Below the pieces are notes generated by a model. It ran no database searches. It saw only the letters and a program-made list of their open reading frames with translations, and was not told where the DNA came from. A DNA stretch of 64,000 bases from Owenia fusiformis (taxonomy: Eukaryota; Annelida; Polychaeta; Sabellida; Oweniidae). The DNA is taken from assembly GCA_903813345.2 (NCBI GenBank), contig CAIIXF020000004.1:30881986-30945985 (forward strand), in the 5' to 3' direction. Below, in pieces: positions 1-64,000 of the stretch (within the stretch, counting starts at the first letter, position 1; every line of letters begins with the position of its first letter). Position numbers and translations under genes: made by a program.

Positions 1-1810
1 GGATTATGACAGCAAGATTTTGTCGAATTATGACATTTTTCAAAAAGCAATCCCAAGTGGTCTGTACTTCTTTTGAATAACTGCTTACTAATATTTCCCT
101 AAGCATCCGAAAACCTAGATGAAAAATTCTTTTTAACCTTAATACGACTGTTCCGTTTTCTTTCTTCGTTTTCAATTTGACAAGAAATTATGCAGATCTG
201 AATTGCGTCAGACCATTTATTTTTTCAATGAAAAGTCCAGCTTAATAAACAAATGACTTAAATTGTTGATGTTTACAGCGGCCCAGACGCGGTTAAAGCA
301 TTCATTGTATTGGGATGTGTTTCTCATGAATAGCTGGTTTTATACGTGCATGTCTAAGCGTTGAAGTAAACAGCCTAATATCCTAAAGGGAGCTTGTTTC
401 ACTCAAATGCACGTGTAACCTGATAGATTGAAAGGCAGATAAAATCGATCTTCGAATTCAGCAGAATACTCCCCCCCCCCACCCATACACACACACCCTC
501 CTTTCTTCCAATACGTAATACTTTAAATAGGAACACCCTCTCTCGTTTGAGAATCTCTCAATTTGAAAACGTGTTGGTCCCTTAATTTTAATTTGCCATT
601 GACTTTCATGTGAACACCTGCCATTCTGAACACCTTAACACTTTTGATTGGACCCAGTGGCTTTCAGTTTAGACAGGTGTAACTGGAGTTCGATTTCCTT
701 CTTTTAAATGAGAACTTCATCCACCTAATTTTCTCAGAGCGCTCTCACACTCAGGGTATCACTACACTTAATCTGGAACTCCGAACACAAGGGCGATAAC
801 CGCTATTCTAGGGTATGCCCCTCAAAAATCTTCTCACCGTTCTAAAATAGGAAACACACTGCCTATTGTAAAAACATTTATCCAGAACTGGCAAGTTAAC
901 CACACAAAAATAATAAACTTACCGCGAGTGGTCGATCTTTTCGGAGTTAACGTTTGTCTGCAGATAAACAATCTAGATCCACTCGGAGTCAATCTTCGCA
1001 AAGATTCCTTTGAGCAACTGGGCTATATCCAAATCCAGTTGTTTCCTATCTGTATTTTAATGTTGTAATATCCAATTTTTATACCCTGGCCTTTTATTTA
1101 TCCAACTTCAAAGCCGTATGGGAAATCTGCTCCGATGTTCCCATCAAAGAATCTAAACTCGTGTATAAATTTGCTACATCGCTTTAGAGTTTACTTGCTT
1201 ACAAATGTTATATTAAACGGTGCTTGATGGATCCTTTAATTTGTTACTGCTTAAATCCGCGTTTGTTTGGTCCAAGTCAAACTGACTCGAACGTCAGAAA
1301 AATTCGATTTTTTATCAATAACCGAACGCACAAATCCGTTCAATGAAATACATACTTATTGAACCAGTATCATTGCCAATTGATCCTATCAGCTGGTATT
1401 GCATTTTATGTGGATTTTCTCCGCGTTCGGGTTTTAAGTGTTATGACAAGCTGAACGTCTATAAAAGATAACAGCGAGTGCGTTTGCTTTAGTCAATATC
1501 AAGATGGGATGAGTCGCCCTGGAAACGTTTAAATCTTAGCAATAATGCTGTAATATTCAGATCAGTAAAGCCTTACAGCTACAAACATAATCTTCACTAT
1601 ACTGGTGTTATCATTTACTCGTCTTAAGAAGCCTCTTCCGAGAATATGTTCAATTGTAAAAACTTGTCTTCGACTGAATAAAGATGTTGTCGATGTTTAC
1701 TATATTTGTTTTCGATTGTTTGCATTCATGTAAGACTTTTTTGACGGCTGTACATTAGTTTACGGTCGCTTGTTCAACAATTATCGTCTGCTCTGGATGC
1801 CGTAGCCGTG
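1..1810. other. Non-coding stretch, no gene seen
   Basis: AT-rich single-copy-looking DNA. I find no exon with convincing splice sites, no recognisable protein similarity and no RNA gene. A short C homopolymer lies near 471-481. It may be intergenic or an intron of a gene outside the window. Confidence 0.5.
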
Positions 1811-1985
1811 CAATAATCCTCTCGCATTTTAATAACACTCTTGCATTTTTGATAATCCTCTTGCATTTCTAATAATCCTTTTCCTTTTTGATAATCCTCT
1901 TGCATTTCTAATAATCCTTTTTTCTTTTTTGATAATCCTCTTGCATTTCTCATAATCCTCTCGCATTGTTAATAATCCTCATTTC
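1811..1985. repeat. Minisatellite of about 20 bp (ATAATCCTCTTGCATTT)
   Basis: About eight imperfect tandem copies of a pyrimidine-rich unit reading ATAATCCTCTTGCATTTCT, with variants ending in TTTTCTTTTTTG. The plus strand is strongly T/C skewed. No coding potential is evident. Confidence 0.8.
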
Positions 1986-3500
1986 TTCAAGCCTGTAAAA
2001 TAAAATAAAATTCTTATCACAAAAATGCAGAATCGATTTTTTCCATACCTTTTTTCTATAGTATTTCATCGTGATGTAAACGTCACGAGTATTTTTGCTT
2101 TAAAATAACCAATAAAACTAATCATTTATTATTCAAAGCGTTATTTTACAAGATAATCTTGCATTCCTGAATATTTGATCAGGCGAGCTCATCTAAAATT
2201 ACATCTAGAATTAATTTAGAAAAACACTTGGCTAATCACGTTAAAATCAGACAAAAGAATGCTTGAATGATGGCCAGTCAAAAATTTAATAGATAACCCT
2301 CGTATATGATGTAACAGTTCTTACGTTTGAATGTAAACCTCGGAGAAGTCACAATATAACAGCGTGAAATTAGCAACGCATGCATGCGTAAATCGGGAGA
2401 GTTTTTCCTGAAATCCTTGCTGAATTCATACTTATCGAGAGAAATGGCGTGGAATTGGGATGAATAAGGTTGTACTTTGAGTACGGGATTCCAGTTTTGG
2501 GTTTCGCGTTGAGGATGTGGCTCAAGTGATCTGCATACCAAAGAATAGAAAGCAGTTAGAATTCATCACTTACAAAAATATATTCACTTGGCATTGAGGC
2601 ATATCTCGTAGTGTATTTATATGTATAAGGCCACCTGTTAGACAGGCGTTGTGAATATCTCATCATACCCTATGGAAACTGGATAACAGGTTGAGTTTAT
2701 TTCAAGGGTCTGTAAGAGTCCATTACGTCGGTATCACAGAGTCAGGTGATATACTCTAATCCGATTGGTAAATAAGTGGTCAGCTTACAGTTGACCGTGC
2801 ACTGGATTGCCGGTCAATAGTATTTTGAATATCTAGAGACTCCTTGAGTATGTCGTAAGAATGAATAAGGCGACAAAATGGCACAATAAAAAGGAAAATA
2901 TGTTTTTCAATTTTGTTCCAGTGGACGTTACTTGACTGTTGGACAACAAAATACGCGTCCCAAAAATACGGAAGACGAACCTCAAACTACAGTCTCTGTT
3001 AATGGTACCGTGTATAATTTTCAGTATACTTCAATTCACTCTTTCTATATACCTCGGGGAATAAGTCACCCGCCCCCCCCCCCCCCCCTCCAGTCCCCCT
3101 TAACATTCTCGATATGCTAAATAACGAGGGCCAGTGACTTACTCCAGGCGGTCCAACTACAACGCATCCTAGTTTGAGACACCATTAACATTTAAAATCT
3201 CCGAGTAGGCAATAACGCACCGAACGAACCGCCACGGAGATATGCTTTGAAACCTGTAAAACAAACTTCTTATGATATAGTAATGTTTTACAATTCTTCA
3301 CCTGCCCTGACAGCATACACACGTAGCATAACCTCACACCTGACCACCTCATAGTCTTACCCTTTGATAACATTTGACTATCATCTCCTCTCTTCAAATG
3401 AGAGATGATTTTCCGATATAGACAATGTAAGAGCAGAGGATCGAGACACTAGGATTTCAAACTCCCACATCATTTAGATATGATAAATAGATGTTATTTA
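1986..3500. other. Non-coding stretch, no gene seen
   Basis: No supported exon. The only open frames are short, AT-rich and without recognisable domains. A C-rich run (about 18 C) occurs at 3071-3089. Confidence 0.5.
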
Positions 3501-3506
3501 ATGGGA

Positions 3507-4930
3507 GGGATGGAATATGAATTTTATTCCGAGGGCCTGGAAAATATCATATTGACCGAGGTTGATAGACCGAGTGTCAATATGATATTTTCCGAAAAAT
3601 TCCTATTCCATCACGACCATCAATAACCTATTAATTTTCTAAAACTTATTTTTAATTTTTGTATGTCATCACCCAATGATTGTGACATAGAATGATACAA
3701 TTTATCATATAACATTTTCAGAAATTAGAAATTACTGGGATTAGTTCTTATAAGGGATCTGATACGGGAATTTTGCTGATCTTTTACGGGATTTTCGCCG
3801 ATACGGGATCTGATACGGGATTTTTTTAATATCAATTTAATTCCCTGTTATTTTCCCGGGGAAAACATGTTTTTATGGAATAAATAGAGATTATCCTATA
3901 TGAGGTTCAGGATATTGGAATTATCCCGAGGCCAATATAATATATCTGCTCGAGGGCCGTAGATCCCGAGGGAAGATATATTATATTGGCCAAGGGATAA
4001 TCCAAATATCCTGAACCGACTATAGGATGACCTGTTTATCCCATACCAATCACATGGTTCAATTGGCCAATGTTCAGAAACTTAGCAACAAACCGTGGAA
4101 TTATTTTAAAATATTGATGTCCAGTTTTGTATTCTTGTCCATAGCCGGATTTTCCTGTTCAAATCTTTGATTATTAAAGGGGCATACTGCTTCTTCCCTT
4201 CTTTAAAGCATTTAACAGATCACGATTGTCTGCGTTTTTCTCCATTGTCGTTTACAGTATACGAACGTTACAAAAAAGGACCAATACGGGAACAGCGATT
4301 ATGACGTAGAGGGCAGATATACTATATCTGCCCGCTCGGAACGGGACGTAAAGCTATATCTGCCCGCTGATGAAAATATATAAGGGTTATGTACTGGGAG
4401 GTTTTGGATATAGGGTATATCCTGAGGGATATATTTATATCTCCCCGAGGGACCGAATGGACCAAGGGGAGATATAAATATTTCCCGAGGGATAAACCCT
4501 ATATCCAAAACCGACCGTACATAACTGGTGTATCTCATACCTGAGTGGGTTTGGGGTAGATATAACCTTTCCACCTTTTTCAAATGACAATATAGGCCTA
4601 TACTGTAAAAGCACAATTTATATTTAACATTTTTGTAATATTTCTTTAGTTCAATACAATGAAATTGTAACCTTTAAACTTTTGTAATTGTAAAACATGA
4701 ACTGTTCATAAAAAAATAAATTTAAAAAAAAATTCCCGGGAGCGGGATGGATATATTATATCTGCCCGCATTTGGACTGGAGCGGGACATATAGAATATA
4801 TCCTGCCCGCTCCTCAGATACGATATATATTCCCGGGTGATATCTACCCCAAACCCACTCAAGTATGAGATACCCGGCTTTATGTACCCGTAACACGTCC
4901 AAGTATGGGATAAATATCGATATTGTTTAA
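3507..4930. repeat. Cluster of foldback (palindromic) repeats
   Basis: Several nested inverted repeats sit side by side. One is at 3539-3593, with 18-bp arms (GGAAAATATCATATTGAC). One spans about 3894-4028, with arms containing GGTTCAGGATAT. One spans about 4385-4520, around GGTTTTGGATATAGGGT. A further pair of arms at about 4530-4566 and 4845-4875 (TACCCCAAACCCACTC) encloses the GC-richer GAGCGGGA and TCTGCCCGC blocks. They resemble short non-autonomous foldback/MITE sequences inserted into one another. Related phrases (GGGAGGTTTTGGATA, ACCCTTAT) recur near 41.2 and 43.5 kb. Confidence 0.7.
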
Positions 4931-7900
4931 TCATTTGTTGTAATTAGAGGGACGTTACACTAGATGAGGGAGACCAGGGTATTCTCCGAATTGTTGCTTA
5001 TTATAACGCCATATAATGACCAGCTGCCAAACATCCCAAGAATAATCACCTCAAAAAAAGCATTTTAAATATATATTATGACATGAATTAATAGAGAAGC
5101 AAAACGCGCTTGTAAACGATTTGTCTGTATTGATTGTTTTGGGCTGTAAATCTTTCGAACGGTCAGAAAATGTATTCATTTCAAAATATATGTATAGTTG
5201 TGCAATAAACATTTACATTTGTCTTTTCTACTTTAAATGGAATGGGAACGATAATCCTAACCGTCAGAACGCAGTACACTCCCCTTCATAAGTTTGGTAA
5301 AGGGACGTGTTCTTTTCTTATTGCATCTTTCTTACACAAAACATTATACATAATATACATACAGATCCAATCCATATACATTGAATGTTCGATAATATTA
5401 TTACACATTTATATTTAACAATTATACGTTGGTACGCTTTTGAGACCATCTCCATTCAGAGGATTTAATTTGACTTAATTTAAAAGGGACGTGTTCATTA
5501 GATAGCCGATCAAAATCAGTCTATGTTTTATCTTTATTTTGTTTCTAAATTACGATAATTCTAGAATCCATGGAAATCTGATTAATCCTTTTAAATTGCC
5601 AAACATGAATAGGCCTTTACTAGATATTCAAAAAAAGGATTTTCAGTTGCCAATCTTATGTAAGGGGGGTGTATACATATAAGCAAAAGCAAATTATAGG
5701 AAAGGTGAGCTAAAATGTTGCCATTTTGCGCTCTTATGAAGAAGAACTATGTTGAAGAGTGGGGGAGGGGGCACTAACGGGTCCACGGGGTTGGACTTCA
5801 AGGGTTCCTTTGCTCCCCCTCAATGGATATCAAAAATATCCCTCTTTGTATAAACATCTAGGCCGACACGGGAACCAATGATAAAGAAAAAGACTCCAGA
5901 TCACGTTCAAATTCTGACTTAAGGTACGATTAATTGATATTACCATACCAGGTAACAGTGAAGCTCAATCAAAACAAGGTTTATGGGTAAGTCTATGCAT
6001 TATACCTCAAGCGATTCTGCTGGTTTTGTTATCTTTGCCAATCTTCATATCTATATGGTTTTAACGGTTATATCGGAGATATAAGGCTCACTGTGCTATC
6101 ATAGAATACGTAAAATATCAAAACAAAGTAACCCAAATATTTGTATCTAGAATTTTATATTACATAATTTTCTAAGACAGGATAGGAATGTTAAGATGCC
6201 CAGTACGTATATGAATTATGATTGTTCGTTTGGGATTTACACTCCCCGCTATAAGATTGGAAATCCACGCTTAAAGTGGGCCTAGTGTGGTAAAACATCG
6301 CGGAATCACTCCAAGAAGCATTCGAAAAGCTTCGGATTCCAAAATTATTAATTTTATCGATAAATACGAAAATTCTGACCAGATTTAGACATCGGACTGT
6401 AATCCATACGATGAAAAGCCGAACGTGGAGAGAATGTGGTTTTATTCTTGGCGACCACTGGCGTCTTTAAAATCATCGTTTATCATGATTATTTGCAAAT
6501 GTTTGACTTCATTTAAGTGATGAAAAATCACCAATACCAACATCACAGGTGTTAAAACACGAATATACCATGAGCACATGCTTTGAGGATCCGCGTTGTT
6601 TGAACCTACCGCCGAGCACACTTATACATTAAGACCCGTTACACAGTCATGATACCGCCGAGCAAGCTCATTGCATCATCGGGTCTGCTTTACCCCCGTG
6701 AACATGTGTTACTCTGTTGAGATTGTGTTAGTTGCTTCGAAGTAACCTTCAATTGACCATAGAACCCGATCTCAGTATATTATGAAAACATTTTGAACAC
6801 TCATTATCAAATGCTTGCTCTAATTTATTGAAAAGTATTTAGCGAAATCGTTTTTTGTATATCGTAGACTCATCGGTTTTTTACCCTTTGCATTCGTTTG
6901 ACTTTAAATTTCTTAAAATTCTCCATCTTCACAACCTTTAAAAAAGTTAAAACGATTTTCTTTATTTGAACAATTCCTCGACAATTTGGGGTTGAATTAA
7001 GACTCGACGATGATGGCCATTGATAGTGGCCACGAACATTTCTAGTCGGAGGTTAGCTGAAAAACTTAATTCAGCGCTCAGGGTATACAGGTAGGTTTCA
7101 AAATGAGCAATAAAACCTCCTTAGCCCTTAAACACTCTCTTGATATATTTACATTTGCTTATTGACACGCTTTGCTTATGTCAGGAATTCCATGTACAGT
7201 CCTGGAACATTGAAATATGTTTGGTTCGAAAATGATGTTTTGAATCGATGGGAGGAAATGTCCGGGCACAAAACTCACTCACATTCAATTGTCAACCGAT
7301 ACTTCATCCCTCACACCAATTCACTTGATCATACTCAATCACACCCATGCGCTAACTCAATCGCACACACCCACTCAATCCAACTCACTCATTCACACTT
7401 ATGCTAACTCACGCAATCACATTGACTAATTCACACGCACTCCCTCACTAACTTACTAATACACAATATCCGAGATCAACATACCAACCCTGGTTTTGGC
7501 CAACGAGTCCCATAGAGTCATAATACATGACGCCCCACAGGCAAAGTCCCATCGAGTCATTTAAGGTCCCAGACCATAATGCCAAGCCTATGGAGATCCC
7601 ACAGGGCCCTGTTGGGCAAATTAATTAATCAATACAAAGATAACCAAGGTTGATTAATGAAATAAAAGTCCCAGGGACCCTGCAAATTAACCAACACGAG
7701 ACACCCTGTCATTCTACGTTACATCTTTCCATACAATAATATCAAATATAAACTAAGAGTAGACGCAAATGTGTTTATACAAAAGACTAAATACTTAGTT
7801 GTAAATCACCATAAACAGTTTAATTTGTTATTCTAAAACATCAAACAAATTGCTTGCATTTCAATACACGAGGAACAAATTAACGGAAAGGTTACAATAA

Positions 7901-8185
7901 TAGGTATCTATTCCCTGGGATGAGAGATACCCATTGTACGTTGATGATAAGTAATAGTTTGAAACGTATTTCGATATTGAAGCGACGTGACACAATCAGT
8001 TGTTGACGATGGATCGATGAATTTAATTTTATACGATTTTGGCAAATTGTCTTTAGGCAACTACCAAAACTACATATGTATCGACATGGTGGTAGGAAGG
8101 CGAAACTATTGAATCAACAAAGTAATATTTTTTCAGAAGTTTTTTAAAACAAAAACTGTGAAAATAAACTCGAAAGAGAGTAATA
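4931..8185. other. Non-coding stretch with a simple-sequence tract
   Basis: No supported gene. A CACTCA/CAATCA-rich low-complexity tract lies at about 7270-7460; the open frame across it (from 7162) is a by-product of that tract. The rest looks like unique AT-rich DNA. Confidence 0.5.
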
Positions 8186-8189
8186 TATC

Positions 8190-9887
8190 TCATTTGCTCA
8201 AATCCTCACCTATCCATCTTTGCCTCTCATTTAATCATGCCTCGCCTAGTTTTAGACACTAGTCACGTCCCTGTATGTGTCAGAGACTCACATTTGCTCA
8301 AAGCCTCACCTATCCATCTTTGCCTCTCATTTAATCATGCCTCGCCTAGTCTTAGACACTAGTCACTTCCCTGTATGTGTCAGAGACTCCCATTTACTCA
8401 AAGCCTCACCTGTCTATCTTTGCCTCTCATTTAATCATGCCTCGCCTAGTTTTAGACACTAGTCACGTCCCTGTATGTGTCAGAGACTCTCATTTGCTCA
8501 AAGCCTCTCCTATCTATCTTTGCCTCTCATTTAATCATGCCTCGCCTAGTCTTAGACACTAGTCACGTCCCTGTATGTGTCATAGACTCTCATTTGCTCA
8601 AAGCCTCACCTATCCATCTTTGCCTCTCATTTAATCATGCCTCGCCTAGTTTTAGACACTAGTCACGTCCCTGTATTTGTCAGAGACTCACATTTGCTCA
8701 AAGCCTCACCTATCCATCTTTGCCTCTCATTTAATCATGCCTCGCCTAGTTTTAGACACTAGTCACGTCCCTGTATGTGTCAGAGACTCTCATTTGCTCA
8801 AAGCCTCGCCTATCTATCTTTGCCTCTCATTTAATCATGCCTCGCCTAGTCTTAGACACTAGTCACGTCCCTGTATGTGTCAGAGACTCTCATTTGCTCA
8901 AAGCCTCACCTATCCATCTTTGCCTCTCATTTAATCATGCCTCGCCTAGTTTTAGACACTAGTCACGTCCCTGTATGTGTCAGAGACTCTCACTTGCTCA
9001 AAGCCTCACCTATCTATCTTTGCCTCTCATTTAATCATGCCTCGCCTAGTTTTAGACACTAGTCACGTCCCTGTATGTGTCAGAGACTCTCATTTGCTCA
9101 AAGCCTCACCTATCTATCTTTGCCTCTCATTTAATCATGCCTCGCCTAGTTTTAGACACTAGTCACGTCCCTGTATGTGTCAGAGACTCTCATTTGCTCT
9201 AAGCCTCACCTATCTATCTTTGCCTCTCATTTAATCATGCCTCGCCTAGTTTTAGACACTAGTCACGTCCCTGTATGTGTCAGAGACTCTCATTTGCTCT
9301 AAGCCTCACCTATCTATCTTTGCCTCTCATTTAATCATGCCTCGCCTAGTTTTAGACACTAGTCACGTCCCTGTATGTGTCAGAGACTCTCATTTGCTCT
9401 AAGCCTCACCTATCTATCTTTGCCTCTCATTTAATCATGCCTCGCCTAGTTTTAGACACTAGTCACGTCCCTGTATGTGTCAGAGACTCTCATTTGCTCA
9501 AAACCTCACCTATCTATCTTTGCCTCTCATTTAATCATGCCTCGCCTAGTTTTAGACACTAGTCACGTCCCTGTATGTATCAGAGACTCTCATTTGCTCA
9601 AAACCTCACCTATCTATCTTTGCCTCTCATTTAATCATGCCTCGCCTAGTTTTAGACACTAGTCACGTCCCTGTATGTGTCAGAGACTCTCATTTGCTCA
9701 AAACCTCACCTATCTATCGTTGCCTCTCATTTAATCATGCCTCGCCTAGTTTCAGACACTAGTCACGTCCCTGTATGTGTCAGAGACTCTCATTTGCTCA
9801 AAGCCTCCCCTATCTATCTCTGCCTCTCATTTAATCATGCCTCGCCTAGTTTTAGACACTAGTCACGTCCCTGTATGTGTCAGTGAC
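8190..9887. repeat. 100-bp satellite array, 17 copies
   Basis: Seventeen head-to-tail copies with an exact 100-bp period; the phrase CATTTGCTC recurs at 8191, 8291, 8391 and so on to 9791. Copies differ at a few positions (TATCCAT against TATCTAT, CTTAG against TTTAG, AAAGCC against AAAACC). The left half mixes variants while the right half is more uniform, which suggests recent local spread. Because 100 is not a multiple of three, the same 61-residue frame restarts in each copy; I regard those frames as artefacts. Confidence 0.95.
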
Positions 9888-12800
9888 CTCTGGCATTGAT
9901 CTATTCTCGAATTCCCATTTTTACGTTCATTTACATTAAAATCACGAACGTTATCTTATTGCGTTACAGATCATGCGTTGTTTTACTAAATCATAATATG
10001 CCAACAATGTCTAATGATCCGCGGTTTATGTTAACAGTGACATTCAAAATGTAAACAAAATTGCCATTCGTGAGTGTAATGTATAGATAAAACAACAAAC
10101 TTACGTTATTAATACAGCTATGCTGTTTCGCCATTTTCACCATAATTCTGGAGTGATAAACTTCTGGAACACACCTGTCGAATACACATTTGTATATTTC
10201 AATAATTCCTTGTAGAGGTTTCTGTTATTTCACTGTTTTCCCACTTTACTTCGAGTTTAAACCAAGATAATCGCGAAATTATCTTGTTTCGTTTTATTTT
10301 ACGATGCTGATGAACTTCAAAGCTCTGTGACAGCCACTAGCAAGTAGTTGCAAAACTAACACTTTCAGCGCGGAGAAAATCGAGGCTATCCGTATCAGCT
10401 ACAAAGCTATTAGGGGGGAATCCACTTATATTATCCCCTCTTTTAACACCCACTTAGGATTGTAATTACGAATACAGAAACGATGCGCTGGAATTGCAAA
10501 CGGATGAACAAGTCGGTGCTTTTCTTATTTTGTGTCTCTCAAAATCCCATAAAAGAAAGAAACTAGAAACAACTTGACCGATAACAATCGGACTTATATT
10601 GTTTGATTCTTGCGCTTTGTTTTTGATGAATTGATTAAAAGTCTGGCAGATGTGGCAACTCACAGATGGAGATTCTTTTATGTAGTTATCGAGAGAGTGT
10701 TTAGGATACGCTATAATACTTAGCGGGTTTTGCTGTATTTTGCGGCATGTGATTACCCTAACACTTTCATACAAGAACCCGGTCGCGTTTTGATCATTTA
10801 AGGACTCATCGCATCTATCTGTTAAACAATTAATAGCAATGTGTTTCTTAAAAGTGAGTGATAGAAACGATGTATTTTGCTCATATTTGACAGTTTATTG
10901 CTTATTTACGATACCAAACTGATTGCCCATAGCAATCTTCGAGTGCGCTTGTGTAACCCATGACCAATCAAAAAATACAATTATAGCCTCTGTATTGCGA
11001 AATTTGCGGCATTTATTAAATATTAATATTTAATTTTTCGTTTTCATGCACTTACACGACATGTTCCTTAATTTTATGCAATTTTTGGGGCAGAGCCGAC
11101 AACTTGATTAAGCTGCTTGAAAAATTTTCGGCGAATGTTTTATTTGCTTAGGTTAATCCAGGCAATGCGCCTGACTGAATATGCACCTTGAGCGGGTCAG
11201 AGGGCCCTCGTCAGATATTCCTAAAACTGCAGAATTCTGCATTAAAATGCAATCAGACGAGATATAAATAACTTTGTAATGCCAAAGAAAACCATGAATG
11301 CAATTACACGATCAAGAATAAAGTTTATTTATAGCCTTATAATCTGAGCTGAGGGTATTTTAAGATGAGAACAGAACCCCTAATTCCACAAACAACCTAG
11401 CATGAACCCCCCCCCCCCCCACTCCCACCAGACATATTATCCATGCAATAGACTTGTTTATATTGGAAACACACATTTTCTCAACGCATCCTACAACGTT
11501 AAGCCATACCCAAAAGAAGCTCAAATCTCCTAAATAGCCCCTCCACCCCAAATATACTTCAGTTCCCCATTATACATCATCGTTCAAAAAATAACTTATA
11601 AAAATATGCCACCCCCTGTGAAGGAATTAGAAGCGACTAAAAGTTTGGCTAAAGGATCATCGACAATTTCTTAGGAATTCTTGCAAGAATATTTTCAATT
11701 CCGTTCTCTCTTCCCAGATGAGTAAAACCAAGCGCAGTCAAATATCCAATACGTCATCGATTACGTAACGAATTAATTGATTGAATATAAAGTTACAATA
11801 TTTTGATTAAAAGTAATTACGCAGATAACTGATAAAATACGCTTCATAATTTCTGGACTAATTATTCGCCAAAATATTTAAACCCGGACATGACGCCATT
11901 TTCGTCACGTTTGTGTACTTTGTGAGCGCATTCCGCAAGTCTCGATAATTTGTTTGAATTCCCGGGAGTGACTGGGAGGAGATTACATCGTTCATCACTC
12001 TCTAAACGCATCAATCGCCCAACTATTCACCTCTAGCTCTGCAAACGGCGATTCGACTTGCTATATTTATGAATATGGCGGTATAAACACTGCGCATTGA
12101 TTTTTAAAAGATCGCGTGAAAAGAGTGGTTCCGTCTTTTTTCGACGTGACGTAATGATTGAACAATACGACAGCGGAAATACATGTTTAGAATCCTAGAA
12201 AGTCTTGCTGAAAAATACAAAAAAACGTAATAGAAAATGAAAAGTTCATTCAAAAGGAAGCTCGTTTTGATGTTCCTATTTTTGAATTGAATTAAGGCCT
12301 CTCCGTGCGTCTAACCACTGAATGATACATGAAATGACAACAATACGGATATCAAAACATAAACTGTGGTAATTTTGCCCAATCATTTGATTTTCCTGTT
12401 GTTTAATTGTTGTCAGGTTCGGGAAATTAAATCTCGGAAATATTATCTTCATAATGTTGTCCAATGGGAAATTTCTTTTCATCAGGAAAATAAAAATTAG
12501 GAAAATGATAAAATTTGACTATTCGGCAAATTAATCACTTGGATTAAATACCACTTATGCAGTATTATGCCTCACAAATAACAAATGGTTCATACTGAAA
12601 TCAAATGGTTGTTGATTAGACGTGTAGACGGCAATTATCAATCTTAGACATTTCTTGTATTCCCAAACGGGCACATGTCTTATAGAAATGTTCGATAGCA
12701 CTTAGCTTTTATGACACCATGGTAACAACGTCATGAATCTTTGATTTCTCTACGGAATTTGCCGAGTGGTCTTAGAATGTCAAACGAAAATCCCCGAATA

Positions 12801-13825
12801 AAGTTTCAATTTGTCCACTCAAAAGTCGCTGGTAAGTGTGATTAAACGTGCTCCAAGGCAAATCTTAGGTTTTGATTAATCGTTAAATGTTAATTAAATC
12901 AGAAAATGAATGCTAATGGTCCCAAAGAGAAACCGGTAAAGAGAATGACCGGTGGGAAATTTCACGAAAGGTTGAAGCGGTTTGAGCCCCAGAGATCTGG
13001 GCTAAAACATACGCGTTAATTTCTCGTCCTTCGCGCTTATAAATGGTGAAATTACTTTTTATTTCCATTTATTCGAATTAAGCTTATTCATTGAAACAAT
13101 AGTTGCGTTTACTGTGATGATTTGTCTAAGAACTGCACGTTTTTAATATTTGCAATTACGTTTCGTCTTGGCTATTCAAAATACCCCTCCCATTATTTTT
13201 GAACCAGTTCATCTATTTGTGTTTTTATATAATGATAGCACCATTTAGAATTTGTTTCGGAAATTTCAAATATCATTTTTGAAATATTATTCTTACTGTT
13301 AGTAAGGACTAAATACTTATTACAAATTATGATCGAGCAGTTTAAAGTATATAGTAAAGTGAAGAGTTTGCAATAATTCACAATGATATTTGTGTTGCCT
13401 CCGTCCTTAATTTTATTCGTGATTTCATTGTTCATTGCCTTCTGGAAAAATAAAGAATCAAGTAAGAAAACGAAAATCTAATGAAATGGTACTAATTAAC
13501 ACAAAGATTCAATATTCCTCAAATTTTAGTTTTCTGAAATACGCATCTACCGCGTTTCGTCCAAATTGCGCGAGATAACACCCCCCCCCCCAAAAAAAAA
13601 GATATATATATATATCCCAAAACGTTTCCATCAGCTGGAAACTAAGACCACCTTGCACTATCCATCAACAAGACTCTAAAAATACAATGTTTACCATATA
13701 TTTATCTATTTTGGTAAGGAGGCATGTGATTTATGGTGATAGCCTTCAATCGCCGGAATGCTGGTTTACTTTTCATGGTAATAACCTATTTAGAGTACAG
13801 CTCAATATCCCCTACTGTGCATTTG
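9888..13825. other. Non-coding stretch, no gene seen
   Basis: No exon, RNA gene or large repeat is supported. A C homopolymer occurs at 11407-11420, and a C run followed by A and TA runs at about 13580-13610. Open frames near 10.5, 11.4, 12.3 and 13.2 kb (minus) have no recognisable motifs and AT-driven composition. Confidence 0.45.
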
Positions 13826-14150
13826 TATTGTATTGTATTGTATTGTATTGTAATGTGTAGTATTGCATTATTGTTTTTATTGTATTGTTTCGTAAAGCAT
13901 TGTGTCGTATTACATTGTTTTGACTTGTGTCGTATTTCATTGGATTATATTAACATTGCATTACGTTGTATGGCATTTGTAATATTGTATTACATTGCAT
14001 TGTATTGTATATTGTATCGTTTGTATTGTATATTCGAAATTGTATTGAACTTGATCGTACTGTGAACACAACGTGACAACAATATATCACCCTGGCATTC
14101 ATTTTTATTTTTTTATTTATTTTTTTTATTTTTTTTATTTTTTATTGCAT
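13826..14150. repeat. TATTG pentanucleotide microsatellite and T-rich tract
   Basis: A pure run of TATTG units at about 13826-13852 decays into imperfect copies up to about 14045. It is followed by a T/A homopolymer-like tract near 14101-14146. The open frame through it is low complexity. Confidence 0.85.
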
Positions 14151-14924
14151 TACCACAAATACAATGTACATGGGTATGAAATGAATAAAATTTGACAAAG
14201 CTGCATTTAGTAACTTTTCGAATCCAAAATAATCCGAAGCTTATTCGATCTTAAGTTTTGTTACCGTGTTGCATCTGTCCCGGAGGTCATTCACAGAGAT
14301 TGATGAGATAATTAATTAAGAAACTGGATGGATAATGACTTAATGAATCCCAAAGTAATGTGTCTTAATGTCACATATAAGGTCAAAGCCCAGGTGTAAA
14401 AGGGTAGGAGGTCCTATCCAATTATGGTCCTACTCTCCATTGATTTATATGGTGACCTAAATACAACTCTTTCCCTCATTATCTTATACGCAATCAGGGC
14501 CAGTAAGGGCCGTTAAAAAGGGGGACCATAATCCCTGGGAGACCATAATTTCTTTTACACGGCACCGCATATTATGCTATTTCATCCAGTAATAACATTT
14601 GTTCCAAAATCAGATACTTCATACCAATTCGACAAAAATGTGAAAAAGACAATAGGATCTCCAAAAATAAGCGCTTTTTATTTTTAAAAGTTTTGAAGAA
14701 AATAAATAATGAGAACATACGGAACAACAATTAAAAAACAACAACACAAATTACTTCTAAAAACACACAACAGACCAACTCAAAACTCCAACAGTTTCAT
14801 AAGTGAGCCTATCAAATAAAGAGGTGAATTCCACTACCGTTAAATTGTCGAAATATTCTTGATCTATAGGGTGCACTTTGGGCAGAGACTAGCAGGTGAA
14901 ATTGCTATTTCCGCTGGCTCGTTA

Positions 14925-15732
14925 GTTACTGTCAAGGTTAAGAGCTTTGATTTCAACTAATGCCATTACACCCCTTTAAAAAGTTTAGTTGATACTGTCA
15001 AGGTTAAGAGCTTTGATTTCTACTAATGCCATTACACCCCTCTAAAAAGTTTAGTTAATACCGTCAAGGCTAAGAGCTTTGATTTCTACTAATGCCATTA
15101 CACCCCTCTAAAAAGTTTAGTTAATACCGTCAAGGCTAAGAGCTTTGATTTCTACTAATGCAATTACACCCCTCTAAAAAGTTTAGTTAATACCGTCAAG
15201 GTTAAGAGCTTTGATTTATACTAATGCCATTACACCCCTCTAAAAAGTTTAGTTAATACCGTCAAGGTTAAGAGCTTTGATTTATACTAATGCCATTACA
15301 CCCCTCTTAAAAGTTTAGTTAATACCGTCAAGGCTAAGAGCTTTGATTTCTACTAATGCAATTACACCCCTCTAAAAAGTTTACTTTATACCGTCAAGAC
15401 TATAGCTAAGAGCTTTGATTTCTACTAATGCCATTACACCCCTCTAAAAAGTTTAGTTAATACCGTCAAGGCTAAGAGCTTTGATTTCTACTAATGCAAT
15501 TACACCCCTCTAAAAAGTTTACTTTATACCGTCAAGACTATAGCTAAGAGCTTTGATTTCTACTAATGCCATTACACCCCTCTAAAAAGTTTAGTTAATA
15601 CCGTCAAGGCTTAGAGCTTTGATTTCTACTAATGCCATTACACCCCTCTAAAAAGTTTAGTTAATACCGTCAAGGCTAAGAGCTTTGATTTATACTAATG
15701 CAATTACACCCCCCCCCCCCCTAAAAAGTATA
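14925..15732. repeat. 66-bp tandem array, 12 copies, with a 138-bp higher-order unit
   Basis: The phrase GTCAAG recurs at 14931, 14997, 15063, 15129, 15195, 15261, 15327, 15393, 15465, 15531, 15603 and 15669. The unit is therefore 66 bp, except for two 72-bp units carrying an extra 6 bp (ACTATAGC context). The 66+72 pair is repeated (15327-15464, 15465-15602), a small higher-order repeat. The array ends at a C homopolymer (about 15711-15721). Units contain stop codons in every frame I checked. Confidence 0.93.
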
Positions 15733-16256
15733 GCAACTTCAACCATTAAATGAATCACATTCTGGGTGCATATCTGCAGCATTCGTTAATTTCTAATTAT
15801 AAGACATAAGTCAAACAATGAGTTCATGAATATTCATCATTACATGAATATATCTCTGGTTTCGTTTGGCTATTTAAAACCACCGAGGTCATCAATATCT
15901 AATCTAATTAAAGTCAAAAAAACTAAAATTTAAAAATGCTAAATATAACTTAAAACACACGGTTAATCCAATACGGAGGTTGCAAAACTTTTTGAGGCGG
16001 GTGTAAAAATCCATTCCTCTATAAAACTTCCCTGGCTAACCAAACTAGTTTCTGACTTATACAAATGATTTTAGCGTTTTTAACAGAGAGAATCTTAATG
16101 ATTCTTTCAGTATCAGCATTTATAACTTTTTGCCAATTTACATTTCGATTTTCTTCCTCTTCTTCTCATGAGAGAGATCGTGTAGACGGGTTAGGGCATT
16201 CTAATTAATCAGAGTCTCACTTTATTTAACGCTTTGGTCAGTTTTCTTTTTGCATT
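15733..16256. other. Non-coding stretch, no gene seen
   Basis: AT-rich sequence between the 66-bp array and the foldback element; nothing recognisable. Confidence 0.45.
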
Positions 16257-16384
16257 GGTCACATTTGCTCCGGTTCATCGGCCGGCGCCCGGCCGATTGA
16301 GTATTCTGTTCAAAACTGAATACAATTGTGAACAGGATACTCAATCGGCCGGGCGCTGGGCGATGAATCGGAGCAAATGTGACC
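16257..16384. mobile_element. Foldback MITE, GC-rich arms (copy A)
   Basis: A hairpin of about 128 bp. The left arm runs GGTCACATTTGCTCCG, then CGGCGCCCGGCCGATTGAGT. The right arm is its reverse complement (ACTCAATCGGCCGGGCGC, then CGGAGCAAATGTGACC). The spacer contains a second small inversion, GTTCAAAACTGAAT. A second copy lies at 50811-50952. It has no coding capacity, as expected for a non-autonomous element mobilised in trans. Confidence 0.85.
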
Positions 16385-17019
16385 CAGACAAAAGGATAAT
16401 ATTTGCTGTGGATCCCACAATGGGTTAGGGACTCACAATGATTTTAGCTACAAGAGGCTGAACAGTGAACATGTTTTAACCTGCACGTGATTATCGCACT
16501 ACAGAATTTGATAATTATCACCGATTATCACTAATTATAGACTCGTCTGTAAACAGACTTAACTTTAATTAGTTGTTCTACAGATTGCTTACAACATTAT
16601 TGGTCGATAATTTTACCAAGCAGACCAATTTATTTAAGATCGTGTTGCAAATATCCTTTGATTTAAGGCAACAACGGAGAAATAGATCGAGTAACATTGC
16701 AACGTTCTAGTTTATTAGCCTACCAATGTAATACATACCATTTCAAATATAGTCTCTTCCTGAAGGTCAGTGAAATCCTATTATAGTGTGATTATTTCCG
16801 ATTCAATGTTCAAAAATGGCTAATGGGTAATCTCATTTATTAAAATAAGATCCTTGTTATTACTTAAAGGGTAAAATTGGAATGTTTTATTGTTGGATAT
16901 AAGTTTGGCATCAGTATAAATAAATCCTATTATACAAGTACATAAATGTAAAAAAAAACTTTATATGATTTTGCACCTATGTGACGTGTGTTATCACCCT
17001 TTTGTGTTAGTCTGTGCTT

Positions 17020-17660
17020 CAATTTGCAAGTCTTTGTTTTTAATTTGCATGTCCTTGTTATCAATTTGCAAGTCCTTGTTATCAATTTGTATGTCCTTGT
17101 TATCAATTTGCAAGTCCTTGTTATCAATTTACAAGTCCATGTTATCAATTTGCAAGTCCTTGTTATCAATTTGCAAGTCCTTGTTATCAATTTGCAAGTC
17201 CATGATATCAAGTTGCAAGTCCTTGTTATCAATTTGCATGTCCTTGTTATCAATTTGCAAGTCCTTGTTATCAATTTCCAAGTCCATGTTATCAATTTGC
17301 AAGTCCATGTTATCAATTTGCATGTCCTTGTTATCAAATTGCAATCCTTGTTATCAATTTGCATGTCCTTGTTATCAATTTGCAAGTCCTTGTTATCAAT
17401 TTGCAAGTCCTTGTTATCAATTTGCAAGTCCATGTTATCAATTTGCAAGTCCATGTTATCAATTTGGAAGTCCTTGTTATCAATTTGCAAGTCCTTGTTA
17501 TCAATTTGCAAGTCCATGTTATCAATTTGCAAGTCCTTGTTATCAATTTGGAAATCTGTATTTTCAAGTTTGCTAGTCAATGTTGTCAAGTTGGAAGTCC
17601 GCTTTTTCAAGTTGCAAGTTTATGTTTTCAAGTTTAGGTCCACGTTTCTTTGTTGGAAGT
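17020..17660. repeat. 21-bp minisatellite (CAATTTGCAAGTCCTTGTTAT)
   Basis: About 25 units of 21 bp, decaying at the right edge. Because 21 is a multiple of three and the unit lacks stops in most frames, long open frames appear on both strands (for example 16930-17610 minus and 16988-17713 plus). They encode only 7-residue repeats such as LQVLVIN or KLITRTC. No start context, splice sites or domain supports a gene. Confidence 0.92.
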
Positions 17661-18626
17661 TTGTGTTTTATACATGTAGTCGGAAGTCGGTGGTGTCAAT
17701 ATTGATGTCATAAAAGATAGAAAGATTGTCGATGACATCAAAATAAGTCGATTCCAAGTGATCTTTCAGGATCAACCCTTCGAACTAAAACTTTTTGTAT
17801 TTCATATAATAAAAATATCCTACTTACCTTACTCCCTCTGATGTATATAATCCAAAACTGAAACTGTCCAACTTTAAAACCAGGCACGTAAGTCGTAAAC
17901 TATATCAGGCATACAAGTCCACGTCAATAAAATACTCTACGCTATTAATGATCCTGGATATAATAACTCATATAAAATCTATAAGCCTTTAATTTCTTTC
18001 AAAAAATCCAGTAGTCCTTTCATTTGTATATATTCGTTTATTCGTATACGTATAAAAGATCATATAGCAGTGGATTATCCGTCGTCGCTAATCTCTTAAA
18101 GCAACATCATCGCAGACTAGCAAGTACAGTGGAACCTTTATATCAGAACGCCCCTCTAGTCCGATTTTCTCTCAATAGGAACATTTTTTGGTCCAGATTT
18201 AGTTGTTTCTCATTGATTCACATGTTTATAAAGTCCTGAATATGAACACGTGTTAATCTAGGCCTTCTTGGGCGGTTCTATGGGTGTTTGGATTATACAT
18301 GTTTTTCTGTATTTGAATATTTAACTCGCCTTATCGAGCGATTTTTGTGTACCAAGTACACTACAAATACAGATCAATTTGACATCAATATTTCAACAAT
18401 GAAAAAATTCGAGTAAATGACATTCACAAATAACATTCCCATTCGCACGTATTGTATTACCATAAGTGCTTTATATTGAATGTGTCTAGTGGCAAACGGA
18501 CCTTTTAAGTGTGATGAGATCTGGACGAGTATTTGGTTTGGACTCAACCCGGCGATTCAACACTCTTAAATCGCCATACCTTCGGAAGTTTGTTACTCTC
18601 TCATGTGTCGTGTCAAGTCTGTTGAT
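17661..18626. other. Non-coding flank left of the large transposon
   Basis: No gene seen. It ends in GTTGAT (18621-18626), the target duplication of the adjacent element. Confidence 0.5.
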
Positions 18627-18648
18627 TACGAAGCTTTAAAAGGGACAT
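18627..18648 (+). repeat. Left terminal inverted repeat
   Basis: Perfect 22-bp match to the reverse complement of 40035-40056. It is preceded by the GTTGAT duplication at 18621-18626. Confidence 0.93.
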
Positions 18649-19170
18649 TTTTTCATTTCTATTTTTGAAAATCATAATTAACTTTTAAAAACTCACAAAA
18701 TACTTATTGAAAATTTAAAAACTTTAATAAAAATAAAAATAGTTTTTTAAAATCATAATTAACTTATAAAAACTCACATAATACTTATTGAAAATTTAAA
18801 AACTTAAATAAAAATGTAAATAGTTTTTTAAAATCATAAATAACTTTTGAAAACTCGCAAAACACTTATTTAAAATTCAAAAACTTTAATAAAAATTGAA
18901 GTAACTTTTGTAATTTGAAAATTTAATTTTTTAATTTCAAAATATATATAAAAAAATTAAATAAATTGATTTAAAAATCAATTTAAAGATTTAAAAACAC
19001 TTTTAGAAAATCCTTAAAACTTTAGACTCTATTTTAGGATTTCAAAAATCAAATATGTAAATGTAAAATGATTTATAGAAATTATAATAATTTTTTAGAA
19101 ATATTTTTGCAATTTTTTTTTGCAAAACTGATTTTGGAAATTCATAAGTCAGTTCAGATTTTTAGATAAG
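18649..19170. repeat. Left subterminal repeats of the large transposon
   Basis: Three 81-bp units (phrase AAAATCATAA at 18668, 18749, 18830), followed by further A/T-rich decay. The phrase CTCACAAAATACTTATTGAA matches the reverse complement of the right arm around 39840 and 39960. Subterminal repeat arrays of this kind are typical transposase-binding regions; that function here is inference. Confidence 0.8.
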
Positions 19171-19209
19171 TCTGAAATTTTTTAAAAGTCTTCTGTAAAG
19201 GAAAACTTT

Positions 19210-19271
19210 ATGTGGCGTGTCACGGTTGAAATTAACGGAAGTGAAGGAAGCGGGAATTGTCAAGCAGAAAA
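19210..19271 (+). other. Candidate 5' exon of the HECT gene
   Basis: The acceptor before 22598 needs an upstream exon, and the left transposon end limits the search to about 4 kb. A strong donor (GAAAA|GTGAGT) lies at 19271/19272, preceded by an ATG at 19210 with an open frame (MWRVTVEINGSEGSGNCQAE). Joined to 22598 this frame would not continue into the zinc ribbon, so it would act as an upstream ORF or a 5' leader. Confidence 0.3.
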
Positions 19272-19850
19272 GTGAGTATATGTAGGCCTAGTTGTCTATA
19301 CAAGTGGACTATCTTTTATATATTTTACCTTTGTAAGGCAATCTGTTTGTTCAAAATAACGTAGATGTTGCACTTTACAGATAAACCATTCAAAAGCCAG
19401 ACATGACGTGAACCACGTGTGCATCACCCCCCCTCAGACCGGCCTGGACAAAAATTCATTCAAAATCATGCAGTTTTTCAACAATTTAGAACTCAGTTCA
19501 AGTGATTTTTGGCCAAAGTTGATCACCCTGATTTTTTTTAATGGGATGGTTAGCTAGAGCAGGGGTTTCACTGACTGAATACTAGACACAGGGCCAGGGC
19601 TCCTAGCCTGGGGTGTTCACTGTATATAAACCTTGACGGGGGGGATCCTCGGCTCATGTGGGGTCCCTTTTTTGACATTTGGTATGGCAATGGACCCAAT
19701 TTTTAGGATCTGGAATGAGAATGCCCCCTAAATTATGATTTGAGGTATGGCAATGGTCAGATTTTTCCACTCCTGGTATGAGAATGGTCATGGAAAATAC
19801 ATTGCCTCTCACTTGTGTATGGCATTGGTCTAGTAGTTACACATATCCTT

Positions 19851-20592
19851 AATTATCCCAACGAACGAAGTTCTGTAGGGATATAGTGAAGCCCTCCGTC
19901 TGTCAGTCCGTCCGTCCGTCCGTCCGGAAGATAACTCAAATACCAGTTGACGGATTTTCTTCATATTTGGTGGAACGATGTATATTGGTGAATAGTTTTA
20001 CCCAAAAAAAAATTTTCCATGATGGCCGCCGCTTTAAAAATGACTAGACTTTTTCGTAAAAATCATGAATTTTTCATTCGAAACCAAAGTAATAAATATT
20101 TTTGTTTGAAATTTTGGTAGTATATTCACAACATCTATTTATTTCACATATATTCCTTGTTTTTCATGCTGACCCCCTGGGGCCGTGTATGGGGGGTCAG
20201 GAAAACAGAAATATTCGTTAATTTTGAGGTATTTCTGAAGTATAGCTTTATTATACTCAAATGAAAGGCAATTTAGAGTTGATTGTATCTTTTTTCAGAT
20301 TCAGACCTCGTGAAATTCAAAATGGCCGCCTAATGTTGGATTTCGCAATAATTTTGCGATCCCTTCAAAGTATGCCTATATTATACTCAAATTGAAGGAA
20401 TTTTAGAGTAGATCACAATTATGGTATTATTTTTCAGATTTGTACCTCAGAAAATTCAAAATGGCTGCCTTTCAGGAATTCGCAATCATAAAATCTAAAT
20501 TTTTCAATTCTATGACTGATTGGAATTAATTTGGTAATTGATATATTGTTCGTTGGGATTTGCTACTTCGCGGAGTTGCAGTTTTCTAGTTT
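19851..20592 (+). mobile_element. Nested repeat, AATTATCCC...TTTTCTAGTTT family (copy 1)
   Basis: Starts AATTATCCCAACGAACGAAG, has a CCGTCCGTCCGTCC microsatellite, then AGATAACTCAAATACC, and ends GGGATTTGCTACTTCGCGGA..TTTTCTAGTTT. Two other copies with the same ends lie inside the same transposon (29368-29564 and 33911-34586). The ends carry a short inversion (CCCAACGAACG against CGTTGGG). It is non-coding. Confidence 0.7.
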
Positions 20593-21057
20593 GAGGTTGT
20601 TTTGGATCGTTTTCCTCAAAGATCTGCCTTCTTCTCGGGGCTTTAGACATTTTAAATGGCCTTAGTCTTACATCTGGACATGTGGTATGGCAATGGTCTT
20701 ATATTTGGACATTTGGTGTGCTTTGGGGCATTATTTTTGTCAGTATGGGAACACATTGAAATTTAACAGATTGGTATGGGAACATATTGATCATATTTGA
20801 GGGTTCAGCCTAGGAACCCGCTGAATTTTGTATACAGTGAACCTCCCGGGCCTAGGGCACTCCCCCCAGTTTTCCGTGAGTTAAAATACTGAATTCTGCA
20901 AGTGAAATTAGTGAATTCTGCAAAGAAAAAAGCCAATTCTGCTGGAATTCTTCGGGGTTCCTCTGAGTTTTTTTTGTGAAAAATAAGACATGGATAATAG
21001 GCTAAGAGTTAATGACCCGCTATCAAACATGTGAGAAATGAAAGTACCAGATCTTCG

Positions 21058-21058
<1 letters not shown>

Positions 21059-21089
<31 letters not shown>
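21059..21089. repeat. Poly-A run
   Basis: About 30 consecutive A flanked by short direct repeats of AGATCTTCGA (about 21050-21058 and 21090-21099). This resembles a slippage-expanded tract or the tail of a short retroposed sequence. Confidence 0.6.
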
Positions 21090-21091
<2 letters not shown>

Positions 21092-22597
21092 TCTTCGATC
21101 GTTTTCATTGCAAATTCAGTTTAAAATCAACACGTAATCGCGTGGCGTTATATGTGGCACGATCACAGGAATTGTAAATCTTATCCAAATATGACATTGG
21201 GTCTGAAAAAAGAATGTCTGATTGAATATTTTCCAAAATATTTTGTCTTGCGTTGCCTTTGCCTATAGACACATTTCACCATGCAGCATATCAGTGCACC
21301 AGTAGGTGTTACCCCAGGACCGGGTGAATATCATACTGGTGACCTATACACAACAAATGCGTTATTGTTGATTATTTCATGCACTGCTGTCATGTAAAAA
21401 TACTCTGTTCGGATTGGCTGGAATCTGACACACTTTGCCTAGCTATGTGTGAATTGATGATTAAGTGAGTTGAATGAATTGATATAATTTACCGGTGATT
21501 AGGCAAAATTTACATTTGCCATGTAAAGTATAATTGACTGGCTATGATGACAATGTACCATATATTTTGAAATGACCAATGACATTTATACTTTAATTTA
21601 TGGTACTAATACATGCTTGGAAGGATGTACCATTCTCGGTAGTTTAGAAAATACATCACTAATAAAATGCATTTTGGGGTTCCTGAAGGGTAAATACAAC
21701 ATATACAATTTTAAATTACCAATTTTTATTCACATTTTCTAAAATACTAGTAAACATGCAGTATAAGCAGCATAGGCCTGGAAGCATGCATAAAAATAGA
21801 GTAGAATACACCATGACCATGCAGTAAAGCTTTGTTACGTAACCAATTATCACACTCAAGTAAGATTGAGTCTGATCGACCCTTTGTTCAACTTTTGTGC
21901 ATACTGTATACACATTAATTAAATTTTACACAGACCATCATTAGCTTTAATTCACAAACAAATACCGTGAATTAATACAAACTCCCTCCATTTTGAATTC
22001 TATCTGGACCTGCAGCCATCTTGTTTTGGCAATACCATGGATGCCAATTACGACCAATTACATTTGAATTTCGAATGATTTAGGGTTTTACTGATACCAG
22101 AAGTTAAATCAATCATTTAGATGATTGCCGGTAAAATTGTAAATGTGGCTAGAATCTAATAAAGCCGTTTATTTAATTTGGTAAATCCCAATCTGGAAGT
22201 TCAGGATTTTCCATGACACAAATAAGAAACTTTATCTCCAATGACATTTAAACTTTAAATTAGCTCGATTTGTGACAACCACATCTGCTGACATTATTTT
22301 ATTTTAAGATATTAAACCGTTTGAATTAAAACGTCCAGAATAAGTGATTAAATTTGCAAAGTTTTTCACGATTTCAATCGGGGGCCCCCTCAGATTTCGA
22401 AACAGGGTTTTCTCGTCTATGGTCCTAAATAATGCAAAGAAATAGTGAGCATATTCGCATATATGTGGAAATGTGATTAGAAATAGGTAAATTGTGCATG
22501 CTGCAATTATCCTACGGGAGCCCCATCATGCATTTTATTGGTGATGTATTTTCTAAACTACCACTATTCTCAGATTAATGAAATTTTTGTTTTACAG

Positions 22598-22717
22598 ACA
22601 TGTTTTGCACTGGCTGTGGGAAACCAGCTGTGGGAAACTTTTGCTGTCACTGTGGTGTAAAATGCCAACCAACACCAAATACCAGTCCAGGCACTAGTAG
22701 TGGTAGTGTGTCTTCAG
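22598..22717 (+). CDS. HECT gene, first coding exon (zinc ribbon)
   Basis: Acceptor TTTTACAG ends at 22597; the first ATG follows two bases later; the donor is TCAG|GTATTT. It encodes a C-x2-C...C-x2-C zinc ribbon, then a Ser/Thr/Gly-rich linker. It leaves one base of the next codon, matching the exon at 25927. Confidence 0.8.
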
Positions 22718-25700
22718 GTATTTATTATTTATTTGGATATACAGGTACACTGTACACTTTTAACAGTAGCACTTTTATAATTTGTATAGAAGTATTTGTT
22801 TATAATCAATGTCAAATGAGTGTATTATTTTGCACCATTCACCAGTTTGGAGTAATTGGGGGTTTGGGTACTTTGAACCATCTTTGCTCAAGTACTTTTT
22901 AAATGGCTGTGTACTCTGTGTAATTATTTACCATAATTAAACTAATGGAGTATTAGTTTCACATTATGCTGCACTGGAATTACCCAGATGCAAGTAGGTA
23001 GTAATAACTAGTAACCAGTTTCACCACCAGGTGGCTAATTCGGCGTAAATAGCATGGCAGGTATAGCAGAAAGTGCCCTTAAACTTAAATATCCATCTGT
23101 TCTGGTCGAATAATTTTCATATAACCCTTATGTATCTGATAGTTATACAAATGAAAAAAATGTCAAGTAAAGCAAAATATTATCTGTCCACTATCTGTCC
23201 ACTAAATGAAAAGACATCATTCACTTTTTGTGATTTTATAACATGGGCTCTATGGGGAATCTCCCCGACCTAGAAGTCACATTTTCAAAGAAAATTAAAT
23301 TTTGAAAGTTGATTAACTGTTTTTGTTACCACATGTAGATTTCAATATGGTATCACATCGACTGAATTTTGAATATTTAATGATGTAAATCAAGATTATT
23401 TCTACTTGCATGTAGGCTAATAGGTTACATGCTTCCGAAAGTGGACTAGTCATATTAACAAATACTGAATTACATGACTATTACATATTTTGCACCAGTA
23501 TGGAGTATTTAGGATTTTGAGTATGTACTTTAAATCTGTGTGTTTGAGATGTTTAAAATATATCACATTACACCTACTGATCAACATGTAAAGTGGTGTT
23601 ACATATATGTAATATTACCTGTACCATCTATGTTGTCTCCTTGTAGTAGAACTGGGACAAGGTAAATTCCTTTGTCTGTGTTTTGAATTCTTCTATCTTT
23701 GTTTGGACTTTTGTAATGCTTTTTAACTTATCCTAACTAACTTATGACCTATATTTAAATGTGCACATTGACTGAATCTATATCATATCCTTTGAAAAGA
23801 ACTAAATTCTATCTGAGTTATAATTTCATAAAATACCATAGCATCAATTCATAACTTTGATGTTCATTCTATAAAAACTTGGGCTCAACTGCCAGCTATT
23901 TGGCTTCTGTAGCATAGTTAGCCCTTTTTAAAAACGTGTATCCTTGAAATAACATAGCAATCAAGCAATTCCGCCCTTGCAATAGATTTTCTTACTTATT
24001 TATATTACATGTTAAATTCAAGAAATGTGCTCCAGCTATCTATTTATCAACATGCTGCAACAGCTGCTCTGAAATTGGGTTACATGCTTCCAAAAGTGAA
24101 CTGGTCATGTAAATTAATGTTAAATATTTGAATTATTTTGCACCAGTATGGAGTATTTAGGGTTCTGAGTATGTTTGAGATGTTTAAGAGATATAATCAG
24201 ATCTAGTGTTACATATTGAAAGGGAAACTGATCATGTAAATTGATGTGAAATATTTTGCACCAGTTCGGAACTTGAGGGTTGTGAGTACTTCAATTCACC
24301 ATCACTTAGATACTCTGTACATTGCCACACGCTCCAGATATGATAGATATCTGTTACCATCATAAGACTAATGATCATTGGTAACACATTAAACTGCTCT
24401 GAAATTAGATTACATGCTTCCAAAAGTGAACTGATCATGTAAACAAATGTTAAAATATGTGATCTATTTTGCACCAGTATGGAGTATTTAGGTTTCTGAG
24501 TGTTTACTTTAAATCATTTCATTTGAGATCTTTAAAATATATTACTGCTGTAATCAGGTAATAACTTGAACTGATTGTGCTATTACCAACATGTATATGT
24601 TTACAATATTACATCAATACTAGTTGATTTTCTAGCGAATATACCAATGGCTAATCTGATACAATCCTTCAACCCTATGATTTAAAAATTGTTATGCATA
24701 CCAAAGTGAACTGATCATGTATGTTTTAAATACAAGAAGTATTTTGCACCAGTTTGGAGTATTCAAGGTTGCGAGTACTTTAAATTGCTTAAGAGGTCAG
24801 GTCAATGTTTCAGTGTGCGTCAAAAAACGTAATTAATTATGTAAGGGGGGAGGGTGTAAATCCCTGTTATGACACCACCAAAAAGTGTTGACATATTGTT
24901 ATGGTCTCCGTTTTTTTGTGATGGCGGTTGGTGGTTGGAGTCTGTAACAGATTCTTACAACTTCCAATAACTTAACAAATACTGTTTAGACTGACTTAAA
25001 TTGTTTTCTAAATCATATACAAGTTCTCAGAAGTTCAAATCTGACTTTAGATTTGAGATTTGACCTTCAATAAAGTTCTTAATGTCAAAAAGGTCTTTTT
25101 TTAACTTGCTTCAAAATTTCAAAGTCATCTACAAGACCTCAGAAGCTCAAATCTGACTTAAGATTTCAGATTTGACCTTCAATGACCTTCCCAAGGTCAA
25201 AACGGTCTTTTTTCAACTTGCTTTAAATTAACCAATTTTTTAGGTGGTGACATTTTGCCATGTTAATGCCTTGTTTAATTAGGTGACAGACATTGATTTC
25301 AGAGTTTCATCTTCTGCAATGGTATGATCATTTAATATACAACAGATATGATAGAGAATTTGATATGTGTTTATAGCAGAAGCAGATATTGTGTGCTGGG
25401 GTTGTACTTGTACACTGCATGCAAATCAACATTTTGATTCTTTAACACTGTACACGAAACAACATTTTGACTTTTGTGAGAAGGGGGAGGGGGGTTAAAA
25501 CCTTGCTAAATCAATTACGTTTTTTGACGAACAGTGAAATATTGACCTAACCCAACAACACTATTTACATGGCCAAGTGCTCCTGCTATTTACTTAATAT
25601 CAATCAAATAAAGAGAATAAGTAAAACATTATGCTGCACTTGAATTAGGTTACAAGCATCCAAAAGTGAACTGGTCATGAACATTAATGTTTTATACTTG

Positions 25701-28700
25701 AATTATTTTGCACCAATAAGTTTGGAGTATTTAGGGTTCTGAGGGTCAGTACTTTAAATCACCATTACTTGTGAAAGTGAACTGATCATGTAAATTAATG
25801 TTTAATTCATGGGTCATTGTCCCCTAACCGTCCCCATAGTATTCATAACTAGTAAAGAATAAATGACCTTTAATAAAGCTAAAATAAGTTATTCTTTGTG
25901 GTAAAAGTATGTATCCTACTTTCCAGATGATAGGCGACAAAAGTTGCTGAAGATGATGATGAGCAGCACACAATCCAAAACTGAAAAAATGGGAAGACCG
26001 TTGAAAAGTTCGAGAGTGGTACAGTTTGGTCTTTATGTAGCCTCCGCATCAGAAAAGTCAAAGCTTACATTAGTGAAGTCTCCATTAGGAGATAAAAACT
26101 TTATTCAGCTAACTTGTGGAACACAAGACTCTTACCATGATATTCTTCAACAGGTGAAAGCTGCATTATTTCCCAAGGGTCTAAATATAATGATTGGAAA
26201 TGTAAACTGTTATAATCTAACACTGACAGACATTACTGGGCGAAGTGTAGAGGATGCAGTGGATGGTGTTTTTTCATTACGAAAATATCTGGATGCTAAA
26301 TTAATACCAGGACAGATAAGACTTTTTTGCAAGTGTATTCCAGTGAATGATGAAGAAAGTGACAGTGACAGCAATAGTGATATTGAAGTGATGAAGACTC
26401 GCTACCCATTCAGGTAATTAATATTCTATAAATAACAACATACAAGGTGATCCAGAAGTAATGTCACTACTAGACCAATCTTCTTGAAACTTGGCACAGA
26501 TGTTCCCCAAACATTATTTAGTTAATACCTCAAGATTAAAGCTTCTACTATTTGATTGGTTCTGGACTTGATAATTCAATATAATTATCTATTTATTTCA
26601 TTTTACCATGGGAATCTAATGTCAGTGATTCAATGTAGGATCATATATAATCTCAGACAATATTTAGTCAATTATTTTATTTTCTGAGAAAGCACCACAG
26701 TAGCAATTACATGACTGGGATAGATGATTCTTACAGCCTTCACTGGGAAAATGCCCTAGGACATAAGGCCATCCTCATAACCAAAAGCTCAGTGGAATCA
26801 GTTTTCAAACTTCTGATGAAGGAAATATGTCATGGGAGCAATCCAAGAAATGAGGAATGAGGCATTTTAAACGTGGAATGCTTCACTCCATATCCTTCAG
26901 AATTTAAAGAGTACCACCTCCCTGATCAAAACTACATGGATAAAATTAATGCCAATGCAGATTCCCTCTAAAATAGTCATTTTTTCCATGGGGAATTCAG
27001 ATGAGACTCTTCATTAATATTAAGTCTCAAAAGAGACATAACAGAGTGATTTGCAGGGGTGGATCTTGAATTTGACAATTTTAGTGCTAAATTAGATTTT
27101 CCCAATTTTTGAAAATTAAATTGAGGTGCAAAGAAGACACTTAGAATGGTATAAAACAAAGAATAGTACCCTAACATCAAAGAATATGAGAATTGGTATA
27201 AAAATGACACCTCTTTAAATTTTCATTTTAGCTCAGCAATGACTGATGAAGAGGATCTCAATGGTTCGAGTGCAGACATTACGACATCGTAAGTACATAC
27301 ATGCACTATATGCGCATGCAGTATCAAAAGTAATAATCCATACTTAGAACTCCATATGTCTAAATGCTCTAACTGCCTGAATACATATTTGCCTTTTTCT
27401 TTTATTGTTATACCAATTTTTCAGACATTTACAGAAAAGAATGTTTTTAGTCACCGCCAAAAAGACTTGAACACATAATATTGTGAGCAACAAGGTGGTG
27501 ACATTTTGTCATGTTAATGCCTTGTTAGAACTTGATGGTGCAATTTTGAGAGAATATTGTGAAAAGTTTCAGTTAATTTTGGTGTTTTCAGTTCAGGTGT
27601 ATATTGTGTTACAGGCTGAGCCACTTTATTATTATGGGATGGAGTAAGATCAACTAGAAAAATCTGTAATCCAATGCAAATTTCCACATTTAGCCAGTCA
27701 TCTTACAGTTTACAAAGCATGCCCAAAAGTAATCAGGTCTAGAATAATAAACCCAGAACCATTGGTAAAAAGTATTAATTAATTTTAGTTTACCTGTAGA
27801 TATGTTAACAAAACGTGGCAGAAAATATTTAAGCATTTGTTTGAATTTTCAGGAAAGGGGATACCATCAGAAAGACAGTTGAAGCTGCCAGTGAAATACA
27901 GTAAGTTCATTAGAAAGCATTGTTATCTAACAGAAATAGTTAGGAGCAAAGATTTGAATAAGATTTTAAAAGTAATCGGTCCATTCAATCGTACAGTATT
28001 TGATCCATCCAATTTTTGTCCATTTATCCCAGAAGCACTCATTGGCATAGATTGCACCCTCAAAACCAGGTTTGCTGCTCTCCAAATTTACCTTTGCAAA
28101 AAACCATGTCATCTTTATATGAAAACAGGGTCCAATCTTGAATTCTGGGATTTTTCGACTTTCCCCTGCGTGCAGAGTCTTGTTATAAATTCCAAAGACA
28201 AAGCTCTCTTTTAAGAGGCGAAGTCGAACAAATGCAAAGGGGACTCCTCTTCCATTATCTAATGTAGAAATAGAGACAGAATGAGTATAAGGGGTCTTCT
28301 AACTCTGCCTATTTTAGACCACTCATAATAAGTACTATTTCATATTTGTTTAATGTCTTGGTAGATAACACAAACAATTTTCTGATTAAGCGATTCTTTT
28401 ATATTTTATGGCCTGGAATAGCCTCGAACCCTGGTCTGTGATACGAAAATCTAATAAGGGACTAGCAAACCTGGGTTTGACTGTTAACCTCCTGTTCATT
28501 GTGGTATGGATTACGAATGCAGTTTTGCACAGGTGTCAACAGAAACAAACAGTAAACCTGGTTTCCTGAAGCTGGGTTTACTGGATTTGCCAAGCACATC
28601 TTCGACTCTCTCAGTTATCCAGCCATAATGTGTACATCTCTTGATTAGAAAGATTTTTAAAAAATGAAACAGTTGTAGAAAAGCTGTTATTTAATGAAGC

Positions 28701-31700
28701 ATTTGTTGAATTTTCAGGAATGAGGATACCATCAGAAAGGCAGTTGAAGGTGCCAGTGATATACAGTAAGTTCATTCAGTGTCATTAGAAAGTATTATTT
28801 AGGAGTGAACCTCTCAACAGGACCCTCATATGAATCTTCACTTAAAACAAATCCACAAATACATGTATTCTGATGAGTGGCAGTAGGTTTATGATGAGCA
28901 TTACCTTAGATTAACCCACATATACATACATGTACAGGCCCGTAGCCAGGATTTGCCAAAGGGGGGGGGTTGCTTTTTAAAAATTCAAGGGGGGTTCACT
29001 TTTGACAACTTTGGCCCAAAAATGCCCAAAATCACTTGAAAAGTGCTCAGAATGGTGAACCAAAAATGTAATTTCAGTATGGATTTAGCAAACCTAGACT
29101 TAACCAAAAAAGGTCCCCTTATAGGCTTGGTACTGAAAACAATTTGAAAGATACAACATTATACAAGCATTTCGAACAACATTGTATTGTAACTGTCTTA
29201 TATTAGACAGTTAGAGTCTTATAAGAATACTATACAATACAATCAGTAACATTTATAACTTTTTACCTTGTAGGATGGACTATTGCCTTTCAAAAGAAGA
29301 GATGGAGGATTTTATATTCAACATGTAAGTAGAGCAGACTTCCTTTAAAGACAGAAATATATTTGGTAATTATCCCACCGAACAAAGTTCGAGGGGATAT
29401 AGGAAAGCCGTCTGTCCGTCCGTCCATCTGTTTGTCCAGGAGATAACTCAAATACTGGTTGATGCATGGGGATAAGGGAGCTCTGTTCAAGAGGGCTGCT
29501 ATTTATCGAGACATGTTTTGTTTGGTGGGATTTGCTACTCGGTGAAGTTGCTGTTTTCTAGTTTGTATATTTGAGGAAATAAAGCCCCACAGAGCAAGAA
29601 TGACCATGGATTTTGTGTTTTGTATATTTAATATACAGTATGATCACAAAACCATGATTCTCATTTAAACATAAAAAGATGAACATATTGGAGCTTTTCA
29701 GAGGCATAGCCAGGATCTTAAATTTGACGAGGCAAATTTTATTTGGCGAGGCAAATTTGAGGCACTAGCGAAATAACACTATAAAGATAAAAAGAGTTCA
29801 TTTTCACAACTTCAATTCAAAACAAATGTCTGAATTGATATTTTTCTATTAAATTTTGGCGAGGCAGTTGCCTCACCTGCCTTATGCCTGGCTAGTAGTG
29901 GCTATGGCCATGGTTTCACAATGAGGTTAGTGTTTATCAGGTTGACAGTATAGGGCATAAAAATGGCAGTAGTTCCCATCATTTACATCTATAGGAGTTA
30001 AGTGAATGTGCTTTCAGTCAAGGTGAGATTAAAATCCAATAACCCATATTTAGGCAGCATTTCGAGAAGACCATTATATCACTTTTGGCTGACAAAACAA
30101 GCCCATGGGATTGACTATACATTGATTGGTCAGTCATTCTATCAACATTGTTGATTTTTTAAATAAAATTTAATTTAATTTAATGATTTTAGATTTGACC
30201 TTCAATGACCTTCTCTAGGTCAAAAAAGGTCAAAAAGGTCTTTTTTCAACTTGCTTCAAATTGACTAAATTTTGTTTTCAAAATCAGCATTTGACTAAAT
30301 TTTGTTTTCAAAATCATCTACAAGATCTCAGAAGCTCAAATCTGATTTAAGATTTTAGATCTGACCTTCATTGACCTTCTCAAGGGCAAAAAGGCCTTCC
30401 AACTTGTTTTAAATTTACCAAATTTTTTTAGGTGGTCACATTTTGTCATGTTAATGCCTTGTGTATAACTTATGAAGCGTTTGATTACGTCATCATTTAC
30501 ATGAATTGCGCAGGTCTGTAAGTACATAGTGTGATATTCTTATAAATCGTTGTCTATGTAAGAATATCACACTTATGGACGTATAGAGCTGCCCAATAAA
30601 TGATGACATAATAAAACGCATCAAAAGTTATACGTTATTTGGGAATAATAAACATGCTATAAGTGAGTTGCAAAATCTCTTTAATAACATTCAATAATGC
30701 TTTATTTCAGGAAAAATGAAATAAATCCAGTGATTGTGTTGAAATCGTACCGTATCATGATTCTCAAGGGAGATGAAATGAACAATATGGATGACAATGG
30801 ATTCGATAGAGGCAAAGAGACAGATGCTCTAATATGTGTGACTAGATTGACTGGAGATGATGGGAAAATCATTTTTGATGATTTTGATGAGCAAGTGCGA
30901 ACATGGCCTCCTACACACTTTAGGCAGAGAATAGAGGTGATGTACGATGGTGAAAATGCCAAAGATCTTGGTGGGCCACGTCGAGAACTTCTTACAGATT
31001 TAATAAGGTAATATTCTCTCAATAGATATAATGTATGTGTAACTTGGAGCAAGTGAAAATATTATGAAGGAATTAATATTGTAACCTTTGCAAGATTTTT
31101 CATAAGGGGTTGGATTTTCATTCTTAAAATCTCGTCTGAAAAGTCTTGTCTGTATGTTTCAAGCCAAACCATTTGACCTAAATTTTTTAGCTCAATTATT
31201 TATTGAAAGTCTAGTAATGATTAGTTTTTGGTCATTCTGAGTAAATGTTAATATAGCCATTTTGGACTTTTCATTCCAAAAACTGTCTATTCTATTCAAG
31301 AGTGCAGTATTGTTTTCCTAGTGTCTTGTTTCTTTTTGCTACTGTATAATATTTTTTATGATATCTGATTTTCATTCAGTTTCAATGCAGATATAAAATT
31401 GGTCAAACAAAAAGCTGTATGTATGAATGTCCCTCCAAGAAAATCTTGGATTAAGATGTATATGGGAGGTGAGACCAGTACAAGTTATGTTCCCAGACTA
31501 TTTTGTTTGTTTTGGGTTTTCTGAAAAACAACAGTGGATTGAGCATACTGTAATATAGAATTAGATAATGTAATATTTAAAGGTTTTACTGAGACTTGAT
31601 TTCAACAAAATAGAAAATGGGCTGCCAAATTCCCCATCTATGTAGCAATCAAGTGAGTTAAATTCCCCATCCTGGTTACAATAATAGCTGGTCAAATATA

Positions 31701-33777
31701 GTTGAAATACATGAAATACCCAGGAGGAATTCACATTTCAGAAGTTCCTACTCCCAGGAAACAGTATGATGGCAGTATCCCACCTCCTTGGATGCTACTG
31801 TGATAATTTTCTACCCTTTTGTGGGGTGTCTCATGCAAACATTTGAATGGTACATAATGCATTATTTAAACTTATTGAAGATTCACGAAGATAAATTATT
31901 GCAGGTACATCAAAGGCGATGATTCACCATTCCTAAATGTGATCAACAATGAGTGCTGGATCAGTACTAGTGAAAGAGAACACATAGGATATTTTGCTGC
32001 TGGTGTTGCTGTTGGTGAGTAGCTGTCTAAACTAATATTAGGCCTATGGGCTCTTTAATTTTTGCTTCTAAAGTTAATTATCCCATCCAGTGCTTGCCTT
32101 AAGGACTAATCCGTTGTCAGACATTTTGGCTGGACATAATTTTTTTCACCAGGCATTTTCAAATTTCCAAAGACATTTTAAATGGAAAAACTTTTCTAAA
32201 AACGTTTTAGAGTATTGACTTCCGCTTCAAAATAAGTTGAATAGTTTTCGTCATTTCGTCACTCTGATCTTTGATATGAAGTAGCCTTTGTACTTTCCAT
32301 TAGATTCAAATGAAAGCTAAAAATATGTAGGGGTCATAAATGTTTTCTTTGAAGAAAATAAATGAAATATTTTTTTTAATTTAAGCTATGGCATTGCTTT
32401 TTGAGGGACCACCTGTCAACTTCCTGGCAGAGGGGCAGATGGATAGACTCTTAAATAAGGAAAGCTTAGAACTAAATGGAGGAGAGCGAGAGTTTTCAAG
32501 AGGAATGAACATGTATGGTGTGCTTGAGGTAAATATATATTTAAACCCAACAAAGTTCAGAGAGAGTACCCATCAATCCATTTATTTGAGTACCCATCAA
32601 TCCATCTATTTTTTCATCTACATGTATTTGTGTGTTTGTGCAATAATTCAGGAACTTGTTCTCAAAAATGTTAAAACGGCAGCATCTGTAGCTAGACTTT
32701 GATTACAATGTCAGATGGGTTTTCTGAGAATCGTAAGGATATATTACAATATGGTTGCATGCACTTGTAGCATAAGATAAAAACTTTTCTTACAAATCCA
32801 AATGTTATATTAATTTGCCACTTGCATTCATTGAAACCTCTAACTGTACTTCAATCATTTTGTTTTAGCTTGTAAGGAAGAAGCCCGTTATGCGGTATCT
32901 GCTTCGCCCAGGAACCCAGGCAGTCATGACAATGCGCAAGTTGAAGAGTCTCGTAAAACCTGTGTTTTCCGAAGCGGGAACCAACAGTAAAATAAAAGAA
33001 GAGAAAATATTTCGAATGTTCAACAAATACTTAATAGAAGTACAGCGTAAATAACAATTTTTGATAATTATCTTCTATTTTTCATTTTTATGTCAGCACC
33101 CAAAGTGATGACATATTGTTATGGTCTCCAACTTTTTTGTGGATGGTGTTCGGTGGTTGGTGTTCAGTGTTCGGCAGTTTGTGTCTATCACAAATAGCTG
33201 AATGGCAGGTGGTGACATTTTGCATGTTAATGCCTTGTTGTACATGCAAGCGCAAGTAATGCTAATTAGAAGTATAAAACACTAAGTCTGACTTACATCT
33301 TCTGATTACAGTATATGGAATAAATATAAGTGCTTTAAAGAGGTCTCGTTTAAACAAAATTATCAAAGTGTCCTCTATTTATCAATACAGGTTAACTGTA
33401 CTCACTCAATTATTTACTTTATTTGCTTTTCACATAATATTGCTACTACTAGTATAGTAACTTATGAATTACAAGTAAGTCTCTTTTGGAATGAAAATAA
33501 ACATGTGTTTCACTTTTCATATTTTGTATTTTCAGATGGCAACAGGCCAGTTGATATCCCAATGATACTTAAATTCATAACAGGCTCTGAAACGGAACCC
33601 ATAACAGGGTTCGACCCGGGATTAACCATTGAATTCTATGACAACAATGATGATATCCCAACATCTTCTACATGCACAAATACTTTCCGCCTTCCATATT
33701 ATGATGGGATCAAACAAGATAGTGTATTTGCAAAATTTGATTATGCATTTAGTAATAAGTACTTTGGCAAACATTAA
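22600..33777 (+). CDS. Zinc-ribbon/HECT-domain E3 ubiquitin ligase (transposon cargo)
   Basis: Reconstructed coding segments: 22600-22717, 25927-26413, 27232-27288, 27853-27900, 28718-28765, 29274-29324, 30711-31007, 31380-31457, 31905-32014, 32386-32528, 32869-33046, 33536-33777. All junctions keep phase; the total is 1857 nt (618 aa), or 602 aa if only one of the two 48-nt exons is used. The N-terminus is a zinc ribbon (FCTGCG then FCCHCG, residues 2-18). A roughly 150-residue unrecognised region with an acidic SDSDSNSD tail follows. The HECT fold comes next: GGPRREL in the N-lobe, GYFAAGVAVAMALLFEGPPV, and the C-lobe with TSSTCTNTFRLP, whose Cys (33673-33675) lies 33 residues from the end as in active HECT ligases. 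The nearest family by memory is the G2/M-phase-specific E3 ligase-like group. Weak point: the donor at 31457 (AT|GTATAT) was chosen by phase. A non-coding first exon must lie upstream of 22597. Confidence 0.85.
24796..25559. mobile_element. Nested element with about 45-bp inverted ends
   Basis: The left end AGGTCAATGTTTCAGTGTGC, then GTCAAAAAACGTAATTAATT, is the near-reverse-complement of 25505-25553 (CAATTACGTTTTTTGACG, then AACAGTGAAATATTGACCT). The interior contains a second element (24868-25274), so one element has inserted into another. Confidence 0.65.
24868..25274 (+). mobile_element. Nested GTGGTGACA-family element (copy 1)
   Basis: Begins TATGACACCACCAAAAAGTG, then ACATATTGTTATGGTCTCC, and ends GGTGGTGACATTTTGCCATG, then TTAATGCCTTGTT. 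The core holds two tandem sections built on TTTGACCTTCAATGACCTTC. Other copies: 27448-27526 (short), 30191-30463 (partial), 33089-33239 (short) and 36603-37130 (minus, longest). Confidence 0.7.
25927..26413 (+). CDS. HECT gene exon, central region of unknown fold
   Basis: Acceptor TTTCCAG, donor TTCAG|GTAATT. It completes a codon left by the first exon and encodes a basic start (RRQKLLKMMM), then a compact alpha/beta-looking region from VQFGLYVASA to IRLFCKCIPV, and the acidic SDSDSNSD stretch. I do not recognise the domain; it may be a substrate-binding module. Confidence 0.8.
27853..27900 (+). CDS. HECT gene 48-nt exon, duplicate A
   Basis: Acceptor TTTTCAG, donor ATACA|GTAAGT. In the phase set by its neighbours it reads KGDTIRKTVEAASEI. 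Its partner at 28718-28765 has the same length, phase and flanks. The longer open frame running through it (27837-28214) is out of phase with the protein and is not real. Confidence 0.75.
28718..28765 (+). CDS. HECT gene 48-nt exon, duplicate B
   Basis: Acceptor TTTTCAG, donor ATACA|GTAAGTTCATT, identical in form to duplicate A; it reads NEDTIRKAVEGASDI. It may be used together with A or as a mutually exclusive alternative; both choices keep frame. Confidence 0.75.
28935..29060 (+). repeat. GGCCCGTAGCCAGG-type repeat fragment
   Basis: Starts CAGGCCCGTAGCCAGGATTT followed by a G run and TTTGGCCCAAAAATGCCC. It is related to the more complete element at 41578-41783 and to 19415-19510. Confidence 0.55.
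29368..29564 (+). mobile_element. Nested AATTATCCC family element (copy 2, short)
   Basis: Same ends as 19851-20592 (AATTATCCCACCGAAC, CCGTCCGTCC, GGAGATAACTCAAATAC, GGGATTTGCTACTCGG, TTTTCTAGTTT), but the interior is largely deleted. Confidence 0.7.
29699..29915. mobile_element. Small inverted-repeat element (GGCATAGCCAGGAT)
   Basis: The left end AGAGGCATAGCCAGGATCTT and the right end GCCTGGCTAGTAGTGGCTAT form a rough inversion around GGCGAGGCAAATTT repeats. It is non-coding. Confidence 0.45.
30191..30463 (+). mobile_element. GTGGTGACA-family element (partial copy)
   Basis: Carries the AGATTTGACCTTCAATGACC core twice and the terminal GGTGGTCACATTTTGTCATG, but lacks the usual left end. Confidence 0.6.
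30711..31007 (+). CDS. HECT gene exon, N-lobe with GGPRREL motif
   Basis: Acceptor TTTATTTCAG, donor AATAAG|GTAATA. It encodes the start of the HECT N-lobe, including VMYDGENAKDLGGPRRELL, the strongly conserved loop before the first long helix of HECT domains. The minus-strand open frame over it is a shadow. Confidence 0.85.
33089..33239 (+). mobile_element. GTGGTGACA-family element (internally deleted copy)
   Basis: Both ends are present (TATGTCAGCACCCAAAGTG, ACATATTGTTATGGTCTCC; GGTGGTGACATTTTGCATG, TTAATGCCTTGTT), with the central core lost. It sits in the last intron of the HECT gene. Confidence 0.65.
33536..33777 (+). CDS. HECT gene last exon, catalytic C-lobe
   Basis: Acceptor TTTTCAG. 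It continues the codon split at 33046 and reads ILKFITGSETEPITGF, then TSSTCTNTFRLPYY with the catalytic Cys at 33673-33675, and ends in TAA. This matches HECT C-lobe layout. A possible polyadenylation signal AATAAA lies downstream at 34765-34770. Confidence 0.88.
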
Positions 33778-33910
33778 AAGTCTTGTCTACATACTGTACA
33801 TGTTTCCTGGCGCACTGTCAGGATTTACATTTTTTAGTGGACATTGCCTGAAGCTTAAGATTTCTTTAGCATTAGCATTTTAAAGCTATCATCTGAGAAT
33901 TCATTTCTCT

Positions 33911-34586
33911 AATTATCCCATCGAACGAAGTTCGGAGGGATATAGGGAACGCCTCCGTCCGTACGTCCTTCCTTCCGTACATCCGTCTGTCCGGGGGATA
34001 ACTCAAATACCGTTTGCCCGATTTTGTTTTGAGAGTAGAAGTTCTGCTCGAAAGCCGATTTTCAAAATGGGCACTCGTTTCAAAATGGCGGTCATTTTAG
34101 TGCCGATTTTACAGTAATTTAGGTACAATATATAAAACTGTAATAGCAATGTGTTTAAAATGTAAAAAAATTATATAGGACATTGATAAAGCAAGAAATG
34201 TAGATATTTAAGAAACACATGGCAGCCATCTTGAAAAATGGCGGCTTTTACACGCTACTTTACAATTTTTGCTGTAACTTCAAAAGTAGTGGAGCGATTT
34301 TGTTCATATTTGATATGTGAATACTCATAAGCATGGCACACTGTTTTATGACACTTTAGGTAGTAGGCAGCCATTTTGAAAAATGGCCACCATTTACATG
34401 TTTGTGTGTGTGATTTTGCTGAAATTGTATATGTGCCTACTTAGAAACATATATTACTCTTGGCTAGTGAGCGACCATTTTTAAAATGATGAATTTTTGC
34501 TATAACTGAAAAAGAAGAAGGATTTTGTAAAATGGCTGTTCGATGGGATTTGCTACGCTTCGGCGTTGCTCAGTGTTGTCTAGTTT
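33911..34586 (+). mobile_element. AATTATCCC family element (copy 3)
   Basis: Same ends and CCGTCCGTAC-type microsatellite as copies 1 and 2; the interior repeats AAAATGGCGGC-like phrases. It follows the HECT stop codon by about 130 bp, so it may lie in the 3' UTR. Confidence 0.7.
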
Positions 34587-34927
34587 GATGATTAGTTTGA
34601 AGGCAAAGGAGACTGCAGACGCTTCTATAACATAGTGGATTAAAATGGGGCTGTTTTGTGAATAGTGGACAGTGGAGGGTACAGTGAATATGTGTCAGGC
34701 ATAGTGTCAAAAAGATTTAACATGAGAGAGCACTGACTATGACGTAATATTATTCTTGTGGTCTAATAAAGTTGACTATGGAGTAGTTCTACAGTGTAAA
34801 TAGGAGAGCTTTGGGTCCAGTCTCACACAATCTCATTAGAACTCCAGCAAAATTGAAACAGTTGATGACCAAACATTGTTAATTTGTGTATTTTCTTAAA
34901 ATAGGATATATTTGGATGACGTTCATC

Positions 34928-35541
34928 ATGTACAAGGGTGACGCAAAAAATGACACCCACCTTATGCTGCATAATTTATTTGTCCATTACCATATAGACT
35001 TGTCCTTTAGCACATTTGAAGTAGACATAATGCGTAAGCACCTCGAGAAATTTCAGATATGTAGCTCAAGTGGTTTAAATTTTATGAGCATTACAATAAA
35101 TTCTCACTTTGGAGACTTTCTCATTAGCCGCAGATCTGAGATTGAGTGGGCACCCCATTCCCCTGATATTAACCCACCAAATTTTTACCTCGGGGTATTT
35201 AAAGGACCATATGTATGAGACAAAACATCCCCAAAACAGCTGACTTAAAGAGAGAAATTACAAGGAAGATCAGGGCCATATCTCAATGTGTAAGGGTAAT
35301 CAACAACTTTGCCTGTAGAATTCATGTTCGCCTACAAAGGAATGTACGTCATATATGTCATATGGAACAAATCTTGTAACGCTCATAAAATTTGATCCAT
35401 TTGAGCTACACATCTGAAATGTCTTGAGGTCTTTACACATTATGTCTTCTTTAAATGTGCTAAATGACAAGTCTGTATGACCATAGACCAACAAGTTATG
35501 CAACGAAAGGTGGGTGTCATTTTTTTTTGAGTCGCCCTGTA
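34928..35541. mobile_element. Decayed mariner/Tc1-like element with long inverted arms
   Basis: The ends TACAAGGGTGACGCAAAAAA and the inverse of GAGTCGCCCTGTA match mariner-type TACAGGGTG termini. About 170-bp arms are inverted copies of each other. A plus-strand remnant reads WAPHSPDINPPNFYL, like the SPDLNPxDF block near the end of mariner-family transposases, then hits a stop. It is broken and non-autonomous. Confidence 0.65.
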
Positions 35542-36602
35542 TTTATCATTCCTAAGAAGAGAAATGCAATCAAAATTGTGACATATGTTATTGACTATGA
35601 ATACTCAAATGTGATTGCTATTTTTATAGCTAAAATGGATGCATGTCCAACACATTGTGGGACCACTTGTAGTCTGATTCTGAAAGCTTTTTAAAAATAT
35701 TTATTTAGTCATGATCAATATACCTATAGCATTAGCTTGCCTATGAAAAAGGTACTTGAGAAAGTTTGTTTTAAGATATTTTTAAGTGTTCCTGTACAGT
35801 ACTTAGTATTAACAATTAGACGATTCTATACAAACTTTGATTACTAAATTTTGATGACTGTATGAGAGCTGTTATTAGGTATATCATATACATTCCTGAA
35901 TAATTTAAGATGTTGATTATTGTTGCTATGGATTGTGTGATGTAATACTACTAGATGCTGAAAATGTGAATTTACATGTAAGTGTGAATTGTGGATAGAA
36001 TGTGGAGATTTCTGTAAGTTGTATTGCCAATTAAGAAATCGGTTCAGTACTTGATTTGTGCATAATTTAAGCTGAAGTTTATCTGTTGTAAATTGATTGC
36101 TGTTACATCATGTTAAGAATTACTCTTCGAAGCATGTAAAATATTGCCAATATTTTGAACATGCCAAACATCATTATACCATGTCATTTTTATACCATAT
36201 TTAGAAAGAATGAAGCAAATTTTCTTTAAATCTCTGATTTATAATTGTAAACTAGAGTATCTGACACTTGTATCAAAATAACAAGTACTTTTTAGTTTAT
36301 AAGTTAAATTTCTTAAGATGCATTCATTATCCCAAAGAACGAAGAAGAACAATATTTGCAGTTGCAAAGAATTAAATAATGATGTTACTTTTTAAGGAAT
36401 ACTGAGTCCTAGTGCATCTTGGTGTGTATAATTCAGAAATACCTTATTCTGTGTAATATTAGTTATGAGAAATATAATGAGATACTAAAATGCTAAGTGT
36501 TTTTATTTCATTTTATTTGTCCCACAAGTATAATGGCATATTGTACAGGGTGGCCACAGTGGAAAAGTAAAACTCCAGTGCATCCCAATAGACTGGAATA
36601 AG
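35542..36602. other. Spacer between the two convergent genes
   Basis: AT-rich; no gene recognised. It probably contains the 3' ends of one or both convergent transcripts. Confidence 0.4.
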
Positions 36603-37130
36603 AACAAGGCATTAACATGACAAAATGTCACCACCTAAAACAATTTGGTCAATTGAAAGCACGTCAAACCTTAAATCTAAAGTCTGATTTGAACTTCAGA
36701 AAACTTGTAGATGATTTTGAAAAAAAAATTGTGCAATTTGAAGCAGAGTAAAAAAGACCGTTTTGACCTTGAGAAGGTCATTAAAGGTCAAATCGTAAAT
36801 CTAAAGTCAGATTTGAATTCCTGAGAACTTGTAGATGATTTGGAAAAAAATTTTGTCAATTTGAAGCAAGTTGAAAAAAGACCTTTTTGACCTTTTTTTG
36901 TTGATCTTGAGAAGGTCATTGAAGGTCAAATCTCATATTTTAAGTCAGATATGCACTTCTAAGACCTTGTAGATGCTTCAGAAAAAAATTGAAGTCAGTC
37001 TAAACAGTATTTGTAAAGTTATTGAAAGTTGTAAGAATTTGTTACAGACCAGATACCAGACACCAACCGCCGTAACAAAAAACAGACCACGAGACCATAA
37101 CAATATGTCACCACTTTTGGTGGTGACATA
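36603..37130 (-). mobile_element. GTGGTGACA-family element (longest copy)
   Basis: Read on the minus strand it starts TATGTCACCACCAAAAGTGG and ends GTCATGTTAATGCCTTGTT, with three tandem core sections (TTTGACCTTCAATGACCTTC). The CCACC/GGTGG phrases near each end give imperfect terminal inversion. Confidence 0.7.
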
Positions 37131-37605
37131 AAAACTGGAAATGAATGAACATTATCAATATATTCAATACGATTATTATCCCACCGAAAGAGGAGCTCAT
37201 GTTATGCAAGGAAAGGTGTCCAATTCCAGCTAATTACACAGTATTTCATATAATTGCATTGCATAATACTAGTCTAATGCACCCAAAGTCATTTTTTATA
37301 ACATCCATTTAACAATTTCAAATTGGCTGTTCACTCACTCACCTCTTGTATTTTCAACAAAAAAACAGATGGATGCACTGACATAGAAATGAAAGAATTG
37401 CAATTCAAAGTAGGAGTTAGCCATTTGGTGATATTTTGAAAAAACCCTTGCACCGACAAACTACCTGAAAACTTCCAACCACTTGAAAAATCATTACAAT
37501 TAACAGCTTTACGACCAAATTATACAGAATTGTAAAACATCAACACTTCAGGCTTGATTCAAAAAATCTGAAAGCCTACTGATGTGAATAAGCTTATTCA
37601 ATGGA

Positions 37606-39473
37606 TTATTGTTGCAGTTCATGATTAATTTTATCTAACAGAAAAACCAGCAACTCTCTTGCCTCCTCTAATGTGTTAGGGGTTGATTTTCCACTTTCCT
37701 CCATAAGCATTTGGAATAATTCTTTGAAGTGTTCCTTGTTAGTTTCTACAACACAAGTATTGTCAGATTCTAACTGAGCAAATATTTCTTGGTCAATCTT
37801 TTGCAACACATCCTTATGTCCAAATTCTTCAGGGGCAAAGTACAGAATATCTGGTTTCCCATTAACTGAACTGACAGATTTTGATTTTTGAATATGGTGT
37901 GTATTCCACATTCTTTGCGTTGTGTCAAGTTCTCTTTGCAGTAGATCCATGTAACAATATCTCATACACTCAATGTCTAGTATGTTTGAATTGTCAATAA
38001 TGCCAACATCTAACAGCTGGCGGCAGTGAGATATCCACATTGCTGCTCCATATATTGGAAATTTACTCCAGAAACTTTCTATTCTCTGGTTTGCAGTTGA
38101 TTTTCCATACAGAAATGCAACTTTACATGAACAGTCATCATTTACAGAGCGTAGAACAGTTTGAAGCAGTTCAACCTTGACATTCTCAGTCCCCCGATCT
38201 GCGCGAACAATCTTTGGAATACCATTTACATTTTTAACACAATCGCAAAAGTATTTGCAAATTAACATAGAGTTTTTATTTGAAGATCCTGCTTTGAGCC
38301 ACAATATTCTTCTACTGAATCCATCCAAGCATCCATGGACAGTTAAACCATATGGAGTTAGTTTATCCCAGCCATCAATATGCCATATATAGTTGCTCCC
38401 TTCAGATGTATATTGTCGCCTTTGTAAGCGTCTCGTTGATCGTTTGTGTACACCTTCTGGGTCAAGAACTGAGAGCAAACGGCGAATTGTTTCATGATCT
38501 GTTTTCAGCCTGCAATTCACAAAAGCTGTCATACTTTATTTTATGCCAGAAAAAGGGGAGATAAAATAGTGAAATACAGTATAATGGTAAAGAACTTTAT
38601 GAGTATCTTATTGGGCGGGATGACAGGTACAAAACTGAGTTGACGGGAACAACTGAATTGATGGGTAACAGAAAATGAAACAACAGCACTCTGAGGTGAC
38701 ATATACCAGAAAATGAGATGACGAGGACCAAAAAGGGGAAAATACATGTACTGAGATTAAGATACGACACAACTTTTTTAACTTATGCCACAAGTGGCAA
38801 CGGTTTCAAACGTCATGATGACATCTTTTTAATAATTGAGTTTGCCTTCAATGAAAACTAAGCGACAGGTACAGGTACTGAGATGACCTAGGTAACATGT
38901 ATTGAGTACTGGTGTATGTTGAACTGACTTGATGGGCAGCATACAGTAGGTATTTTCAAGAAAAGTATTCAGTTGACGGCAGAATAGTTGCTGGCCTTAA
39001 AGTGATCTGATTGGCGGAATCACATTCCAGCCTATGCCTTCCCATACATGTACCTCATAAATGTGGGGCTGATTTTTCAAATCCAATCTCCACAATTTTA
39101 CAATCGGGATTCGGGGTACCAGATACTATTCTCGATTCCGGAATCAGGACATTGATACTTCCCCGATGGTAAAATTGTGGAGATTGATCAATCAATTGAC
39201 TTACCCATGGACTTTTGTGATTTTGCCATGCATACTCCGGTATCCCATTGCTGACCCACTGCCATGATCTATCTCTTGAATGATAGCGTCAGCAACTGTG
39301 CCAATGGCAGTTTTATCGAATTTTCTTGAGAGCCCCATCTTCTTTAAATCCCTCTTGATCTGTCTCTCCGAAAGTGTAATTCCATGACGGAACTTTAACA
39401 ACATGCCGATCTCCTTGTACGTAAAACCGTCTTCAAAGTATGTGGCTATACATTCATCTCGATCTGACTCCAT
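37606..39473 (-). CDS. DDE integrase-type transposase, two exons
   Basis: Exon 1 is 39473-39205 and exon 2 is 38509-37606 (donor GG|GTAAGT, acceptor TTGCAG|G); together 1173 nt, 390 aa, phase-matched and uninterrupted. The N-terminus has a helix-turn-helix-like region (YFEDGFTYKEIGMLLKF, residues 12-28). The catalytic core carries WHIDGWDKL, then RADRGTEN 59 residues after the first Asp, then NQRIESFW 40 residues after the second, giving a D-D-E triad in integrase order. GMPD-like text typical of LTR integrases and their H2C2 zinc finger are absent, so this is not a retroelement pol fragment. It would cut and join the ends of the surrounding 21.4-kb element. The gene starts about 0.58 kb inside the right end and converges on the HECT gene. 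Confidence 0.88.
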
Positions 39474-39529
39474 TTCTTCTTCGATTATAAGTCATGACAC
39501 GCCGCATCTAGATTCTACAAAATCTCCTT

Positions 39530-40034
39530 TACAGAAGACTTTTGTAAAATTAAAATACTTATGCATTTTCAATATTAGTTTTGTAAAATTATTTTTTATT
39601 TTGCAAAATTATTTTTATAATTCTATACTTTTGGAAAATTATTTTGAAAATAATATTTTGAATTGCAAAAGTCCCATCGTATTTTATAAAACTATTTTTA
39701 AAATCTGTAAACTAATTTGATTTCTTTAAAGTAATCTAGGTATTTTTCCATAAATATAAAAAATAAATAAATTGAAAAATGAATTTCGAAATTACAAAAA
39801 TCAAATCCTGTTTCATTCAAGTTTTTAGATTTTAGATAAGTATTTTGTGAATTTTTATAAGTTTTTTAGATTTAAAACAGAAAAATCGATTTTTCATTTA
39901 ATATTTTGATATATTACAAAACTAAAATTGTGTTTTATTAAAGTTTTTAGATTTTATATAAGTACTTTGTGAATTTTTATAAGTTTTTTTGAGATTTGAA
40001 AAATTAAAATTGATTTTTTTTTAATTTGAAAAAT
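39530..40034. repeat. Right subterminal repeats of the large transposon
   Basis: A/T-rich sequence with repeated phrases AAGTTTTTAGATTTTA (39820 and 39939) and GTGAATTTTTATAAGTTTTT, which match the left subterminal units in inverse orientation. It also likely contains the transposase promoter. Confidence 0.78.
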
Positions 40035-40056
40035 ATGTCCCTTTTAAAGCTTCGTA
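40035..40056 (-). repeat. Right terminal inverted repeat
   Basis: Perfect reverse complement of 18627-18648, followed directly by GTTGAT (40057-40062). Confidence 0.93.
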
Positions 40057-40062
40057 GTTGAT

Positions 40063-40794
40063 GATTGAATTGGACCCCTTCCCTCGAGTTAAGTACATTG
40101 TAAAGTTATGATTTCAATGAGTTTTAAAAATCGTTAAACATTTCTTTAACGCAGGTCCAACTACATGTAGGGGACTTGCCAAAGTTTTGGAGGGCAGTGT
40201 ACCCTCCTGTGAGACATATTGTTGTTAACGGGACGTTCGGGTACTCCGGGTAGGGAAGCGTGTCATGTTTTCTACTGACGATGTTTAAAGTGCGTAATTT
40301 GGGACTCGGGTGTGAATTTCAGAATAGTATATAGGGTCGTCCATCAACAAAGCAACAAACAACCAAACAAAAAATACAAAAGACAAACAAGAAAGAACTT
40401 TTTCACGGATCTTATTTTCTGTAAATTACAAAATTACAAGTTACAGCCTTGAATGCATGTATTATACTTTTGCGCTATCCAACGAAAATTGGAACATAAA
40501 TTACAAATTGAAAAATTAACATGCAATCGGTGCAAGATATCAAACGTATTAGCCTTTAATTTATAGTACATCAGTGGCTTTAAATCACATTTCAATACAA
40601 CACATAAACATATAAAAAGTCACCCTTCGATGAATTAACCGCTTTTAATTACCATAGCTGCCGTATTTATTAAAAACAAACAAGTTCTCTTCTAAATTTA
40701 TTACACATATCAACAATAAACAAACGATATTGACTGACTTTTTTCAGTAATTATTATAAGCCCTGATAAATAATGTTGATATTTAAGCGGAAGG
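40063..40794 (+). promoter_or_regulatory. Upstream region of the SRCR/TSP1 gene
   Basis: No gene seen. It must contain the promoter if transcription starts near the 40795 ATG. An in-frame TAA at 40771 supports that ATG as the true start. A weak TATA-like TTATTATAAG lies at about 40751-40760. Confidence 0.35.
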
Positions 40795-40864
40795 ATGAGG
40801 CTTGTTGTGTTAGAGTTACGGGGACGTGTTTTATTTTGTCTTTGGATTACGTACTGCTTTCAAG
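40795..40864 (+). CDS. SRCR/TSP1 gene exon 1, signal peptide
   Basis: Encodes MRLVVLELRGRVLFCLWITY followed by CFQ, with a hydrophobic VLFCLWITY core; donor CAAG|GTAAGT. It leaves one codon base, matched by exon 2. Confidence 0.78.
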
Positions 40865-43800
40865 GTAAGTACACGTCATTAAATGGATTAAACACCCGGA
40901 TTAAGGTATATCCGCGTTATAAAATGATTTAATGGCATCCTTATTGGAGATGCGTGTTCTTATTGGAGAAGAAATGAGATTATACCGTACATAGTTTGAA
41001 ATTTGAAATATGTGTAGACCATGTTTGGAATACGTGTCATTATTGGTGGTTATTAGGGTTCGTTGTGTACAAGGAAGTTTTAGATAGCGAGTTTATTCCG
41101 AGGGAAATATGTGTATCCCCGCGAGTCAAATGCACATATTAATAGAGAGACAAACGCTGTATCCAAACTGTATACATAGCATAACATAACATTTCATAAG
41201 GGCTATGTGCTGGGAGGTTTTGGATACAGGTTTTGTCCCAAGGGATATATGTGTAAATCTCGAGATACCACCGTAAATAACAGGTGAATTCCATACCTAC
41301 TAGGGTTCTAGGTATATTCTTACATAGCAATAGTGTCTTATAAAGTTCCAAAATTCAAAAATACGCATTTTCTCAGTCTTAGCACATCAACGAATTGATA
41401 AAATATACAACGTTCGCAAGTTTGAAATATAATCTTTATTTTTTGTATGCATAGGAGAAACGAACGTAAACCGAGTTCCCTTTTTAGGAGCGGGGCCCGG
41501 GAGCGGGGCCCGCTCCTCGGTGAAAGATCCCTAGATACAGTATGTATTCCCACTCGTTAGTTACCTAGTACCTTGGTAGGTCAGGCCAGTAGCCAGGGGG
41601 GGGGGGGTCGCAGGGTTCGGGCGAACCCCCTCCCCCGGCCAAATTTTTTTTCAAAAGCATGCAGTTTTTCACCATTTTGAGCAAATCTCAAGTAATTTTA
41701 GCCATATTTGGGCCAAAACTGTCAAATGTGAAATTTTTGAAAACGGAATCCCCCCCTTGGCAGATCCTGGCTATGGGCCTGTAGGTATGGAATATATATG
41801 TATCCCAACCCTACATGTACTGAGGTTCTAGGCTAGGTACATTGATTGCAATTTTTGAACACCCTATTGTTATGATGATACGTGGATATACATTCTTTAC
41901 GGTAGCTCTACAACGAAAATAGATAATGGGAGAAGAGGTTTTTGCACGAAATTTCATCATCATTTATTTCAACGGCTTCTGTGTATTATGTCACGTAAGG
42001 CGCTTTAATGGTAAATTAAAATTGGATGCTTAATTTGTACATGCTGTCCCGCATCAGAGCAAATGAAAATTGATGGGATTTGCTAGGTGAGGAATATGTT
42101 AATTACTGGAGAGCAGAGCGAGCTCGTGCTGTCCCGTATTGTCATTATATTACCTGGACTTGTGAGGCCTAATGGGCTCTAATGGACAGATATGGAAAGT
42201 AAGCCAAAAATAAGGCACTGACAAGGCCTCTTTCTGAAAAGGAGGTCTCATTTTGGGTCCGACAATGAATAAAATGTAATGGAATCATCCAAAGATCCAC
42301 CAGCGGTTATGGACTACTACTATGCAGTTTATCCCACCCCCTCCCGCCACGCCTCCAATTAACCCCTTCCCCATAAAATATCACCATTTTGAACGGCCAC
42401 GTTTTCTCAATTACATGAGACAATTTCTGAATTTCAGGATCGACCGAAGCGCAAGAGAAAGAAAGCGGTATACATATCACGTCCAACCTTGTTAGGGTAG
42501 TAGGGGGGACGGCCTGGTCGGGATACGTGGAGTTCTTACACGATGGGGCCTGGAAGAGACACTGCAATGATGTCTGGGGTTTCGAGAGAGCTAGACACTT
42601 CTGTCAAGCCTTGGGCTTCAACCAAGAAAATGCACAGCCTTTCCCAGTGGGGGAATTTGAAGGAGGGACATTTGGTTATACCTGGAAATTGAACCTTATA
42701 TGTACCAGGAGAGTATGTGAGGGGTTTCTCCCCTGTGCGTCCAGGGGTGACGCTAAAGTTTCATGTTATGGTATTTTTCAGTTATAACTACACCTACACC
42801 CCCTTTTCAAATTTGGAAACCGGACGTTTCATTCGGATTATGTGTTAAAACCTATTTATGTGCTTGAATCTTAATTTATTTTGTTTCCAATTATAATGAG
42901 TAGATAGTTTATCGTTTAAGGTATTCGACCAAATATTCAAAAAGAAGTTAAGCAGATTTACACGTTGAAAATGGGATGTTAAGTTGCCAAACTTTTGAAG
43001 CGAGTGTACATTTACACGTTGAAAGATGGGACATTTAGTTGCCACACTTGTGGAGGGGGTGTACATTTGCCACAGTTTTACAATTGGTTTGTGTTTTGAA
43101 TGGATAGTTGAACTTCCTAAAGATTGAAAAATATCTAAATCTTCAAACATGAAATGCAATGTTCATCAAGACCTTTGACCTCATGTGACCAAATCACGTC
43201 AACAGTGACGTGCTTACACAGATTGAGCGCCCCCTGGATTCATTTTTGAATCTTTCAGGTAATACAAATCTCCAAGCACGCCTAGTTGATTCTAGTATAT
43301 CCGTGAATGGCCGCATTGAATTGAACTTAGATGGCGAATGGATTCCAATATGCTATGAGGGGAACATGGGACAGGGGTACGTCTATTGTTTTATCTAATG
43401 CCCGGTAGAGTTTAGGGAGATAAGTAAATCCCGTATCCTGATTTTGAGGTTTTCATATCCAGGACCTCCAAATATGATATCTCCCGCCCTATGGTCTCTC
43501 GGATGGATATGCATATCTCCCTCTGGATAAACCCCATATCCAAAACCTTCTAGTACATAACCCTTATTAACCCTTATTCATGACAATTTGTCTGTTCGTT
43601 CTTTCAAAATATGTACACCTCAACTGCCATCTTTATGTTAACCTGGTCACTATAGTTGTGTTATGCGCCTCTCATATCATTTCAAATGTCGCATATAGAT
43701 GTCCCAAATGTAAATTTCGTCATTTCTATGTTAAAGGGTGAAAATGATGGAGAAAGTCGTGTGCCGACAACTAGGGTTTAACCCTATAACTGCCAGGTCT

Positions 43801-46800
43801 AGGACCGACTGGCATCTCGATCCTAAGGCGACGACAAAAAGATGGGTGAAAGGTAAATAGACATTGCAGGCAGATGGGTGCATCTCGTAATTATAGGATA
43901 TCCTATGATTTTGAGGAATATCATTTTTATCTACGAGGTGATATTGATATCTGCACGAGAGAGCGAAGCGAACGAGTGCATATATCAATATCACCGAGTA
44001 GATTAAAATGATATTCTGAAAAAATCATAGGATGTTCTTATTATCCTACACTTACAAGGAGTGTACTAAATGTATACTATCATTGCAAAATGAATTCCAT
44101 GCCAAATAGAGACAATTTGGCGGGAAATCAACAAGCGGAGTATATCGTCACAATATCCTCCGCATATTGGGGTTTCCGGAGTATATCGTCACGATATCCT
44201 CCGCCCGGAGTATATCGTTACGATATCCTCCGGATATTCATTTTGCCAATAAATATCAAATTTATTTTTTAATGTTATTATACATTTAGTACACTAAGTG
44301 TAGGATAATACGTAGTACGTAACCGAATTCCCGGTGGATATCACAAGTGAATTTTTGTGATATACAATATCATGAATAGTTATTCACATTTTTCACAACG
44401 CATCATAAAATAGTGATATTTCCATTTTCACAATTATTGAATTAATGGGAATGTCGCGGGGAATGGGTCTATATCATGTAATTTTCAAACGTGTCTATGG
44501 ACCTTAACCTGATTTTCCTGTTGTTGTTTTCTTTGATGAATAATATCATTTTACTGCCATTCCTACCAAGGTAAAAAGTTCTTGTAAGAAATGATGACTT
44601 TCGGTATCTCGTTTTGTCTAATTTTGACAGAAATTTTGAGTGTTGATCAGTCTGTATTATACTGTAAGTGAGGTATACCCAATCGGACAGTACATACTAC
44701 TGAAGTGGAGAACTCATCCCTAAAGTTCCCTAAAGTTTCAGATTGGGCAACGATTCTTTTGACGCGCAACCGGAGGCGGTCGAAAATGCTTCAGGGAATT
44801 TGATTGGTTCCTTTATGCATCTTCGGTCATCTTCGTGATATAAACATAATATATGTAACCATAATTTTCAATAAATTTGATTGGTTCCTTTATGCATCTT
44901 CGGTCATCTTCGTGATATGAACATAATATATGTAACCATAATTTTCAATAAATTTGATTGGTTCCTTGAAGCATCTTCGGCCATCTTCGTGATATAAACA
45001 TAATAAATGTAACCATAATTTTCAATGAATTCGATTGGTTCATTGAAGCATCTTCGACCATTTCCGCGATATAAACATAATATATGTAACCAAAATTTCC
45101 AATGAATTCGATTGGTTCCTTGGATCATCTTCGGCCATTTCCGCGATACAGAGACATTAACACTTGGGATCGGTGCACTTCCATTTCAGATGTCCAGTGT
45201 GAAGGGAAAGAGAACAACGTTGCGCAGTGTAAGATTAAAACAACTGAGGCGACAAGATGCAGCAAGGATTACTTCCTCATCTGTCAAGGTAGTCCTCCTT
45301 TAATTACCCTTTGCCCTAACCAGCTAGTCAGACTACCTCCCCTCTGACTATTGCATATGAATTTTTAGTTTTAGATGCTTTGACCCCAAATACAACGTTG
45401 GCTCTTATAACGTTTGAATATAAAAGGACCTTATACACCCTCCATTGGGATCTCCCCATGAGAAAAAAATAATTCATCTGATTTTTCAAAATAAAAATAC
45501 TGCTTTTATTATTACATTTATATGTACACTAGTATCTTTTTTACCTATATTCAGAACTGTATTGATGAATGGGCCACTTATTAGGGCCAATATTCAATCA
45601 TAAAGTGTACGGTAACTGGTCAACTCAACCCCAAGTCAACTCAACCCAAGTCAACTCAACCCTTAGTCAAGTCGACCCCAAGTCAAGTCGACCCTTAGCC
45701 AAGTCGACCCTAAGTCATCTCGACCCTTAGTCAACTCGACCCCAAGTCATCTCAACCCTTGGTCAACTCAACCCTTAGTCAAGTCGACCCAAATGATTTT
45801 ACTTGTTTTAAGTAGATTAAAATACAATATAATCCAATTGTTTGTGCAGTTTGATTTGAAATCAAACTTCAAAGAAAAAAACATTTCTGTCACCTATAGA
45901 TCAAAACGAAGATTTAAACTGGATCATAAAATCCCAATCTGATTGTTTATGACACCTGACATATGAGTAAGATAATGGAAAATAGAAAAACATAAATCCC
46001 ATTGTTTGTTCAGTCTTGTTTTAAAATCTTACTTCAAAAAAATAAACATTTCTATCGCCTGTAGATCAGAAGGAAGATTTGAACCGGATCATATTGTTTA
46101 TGATTATTATCAAAATATAAAATCATTCAATACAAAGTAATGGATGGATGTTGGCACAATGCACATGTTGCATAAGTTACCTGTTGTCAAAAATACTGTT
46201 GCAACAATTTCGGTATAACAGAAAAGTGTATAGATAATTTTTTTATTTCAGAGAGATTAAACAAGCTCAAATATTAAGGGGTGAAATATATGTATAACAT
46301 CGTGAATAGTCCTATTAAGATTAATCAAATATTATTTTGTTATTTATAAAAATTATAAATGCGTTAAGCACAAACTTCAATAGTTGATAATTTTATTTTG
46401 GAAAATTGGCATTTTAGTCCCTCATACTTTCAAAATTCATCAATATCATACCATGAAAATAGTATATCTATTTGTTTTTTTATGGTGGGGTCGAGTTGAC
46501 TAAGGGTTGAGATGACCAAGGGTTGAGATGACTTGGGGTCGAGTTGACTAAGGGTCGAGATGACTTAGGGTCGACTTGACTAAGGGTCGACTTGACTTGG
46601 GGTCGACTTGACTAAGGGTTGAGTTGACTTGGGTTGAGTTGACTTGGGGTTGAGTTGACCAGGAAGCAAGTGTACAGGGGTCGAGATGCCAAACCAGGAA
46701 GTGTTTTTGTGTCTGTCAAAATCCATTTGAATCCTACACATCCCAACACATTATCCAAATATGTTATTAATTAATGAAACATAACAGTATAATCTTTGGA

Positions 46801-49800
46801 TTTACAAAGTTGTATGGGATTTCATAAGTGTAAAAGTTGCTTTTGAAGCATTTTCCTATAGCCATTTTGTAGGAAAAAAATGATGAAAAAAATGTCTAAG
46901 CCTTTAATTTGAAGTATGACCTGAATCGATTGCAAACTTTATATTTGCACATCTGATGTGATATACCATTTGTGTCATATTGTGAAATTATTTAATTTGC
47001 AATCGATTCAGGTCATAGTATATTTTAGGTATTTTTGTGAAAATCAATAGAAACCAATGGTCTCCATTGGAATCTGATGATATCCACATGTTAAGTCAAT
47101 GGAGCACATCCAATGGCAAGTCAATACCCTTGCTGAACTTAATGACCTCAACCTCAGCCCATGTGGGTCCAAACGCTTAAATATTTTCCCCAGTATTATG
47201 TGACATTGTATTCTTTATGTTACACCTAAAAATGATTCCTTTTGTTCATGGGGAGATCATAATTTTTTCTTAATAGGTCTGTCCGAGTCGATAACCAAAG
47301 CGAGGCTCCACGAGATCGAACCACGTGGTGGACCAGTGTCAGTTCTACGATACAACAAATGGCAAGCAGTGTGCCCGGATGGCTGGGACGTAAGAGAGGC
47401 TACTGTTTTGTGCCGCACATTGGGGTTCTTTAAAAGTCTCAACAAGCCAAGACTTTTCACAAAAGATCAAACACCTTCGAAAATAATGTGGTACGTTATG
47501 TGTGTAAGCGATATTGACATTTTGTGTAGTTTTCGCTACGTACTTGTGCTTTTTGAACACCATGGAATTGTTAAATATCAGTTTTATAAATATATGAAAC
47601 ATGATGTATCAGAATTTATTGAACGGTCTCTCGTATATACTATTGCACACCCTGTAGTTGACAAATCTTAGTTTTATGCATTGATTTAAACATGTTGGCA
47701 TTTACACGCACATACCATAAAATGGTAGTCTATATTCTATATCTTAAAATGCAATATGTTACAGTTGCGAAGAAATGAATTAAAGAATACATTGATGTGC
47801 TGAGCGATTGAATAATAATGTGCCATGCATCAAGAGGTGATGATAATAATATGATCATGCCGAAGAAAAGATGGCGCTAGTGTAAATGAAGCTGTTTATT
47901 GCCCTGACATATTTTTAAAAATAGTATTCCAATCACCCACTACCTGTTTAAGAATGGGACAGCATCTTTTCCATTCAATGCCGATTCAATCTGACGGAGA
48001 ATGCCGAGCCTCTCTTTTTGAACAATTGGAGACGTCATCTTCACATTCGTTGTACCCTCGGCCAACTTCCTTTGCAAATAAAATCTTCGGCAGTCTCCGG
48101 CTTTTCTTGAGGTATCTTCGGTTGCAAGCCAAAAGTAGAATTTGTAAGTACATGTTTAAATATTTCGAAATGTGAATTGTATTCCAGGTCTTCGTTTCTG
48201 ACGTGTTTGGGAATTGAGAGCCAACCGAATGAATGCAAGCGTATACGAAGAGTTCACGATGACGGGAGTTCATTCTGTGAGAGTGATCTAGTAGCAGGTG
48301 TAAATTGTGGAGGTGAGAAAGTAATCCTCCTTAACAGGTGACATGTGACCTGTGTTTAACCAATCACAGACTGAGGAACATGACATGTGACCTGTGTTCA
48401 ACCAATCACAGACTAAAGAACATGACATGTGACCTGTGTTCAACCAATCACAGACTGAGCAACATGACATTTGACCTGTGTTCAACCAATCACAGACTGA
48501 GGAACATGACATGTGACCTTTGTTTAACCAATCACAGACTGAAGAACATGACATGTGACCTGCGTTCAACCAATCACAGACTGAGCAACATGACATTTGA
48601 CCTGTGTTCAACCAATCACAGACTGAGGAACATGACATGTGACCTGTGTTCAACCAATCAGACTGAATTTTGAAGCCCTGTGATCGGAGGATGTGAGAAA
48701 TTATTGTCTTTAGAAATTATTCTCCACTATTCTCGATTCGGATTTGAAACGTTTTTGAAGCTCTATTCTAATATTCGTGAAATATATATATGTATATATG
48801 TGATTATCTGCTCCCAGGGTTGGACAATATTCGCAATTTAACTGAAATATCATACTTATATTCATGCAGGTATGTTTAGAGCTCGAGCTATAAAAGAATT
48901 AATGTAAAATATACGCTCTAGGCCTAGCTTTATAGTTTTGATTTTAACAACCTAAACGTTCGCGTTTAGGTTGTGAACGCAATTGATTGACTTTGTCATG
49001 GGATTATTTTTTAGAGATGAAGGCGACACCTATTAGACTTTCAAACAATCAGTTGGCTTCCGGCACGGTGGAGATCGAACATGACAATCAATGGGGCTTT
49101 GTTTGTAATATTGGATCAAGTATAAACGTCGCAAAAGTCGTCTGCAAAATGTTAGGATTTAGTCCATTTTTGGCCAGCCTCACAGACAGTGCGACATCTA
49201 TAAGAGGTAATAATATTTATTATGATGATATTTTCTTTGCATTTCGAAACTTGAATGTATTTTACAGTAGTCAAGTCCTTAAGTGTTGGTCATTTTAAAT
49301 GGTATATGTTGTTGAAAAGAGGTAAGATTTCGTTTGTTTTTATTCTAAACTGCATGATTTCACACCAAGAAAAAATGGCACACAACTGAAGCTGTTCATC
49401 TCAAATTGAATTGCCGAAAAGGAGACGAAATTATGGTTTGAACACTTCAATGAACCATAGTAGCGAATATCGTTCTTGTTGTATTTTCTTTGATTTCATT
49501 ATGTTAGTTTCTCCACAGGTAGGCCAAAGTACTGGCTTGGTGATTTGGAGTGCACTGGGGTGGAAGATGATTTACAGCAATGTATTCACAAAGGTTGGGG
49601 CGCGACAGTGTGTCCCTCTGGCGGTGCCCCGCTGACCGTGTCTTGCGTAGGTGAGCATAGCGCGATGTTTTTTCTTTGGAAACGAGATGTTCATTGATAA
49701 GATTTTGAATTAATCAATTCACATTCCAGCTAATCAAAACACGCTATTTCACGTAACTGCATTCAGTTATATAACCAATAACGAATTCAATGTTACTAGT

Positions 49801-52800
49801 TAAACATACTTTATAATTCCCCGTCTGACCTAAAACTATATAAGAATAATGCCGTTTTTATCGTATATCCATTTCGATTCGTTCACTTTATACTTTAGTT
49901 GATGGGAACTGGGGAGAGTGGGGGCCGTTTTCCCTATGTACTCTATCCTGTGGCGGAGGGACACAATTCCGCACTCGACAGTGTAACAACCCAGCACCAT
50001 CCGCCATGGGGTCTCCCTGCAGAGGACCAAGCACAGAGTCGGCAAGCTGCAACACAAGGATTTGTCCAGGTAAGCCTTTGCCTTTTATCAATACCCAAGT
50101 GCCATCTGTGACAGTACATTTCTCGGTTGTATTCGTTCAGTGCGTTTCTCCTTTCACTGAGAGTCCATTTCAAACATGCTGCTATTGATTGCGTGTGGAG
50201 TATCATCCTCCAAACGCACGCCTCCGAGGTCGTTTAAAACTTTTATTCATTGTTGATGAGCTCTGGAACCTTAACTGGAAACTTGAGTTTGGAGGCTGGA
50301 TATGCCAAGTATAAATCTTTTAGGTCAGCTGGTCAAAATCAGCCAATCGATTGATCTAATTTACCGGTAGCAAAAGTAGTCTGATCAACAAGTTGTACAT
50401 ATGGTAAATACAAGGCCCTGCTCAGCTGGTCCTACTGTCACTGTGGCTAGTCGATCTATGTGGATGCAGTCAGGCACATGTAATGTTTCGTGAGTACTCG
50501 CCTCTGTACTTTTCAATGGAAGAGTTTTGCACTTCTGTTTTAATAATCTATATTTACTCATCCGTGTATATCATACTTCATTGATTTACAAAACCAAAGC
50601 TACGCTATAAACACACATTCTCTGATATTTTTACGGAGAATAGATAACTCAAACGAGTTCATTCGACCAGTTTTATCATCTCGCTCATAGCTGTGAGAAG
50701 GTATGTATAAGTTGCCATAGGTTTACCTTATAATGGGGAATATGCTGCTATTGATTGCGTGTGGAGTATCATCCTCCAAACGCACGCATCTGAGGTCATT
50801 TAAAACATTAATGCCGTGGTCACATTTGCTCCGATTTTTACTACGGCGCCCGGCCGATTGAGTGTTTTGTTCAAAATTGTATTCAATTTTGAACAAAATA
50901 CTAATCGGCCGGGCGCCGGTGCTGAAAATCGGAGCAAATGTGACCACGGCATAAATTCATTGTTGATGAGCTCTGGAACCTTAACTGAAACCTTGAGTTT
51001 GGAGGCTGGATATTTTCATTTTCCAAGGTCAGCTGATCAAAATCAGCAGCCAATCTAATTTACCAATAGCAAAATTAGTCAGATATCAGCAATGGTCAAG
51101 TAGTTCAGTTAAAATAAAGGTCTATGCGGTAGTTTTGATTGGCCAGCACTCATGTTTTGCTAGTGCTAAACAGTGTCTATAAATTCACTTTCTTATCGTA
51201 GTTCACGGAAACTGGGGAGGCTGGTCATTTTGGACTGAGTGTTCGGAAACGTGTGATGGAGGAGAACGTCACATGACTAGGTCATGTGACAGCCCGGCCC
51301 CTGCATTCGGCGGTGACCCGTGTGAAGGCCCGGATGTAATTGTTGAAGAATGCAACACTGGAACTTGCCCAGGTGGGTAGAAAATATATAAATACGAAAG
51401 GCAGTCGGAAAACCAATCTATATACATGTAGGATATGTCGATATACTTATACTCAACAAGCAACGCCATGGTCAACTGTTTTCTGTAATTGGTTCGATTG
51501 GTCAACAATTTCAGCAAATTTATGGGGGCAATATCCAATAAGACCTTTAAATATGGTACATTGATTTAAATTTTTAAAAAAACTGACAGATGTCAGTAAG
51601 GTCAAACTACATGTAACTTGTGGGAGCCATGTTTTCTCATGATGGCCTATTCATTCCAAAAAATTGTTCACTCATGTCTCTCTTGTTGTCAATTGATAAT
51701 TGTGCTATGTGATTGTGTTTTCGCCAAGACCTGTGCCCGCCAGATATGAGGCTGATGAACTACGTGAAAACTCAGAGCAGGAATACGAGGGGAGATGGAT
51801 GGACATGCGCGTGTAAGATACAATGCCATGAACATTACCGTAAGTTTTATGTTCTTATAAGGGTAAGGAAGGGGATAAAGGAATACGAGGGGAGATGGAT
51901 GGGCATGCGCGTGTAAGATACAATGCCAGGAACATTGCCGAAAGTTTTATGGTCTTCTAAGGGTAAGGAAGGGGATAAAGGAATACGAGGGGAGATGGAT
52001 GGACATGCGCGTGTAAGATACAATGCCAGGAACATTGCCGTAAGTTTTATGGTCTTCTAAGGGTAAGGAAGGGGATAAAGGAATACGAGGGGAGATGGAT
52101 GGACATGCGCGTGTAAGATACAATGCCATGAACATTGCTGTAAGTTTTATGGTCTTATAAGGGTAAGGAAGGGGATAAAGGAATACGAGGGGAGATGGAT
52201 GGACATGCGCGTGTAAGATACAATGCCAGGAACATTGCCGTGAGTTTTATGGTCTTATAAGGGTAAGGAAGGGAATTAAGTAATATATACGAGGGGAGAT
52301 GGATGGACATGCGCGTGTAAGATACAATGCCAGGAACATTGCCGTAAGTTTTATGGTCTTATAAGGGTAAGGAAGGGGATAAAGGAATACGAGGGGAGAT
52401 GGATGGGCATGCGCGTGTAAGATACAATGCCATGAACATTGCCGTAAGTTTTATGTTCTTATAAGGGTAAGGAAGGGGATAAAGGAATACGAGGGGAGAT
52501 GGATGGACATGCGCGTGTAAGATACAATGCCATGAACATTGCCGTAAGTTTTATGGTCTTATAAGGGTAAGGAAGGGGATAAAGGAATACGAGGGGAGAT
52601 GGATGGGCATGCGCGTGTAAGATACAATGCCATGAACATTGCCGTAAGTTTTATGTTCTTATAAGGGTAAGGAAGGGGATAAAGGAATACGAGGGGAGAT
52701 GGATGGACATGCGCGTGTAAGATACAATGCCATGAACATTGCCGTAAGTTTTATGTTCTTATAAGGGTAAGGAAGGGGATAAAGGAATACGAGGGGAGAT

Positions 52801-55800
52801 GGATGGACATGCGCGTGTAAGATACAATGCCATGAACATTGCCGTAAGTTTTATGGTCTTATAAGGGTAAGGAAGGGGATAAAGGAATACGAGGGGAGAT
52901 GGATGGACATGCGCGTGTAAGATACAATGCCATGAACATTGCCGTAAGTTTTATGGTCTTATAAGGGTAAGGAAGGGGATAAAGGAATACGAGGGGAGAT
53001 GGATGGACATGCGCGTGTAAGATACAATGCCATGAACATTGCCGTAAGTTTTATGGTCTTATAAGGGTAAGGAAGGGGATAAAGGAATACGAGGGGAGAT
53101 GGATGGACATGCGCGTGTAAGATACAATGCCATGAACATTGCCGTAAGTTTTATGGTCTTATAAGGGTAAGGAAGGGGATAAAGGAATACGAGGGGAGAT
53201 GGATGGGCATGCGCGTGTAAGATACAATGCCAGGAACATTGCCGTGAGTTTTATGGTCTTATAAGGGTAAGGAAGGGAATTAAGTAATATATACGAGGGG
53301 AGATGGATGGACATGCGCGTGTAAGATACAATGCCAGGAACATTGCCGTAAGTTTTATGGTCTTATAAGGGTAAGGAATGGGATAGAGGAATACGAGGGG
53401 AGATGGATGGACATGCGCGTGTAAGATACAATGCCATGAACATTGCCGTAAGTTTTATGTTCTTATAAGGGTAAGGAAGGGGATAAAGGAATACGAGGGG
53501 AGATGGATGGACATGCGCGTGTAAGATACAATGCCATGAACATTGCCGTAAGTTTTATGTTCTTATAAGGGTAAGGAAGGGGATAAAGGAATACGAGGGG
53601 AGATGGATGGACATGCGCGTGTAAGATACAATGCCATGAACATTGCCGTAAGTTTTATGTTCTTATAAGGGTAAGGAAGGGGATAAAGGAATACGAGGGG
53701 AGATGGACGGACATGCGCGTGTAAGATACGATGCCATGAACATTGCCGTAAGTTTTATGTTCTTATAAGGGTAAGGAAGGGGATAAAGGAATACGAGGGG
53801 AGATGGATGGACATGCGCGTGTAAGATACAATGCCATGAACATTGCTGTAAGTTTTATGGTCTTATTAGGAGAAATAAAGCTACACGTTTTGAGGTACCT
53901 TCACGTGGACGCGTCAAATCATGCCTGTCATAATATATGCTAACTTACTACCAAAACTGTTTGTCTCAAAGTACTAGTATATGTGAGATTACCAAAATGT
54001 ACAACTCTGAGTTCAAGTCAATAAAGCATGTAAATGTTTTGATATAAAGAAGATTCTTAATCTTGTCTTTACGGAATATTTAGAGTAGTTCTGATAGAAC
54101 TTTATAGATCCTTATATGGTGTCAGATTCATAGAACAAGGAAATATGTATAGATTGGAACCACCCGAGCAATTTGATGTGACTCAACCCAAGTTATGGAG
54201 ACATTGGATTTCCAGGTTTGAGAGATTTAGGACAGCTAGTAAGTTGAAAACTGAAGCTGAATCTAATCAGATTGACACTTTGATATATGTCATGGGCCCA
54301 AAGGCTGAGACTATTTACAATACTTTTACGTATTCTGAAGACCAAGATAAAAACAAATATGAGACAATTTCCAAGAAATTTGAGCAGTATTTTGTACCCA
54401 AGATAAACATTATAGAGGAACAAAGACAGTTTCACAACCTAGCTCAAACCAGTAGTGTTGATAATTTCTTGAGGGAACTATACGACAAGTGTGAAGTTTG
54501 TCAATTTGGAGATAAAACAGCCCAGGATAAAGAAATTATGCATCAATTAATTGTTGGAATGAAAAATAAAGAGCTTGCCGACAAATTGAAGATTATGGAC
54601 TGTTAAGAAAAACAATTATCGTGTCAAAGGACGCTACAGTCAAAGTAAATCGAGTTCACAGGATAATATAAAGTGTGGCAAATGTCTGCTACAACATGAC
54701 AAGGGCAAATGTCCAGCCCATAACGAGACTTGCCGATATTGTAAATCCAAAGGACACTACAAACGTGCTTGCCGTAAATTGTTATCAAAATCGACACATA
54801 GTGCCCATAATGTTGAAGATTGTGATTCGACAGATGGTGATTCGTATCTCGGTGAAATATACGAGGCTCAGGCTACAGATTTTCTTGAGGAAGTTGTGAT
54901 CGACTTGGATGAGATGATTACCAACGATAATGAACCTCCATGGTACCAAGAACTGAAGGTATGTGGTGAGGGTGTAAAGTTCAAACTTGACAGTGGTGCA
55001 GACGTGTCTGTAATTAACTCTTCCACTTATCAGAAATTTCAGTCAAAACCACCCCTGGTTTCATCTAAGTCCAAACTTAATAGTCTGGGAGGTAGAATCA
55101 AGAGTTTGGGTCAATTTAAGGCCAAGATTGAATATCAAGGGAAGATTTTCAAAACAAGTATTCATGTCGTAGATAATCCCAAGGGTTCAAATCTCCTGTC
55201 AAGAGGGTGTGCCACAGGGATGGGTCTTATCAAGCGTATTCATGAATTACGAGTACCTAAACTTGAATCTAAGGTGAAAGATCGAGTCAATGATCCTGAT
55301 ATTTTTGGAGATGTAGGTAAAATCAAATATCAGCCAATCAAGATTAAGCTCAAAGATGATGCTACCCCATATTGCATACCAGTTTCTAGACGTGTTAGTC
55401 TACCCCTTATGCCTAGAGTTAAAGCTAAACTGGAGAAAATGGTGAAGCAAGGTGTTATTTCGCGTGTTACAGAACCTACCGATTGGTGTGCGCCAGTGGT
55501 CGCAGTTGAAAAACGCAATGATCCAGAGCCAAGAATTTGTGTCGATCTTCGCCAGTTGAATAAAAACATAAAACGCGAGAAATTTATGCTTCCGTCAACT
55601 GAAGACTTGGTACATAAAATGAAAAATTCCACAGTGTTTTCCGTGCTCGATGCTTCAAGTAGTTTCTGGGGTCTAACCCTTGAACATGAAAGTTCGTTAC
55701 TCACAACGTTCATATCGCCTTTTGGCCGTTTCAAATTCAATCGAGTTCCTTTCGGTCTGAATTTTGCGAGCGAGTTATACCAAAGAATCATGATGGAAAC

Positions 55801-58800
55801 GTTCGAAGGTCTTGATGGTGTAGAGATATTTATCGATGATTTAATTGTTCATGGTAAAGATACTGCGGAACATGATCGACGGTTGTCAGCGGTTTTGGAG
55901 AAAGAGTGCTTAGCGGCAGTGTGGAGTTCAGAGAAATTTTCACGATATCTCATTGGTTTAGATTATGAACTACTCACTGATCACAAACCATTGATTCCAC
56001 TGATTAACACAAAAGACATTGATCAGGTACCAATCAGAACACAACGTTTATTGATGCGACTTATGCGGTTCAATGTAAAAGCAACATATGTGCCTGGTAG
56101 AGATATGGTCGTTGCGGATACTCTAAGTCGTGATCCATTGCCATATGATTGTGACGTTATCGAGAAACAGAAAGAAATTGAACAACATGTTGAAGCGATT
56201 GAGAAAAATCGTCCTATTGCAGATTATCTGATTGAATTGATAAAAACTGCATCCAGAACAGACCCAGATTTAATCCGTTTGCGAGATATGATCATGAAAG
56301 GTTGGCCTGACAGCGTAAAATCAGTGCCACCTGATTTAAAACCATACTTTTCGGAGCGTGGAATGCTTAGTATACAAAATGATCTCATATTACACGGTAC
56401 ACGAATCGTAGTTCCGAGTAGTTTACGTGCTGAGATTCTTGAGCGTATCCATCATGGACACTTGGGAATTAATAAATGTCGTGCGCGTGCTAGCGGTTCA
56501 GTGTATTGGCCTGGGATGAGCGGTGAGATTCGAGATATGGTAAACAAATGTACGCATTGTGCAACTTACCGGAATGCACAGAGAAAAGAACCATTAATCC
56601 CGACAAAACTACCGGATCGTCCGTGGAGTCAAATTGCGGCAGATTTATGTGAATACAAAGGTAAGCATTGGCTCGTGGTAGTAGACTATTTTTCGAGATT
56701 TCCGGAAGTTGCAAGATTAGAAAAGAATACAACTACAAAGACAGTGATTGACAAGCTTAAAGCTATTTTTGCGCGATTTGGTATTTGCGACACTTTAAAC
56801 TCAGATAATGGTCCACAATTCAAAAGTGCGGAATTTGCTGAGTTCGCCCGTAAATACAATTTCAACCACGTGACGTCTAGTCCAAATTTTGCGCAAAGTA
56901 ATGGTCAAGTAGAGAGGGGAGTTCAGGTATTGAAACGCTTCCTTCACCAAGATGATCCATGCTTAGCTTTACTGTCATATAGATCAACACCCCATGCATC
57001 TACTCAAGTTTCTCCTGCTGAGTTACTGATGGGGAGAAAAATCAAATCAACCATACCTACTTTGGCTACCAACCTAAAACCCAAATGGCCAAACTTGAAA
57101 GTTGTCAAAATGAATGATGAGAAAGCCAAAAGCTCCCACAAACATTACTTTGACAGGCGCCATGGTGTGCAACCATTGACTGATCTTACACCGGGTCAAA
57201 ATGTCCTGTTAAAACGGGAGGGGGAAAAGGGTTGGAATGTTAAAGGGAAAGTGAAATGTTCACATGAAAGTCCAAGATCTTACATTGTAGACACAGGTAA
57301 TGGGATATATAGGCGAAATCGCAGTCATATTTTGAAGGTTCCTGACTTTAGTCAACCATTAGATGAAACCACAACTCCCATTAAGGCTAATGGAGCCATT
57401 AGTTCTGATACATCTGTTCAAGATCACATATTACCCAGTGATCAAGCTGTAACTGCACCATTGTCTATTGAACAACCTAATCCACAACCTGATGATGTTC
57501 AACCTAGTGGTAGAATGCAAACTAGGTCACAAACTGGAACTGTTGTGAATAAACCAGTACGTTACAGAGATTAGGGACATAAACATTTAAAGTGATACTA
57601 AATTACATAAACATTTAAAGTGATACTAAAGTACATAAACATTTAAAGTGATACTAAAGTACCAAAAGAAAGTTCATAGAAATAACTTTAGGTATTAGAA
57701 ATAACTTCATAAATACTTTAGTGACTTTTTTACATATACATACATTTTGTAATCTTAAGGGGAGATGTCATAATATATGCTAACTTACTACCAAAACTGT
57801 TTGTCTCAAAGTACTAGTATATGTGAGATTACCAAAATGTACAACTCTGAGTTCAAGTCAATAAAGCATGTAAATGTTTTGATATAAAGAAGATTCTTAA
57901 TCTTGTCTTTACGGAATATTTAGAGTAGTTCTGATAGAACTTTATAGATTACAGTGTAATTCCCCCATTTGTAGTGCTTACTTGCTTTGGGCTATTATGA
58001 ATACAGTACATAGGCTCCTTGAAAGGAAAACCAATCGAATGGGGGGAGTAATCCCCGTGGTCATAGTATTACGTTCACAAGAATCTCTTCAAAACTTTCG
58101 GTTGAGCCGCTATTTTACGTCGGAATGTGTGAATGATTTATAGACCTCTGTACCTTCAATCCGTATCATGAAGTCTCGCGCCACTGTGCATTACATTTAA
58201 AGTATGGTGTCGTCAAGGGAAAGATCAATACCCGGTGATTTCAGCGGGAAGTGGCGTTTCGTTCAGTGGATGAGCTGCGCGCGCACGCATAAATGTGATT
58301 ATCCAAGGTATGAGTACCGTAATCCAACACCAAATTCGAAAATTCATAACAATACTTTGCACATATGGCGTTCGTGACCAACTATAAAACGCTTACCCCC
58401 CATAGTGTTATATATCAAAATGTACCTGTTCATATAGGGGTTCGATTGATCTACATCAAATTATAGGGAGTCAGGTTACTTTTTGAGATATCAGCGTCCA
58501 TTTATTGTGACTCGCGTTTGCTACCACTTCCTCAATTCTGATATGATGGGCAAACGCGTAGTAAACATGCTCACGTCGGAACTATTTTTGACCTACATCG
58601 CTATTTTCGTAATTCAAATGAAAGTTGAACTCCTCCTCTTTATTTTGATACCAAATAGTGGCATACTAGGTACCCTAGAAGCCAACTATGGCGTTATTTA
58701 GAACAAAACCACAAGTTTTTAAATGGACTATATAGGGGTCATACCTTTTGGCGGATGGATATGGAACCTCATACCTTAATGTGTTATGACATCACACTGA

Positions 58801-61800
58801 TTTTTGTCTCTGCAACTTTTTTTGGCAGAAAATATCATTTCTAGTTCAAAAATGCATAAAAACGTCGGAAATGGCTGAATATGTGAAAAATTTATCCATT
58901 TAGGCTAGAAAGGGTTAATTTGCCCTACCCCAAATACGTCTAAATATGCTGGTCTAACTTTGCCACTGTGACGTCACAAATCTAACCTGACTATCTCTGA
59001 GTTTATTGAAGAAAATGATACGTCTGACAAACAGCTTTCATTCCCTATATGGCACACCTTCTACTAAGAGTTGCATCATTGACTAAATCTAAGACAAAGG
59101 GCCTGTGTCCCGAGGATTTTGACTGAAATTTGGCCATTTTCGCCCAACTCTAACTAAATTGCAGTTTCCCTCACACCTGTATTTTGAAATAAATATTGCT
59201 ACAACGTAGCAATTTGAAAATCACACATGCTTACTGTTTCTGTCGACCTGACACGTGTATCTAGCCTGTAAAAATGAAAAATCGCTACATTGTAGCAATT
59301 TCACTGAGATATGGGCCCTGAAAATCATGTAATTTTAGCAAAAAATGAAGAAATAACCTGCAATTTTGACGGAATTTCAGAAGGCTTTCTTTCATTCCAG
59401 ACCCTCCACGGGCCTCTTATGACCATTCTTATACTCACAGAATGGTTGAAAGTGATTTCAAATCATTGTTTGCCCTACGCAGAACGAAAAAATCGATTCT
59501 GTTCTCAAAATCTGCTAGAATATTGGTCTCTGGCCAACTAGCAGACAATTTTAGGCCTCATATTAAGGTATGAGTACCGTAATCCAACACCAAATTCGAA
59601 AATTCATAACAATACTTTGCACATATGGCGTTCGTGACCAACTATAAAACGCTTACCCCCCATAGTGTTATATATCAAAATGTACCTGTTCATATAGGGG
59701 TTCGATTGATCTACATCAAATTATAGGGAGTCAGGTTACTTTTTGAGATATCAGCGTCCATTTATTGTGACTCGCGTTTGCTACCACTTCCTCAATTCTG
59801 ATATGATGGGCAAACGCGTAGTAAACATGCTCACGTCGGAACTATTTTTGACCTACATCGCTATTTTCGTAATTCAAATGAAAGTTGAACTCCTCCTCTT
59901 TATTTTGATACCAAATAGTGGCATACTAGGTACCCTAGAAGCCAACTATGGCGTTATTTAGAACAAAACCACAAGTTTTTAAATGGACTATATAGGGGTC
60001 ATACCTTTTGGCGGATGGATATGGAACCTCATACCTTAATGTGTTATGACATCACACTGATTTTTGTCTCTGCAACTTTTTTTGGCAGAAAATATCATTT
60101 CTAGTTCAAAAATGCATAAAAACGTCGGAAATGGCTGAATATGTGAAAAATTTATCCATTTAGGCTAGAAAGGGTTAATTTGCCCTACCCCAAATACGTC
60201 TAAATATGCTGGTCTAACTTTGCCACTGTGACGTCACAAATCTAACCTGACTATCTCTGAGTTTATTGAAGAAAATGATACGTCTGACAAACAGCTTTCA
60301 TTCCCTATATGGCACACCTTCTACTAAGAGTTGCATCATTGACTAAATCTAAGACAAAGGGCCTGTGTCCCGAGGATTTTGACTGAAATTTGGCCATTTT
60401 CGCCCAACTCTAACTAAATTGCAGTTTCCCTCACACCTGTATTTTGAAATAAATATTGCTACAATGTAGCAATTTGAAAATCACACATGCTTACTGTTTC
60501 TGTCGACCTGACACGTGTATCTAGCCTGTAAAAATGAAAAATCGCTACATTGTAGCAATTTCACTGAGATATGGGCCCTGAAAATCATGTAATTTTAGCA
60601 AAAAATGAAGAAATAACCTGCAATTTTGACGGAATTTCAGAAGGCTTTCTTTCATTCCAGACCCTCCACGGGCCTCTTATGACCATTCTTATACTCACAG
60701 AATGGTTGAAAGTGATTTCAAATCATTGTTTGCCCTACGCAGAACGAAAAAATCGATTCTGTTCTCAAAATCTGCTAGAATATTGGTCTCTGGCCAACTA
60801 GCAGACAATTTTAGGCCTCATATTAAGGTATGAGTACCGTAATCCAACACCAAATTCGAAAATTCATAACAATACTTTGCACATATGGCGTTCGTGACCA
60901 ACTATAAAACGCTTACCCCCCATAGTGTTATATATCAAAATGTACCTGTTCATATAGGGGTTCGATTGATCTACATCAAATTATAGGGAGTCAGGTTACT
61001 TTTTGAGATATCAGCGTCCATTTATTGTGACTCGCGTTTGCTACCACTTCCTCAATTCTGATATGATGGGCAAACGCGTAGTAAACATGCTCACGTCGGA
61101 ACTATTTTTGACCTACATCGCTATTTTCGTAATTCAAATGAAAGTTGAACTCCTCCTCTTTATTTTGATACCAAATAGTGGCATACTAGGTACCCTAGAA
61201 GCCAACTATGGCGTTATTTAGAACAAAACCACAAGTTTTTAAATGGACTATATAGGGGTCATACCTTTTGGCGGATGGATATGGAACCTCATACCCCAAT
61301 GTGGCCCAAATGCCCTAATACGTCACTTCCGCTGAATAGAAAAAAGTAGTATTCAAAAATAAATGTAGTCCCAACACAATTGTGATCATGACGAGTCAGT
61401 AAGCTAGTATGTAGGCATAGTTGTAATCTTTTTGCAATGGCAACATGCCATTTCTTCTGAAAATGCGTTTATTTGGGTTATCTGAAGGAAAATTTCGAGT
61501 CAAGTGGCGTATTAATTTTGCCTTCATTTTTGTGAATTTCAATTTGTGTCTGCAGAGAGAGGGGGTAGTGTCACAATTGACCAATTATTTCAAAAAGTAG
61601 ATGATTGGCCCCTATTGAGTTTAGTGTCAAGATGTAGCTTAGACATAGCTTTAGAACCTCAGATAGGCCAGTGAGGCCACGTAAATCCATAACTCGAGAT
61701 AAAAAGTCAGGCGTTTGCCCTTTTGCCCATTGACTAGTATGGTGACGTGAATTAGGGCAGTTTTGCCTATTAGTCACATGTGAAAGTGACCAAAATTTTT

Positions 61801-63895
61801 TAAAACTACTCAGAATCGCCCAGAATTGAAGTTTATTAGTGTGAAACATATTTTGGACGGAGGCAAAAAGGGGAATTTTCATGAACAAATTTAATGTTTT
61901 TGCTGAATCAGCAGTTTTCGCTTTTTACCCCAAAAACCACTGATTTTGACGATATTTGGCTACAATTTTGTCCTTAGTGACCCCTAAATGTCATTTGTTG
62001 TCGTAAATGGGGAAGCCAACGAGTTGCTATTCATCATAAAGATTGAATTTTCCATCTTATGGTTTCCAGTATAGAAAGAAGGTACATATCGGGGTTGCAG
62101 TCAGAAATTGGTGAGTTAAGTGTCAATTTTTGATGTATTTGTTCACTCTGAATGACTACATTCGAGCTAAAAATATCTCAAAAGTCCCAATTCTCTAGGC
62201 CAGAGTCAAAACTGATCAAATTTGTCATCATTTTTCAAATCAGGAGGTTGTTGAATGGAATAAAGTATGAAAAAGTGATGATTTTAGTAAGATTTTGCCA
62301 AAAAGTGGGCCAAATTTGTCCAATTTTCTGGTTCACGGTTCAGTGATTTTGGCTAAAAATCGCAATATGCAATAAAATACTCAATTTCTTGACACGATAC
62401 TGAAAAATGTCACCATCAGGCAGTGGATTTCATGATGTAAATGAAAAACTAGTCAAATTTAAAGGAAAACCATTGGGTTCTTGGAAAAATGACCCCAGGG
62501 GTAATGAAGTAGCCATATTTCTCATAATTGCTGTCAGAATATTCTTAAACTGCACAAAACTACTTGAAAAACTCTAGTAAATTGGAAAAAACGCAATTTA
62601 AAGCCAGAAATCATCCAACCATGTGGCTATTAGGCCCAAATGCCCTAATACGTCACTTCCGCTGAATAGAAAAAAGTAGTATTCAAAAATAAATGTAGTC
62701 CCAACACAATTGTGATCATGACGAGTCAGTAAGCTAGTATGTAGGCACAGTTGTAATCTTTTTGCAATGGCAACATGCCATTTCTTCTGAAAATGCGTTT
62801 ATTTGGGTTATCTGAAGGAAAATTTCGAGTCAAGTGGCGTATTAATTTTGCCTTCATTTTTGTGAATTTCAATTTGTGTCTGCAGAGAGAGGGGGTAGTG
62901 TCACAATTGACCAATTATTTCAAAAAGTAGATGATTGGCCCCTATTGAGTTTAGTGTCAAGATGTAGCTTAGACATAGCTTTAGAACCTCAGATAGGCCA
63001 GTGAGGCCACGTAAATCCATAACTCGAGATAAAAAGTCAGGCGTTTGCCCTTTTGCCCATTGACTAGTATGGTGACGTGAATTAGGGCAGTTTTGCCTGT
63101 ATTACTGTAGGCTATAAGCACAGTGACCTACAGAGGGCGCTATCACAAACAAGTACTGCACGAACCGATAAATTCCCGGGTATTGTAACGCCCTTGGTGT
63201 CGTACGGAACGTATTGGGATTAGTTGTGTACATCAATGAATAAGCACGTTAATCTTGAGTTGTCGCCAAAGCTTGAATAAAGCTCGTGTTTTCAAACTTA
63301 ATTTCCAGTTCTCGTTCAAAAACTTCTGAATTTTTATACTTCTGTAAACTTGTCATGTCTGACTTGAATTGTATCCTGCTGACGCCATGAACGTATGCAG
63401 GTCCTACCAGCAATGCGAAATTTAATATGAGTTCGACTTACTAAGGAACTCCAGCTACGCTACACGTTTTAAAGAGGTACGAGTGACATACGTGTGTGAT
63501 CCCATATGGATTACTATAATCCCCTATCAATTAGTCTTCCAAGGGACATTATTTCAACTATCTTCATAATACCTTCTTAATCGATCAGGCAAGTCAGTAC
63601 TCCGAATCATTAGAGAACCACGCTCACAACTCTACAGGTTCACGTACAAGTTTCCCTAAAACAGTGCAAACGTAACCTCTCTATTTTTTAAAGTAAAATG
63701 ACCCTTTTCGTTTCAGCGCTGGATGGAGGTTGGGGTCCTTGGGGAAGTTACAGCGAATGTTCCAGAAAGTGTGGCGAGGGTCACATGACACGAACCCGAC
63801 AATGCGACAATCCGCCGACACAAAGAAACGGGCGCCCATGTCGGGGTACCTCTTCACAATCCGCCATATGCACTGGGACTGAGTGTGAACTTTAG
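40795..63895 (+). CDS. Secreted multidomain protein: 4 SRCR + 3 TSP1 domains
   Basis: Thirteen exons: 40795-40864, 42438-42770, 43259-43376, 43737-43852, 45154-45288, 47277-47490, 48188-48312, 49015-49206, 49519-49650, 49899-50069, 51202-51372, 51729-51839, 63717-63895. They sum to 2067 nt (688 aa) with no phase conflict or stop. The order is signal peptide, SRCR1 (exon 2), SRCR2 (exons 3-5), SRCR3 (6-7), SRCR4 (8-9), TSP1 (10), TSP1 (11), Cys-rich linker (12), TSP1 (13) and TAG. SRCR domains 1, 3 and 4 have six Cys, the group A pattern; SRCR2 has seven. No transmembrane segment is seen, so the product should be secreted into matrix or body fluid, perhaps for microbe or matrix binding. Nine of twelve introns interrupt after codon base 1, the mark of shuffled extracellular modules. 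The join across the 11.9-kb intron 12 is inferred from phase. No poly(A) signal is visible before the window ends. Confidence 0.85.
41080..41335. repeat. Foldback-family fragments (GGGAGGTTTTGGATA)
   Basis: Phrases TTTATTCCGAGGG, GGCTATGTGCTGGGAGGTTT and CATACCTACTAGGG match the foldback cluster at 3.5-4.9 kb and sequence at 43.43-43.58 kb. It lies in intron 1. Confidence 0.55.
41578..41783. mobile_element. MITE with GGCCxGTAGCCAGG ends
   Basis: Left end TCAGGCCAGTAGCCAGG followed by a G run; right end TCCTGGCTATGGGCCTGTAG, its near-reverse complement. The non-coding interior includes CATGCAGTTTTTCACCATTT. Related copies lie near 19.4 and 28.9 kb. Confidence 0.7.
42438..42770 (+). CDS. SRCR/TSP1 gene exon 2, SRCR domain 1
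   Basis: Acceptor ATTTCAG, donor TTATG|GTATTT. A single exon codes a complete SRCR domain: LVRVVGGTAWSGYVEFLHDG, then W...CNDVWGF, FCQALGF and four further Cys. This region lies before any mobile-element interruption. Confidence 0.88.
43259..45288 (+). CDS. SRCR/TSP1 gene exons 3-5, SRCR domain 2
   Basis: Segments 43259-43376, 43737-43852 and 45154-45288. They carry ARLVDSS, then GRIELNLDGEWIPICYEG, VVCRQLGFNP, DVQCEGKENNVAQC and FLICQG. Seven Cys are present. The exon 5 acceptor (ACAGAG|AC) was chosen by phase and lies at the edge of a 77-bp tandem repeat. Confidence 0.8.
43430..43580. repeat. Foldback-family fragment in intron 3
   Basis: Contains ATAAACCCCATATCCAAAAC and TAGTACATAACCCTTATT, related to 4.50 kb, within imperfect inverted sequence. 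Confidence 0.5.
43885..44045. repeat. Imperfect palindrome around AATATCATTTT
   Basis: Arms TATAGGATATCCTATGATTT and AAATCATAGGATGTTCTTAT flank inner arms ATATCATTTTTATCTACGAG and its near inverse, with a GAGCGAAGCGAACGAG centre. A foldback element is likely. Confidence 0.6.
44046..44308. mobile_element. Foldback MITE with three internal palindromes
   Basis: Terminal arms CTACACTTACAAGGAGTGTA, then CTAAATGTAT, face their inverse at 44277-44306 (TACATTTAGTACACTAAGTG, TAG). Inside are three near-palindromes of the form GGAGTATATCG-TCACGATATCCTCC at about 44137, 44178 and 44205. Confidence 0.7.
44797..45153 (+). repeat. 77-bp tandem repeat running into exon 5
   Basis: The phrase GATTGGTTCC recurs at a 77-bp spacing (about 44802, 44879, 44956, 45033, 45110). 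The last, partial unit ends at the acceptor of exon 5, so part of the splice signal is repeat sequence. Confidence 0.88.
45606..46672. mobile_element. Foldback element with repetitive 175-bp arms
   Basis: The left arm (about 45616-45790) is a run of 15-16-bp units such as AAGTCAACTCAACCC and TTAGTCAAGTCGACCC. The right arm (about 46488-46662) is its near-perfect reverse complement, unit for unit. The roughly 690-bp centre holds two diverged direct copies (CATTTCTRTCRCCTRTAGAT). It lies in intron 5 and has no coding capacity. Confidence 0.82.
46915..47017. repeat. Short hairpin with 22-bp arms
   Basis: TATGACCTGAATCGATTGCA (plus two more bases) is followed about 60 bp later by its exact reverse complement. 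Likely a small MITE in intron 5. Confidence 0.75.
47277..48312 (+). CDS. SRCR/TSP1 gene exons 6-7, SRCR domain 3
   Basis: Segments 47277-47490 (acceptor TTAATAG, donor ATGTG|GTACGT) and 48188-48312 (acceptor TTCCAG, donor GGAG|GTGAGA). They read VSVLRYNKWQAVCPDGW, LCRTLGF, FLTCLGIESQPNECK and LVAGVNCG; six Cys. Confidence 0.84.
48320..48665. repeat. 42-bp minisatellite, about 7.5 copies
   Basis: The unit starts ATGACATGTGACCTGTGTTC and continues AACCAATCACAGACTGAGGA. Because 42 is divisible by three, 14-residue repeats appear open on both strands. It lies directly after the exon 7 donor. Confidence 0.92.
49015..49650 (+). CDS. SRCR/TSP1 gene exons 8-9, SRCR domain 4
   Basis: Segments 49015-49206 and 49519-49650, both with one-base phase at their outer borders. 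They read IRLSNNQLASGTVEIEHDNQ, WGFVCN, VVCKMLGF, YWLGDLECTGVEDDLQQC and LTVSCV; six Cys. Confidence 0.86.
49899..50069 (+). CDS. SRCR/TSP1 gene exon 10, TSP1 domain 1
   Basis: Acceptor ACTTTAG, donor CCAG|GTAAGC. NWGEWGPFSLC has the WxxW motif, then CTLSCGGGTQFRTRQC and three more Cys: a complete six-Cys thrombospondin type 1 repeat. Confidence 0.9.
50176..50385. repeat. Local duplication, copy without MITE
   Basis: Matches 50742-51084 with modest divergence (phrases ATTGATTGCGTGTGGAGTAT, GATGAGCTCTGGAACCTTAA, GAGTTTGGAGGCTGGATA). It preserves the empty insertion site (about 50240) of the MITE found in the other copy. Confidence 0.85.
50742..51084. repeat. Local duplication, copy with MITE inserted
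   Basis: Second copy of 50176-50385, interrupted by the foldback MITE at 50811-50952. It lies in intron 10. Confidence 0.85.
50811..50952. mobile_element. Foldback MITE, GC-rich arms (copy B)
   Basis: Ends ATGCCGTGGTCACATTTGCT and its exact inverse AGCAAATGTGACCACGGCAT; inner arms GGCGCCCGGCCGATT and AATCGGCCGGGCGCC; centre GTTCAAAATTGTATTCAATT. It is related to 16257-16384 but has longer, better-preserved ends. T/A bases next to both ends are compatible with a TA or TTA target duplication. Confidence 0.88.
51202..51372 (+). CDS. SRCR/TSP1 gene exon 11, TSP1 domain 2
   Basis: Acceptor ATCGTAG, donor CCCAG|GTGGGT. NWGGWSFWTECSETCDGGER, then RSC, PC, EEC and GTC: complete six-Cys TSP1 with the WxxW motif. 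Confidence 0.9.
51729..51839 (+). CDS. SRCR/TSP1 gene exon 12, Cys-rich linker
   Basis: Acceptor CGCCAAG, donor TTACC|GTAAGT. It encodes LCPPDMRLMNYVKTQ, then GWTCACKIQCHEHY with four clustered Cys/His. I do not recognise a named domain. Its last 59 nt and its donor form the start of the 100-bp array, so this exon is the likely source of that repeat. Confidence 0.7.
51781..53870 (+). repeat. 100-bp array of 21 copies derived from exon 12
   Basis: The phrase AATACGAGGGGAGATGGATG recurs with a 100-bp period at 51781, 51881, 51981 and on to 53789. Each unit contains the last 59 nt of exon 12, its splice donor CCGTAAGT and 41 nt of intron. Two units are about 104 bp (AATTAAGTAATATATACG variant, near 52285 and 53289). 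Units are 95-100% alike by eye. Confidence 0.95.
53926..54109 (+). repeat. 5' LTR
   Basis: 184 bp, matching 57766-57949 base for base by eye; AATAAA at 54020-54025. It starts with TG, but the shared sequence ends in TATAGAT rather than CA. Confidence 0.85.
54145..54606 (+). CDS. Retrotransposon gag (capsid part), broken before the zinc knuckle
   Basis: A 153-residue frame with the usual Gypsy-type capsid phrases (PKLWRHWISRFERFR; IEEQRQFHNLAQ; HQLIVGMKN). It ends in TAA at 54604. The CCHC zinc knuckle that normally closes gag (CRYCKSKGHYKRAC, about 54739-54780) lies in another frame, joined to pol, so one base appears to have been lost or gained near 54600, unless a programmed frameshift is used. 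Confidence 0.78.
   Translation: MYRLEPPEQFDVTQPKLWRHWISRFERFRTASKLKTEAESNQIDTLIYVMGPKAETIYNTFTYSEDQDKNKYETISKKFEQYFVPKINIIEEQRQFHNLAQTSSVDNFLRELYDKCEVCQFGDKTAQDKEIMHQLIVGMKNKELADKLKIMDC
54602..57574 (+). pseudogene. Retrotransposon zinc knuckle-pol, deletion across RT thumb/RNase H
   Basis: One open frame, with the CCHC knuckle near 54739-54780. Next come protease (LDSGADVSVI, about 54986) and reverse transcriptase, with catalytic Asp in VLDASSSFW and FIDD at about 55829-55840. At about 55895 the text jumps from HDRRLSAVLE straight into KECLAAVWSSEKF, which belongs to late RNase H. The RT thumb and early RNase H, roughly 150-200 residues in the family, are thus missing without loss of frame. 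TDHKPL, the H2C2 zinc finger (HHGHLG...CTHC) and the integrase core (DLCEYKG, DNGPQF, GQVERG) follow, all with key residues. It probably cannot make full-length cDNA unaided. Confidence 0.82.
57575..57765 (+). other. Retrotransposon 3' internal region and purine tract
   Basis: Three tandem copies of a 29-bp unit (ACATAAACATTTAAAGTGAT) follow the pol stop, then AT-rich sequence, then AAGGGGAGA, the likely plus-strand primer. Confidence 0.75.
57766..57949 (+). repeat. 3' LTR
   Basis: Identical by eye to 53926-54109; AATAAA at 57860-57865. Confidence 0.85.
57950..58304. other. Unique intron 12 sequence
   Basis: No gene or repeat recognised between the LTR element and the 1260-bp array. Confidence 0.4.
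58305..61300. repeat. Tandem duplication, 1260-bp period, about 2.4 copies
   Basis: Units start AAGGTATGAGTACCGTAATC at 58305, 59565 and 60825, exactly 1260 apart. Copies 1 and 2 look nearly identical (one C/T difference seen near 59204/60464). The third stops at about 61296. Each full unit contains two palindromes, GCTACAA(C/T)GTAGC and GCTACATTGTAGC. Short frames of 72 and 76 codons recur in each copy but show no known motif. Confidence 0.95.
61301..63097. repeat. Tandem duplication, about 1330-bp period, about 1.35 copies
   Basis: GGCCCAAATGCCCTAATACG at about 61305 recurs at about 62634. The second copy matches the first to about 63097 (GGGCAGTTTTGCCT) with few differences (ATAGTTG against ACAGTTG), then diverges. 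It directly follows the 1260-bp array. Confidence 0.92.
63098..63716. other. Unique 3' end of intron 12
   Basis: No repeat or gene recognised; it ends in the TTTCAG acceptor of exon 13. Confidence 0.45.
63717..63895 (+). CDS. SRCR/TSP1 gene exon 13, terminal TSP1 domain
   Basis: Acceptor TTCGTTTCAG; the first two bases complete the codon left by exon 12. GGWGPWGSYSECSRKCGEGH, then RTRQC, PCRG, ICTGTEC: a complete six-Cys TSP1, then EL and TAG. If exon 12 splices elsewhere, this could instead belong to a neighbouring TSP1 gene. Confidence 0.82.
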
Positions 63896-64000
63896 TGTGG
63901 TTTATTGTCTTGTTACACAAATTGGAGAAAATCTGGACGTGTAATATTCTGACCCAAGGGATACTCTTATTTTCCCATCTGGTTAATGAACACTCTACCT

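What the first reader, a model, noticed from the sequence alone, without database searches (positions are those of the whole stretch)
18621..40062. A complete 21.4-kb DNA transposon with perfect ends and target duplication
Seen: perfect 22-bp inverted ends (18627-18648, 40035-40056), a perfect GTTGAT duplication outside them, matching AT-rich subterminal repeats, and an intact integrase-type transposase near one end. Most eukaryotic cut-and-paste elements are a few kb; one of 21 kb carrying a split cargo gene is unusual. I infer recent movement from the perfect ends and open genes.
Basis: partly seen in the sequence, partly recalled or inferred. Interest (0 to 1): 0.92.

Follow-up and report, generated by a model that had tools for sequence, protein, structure and literature searches.

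The report
Young giant DNA transposon in worm
A marine worm carries a roughly 22,000-letter jumping gene that recently spread to at least sixteen places, taking along a gene for a protein-tagging enzyme, although jumping genes of this type are usually thought to move poorly when they are that long.

Summary
The 22-bp ends and GTTGAT duplication are exact. The genome, very probably Owenia fusiformis, holds 17 copies with both ends: 16 of 17 have perfect 22-bp ends; 15 have a perfect 6-bp target duplication, one a 7-bp one, one is worn; the duplications all differ. Eight copies compared differ by about 0.02-0.1% once slipped end repeats are set aside: a very recent burst. One insertion has 15 uninterrupted relatives of its target. 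The intact 390-aa transposase is kin to IS3/IS481; with TA..TA ends and 6-bp duplications this fits IS3EU (PMC10045372, passages). The 'split cargo gene' is a seven-exon HECT ubiquitin-ligase gene found in all 17 copies, without exon 2 in two; those two share one deletion junction at different sites, so a derivative has probably moved. An older relic joins both genes. Length differences in the copies read whole are mostly later insertions. Cut-and-paste movement and HECT function remain unproven.

The parts
18621..18626 (.). target-site duplication GTTGAT, left copy
   Evidence: 15 of 17 copies have a perfect 6-bp duplication of their own
18627..18648 (+). left 22-bp terminal inverted repeat, TAC..
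   Evidence: perfect in 16 of 17 copies
18649..19202 (.). AT-rich left subterminal region with 81-bp tandem repeats, inversely related to the right end
21638..22562 (.). probable nested MITE with 94-100 bp inverted ends (79%) and an 8-of-9 bp flanking duplication
22600..22717 (+). HECT gene exon 1 (two CxxC pairs, zinc-ribbon-like, read by eye)
   Evidence: identical in the 8 copies read whole
25927..26413 (+). HECT gene exon 2
   Evidence: in 15 of 17 copies, absent in C2a and C10a
30711..31007 (+). HECT gene exon 3 (start of HECT N-lobe)
   Evidence: 17 of 17 copies; from within exon 3 to exon 7 the model matches annotated Owenia protein P0121 100%
31905..32014 (+). HECT gene exon 4
   Evidence: not listed (short); identical in the 8 copies read whole
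32386..32528 (+). HECT gene exon 5
   Evidence: 17 of 17 copies
32869..33046 (+). HECT gene exon 6
   Evidence: 16 of 17 copies listed, the other (C11a) has a 2-bp gap there
33536..33777 (+). HECT gene exon 7 with the TC(T)N catalytic-cysteine motif and Phe four residues from the end
   Evidence: 17 of 17 copies
37606..38509 (-). transposase exon 2, DDE core (D135, D194, E234 of 390 aa), PF24764 rva_4
   Evidence: open frame in 16 of 17 copies
39205..39473 (-). transposase exon 1, helix-turn-helix region
   Evidence: 17 of 17 copies
24867..25277 (+). internal interspersed repeat; one edge of the 5.3-kb deletion shared by copies C2a and C10a lies in it
30172..30471 (+). further copy of the same repeat family, near the other edge of the deletion; the window copy lacks about 786 bp at about 30170-30183
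36603..37158 (-). third, inverted copy of that internal repeat family
39525..40034 (.). AT-rich right subterminal region, inversely related to the left end
40035..40056 (-). right 22-bp terminal inverted repeat, ..GTA
40057..40062 (.). target-site duplication GTTGAT, right copy

Best explanation
18627-40056 is one copy of a ~22-kb autonomous DNA transposon of the IS3EU (IS3EU/GingerRoot) kind in Owenia fusiformis. SHOWN: exact 22-bp ends, 6-bp target duplications, 17 copies at different sites, near-identity of the 8 compared, an intact two-exon DDE transposase, a HECT-ligase gene carried in all copies, one internally deleted form at two sites. INFERRED: the transposase gene near the right end makes a protein whose N-terminal helix-turn-helix region binds the ends and the AT-rich subterminal repeats; two ends are paired and the DDE core joins them to target DNA with a 6-bp stagger, moving the whole unit, introns and passenger repeats included. 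Copies then collect LINE-like, MITE-like and other insertions and deletions near internal repeats, which explains most of the length differences in the copies read whole. The HECT protein is probably an accessory factor acting in trans on host restraint or on the transposase; it is probably not needed complete in the copy that moves.
For: Ends and duplication. 17 copies with both ends, 16 with perfect 22-bp ends, 15 perfect 6-bp and one 7-bp duplication, all different. 43 of 46 variable columns outside the left 420 bp are private to one of the 8 copies compared: a star-like burst; pairwise mismatch 0.02-0.10% where the left tandem repeats are in register. Uninterrupted relatives of the target: 15 matches (91-100%) for one insertion, one (86%) for a second, five (78-82%) for a third; 7 of 16 sites tested. 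Transposase exon 2 open in 16 of 17 copies, exon 1 in 17 of 17. Profiles: rva_4 E 1.4e-32, HTH_21 1.7e-4; NCBIfam IS3 1.5e-8 and IS481 7e-5. TA..TA ends and usually 6-bp duplications are IS3EU's stated marks. Shared deletion at two sites. Older relic with parts of both genes.
Against: No expression or movement was observed. The profile scores to IS3/IS481 lie far below those families' cut-offs, so they show kinship, not membership; HTH_21 is also below its cut-off. No Repbase IS3EU sequence was on hand to build a shared tree. Gene conversion could have spread the shared deletion without transposition, though the two copies have different sites and duplications. For 4 of the 7 sites tested, the window's included, no uninterrupted relative was listed (40 of 158 candidates scored). 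Copy count is from one assembly and the search scores best candidates only. 9 of the 17 copies were read only at their ends and through exon hits (one of them, C10a, also over 2.4 kb).
Confidence: 0.93

Rival explanations
1. The two ends belong to two separate short elements (MITEs) that happen to lie 21 kb apart.
For: The ends are AT-rich and repetitive, as MITE ends often are.
Against: 17 left ends each have a right end 16.8-37.3 kb away, with matching duplications outside in 16 of 17; the interior is nearly identical in the 8 copies compared. A genome-wide count of the bare 22-mer did not complete, so short elements with the same ends are not excluded as extra copies.
Confidence: 0.01
2. 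A giant element of another kind: a Polinton/Maverick, whose integrase also gives 6-bp duplications and whose size range fits.
For: Size and 6-bp duplication.
Against: The longest open stretch inside is the 309-aa transposase exon; in the stretches scanned only integrase and HECT domains passed their cut-offs, with no DNA polymerase, ATPase or capsid. The scan of the rest was by open-frame length, not an exhaustive profile search, so a spliced gene is not excluded. The transposase matches rva_4 and, weakly, IS3 and IS481.
Confidence: 0.02
3. The HECT gene is a host gene caught by chance and has no role in the element.
For: The form without HECT exon 2 sits at two sites; one copy has a 2-bp gap in HECT exon 6; HECT is not reported with IS3EU in the papers searched.
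Against: All 17 copies keep exons 3, 5 and 7; the decayed C9 relic, 81-95% alike in its matching DNA pieces, already carries HECT exon 2 near transposase exon 1 and an end, so the association is older than the burst; no close host relative turned up (with limited sensitivity: 43 of 125 candidates were not scored).
Confidence: 0.3
4. Movement is copy-out, paste-in through a circle, as in bacterial IS3 elements, rather than cut-and-paste.
For: Kinship with IS3/IS481; 17 long copies, with one large internally deleted form recognised. A passage of PMC9587614 describes the copy-out-paste-in pathway of certain IS families; that IS3 is one of them is recalled.
Against: No abutted-end junction in the assembly, which says little because circles are transient; no excision footprints were tested.
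Confidence: 0.3

Closest known systems
IS3EU / GingerRoot DNA transposons (Repbase superfamily; passages of PMC10045372 read)
   Same: TA..TA termini, 6-bp duplications, DDE transposase related to IS3/IS481, no HHCC-type zinc domain listed
   Different: ~22 kb with 13% coding sequence and a HECT-ligase gene; no paper in the library holds both IS3EU and HECT; Repbase itself was not searched
TET/JBP- and alpha-kinase-carrying IS3EU of fungi (passages of PMC12730594 read)
   Same: IS3EU transposase with accessory genes; transposase and alpha-kinase in opposite orientation, as transposase and HECT here
   Different: fungal hosts, other accessory enzymes (TET/JBP dioxygenase, alpha-kinase)
Styx of Zymoseptoria (passages of PMC10853768 read)
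   Same: thought to derive from an IS3EU element, extra coding sequences, recent reactivation
   Different: fungal; four coding sequences; no HECT mention (0 occurrences)
Polinton/Maverick (passages of PMC6431247 read)
   Same: size range, integrase-type enzyme, 6-bp duplications
   Different: Polintons carry PolB, protease and packaging ATPase; none seen here
Enlarged En/Spm elements (16-20 kb) of Chondrus crispus (passage of PMC6431247 read)
   Same: oversized DNA transposon in a eukaryote
   Different: different superfamily and host

Membership tests
IS3EU / GingerRoot | TA..TA termini | tested here: met
   TAC..GTA in 16 of 17 copies; definition
IS3EU / GingerRoot | usually 6-bp target duplications | tested here: met
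   15 of 17 perfect 6 bp, one 7 bp, one worn
IS3EU / GingerRoot | DDE transposase akin to bacterial IS3/IS481, without HHCC domain | tested here: met
   rva_4 above cut-off; HTH_21, NCBIfam IS3 and IS481 significant but below cut-offs; no zinc-binding integrase domain listed
IS3EU / GingerRoot | groups with known IS3EU/GingerRoot transposases in a tree | not testable with these tools
   no Repbase sequences held; only a tree with 35 database homologues was made
IS481EU | TNT..AYA termini and ~4, ~15 or ~25 bp duplications | tested here: not met
   TAC..GTA and 6 bp; definition
Ginger1 / Ginger2 | 4-bp, or 4-5 bp, duplications | tested here: not met
   6 bp in 15 of 17; definition
Polinton / Maverick | PolB, protease and packaging ATPase genes | tested here: not met
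   longest open stretch 309 aa, so no unspliced PolB; only integrase and HECT domains passed cut-offs in the stretches scanned; a spliced gene is not excluded
HECT ubiquitin ligases | HECT domain with catalytic Cys and Phe four residues from the end | tested here: met
   PF00632 E 1.5e-10; C491 and F521 shared by the model and the relative P0122; that these residues are needed is recalled
HECT ubiquitin ligases | ubiquitin transfer | not testable with these tools

The most novel reading that the evidence does not exclude
An animal IS3EU transposon escapes the usual size penalty: a 22-kb unit, seven eighths of it not coding for its two known proteins, multiplies as whole copies, because it moves by an IS3-like copy-out, paste-in route and carries its own HECT ubiquitin ligase that removes a host factor restraining it.
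Probability: 0.15. Interest if true: 0.88.

Novelty: new variant of a known kind. Interest (0 to 1): 0.62.

Why it matters
[quoted passage not shown] Here a DDE element of about 22 kb has made at least 16 well-bounded copies, near-identical in the 8 compared, in one animal genome. That offers a natural system for asking how large DNA transposons move, whether eukaryotic IS3 relatives copy out as bacterial ones do, and why IS3EU elements carry accessory genes (TET/JBP and alpha-kinase in fungi, a HECT ligase here). The shared deletion form gives a built-in test of whether the ligase is needed.

Tried and rejected
Rejected: two separate MITEs; Polinton; Ginger and IS481EU (duplication length, termini). 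The idea that length differences reflect exchange of cargo was rejected for the 8 copies read whole: the extra pieces are copy-specific insertions, e.g. 6.4-kb and 3.2-kb stretches with LINE-like open frames (judged by eye, no profile search) and 12- and 8-bp flanking overlaps, MITE-like and repeat pieces. The longest copy (37.3 kb) and 8 others were seen only at their ends and through exon hits (C10a also over 2.4 kb), so cargo exchange in those is not excluded.

Led nowhere: with the patterns used, the viral and prokaryote collections gave no confirmed relative of the transposase, nor the viral one of HECT; HECT homologue searches found only 2 proteins each time; the PDB profile search with the transposase gave 23 kinase chains and one integron recombinase, E 0.06 or more, read as chance; Rfam 0 hits at gathering; abutted ends 0. 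A genome-wide count of the 22-mer was asked four times without answer. An excess of mismatches between the C11 pair and the others except C5 (0.19-0.30%) I put down to shifted tandem repeats in the left 420 bp; 33 of 79 variable columns lie there and were dropped. Two of the remaining 46 lie in exons (2,748 of about 22,000 bp); I draw no selection claim from that. The end on contig C134 was fetched (L048) but not analysed.
Full report
OBSERVATION. Beyond 22 bp the two ends remain related over the outer 385 bp (68%, gapped, inverted) with another 27-bp match (92.6%) some 505-576 bp from the ends.

WHICH GENOME. A HECT protein annotated in Owenia fusiformis is 100% identical to the model from within exon 3 to exon 7 of the gene inside the element (P0121, 307 of 524 aa). 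The window is G000:C4:30881986-30945985 of a 498.3-Mb, 525-contig genome; the published Owenia assembly is 505.8 Mb (passage of PMC9977687).

OTHER COPIES. A 160-bp left-end probe found 17 near-identical left ends (97-100%), each with a right end 16.8-37.3 kb away, plus a decayed end on C9 (92%), a right-end-like match alone on contig C134 and a weak hit on C7. In 16 of 17 both 22-bp ends are perfect; 15 of 17 have a perfect 6-bp duplication; C5 reads as a 7-bp one (CTCCTAT both sides); C6 has worn ends. The duplications are all different. Lengths run from 16,786 to 37,345 bp (C6 about 34.9 kb).

IDENTITY AND AGE. Seven copies were read whole (185 bp missing in one) and compared with the window; the other 9 were read at their ends only (C10a also over 2.4 kb). 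Pairwise mismatch is 0.02-0.10% over 16-22 kb, except 0.19-0.30% between the C11 pair and the others but C5, which I put down to shifted 81-bp repeats at the left end. Outside the left 420 bp there are 46 variable columns; 43 are private to one copy and 3 are shared by the C11 pair; 33 columns inside the left 420 bp were dropped. That is a star: about 5 private changes per copy, 0.02-0.03%. With a recalled rate of 2-5 x 10^-9 per site and year this is of the order of 50,000-125,000 years, and assembly errors would make it less. This age is an inference.

EMPTY SITES. Flanks joined with one duplication copy removed were searched for 7 of 16 sites (40 of 158 candidates scored). For the C512 insertion 15 places match the whole 300-bp joined site (one lacks the last base) at 91-100%, so the element sits in one copy of a repeat whose other copies are uninterrupted. 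Matches running across the junction also exist for C2a (one, 86%) and C11a (five, 78-82%). For the window, C5, C12 and C3 only their own flanks were listed.

TRANSPOSASE. Two exons on the minus strand, 39473-39205 and 38509-37606, give 390 aa with D135, D194, E234. Pfam: rva_4 integrase core E 1.4e-32, and towards the N-terminus Clr5 6.7e-5 and HTH_21 1.7e-4. NCBIfam: IS3 family 1.5e-8 and IS481 family 7e-5, both far under their cut-offs. The database search with the exon-2 frame found 673 relatives (120 listed), the closest about 50% identical, some named from Patella, Lingula, Montipora and Exaiptasia. In a tree with 35 of them the Owenia protein lies on a long branch in the half that holds the Patella and Lingula rows. 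Exon 2 is open in 16 of 17 copies, split by about 10 kb in C6; exon 1 is in 17 of 17.

HECT GENE. Seven exons on the plus strand with in-phase GT-AG junctions give 524 aa: an N-terminal CxxC..CxxC stretch (read by eye), an unassigned middle, and a HECT domain (PF00632, 1.5e-10) with the catalytic-cysteine motif at 491 and Phe at 521. Exons 3, 5 and 7 are found in 17 of 17 copies, exon 6 in 16, exon 2 in 15; exons 1 and 4 were not listed. All 82 scored matches lie inside the 17 copies; 43 of 125 first-look candidates were not scored, so a host relative is not excluded. In the 7 other copies read whole, the HECT exons are the same as the window's except that C2a lacks exon 2, C5 has one mismatch and C11a a 2-bp gap.

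A DELETED FORM AT TWO SITES. C2a (duplication CATAAT) and C10a (GAGGTC) lack HECT exon 2. A 2,401-bp stretch of C10a across the deletion aligns without a gap to C2a at 99.9%, so they share one deletion junction, which lies in internal repeats. The simplest reading is that a deleted element moved again; gene conversion is the alternative. If it moved, the moving copy need not make full HECT protein itself; complete copies could supply it.

AN OLDER RELIC. On C9 (L052 342-2884, about 2.5 kb; it may run on beyond the stretch fetched) a decayed piece holds, in element order, a piece of intron 1 region (87%), HECT exon 2 (81-87% in DNA, 51-67% in protein, frame broken), transposase exon 1 (95% in DNA) and an end that resembles our left end (81%) more than our right end (68%) although it lies at the right. 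So the partnership of the two genes is older than the burst. Two further relics have a 52-59% similar exon 1 (L050, L051), L051 with a 29-column match (93%) to our end about 200 bp away; no HECT match of note was found in the 4.5-5 kb fetched.

WHY 21 KB, AND WHY LENGTHS VARY. My models account for 2,748 coding bp of 21,430. The rest is introns, AT-rich ends and older repeats, such as a probable MITE at 21638-22562 with an 8-of-9 bp flanking duplication and a piece at 28933-29059 akin to one in the right flank at 41668-41783. Both lie in parts shared by the copies read whole (the second falls within C2a's deletion), so they travel with the element. Copy-specific extras are later insertions: 6.4 kb in C512 and 3.2 kb in C12 with LINE-like frames (by eye), 0.5, 1.7 and 3.4 kb in C3, 1.2 and 6.7 kb in C5.

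MECHANISM. Shown: whole-unit insertion with a 6-bp (once 7-bp) duplication at 16 places, recently. Inferred: end binding by the N-terminal region, pairing of ends, strand transfer by the DDE core. Not settled: whether the donor is cut out or copied out. No abutted ends exist in the assembly, and no short derivative with these left ends was listed; neither decides it. The role of HECT is open; I favour an accessory factor acting on the host or the transposase, at about 0.5.

COMPARISON. IS3EU's stated marks, TA..TA termini and usually 6-bp duplications (PMC10045372, passages), are met; Ginger and IS481EU lengths are not. TET/JBP-bearing IS3EU elements of fungi carry the TET/JBP gene between transposase and alpha-kinase genes (PMC12730594, passages), and Styx is thought to have grown from an IS3EU element (PMC10853768, passages), so accessory genes in this superfamily are known; a HECT gene is not reported in the library: 0 papers hold both IS3EU and HECT, and the one holding IS3EU and Owenia is about KolobokP. 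Repbase itself was not searchable, so an entry there may exist. The giant-transposon review names Polintons, Teratorn, Helitrons and 16-20 kb En/Spm, and states a penalty above 6 kb of cargo, with artificial exceptions (PMC6431247, passages).

VERDICT. A real, young, multi-copy giant IS3EU-type transposon with an intact transposase and a HECT gene in every copy: a new variant of a known kind.

Noticed in passing
window 54061-57571: Ty3-like LTR retrotransposon with a 994-aa open frame holding RT, RNase H and integrase domains ('Ty3-like' is my reading); the repeated peptide start at 54061 and 57901 suggests flanking direct repeats.
   Followed up: partly
window 42431-63892: Exons of a host gene or genes with SRCR and thrombospondin type 1 domains on the plus strand, right of the element.
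   Followed up: partly
window 8188-9887, 14927-15712, 51779-53870: Satellite arrays of 100-, 66- and 100-bp units, 92-97% matches.
   Followed up: no
window 58450-61218: The same open stretches recur every 1,260 bp, about two and a half tandem copies with the same peptides.
   Followed up: no
window 17019-17619: 21-bp minisatellite that leaves long open frames on both strands.
   Followed up: no
L009-L011, element copy on C5: A 6.7-kb insertion that is a 2,081-bp unit repeated just over three times at 100% identity, with a 4-bp flanking overlap: tandem insertion or assembly artefact.
   Followed up: partly
L050, L051: Two relics with an exon-1-like open frame (113-127 aa, 52-59% identical) but no exon 2 match nearby; both frames continue with nearly the same further peptide.
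   Followed up: partly
L052 (G000:C9:11978500-11982500): Decayed older relative with an end, transposase exon 1 and HECT exon 2; its end at the right-hand side resembles our left end; an integrase-like open frame of a retroelement lies within it (the last by eye).
   Followed up: partly
insertion sites of 16 copies: Weak base preference: C at -8 in 9, T at -7 in 10 and G at the first duplicated base in 9 of 16 sites; no test of significance was made.
   Followed up: no
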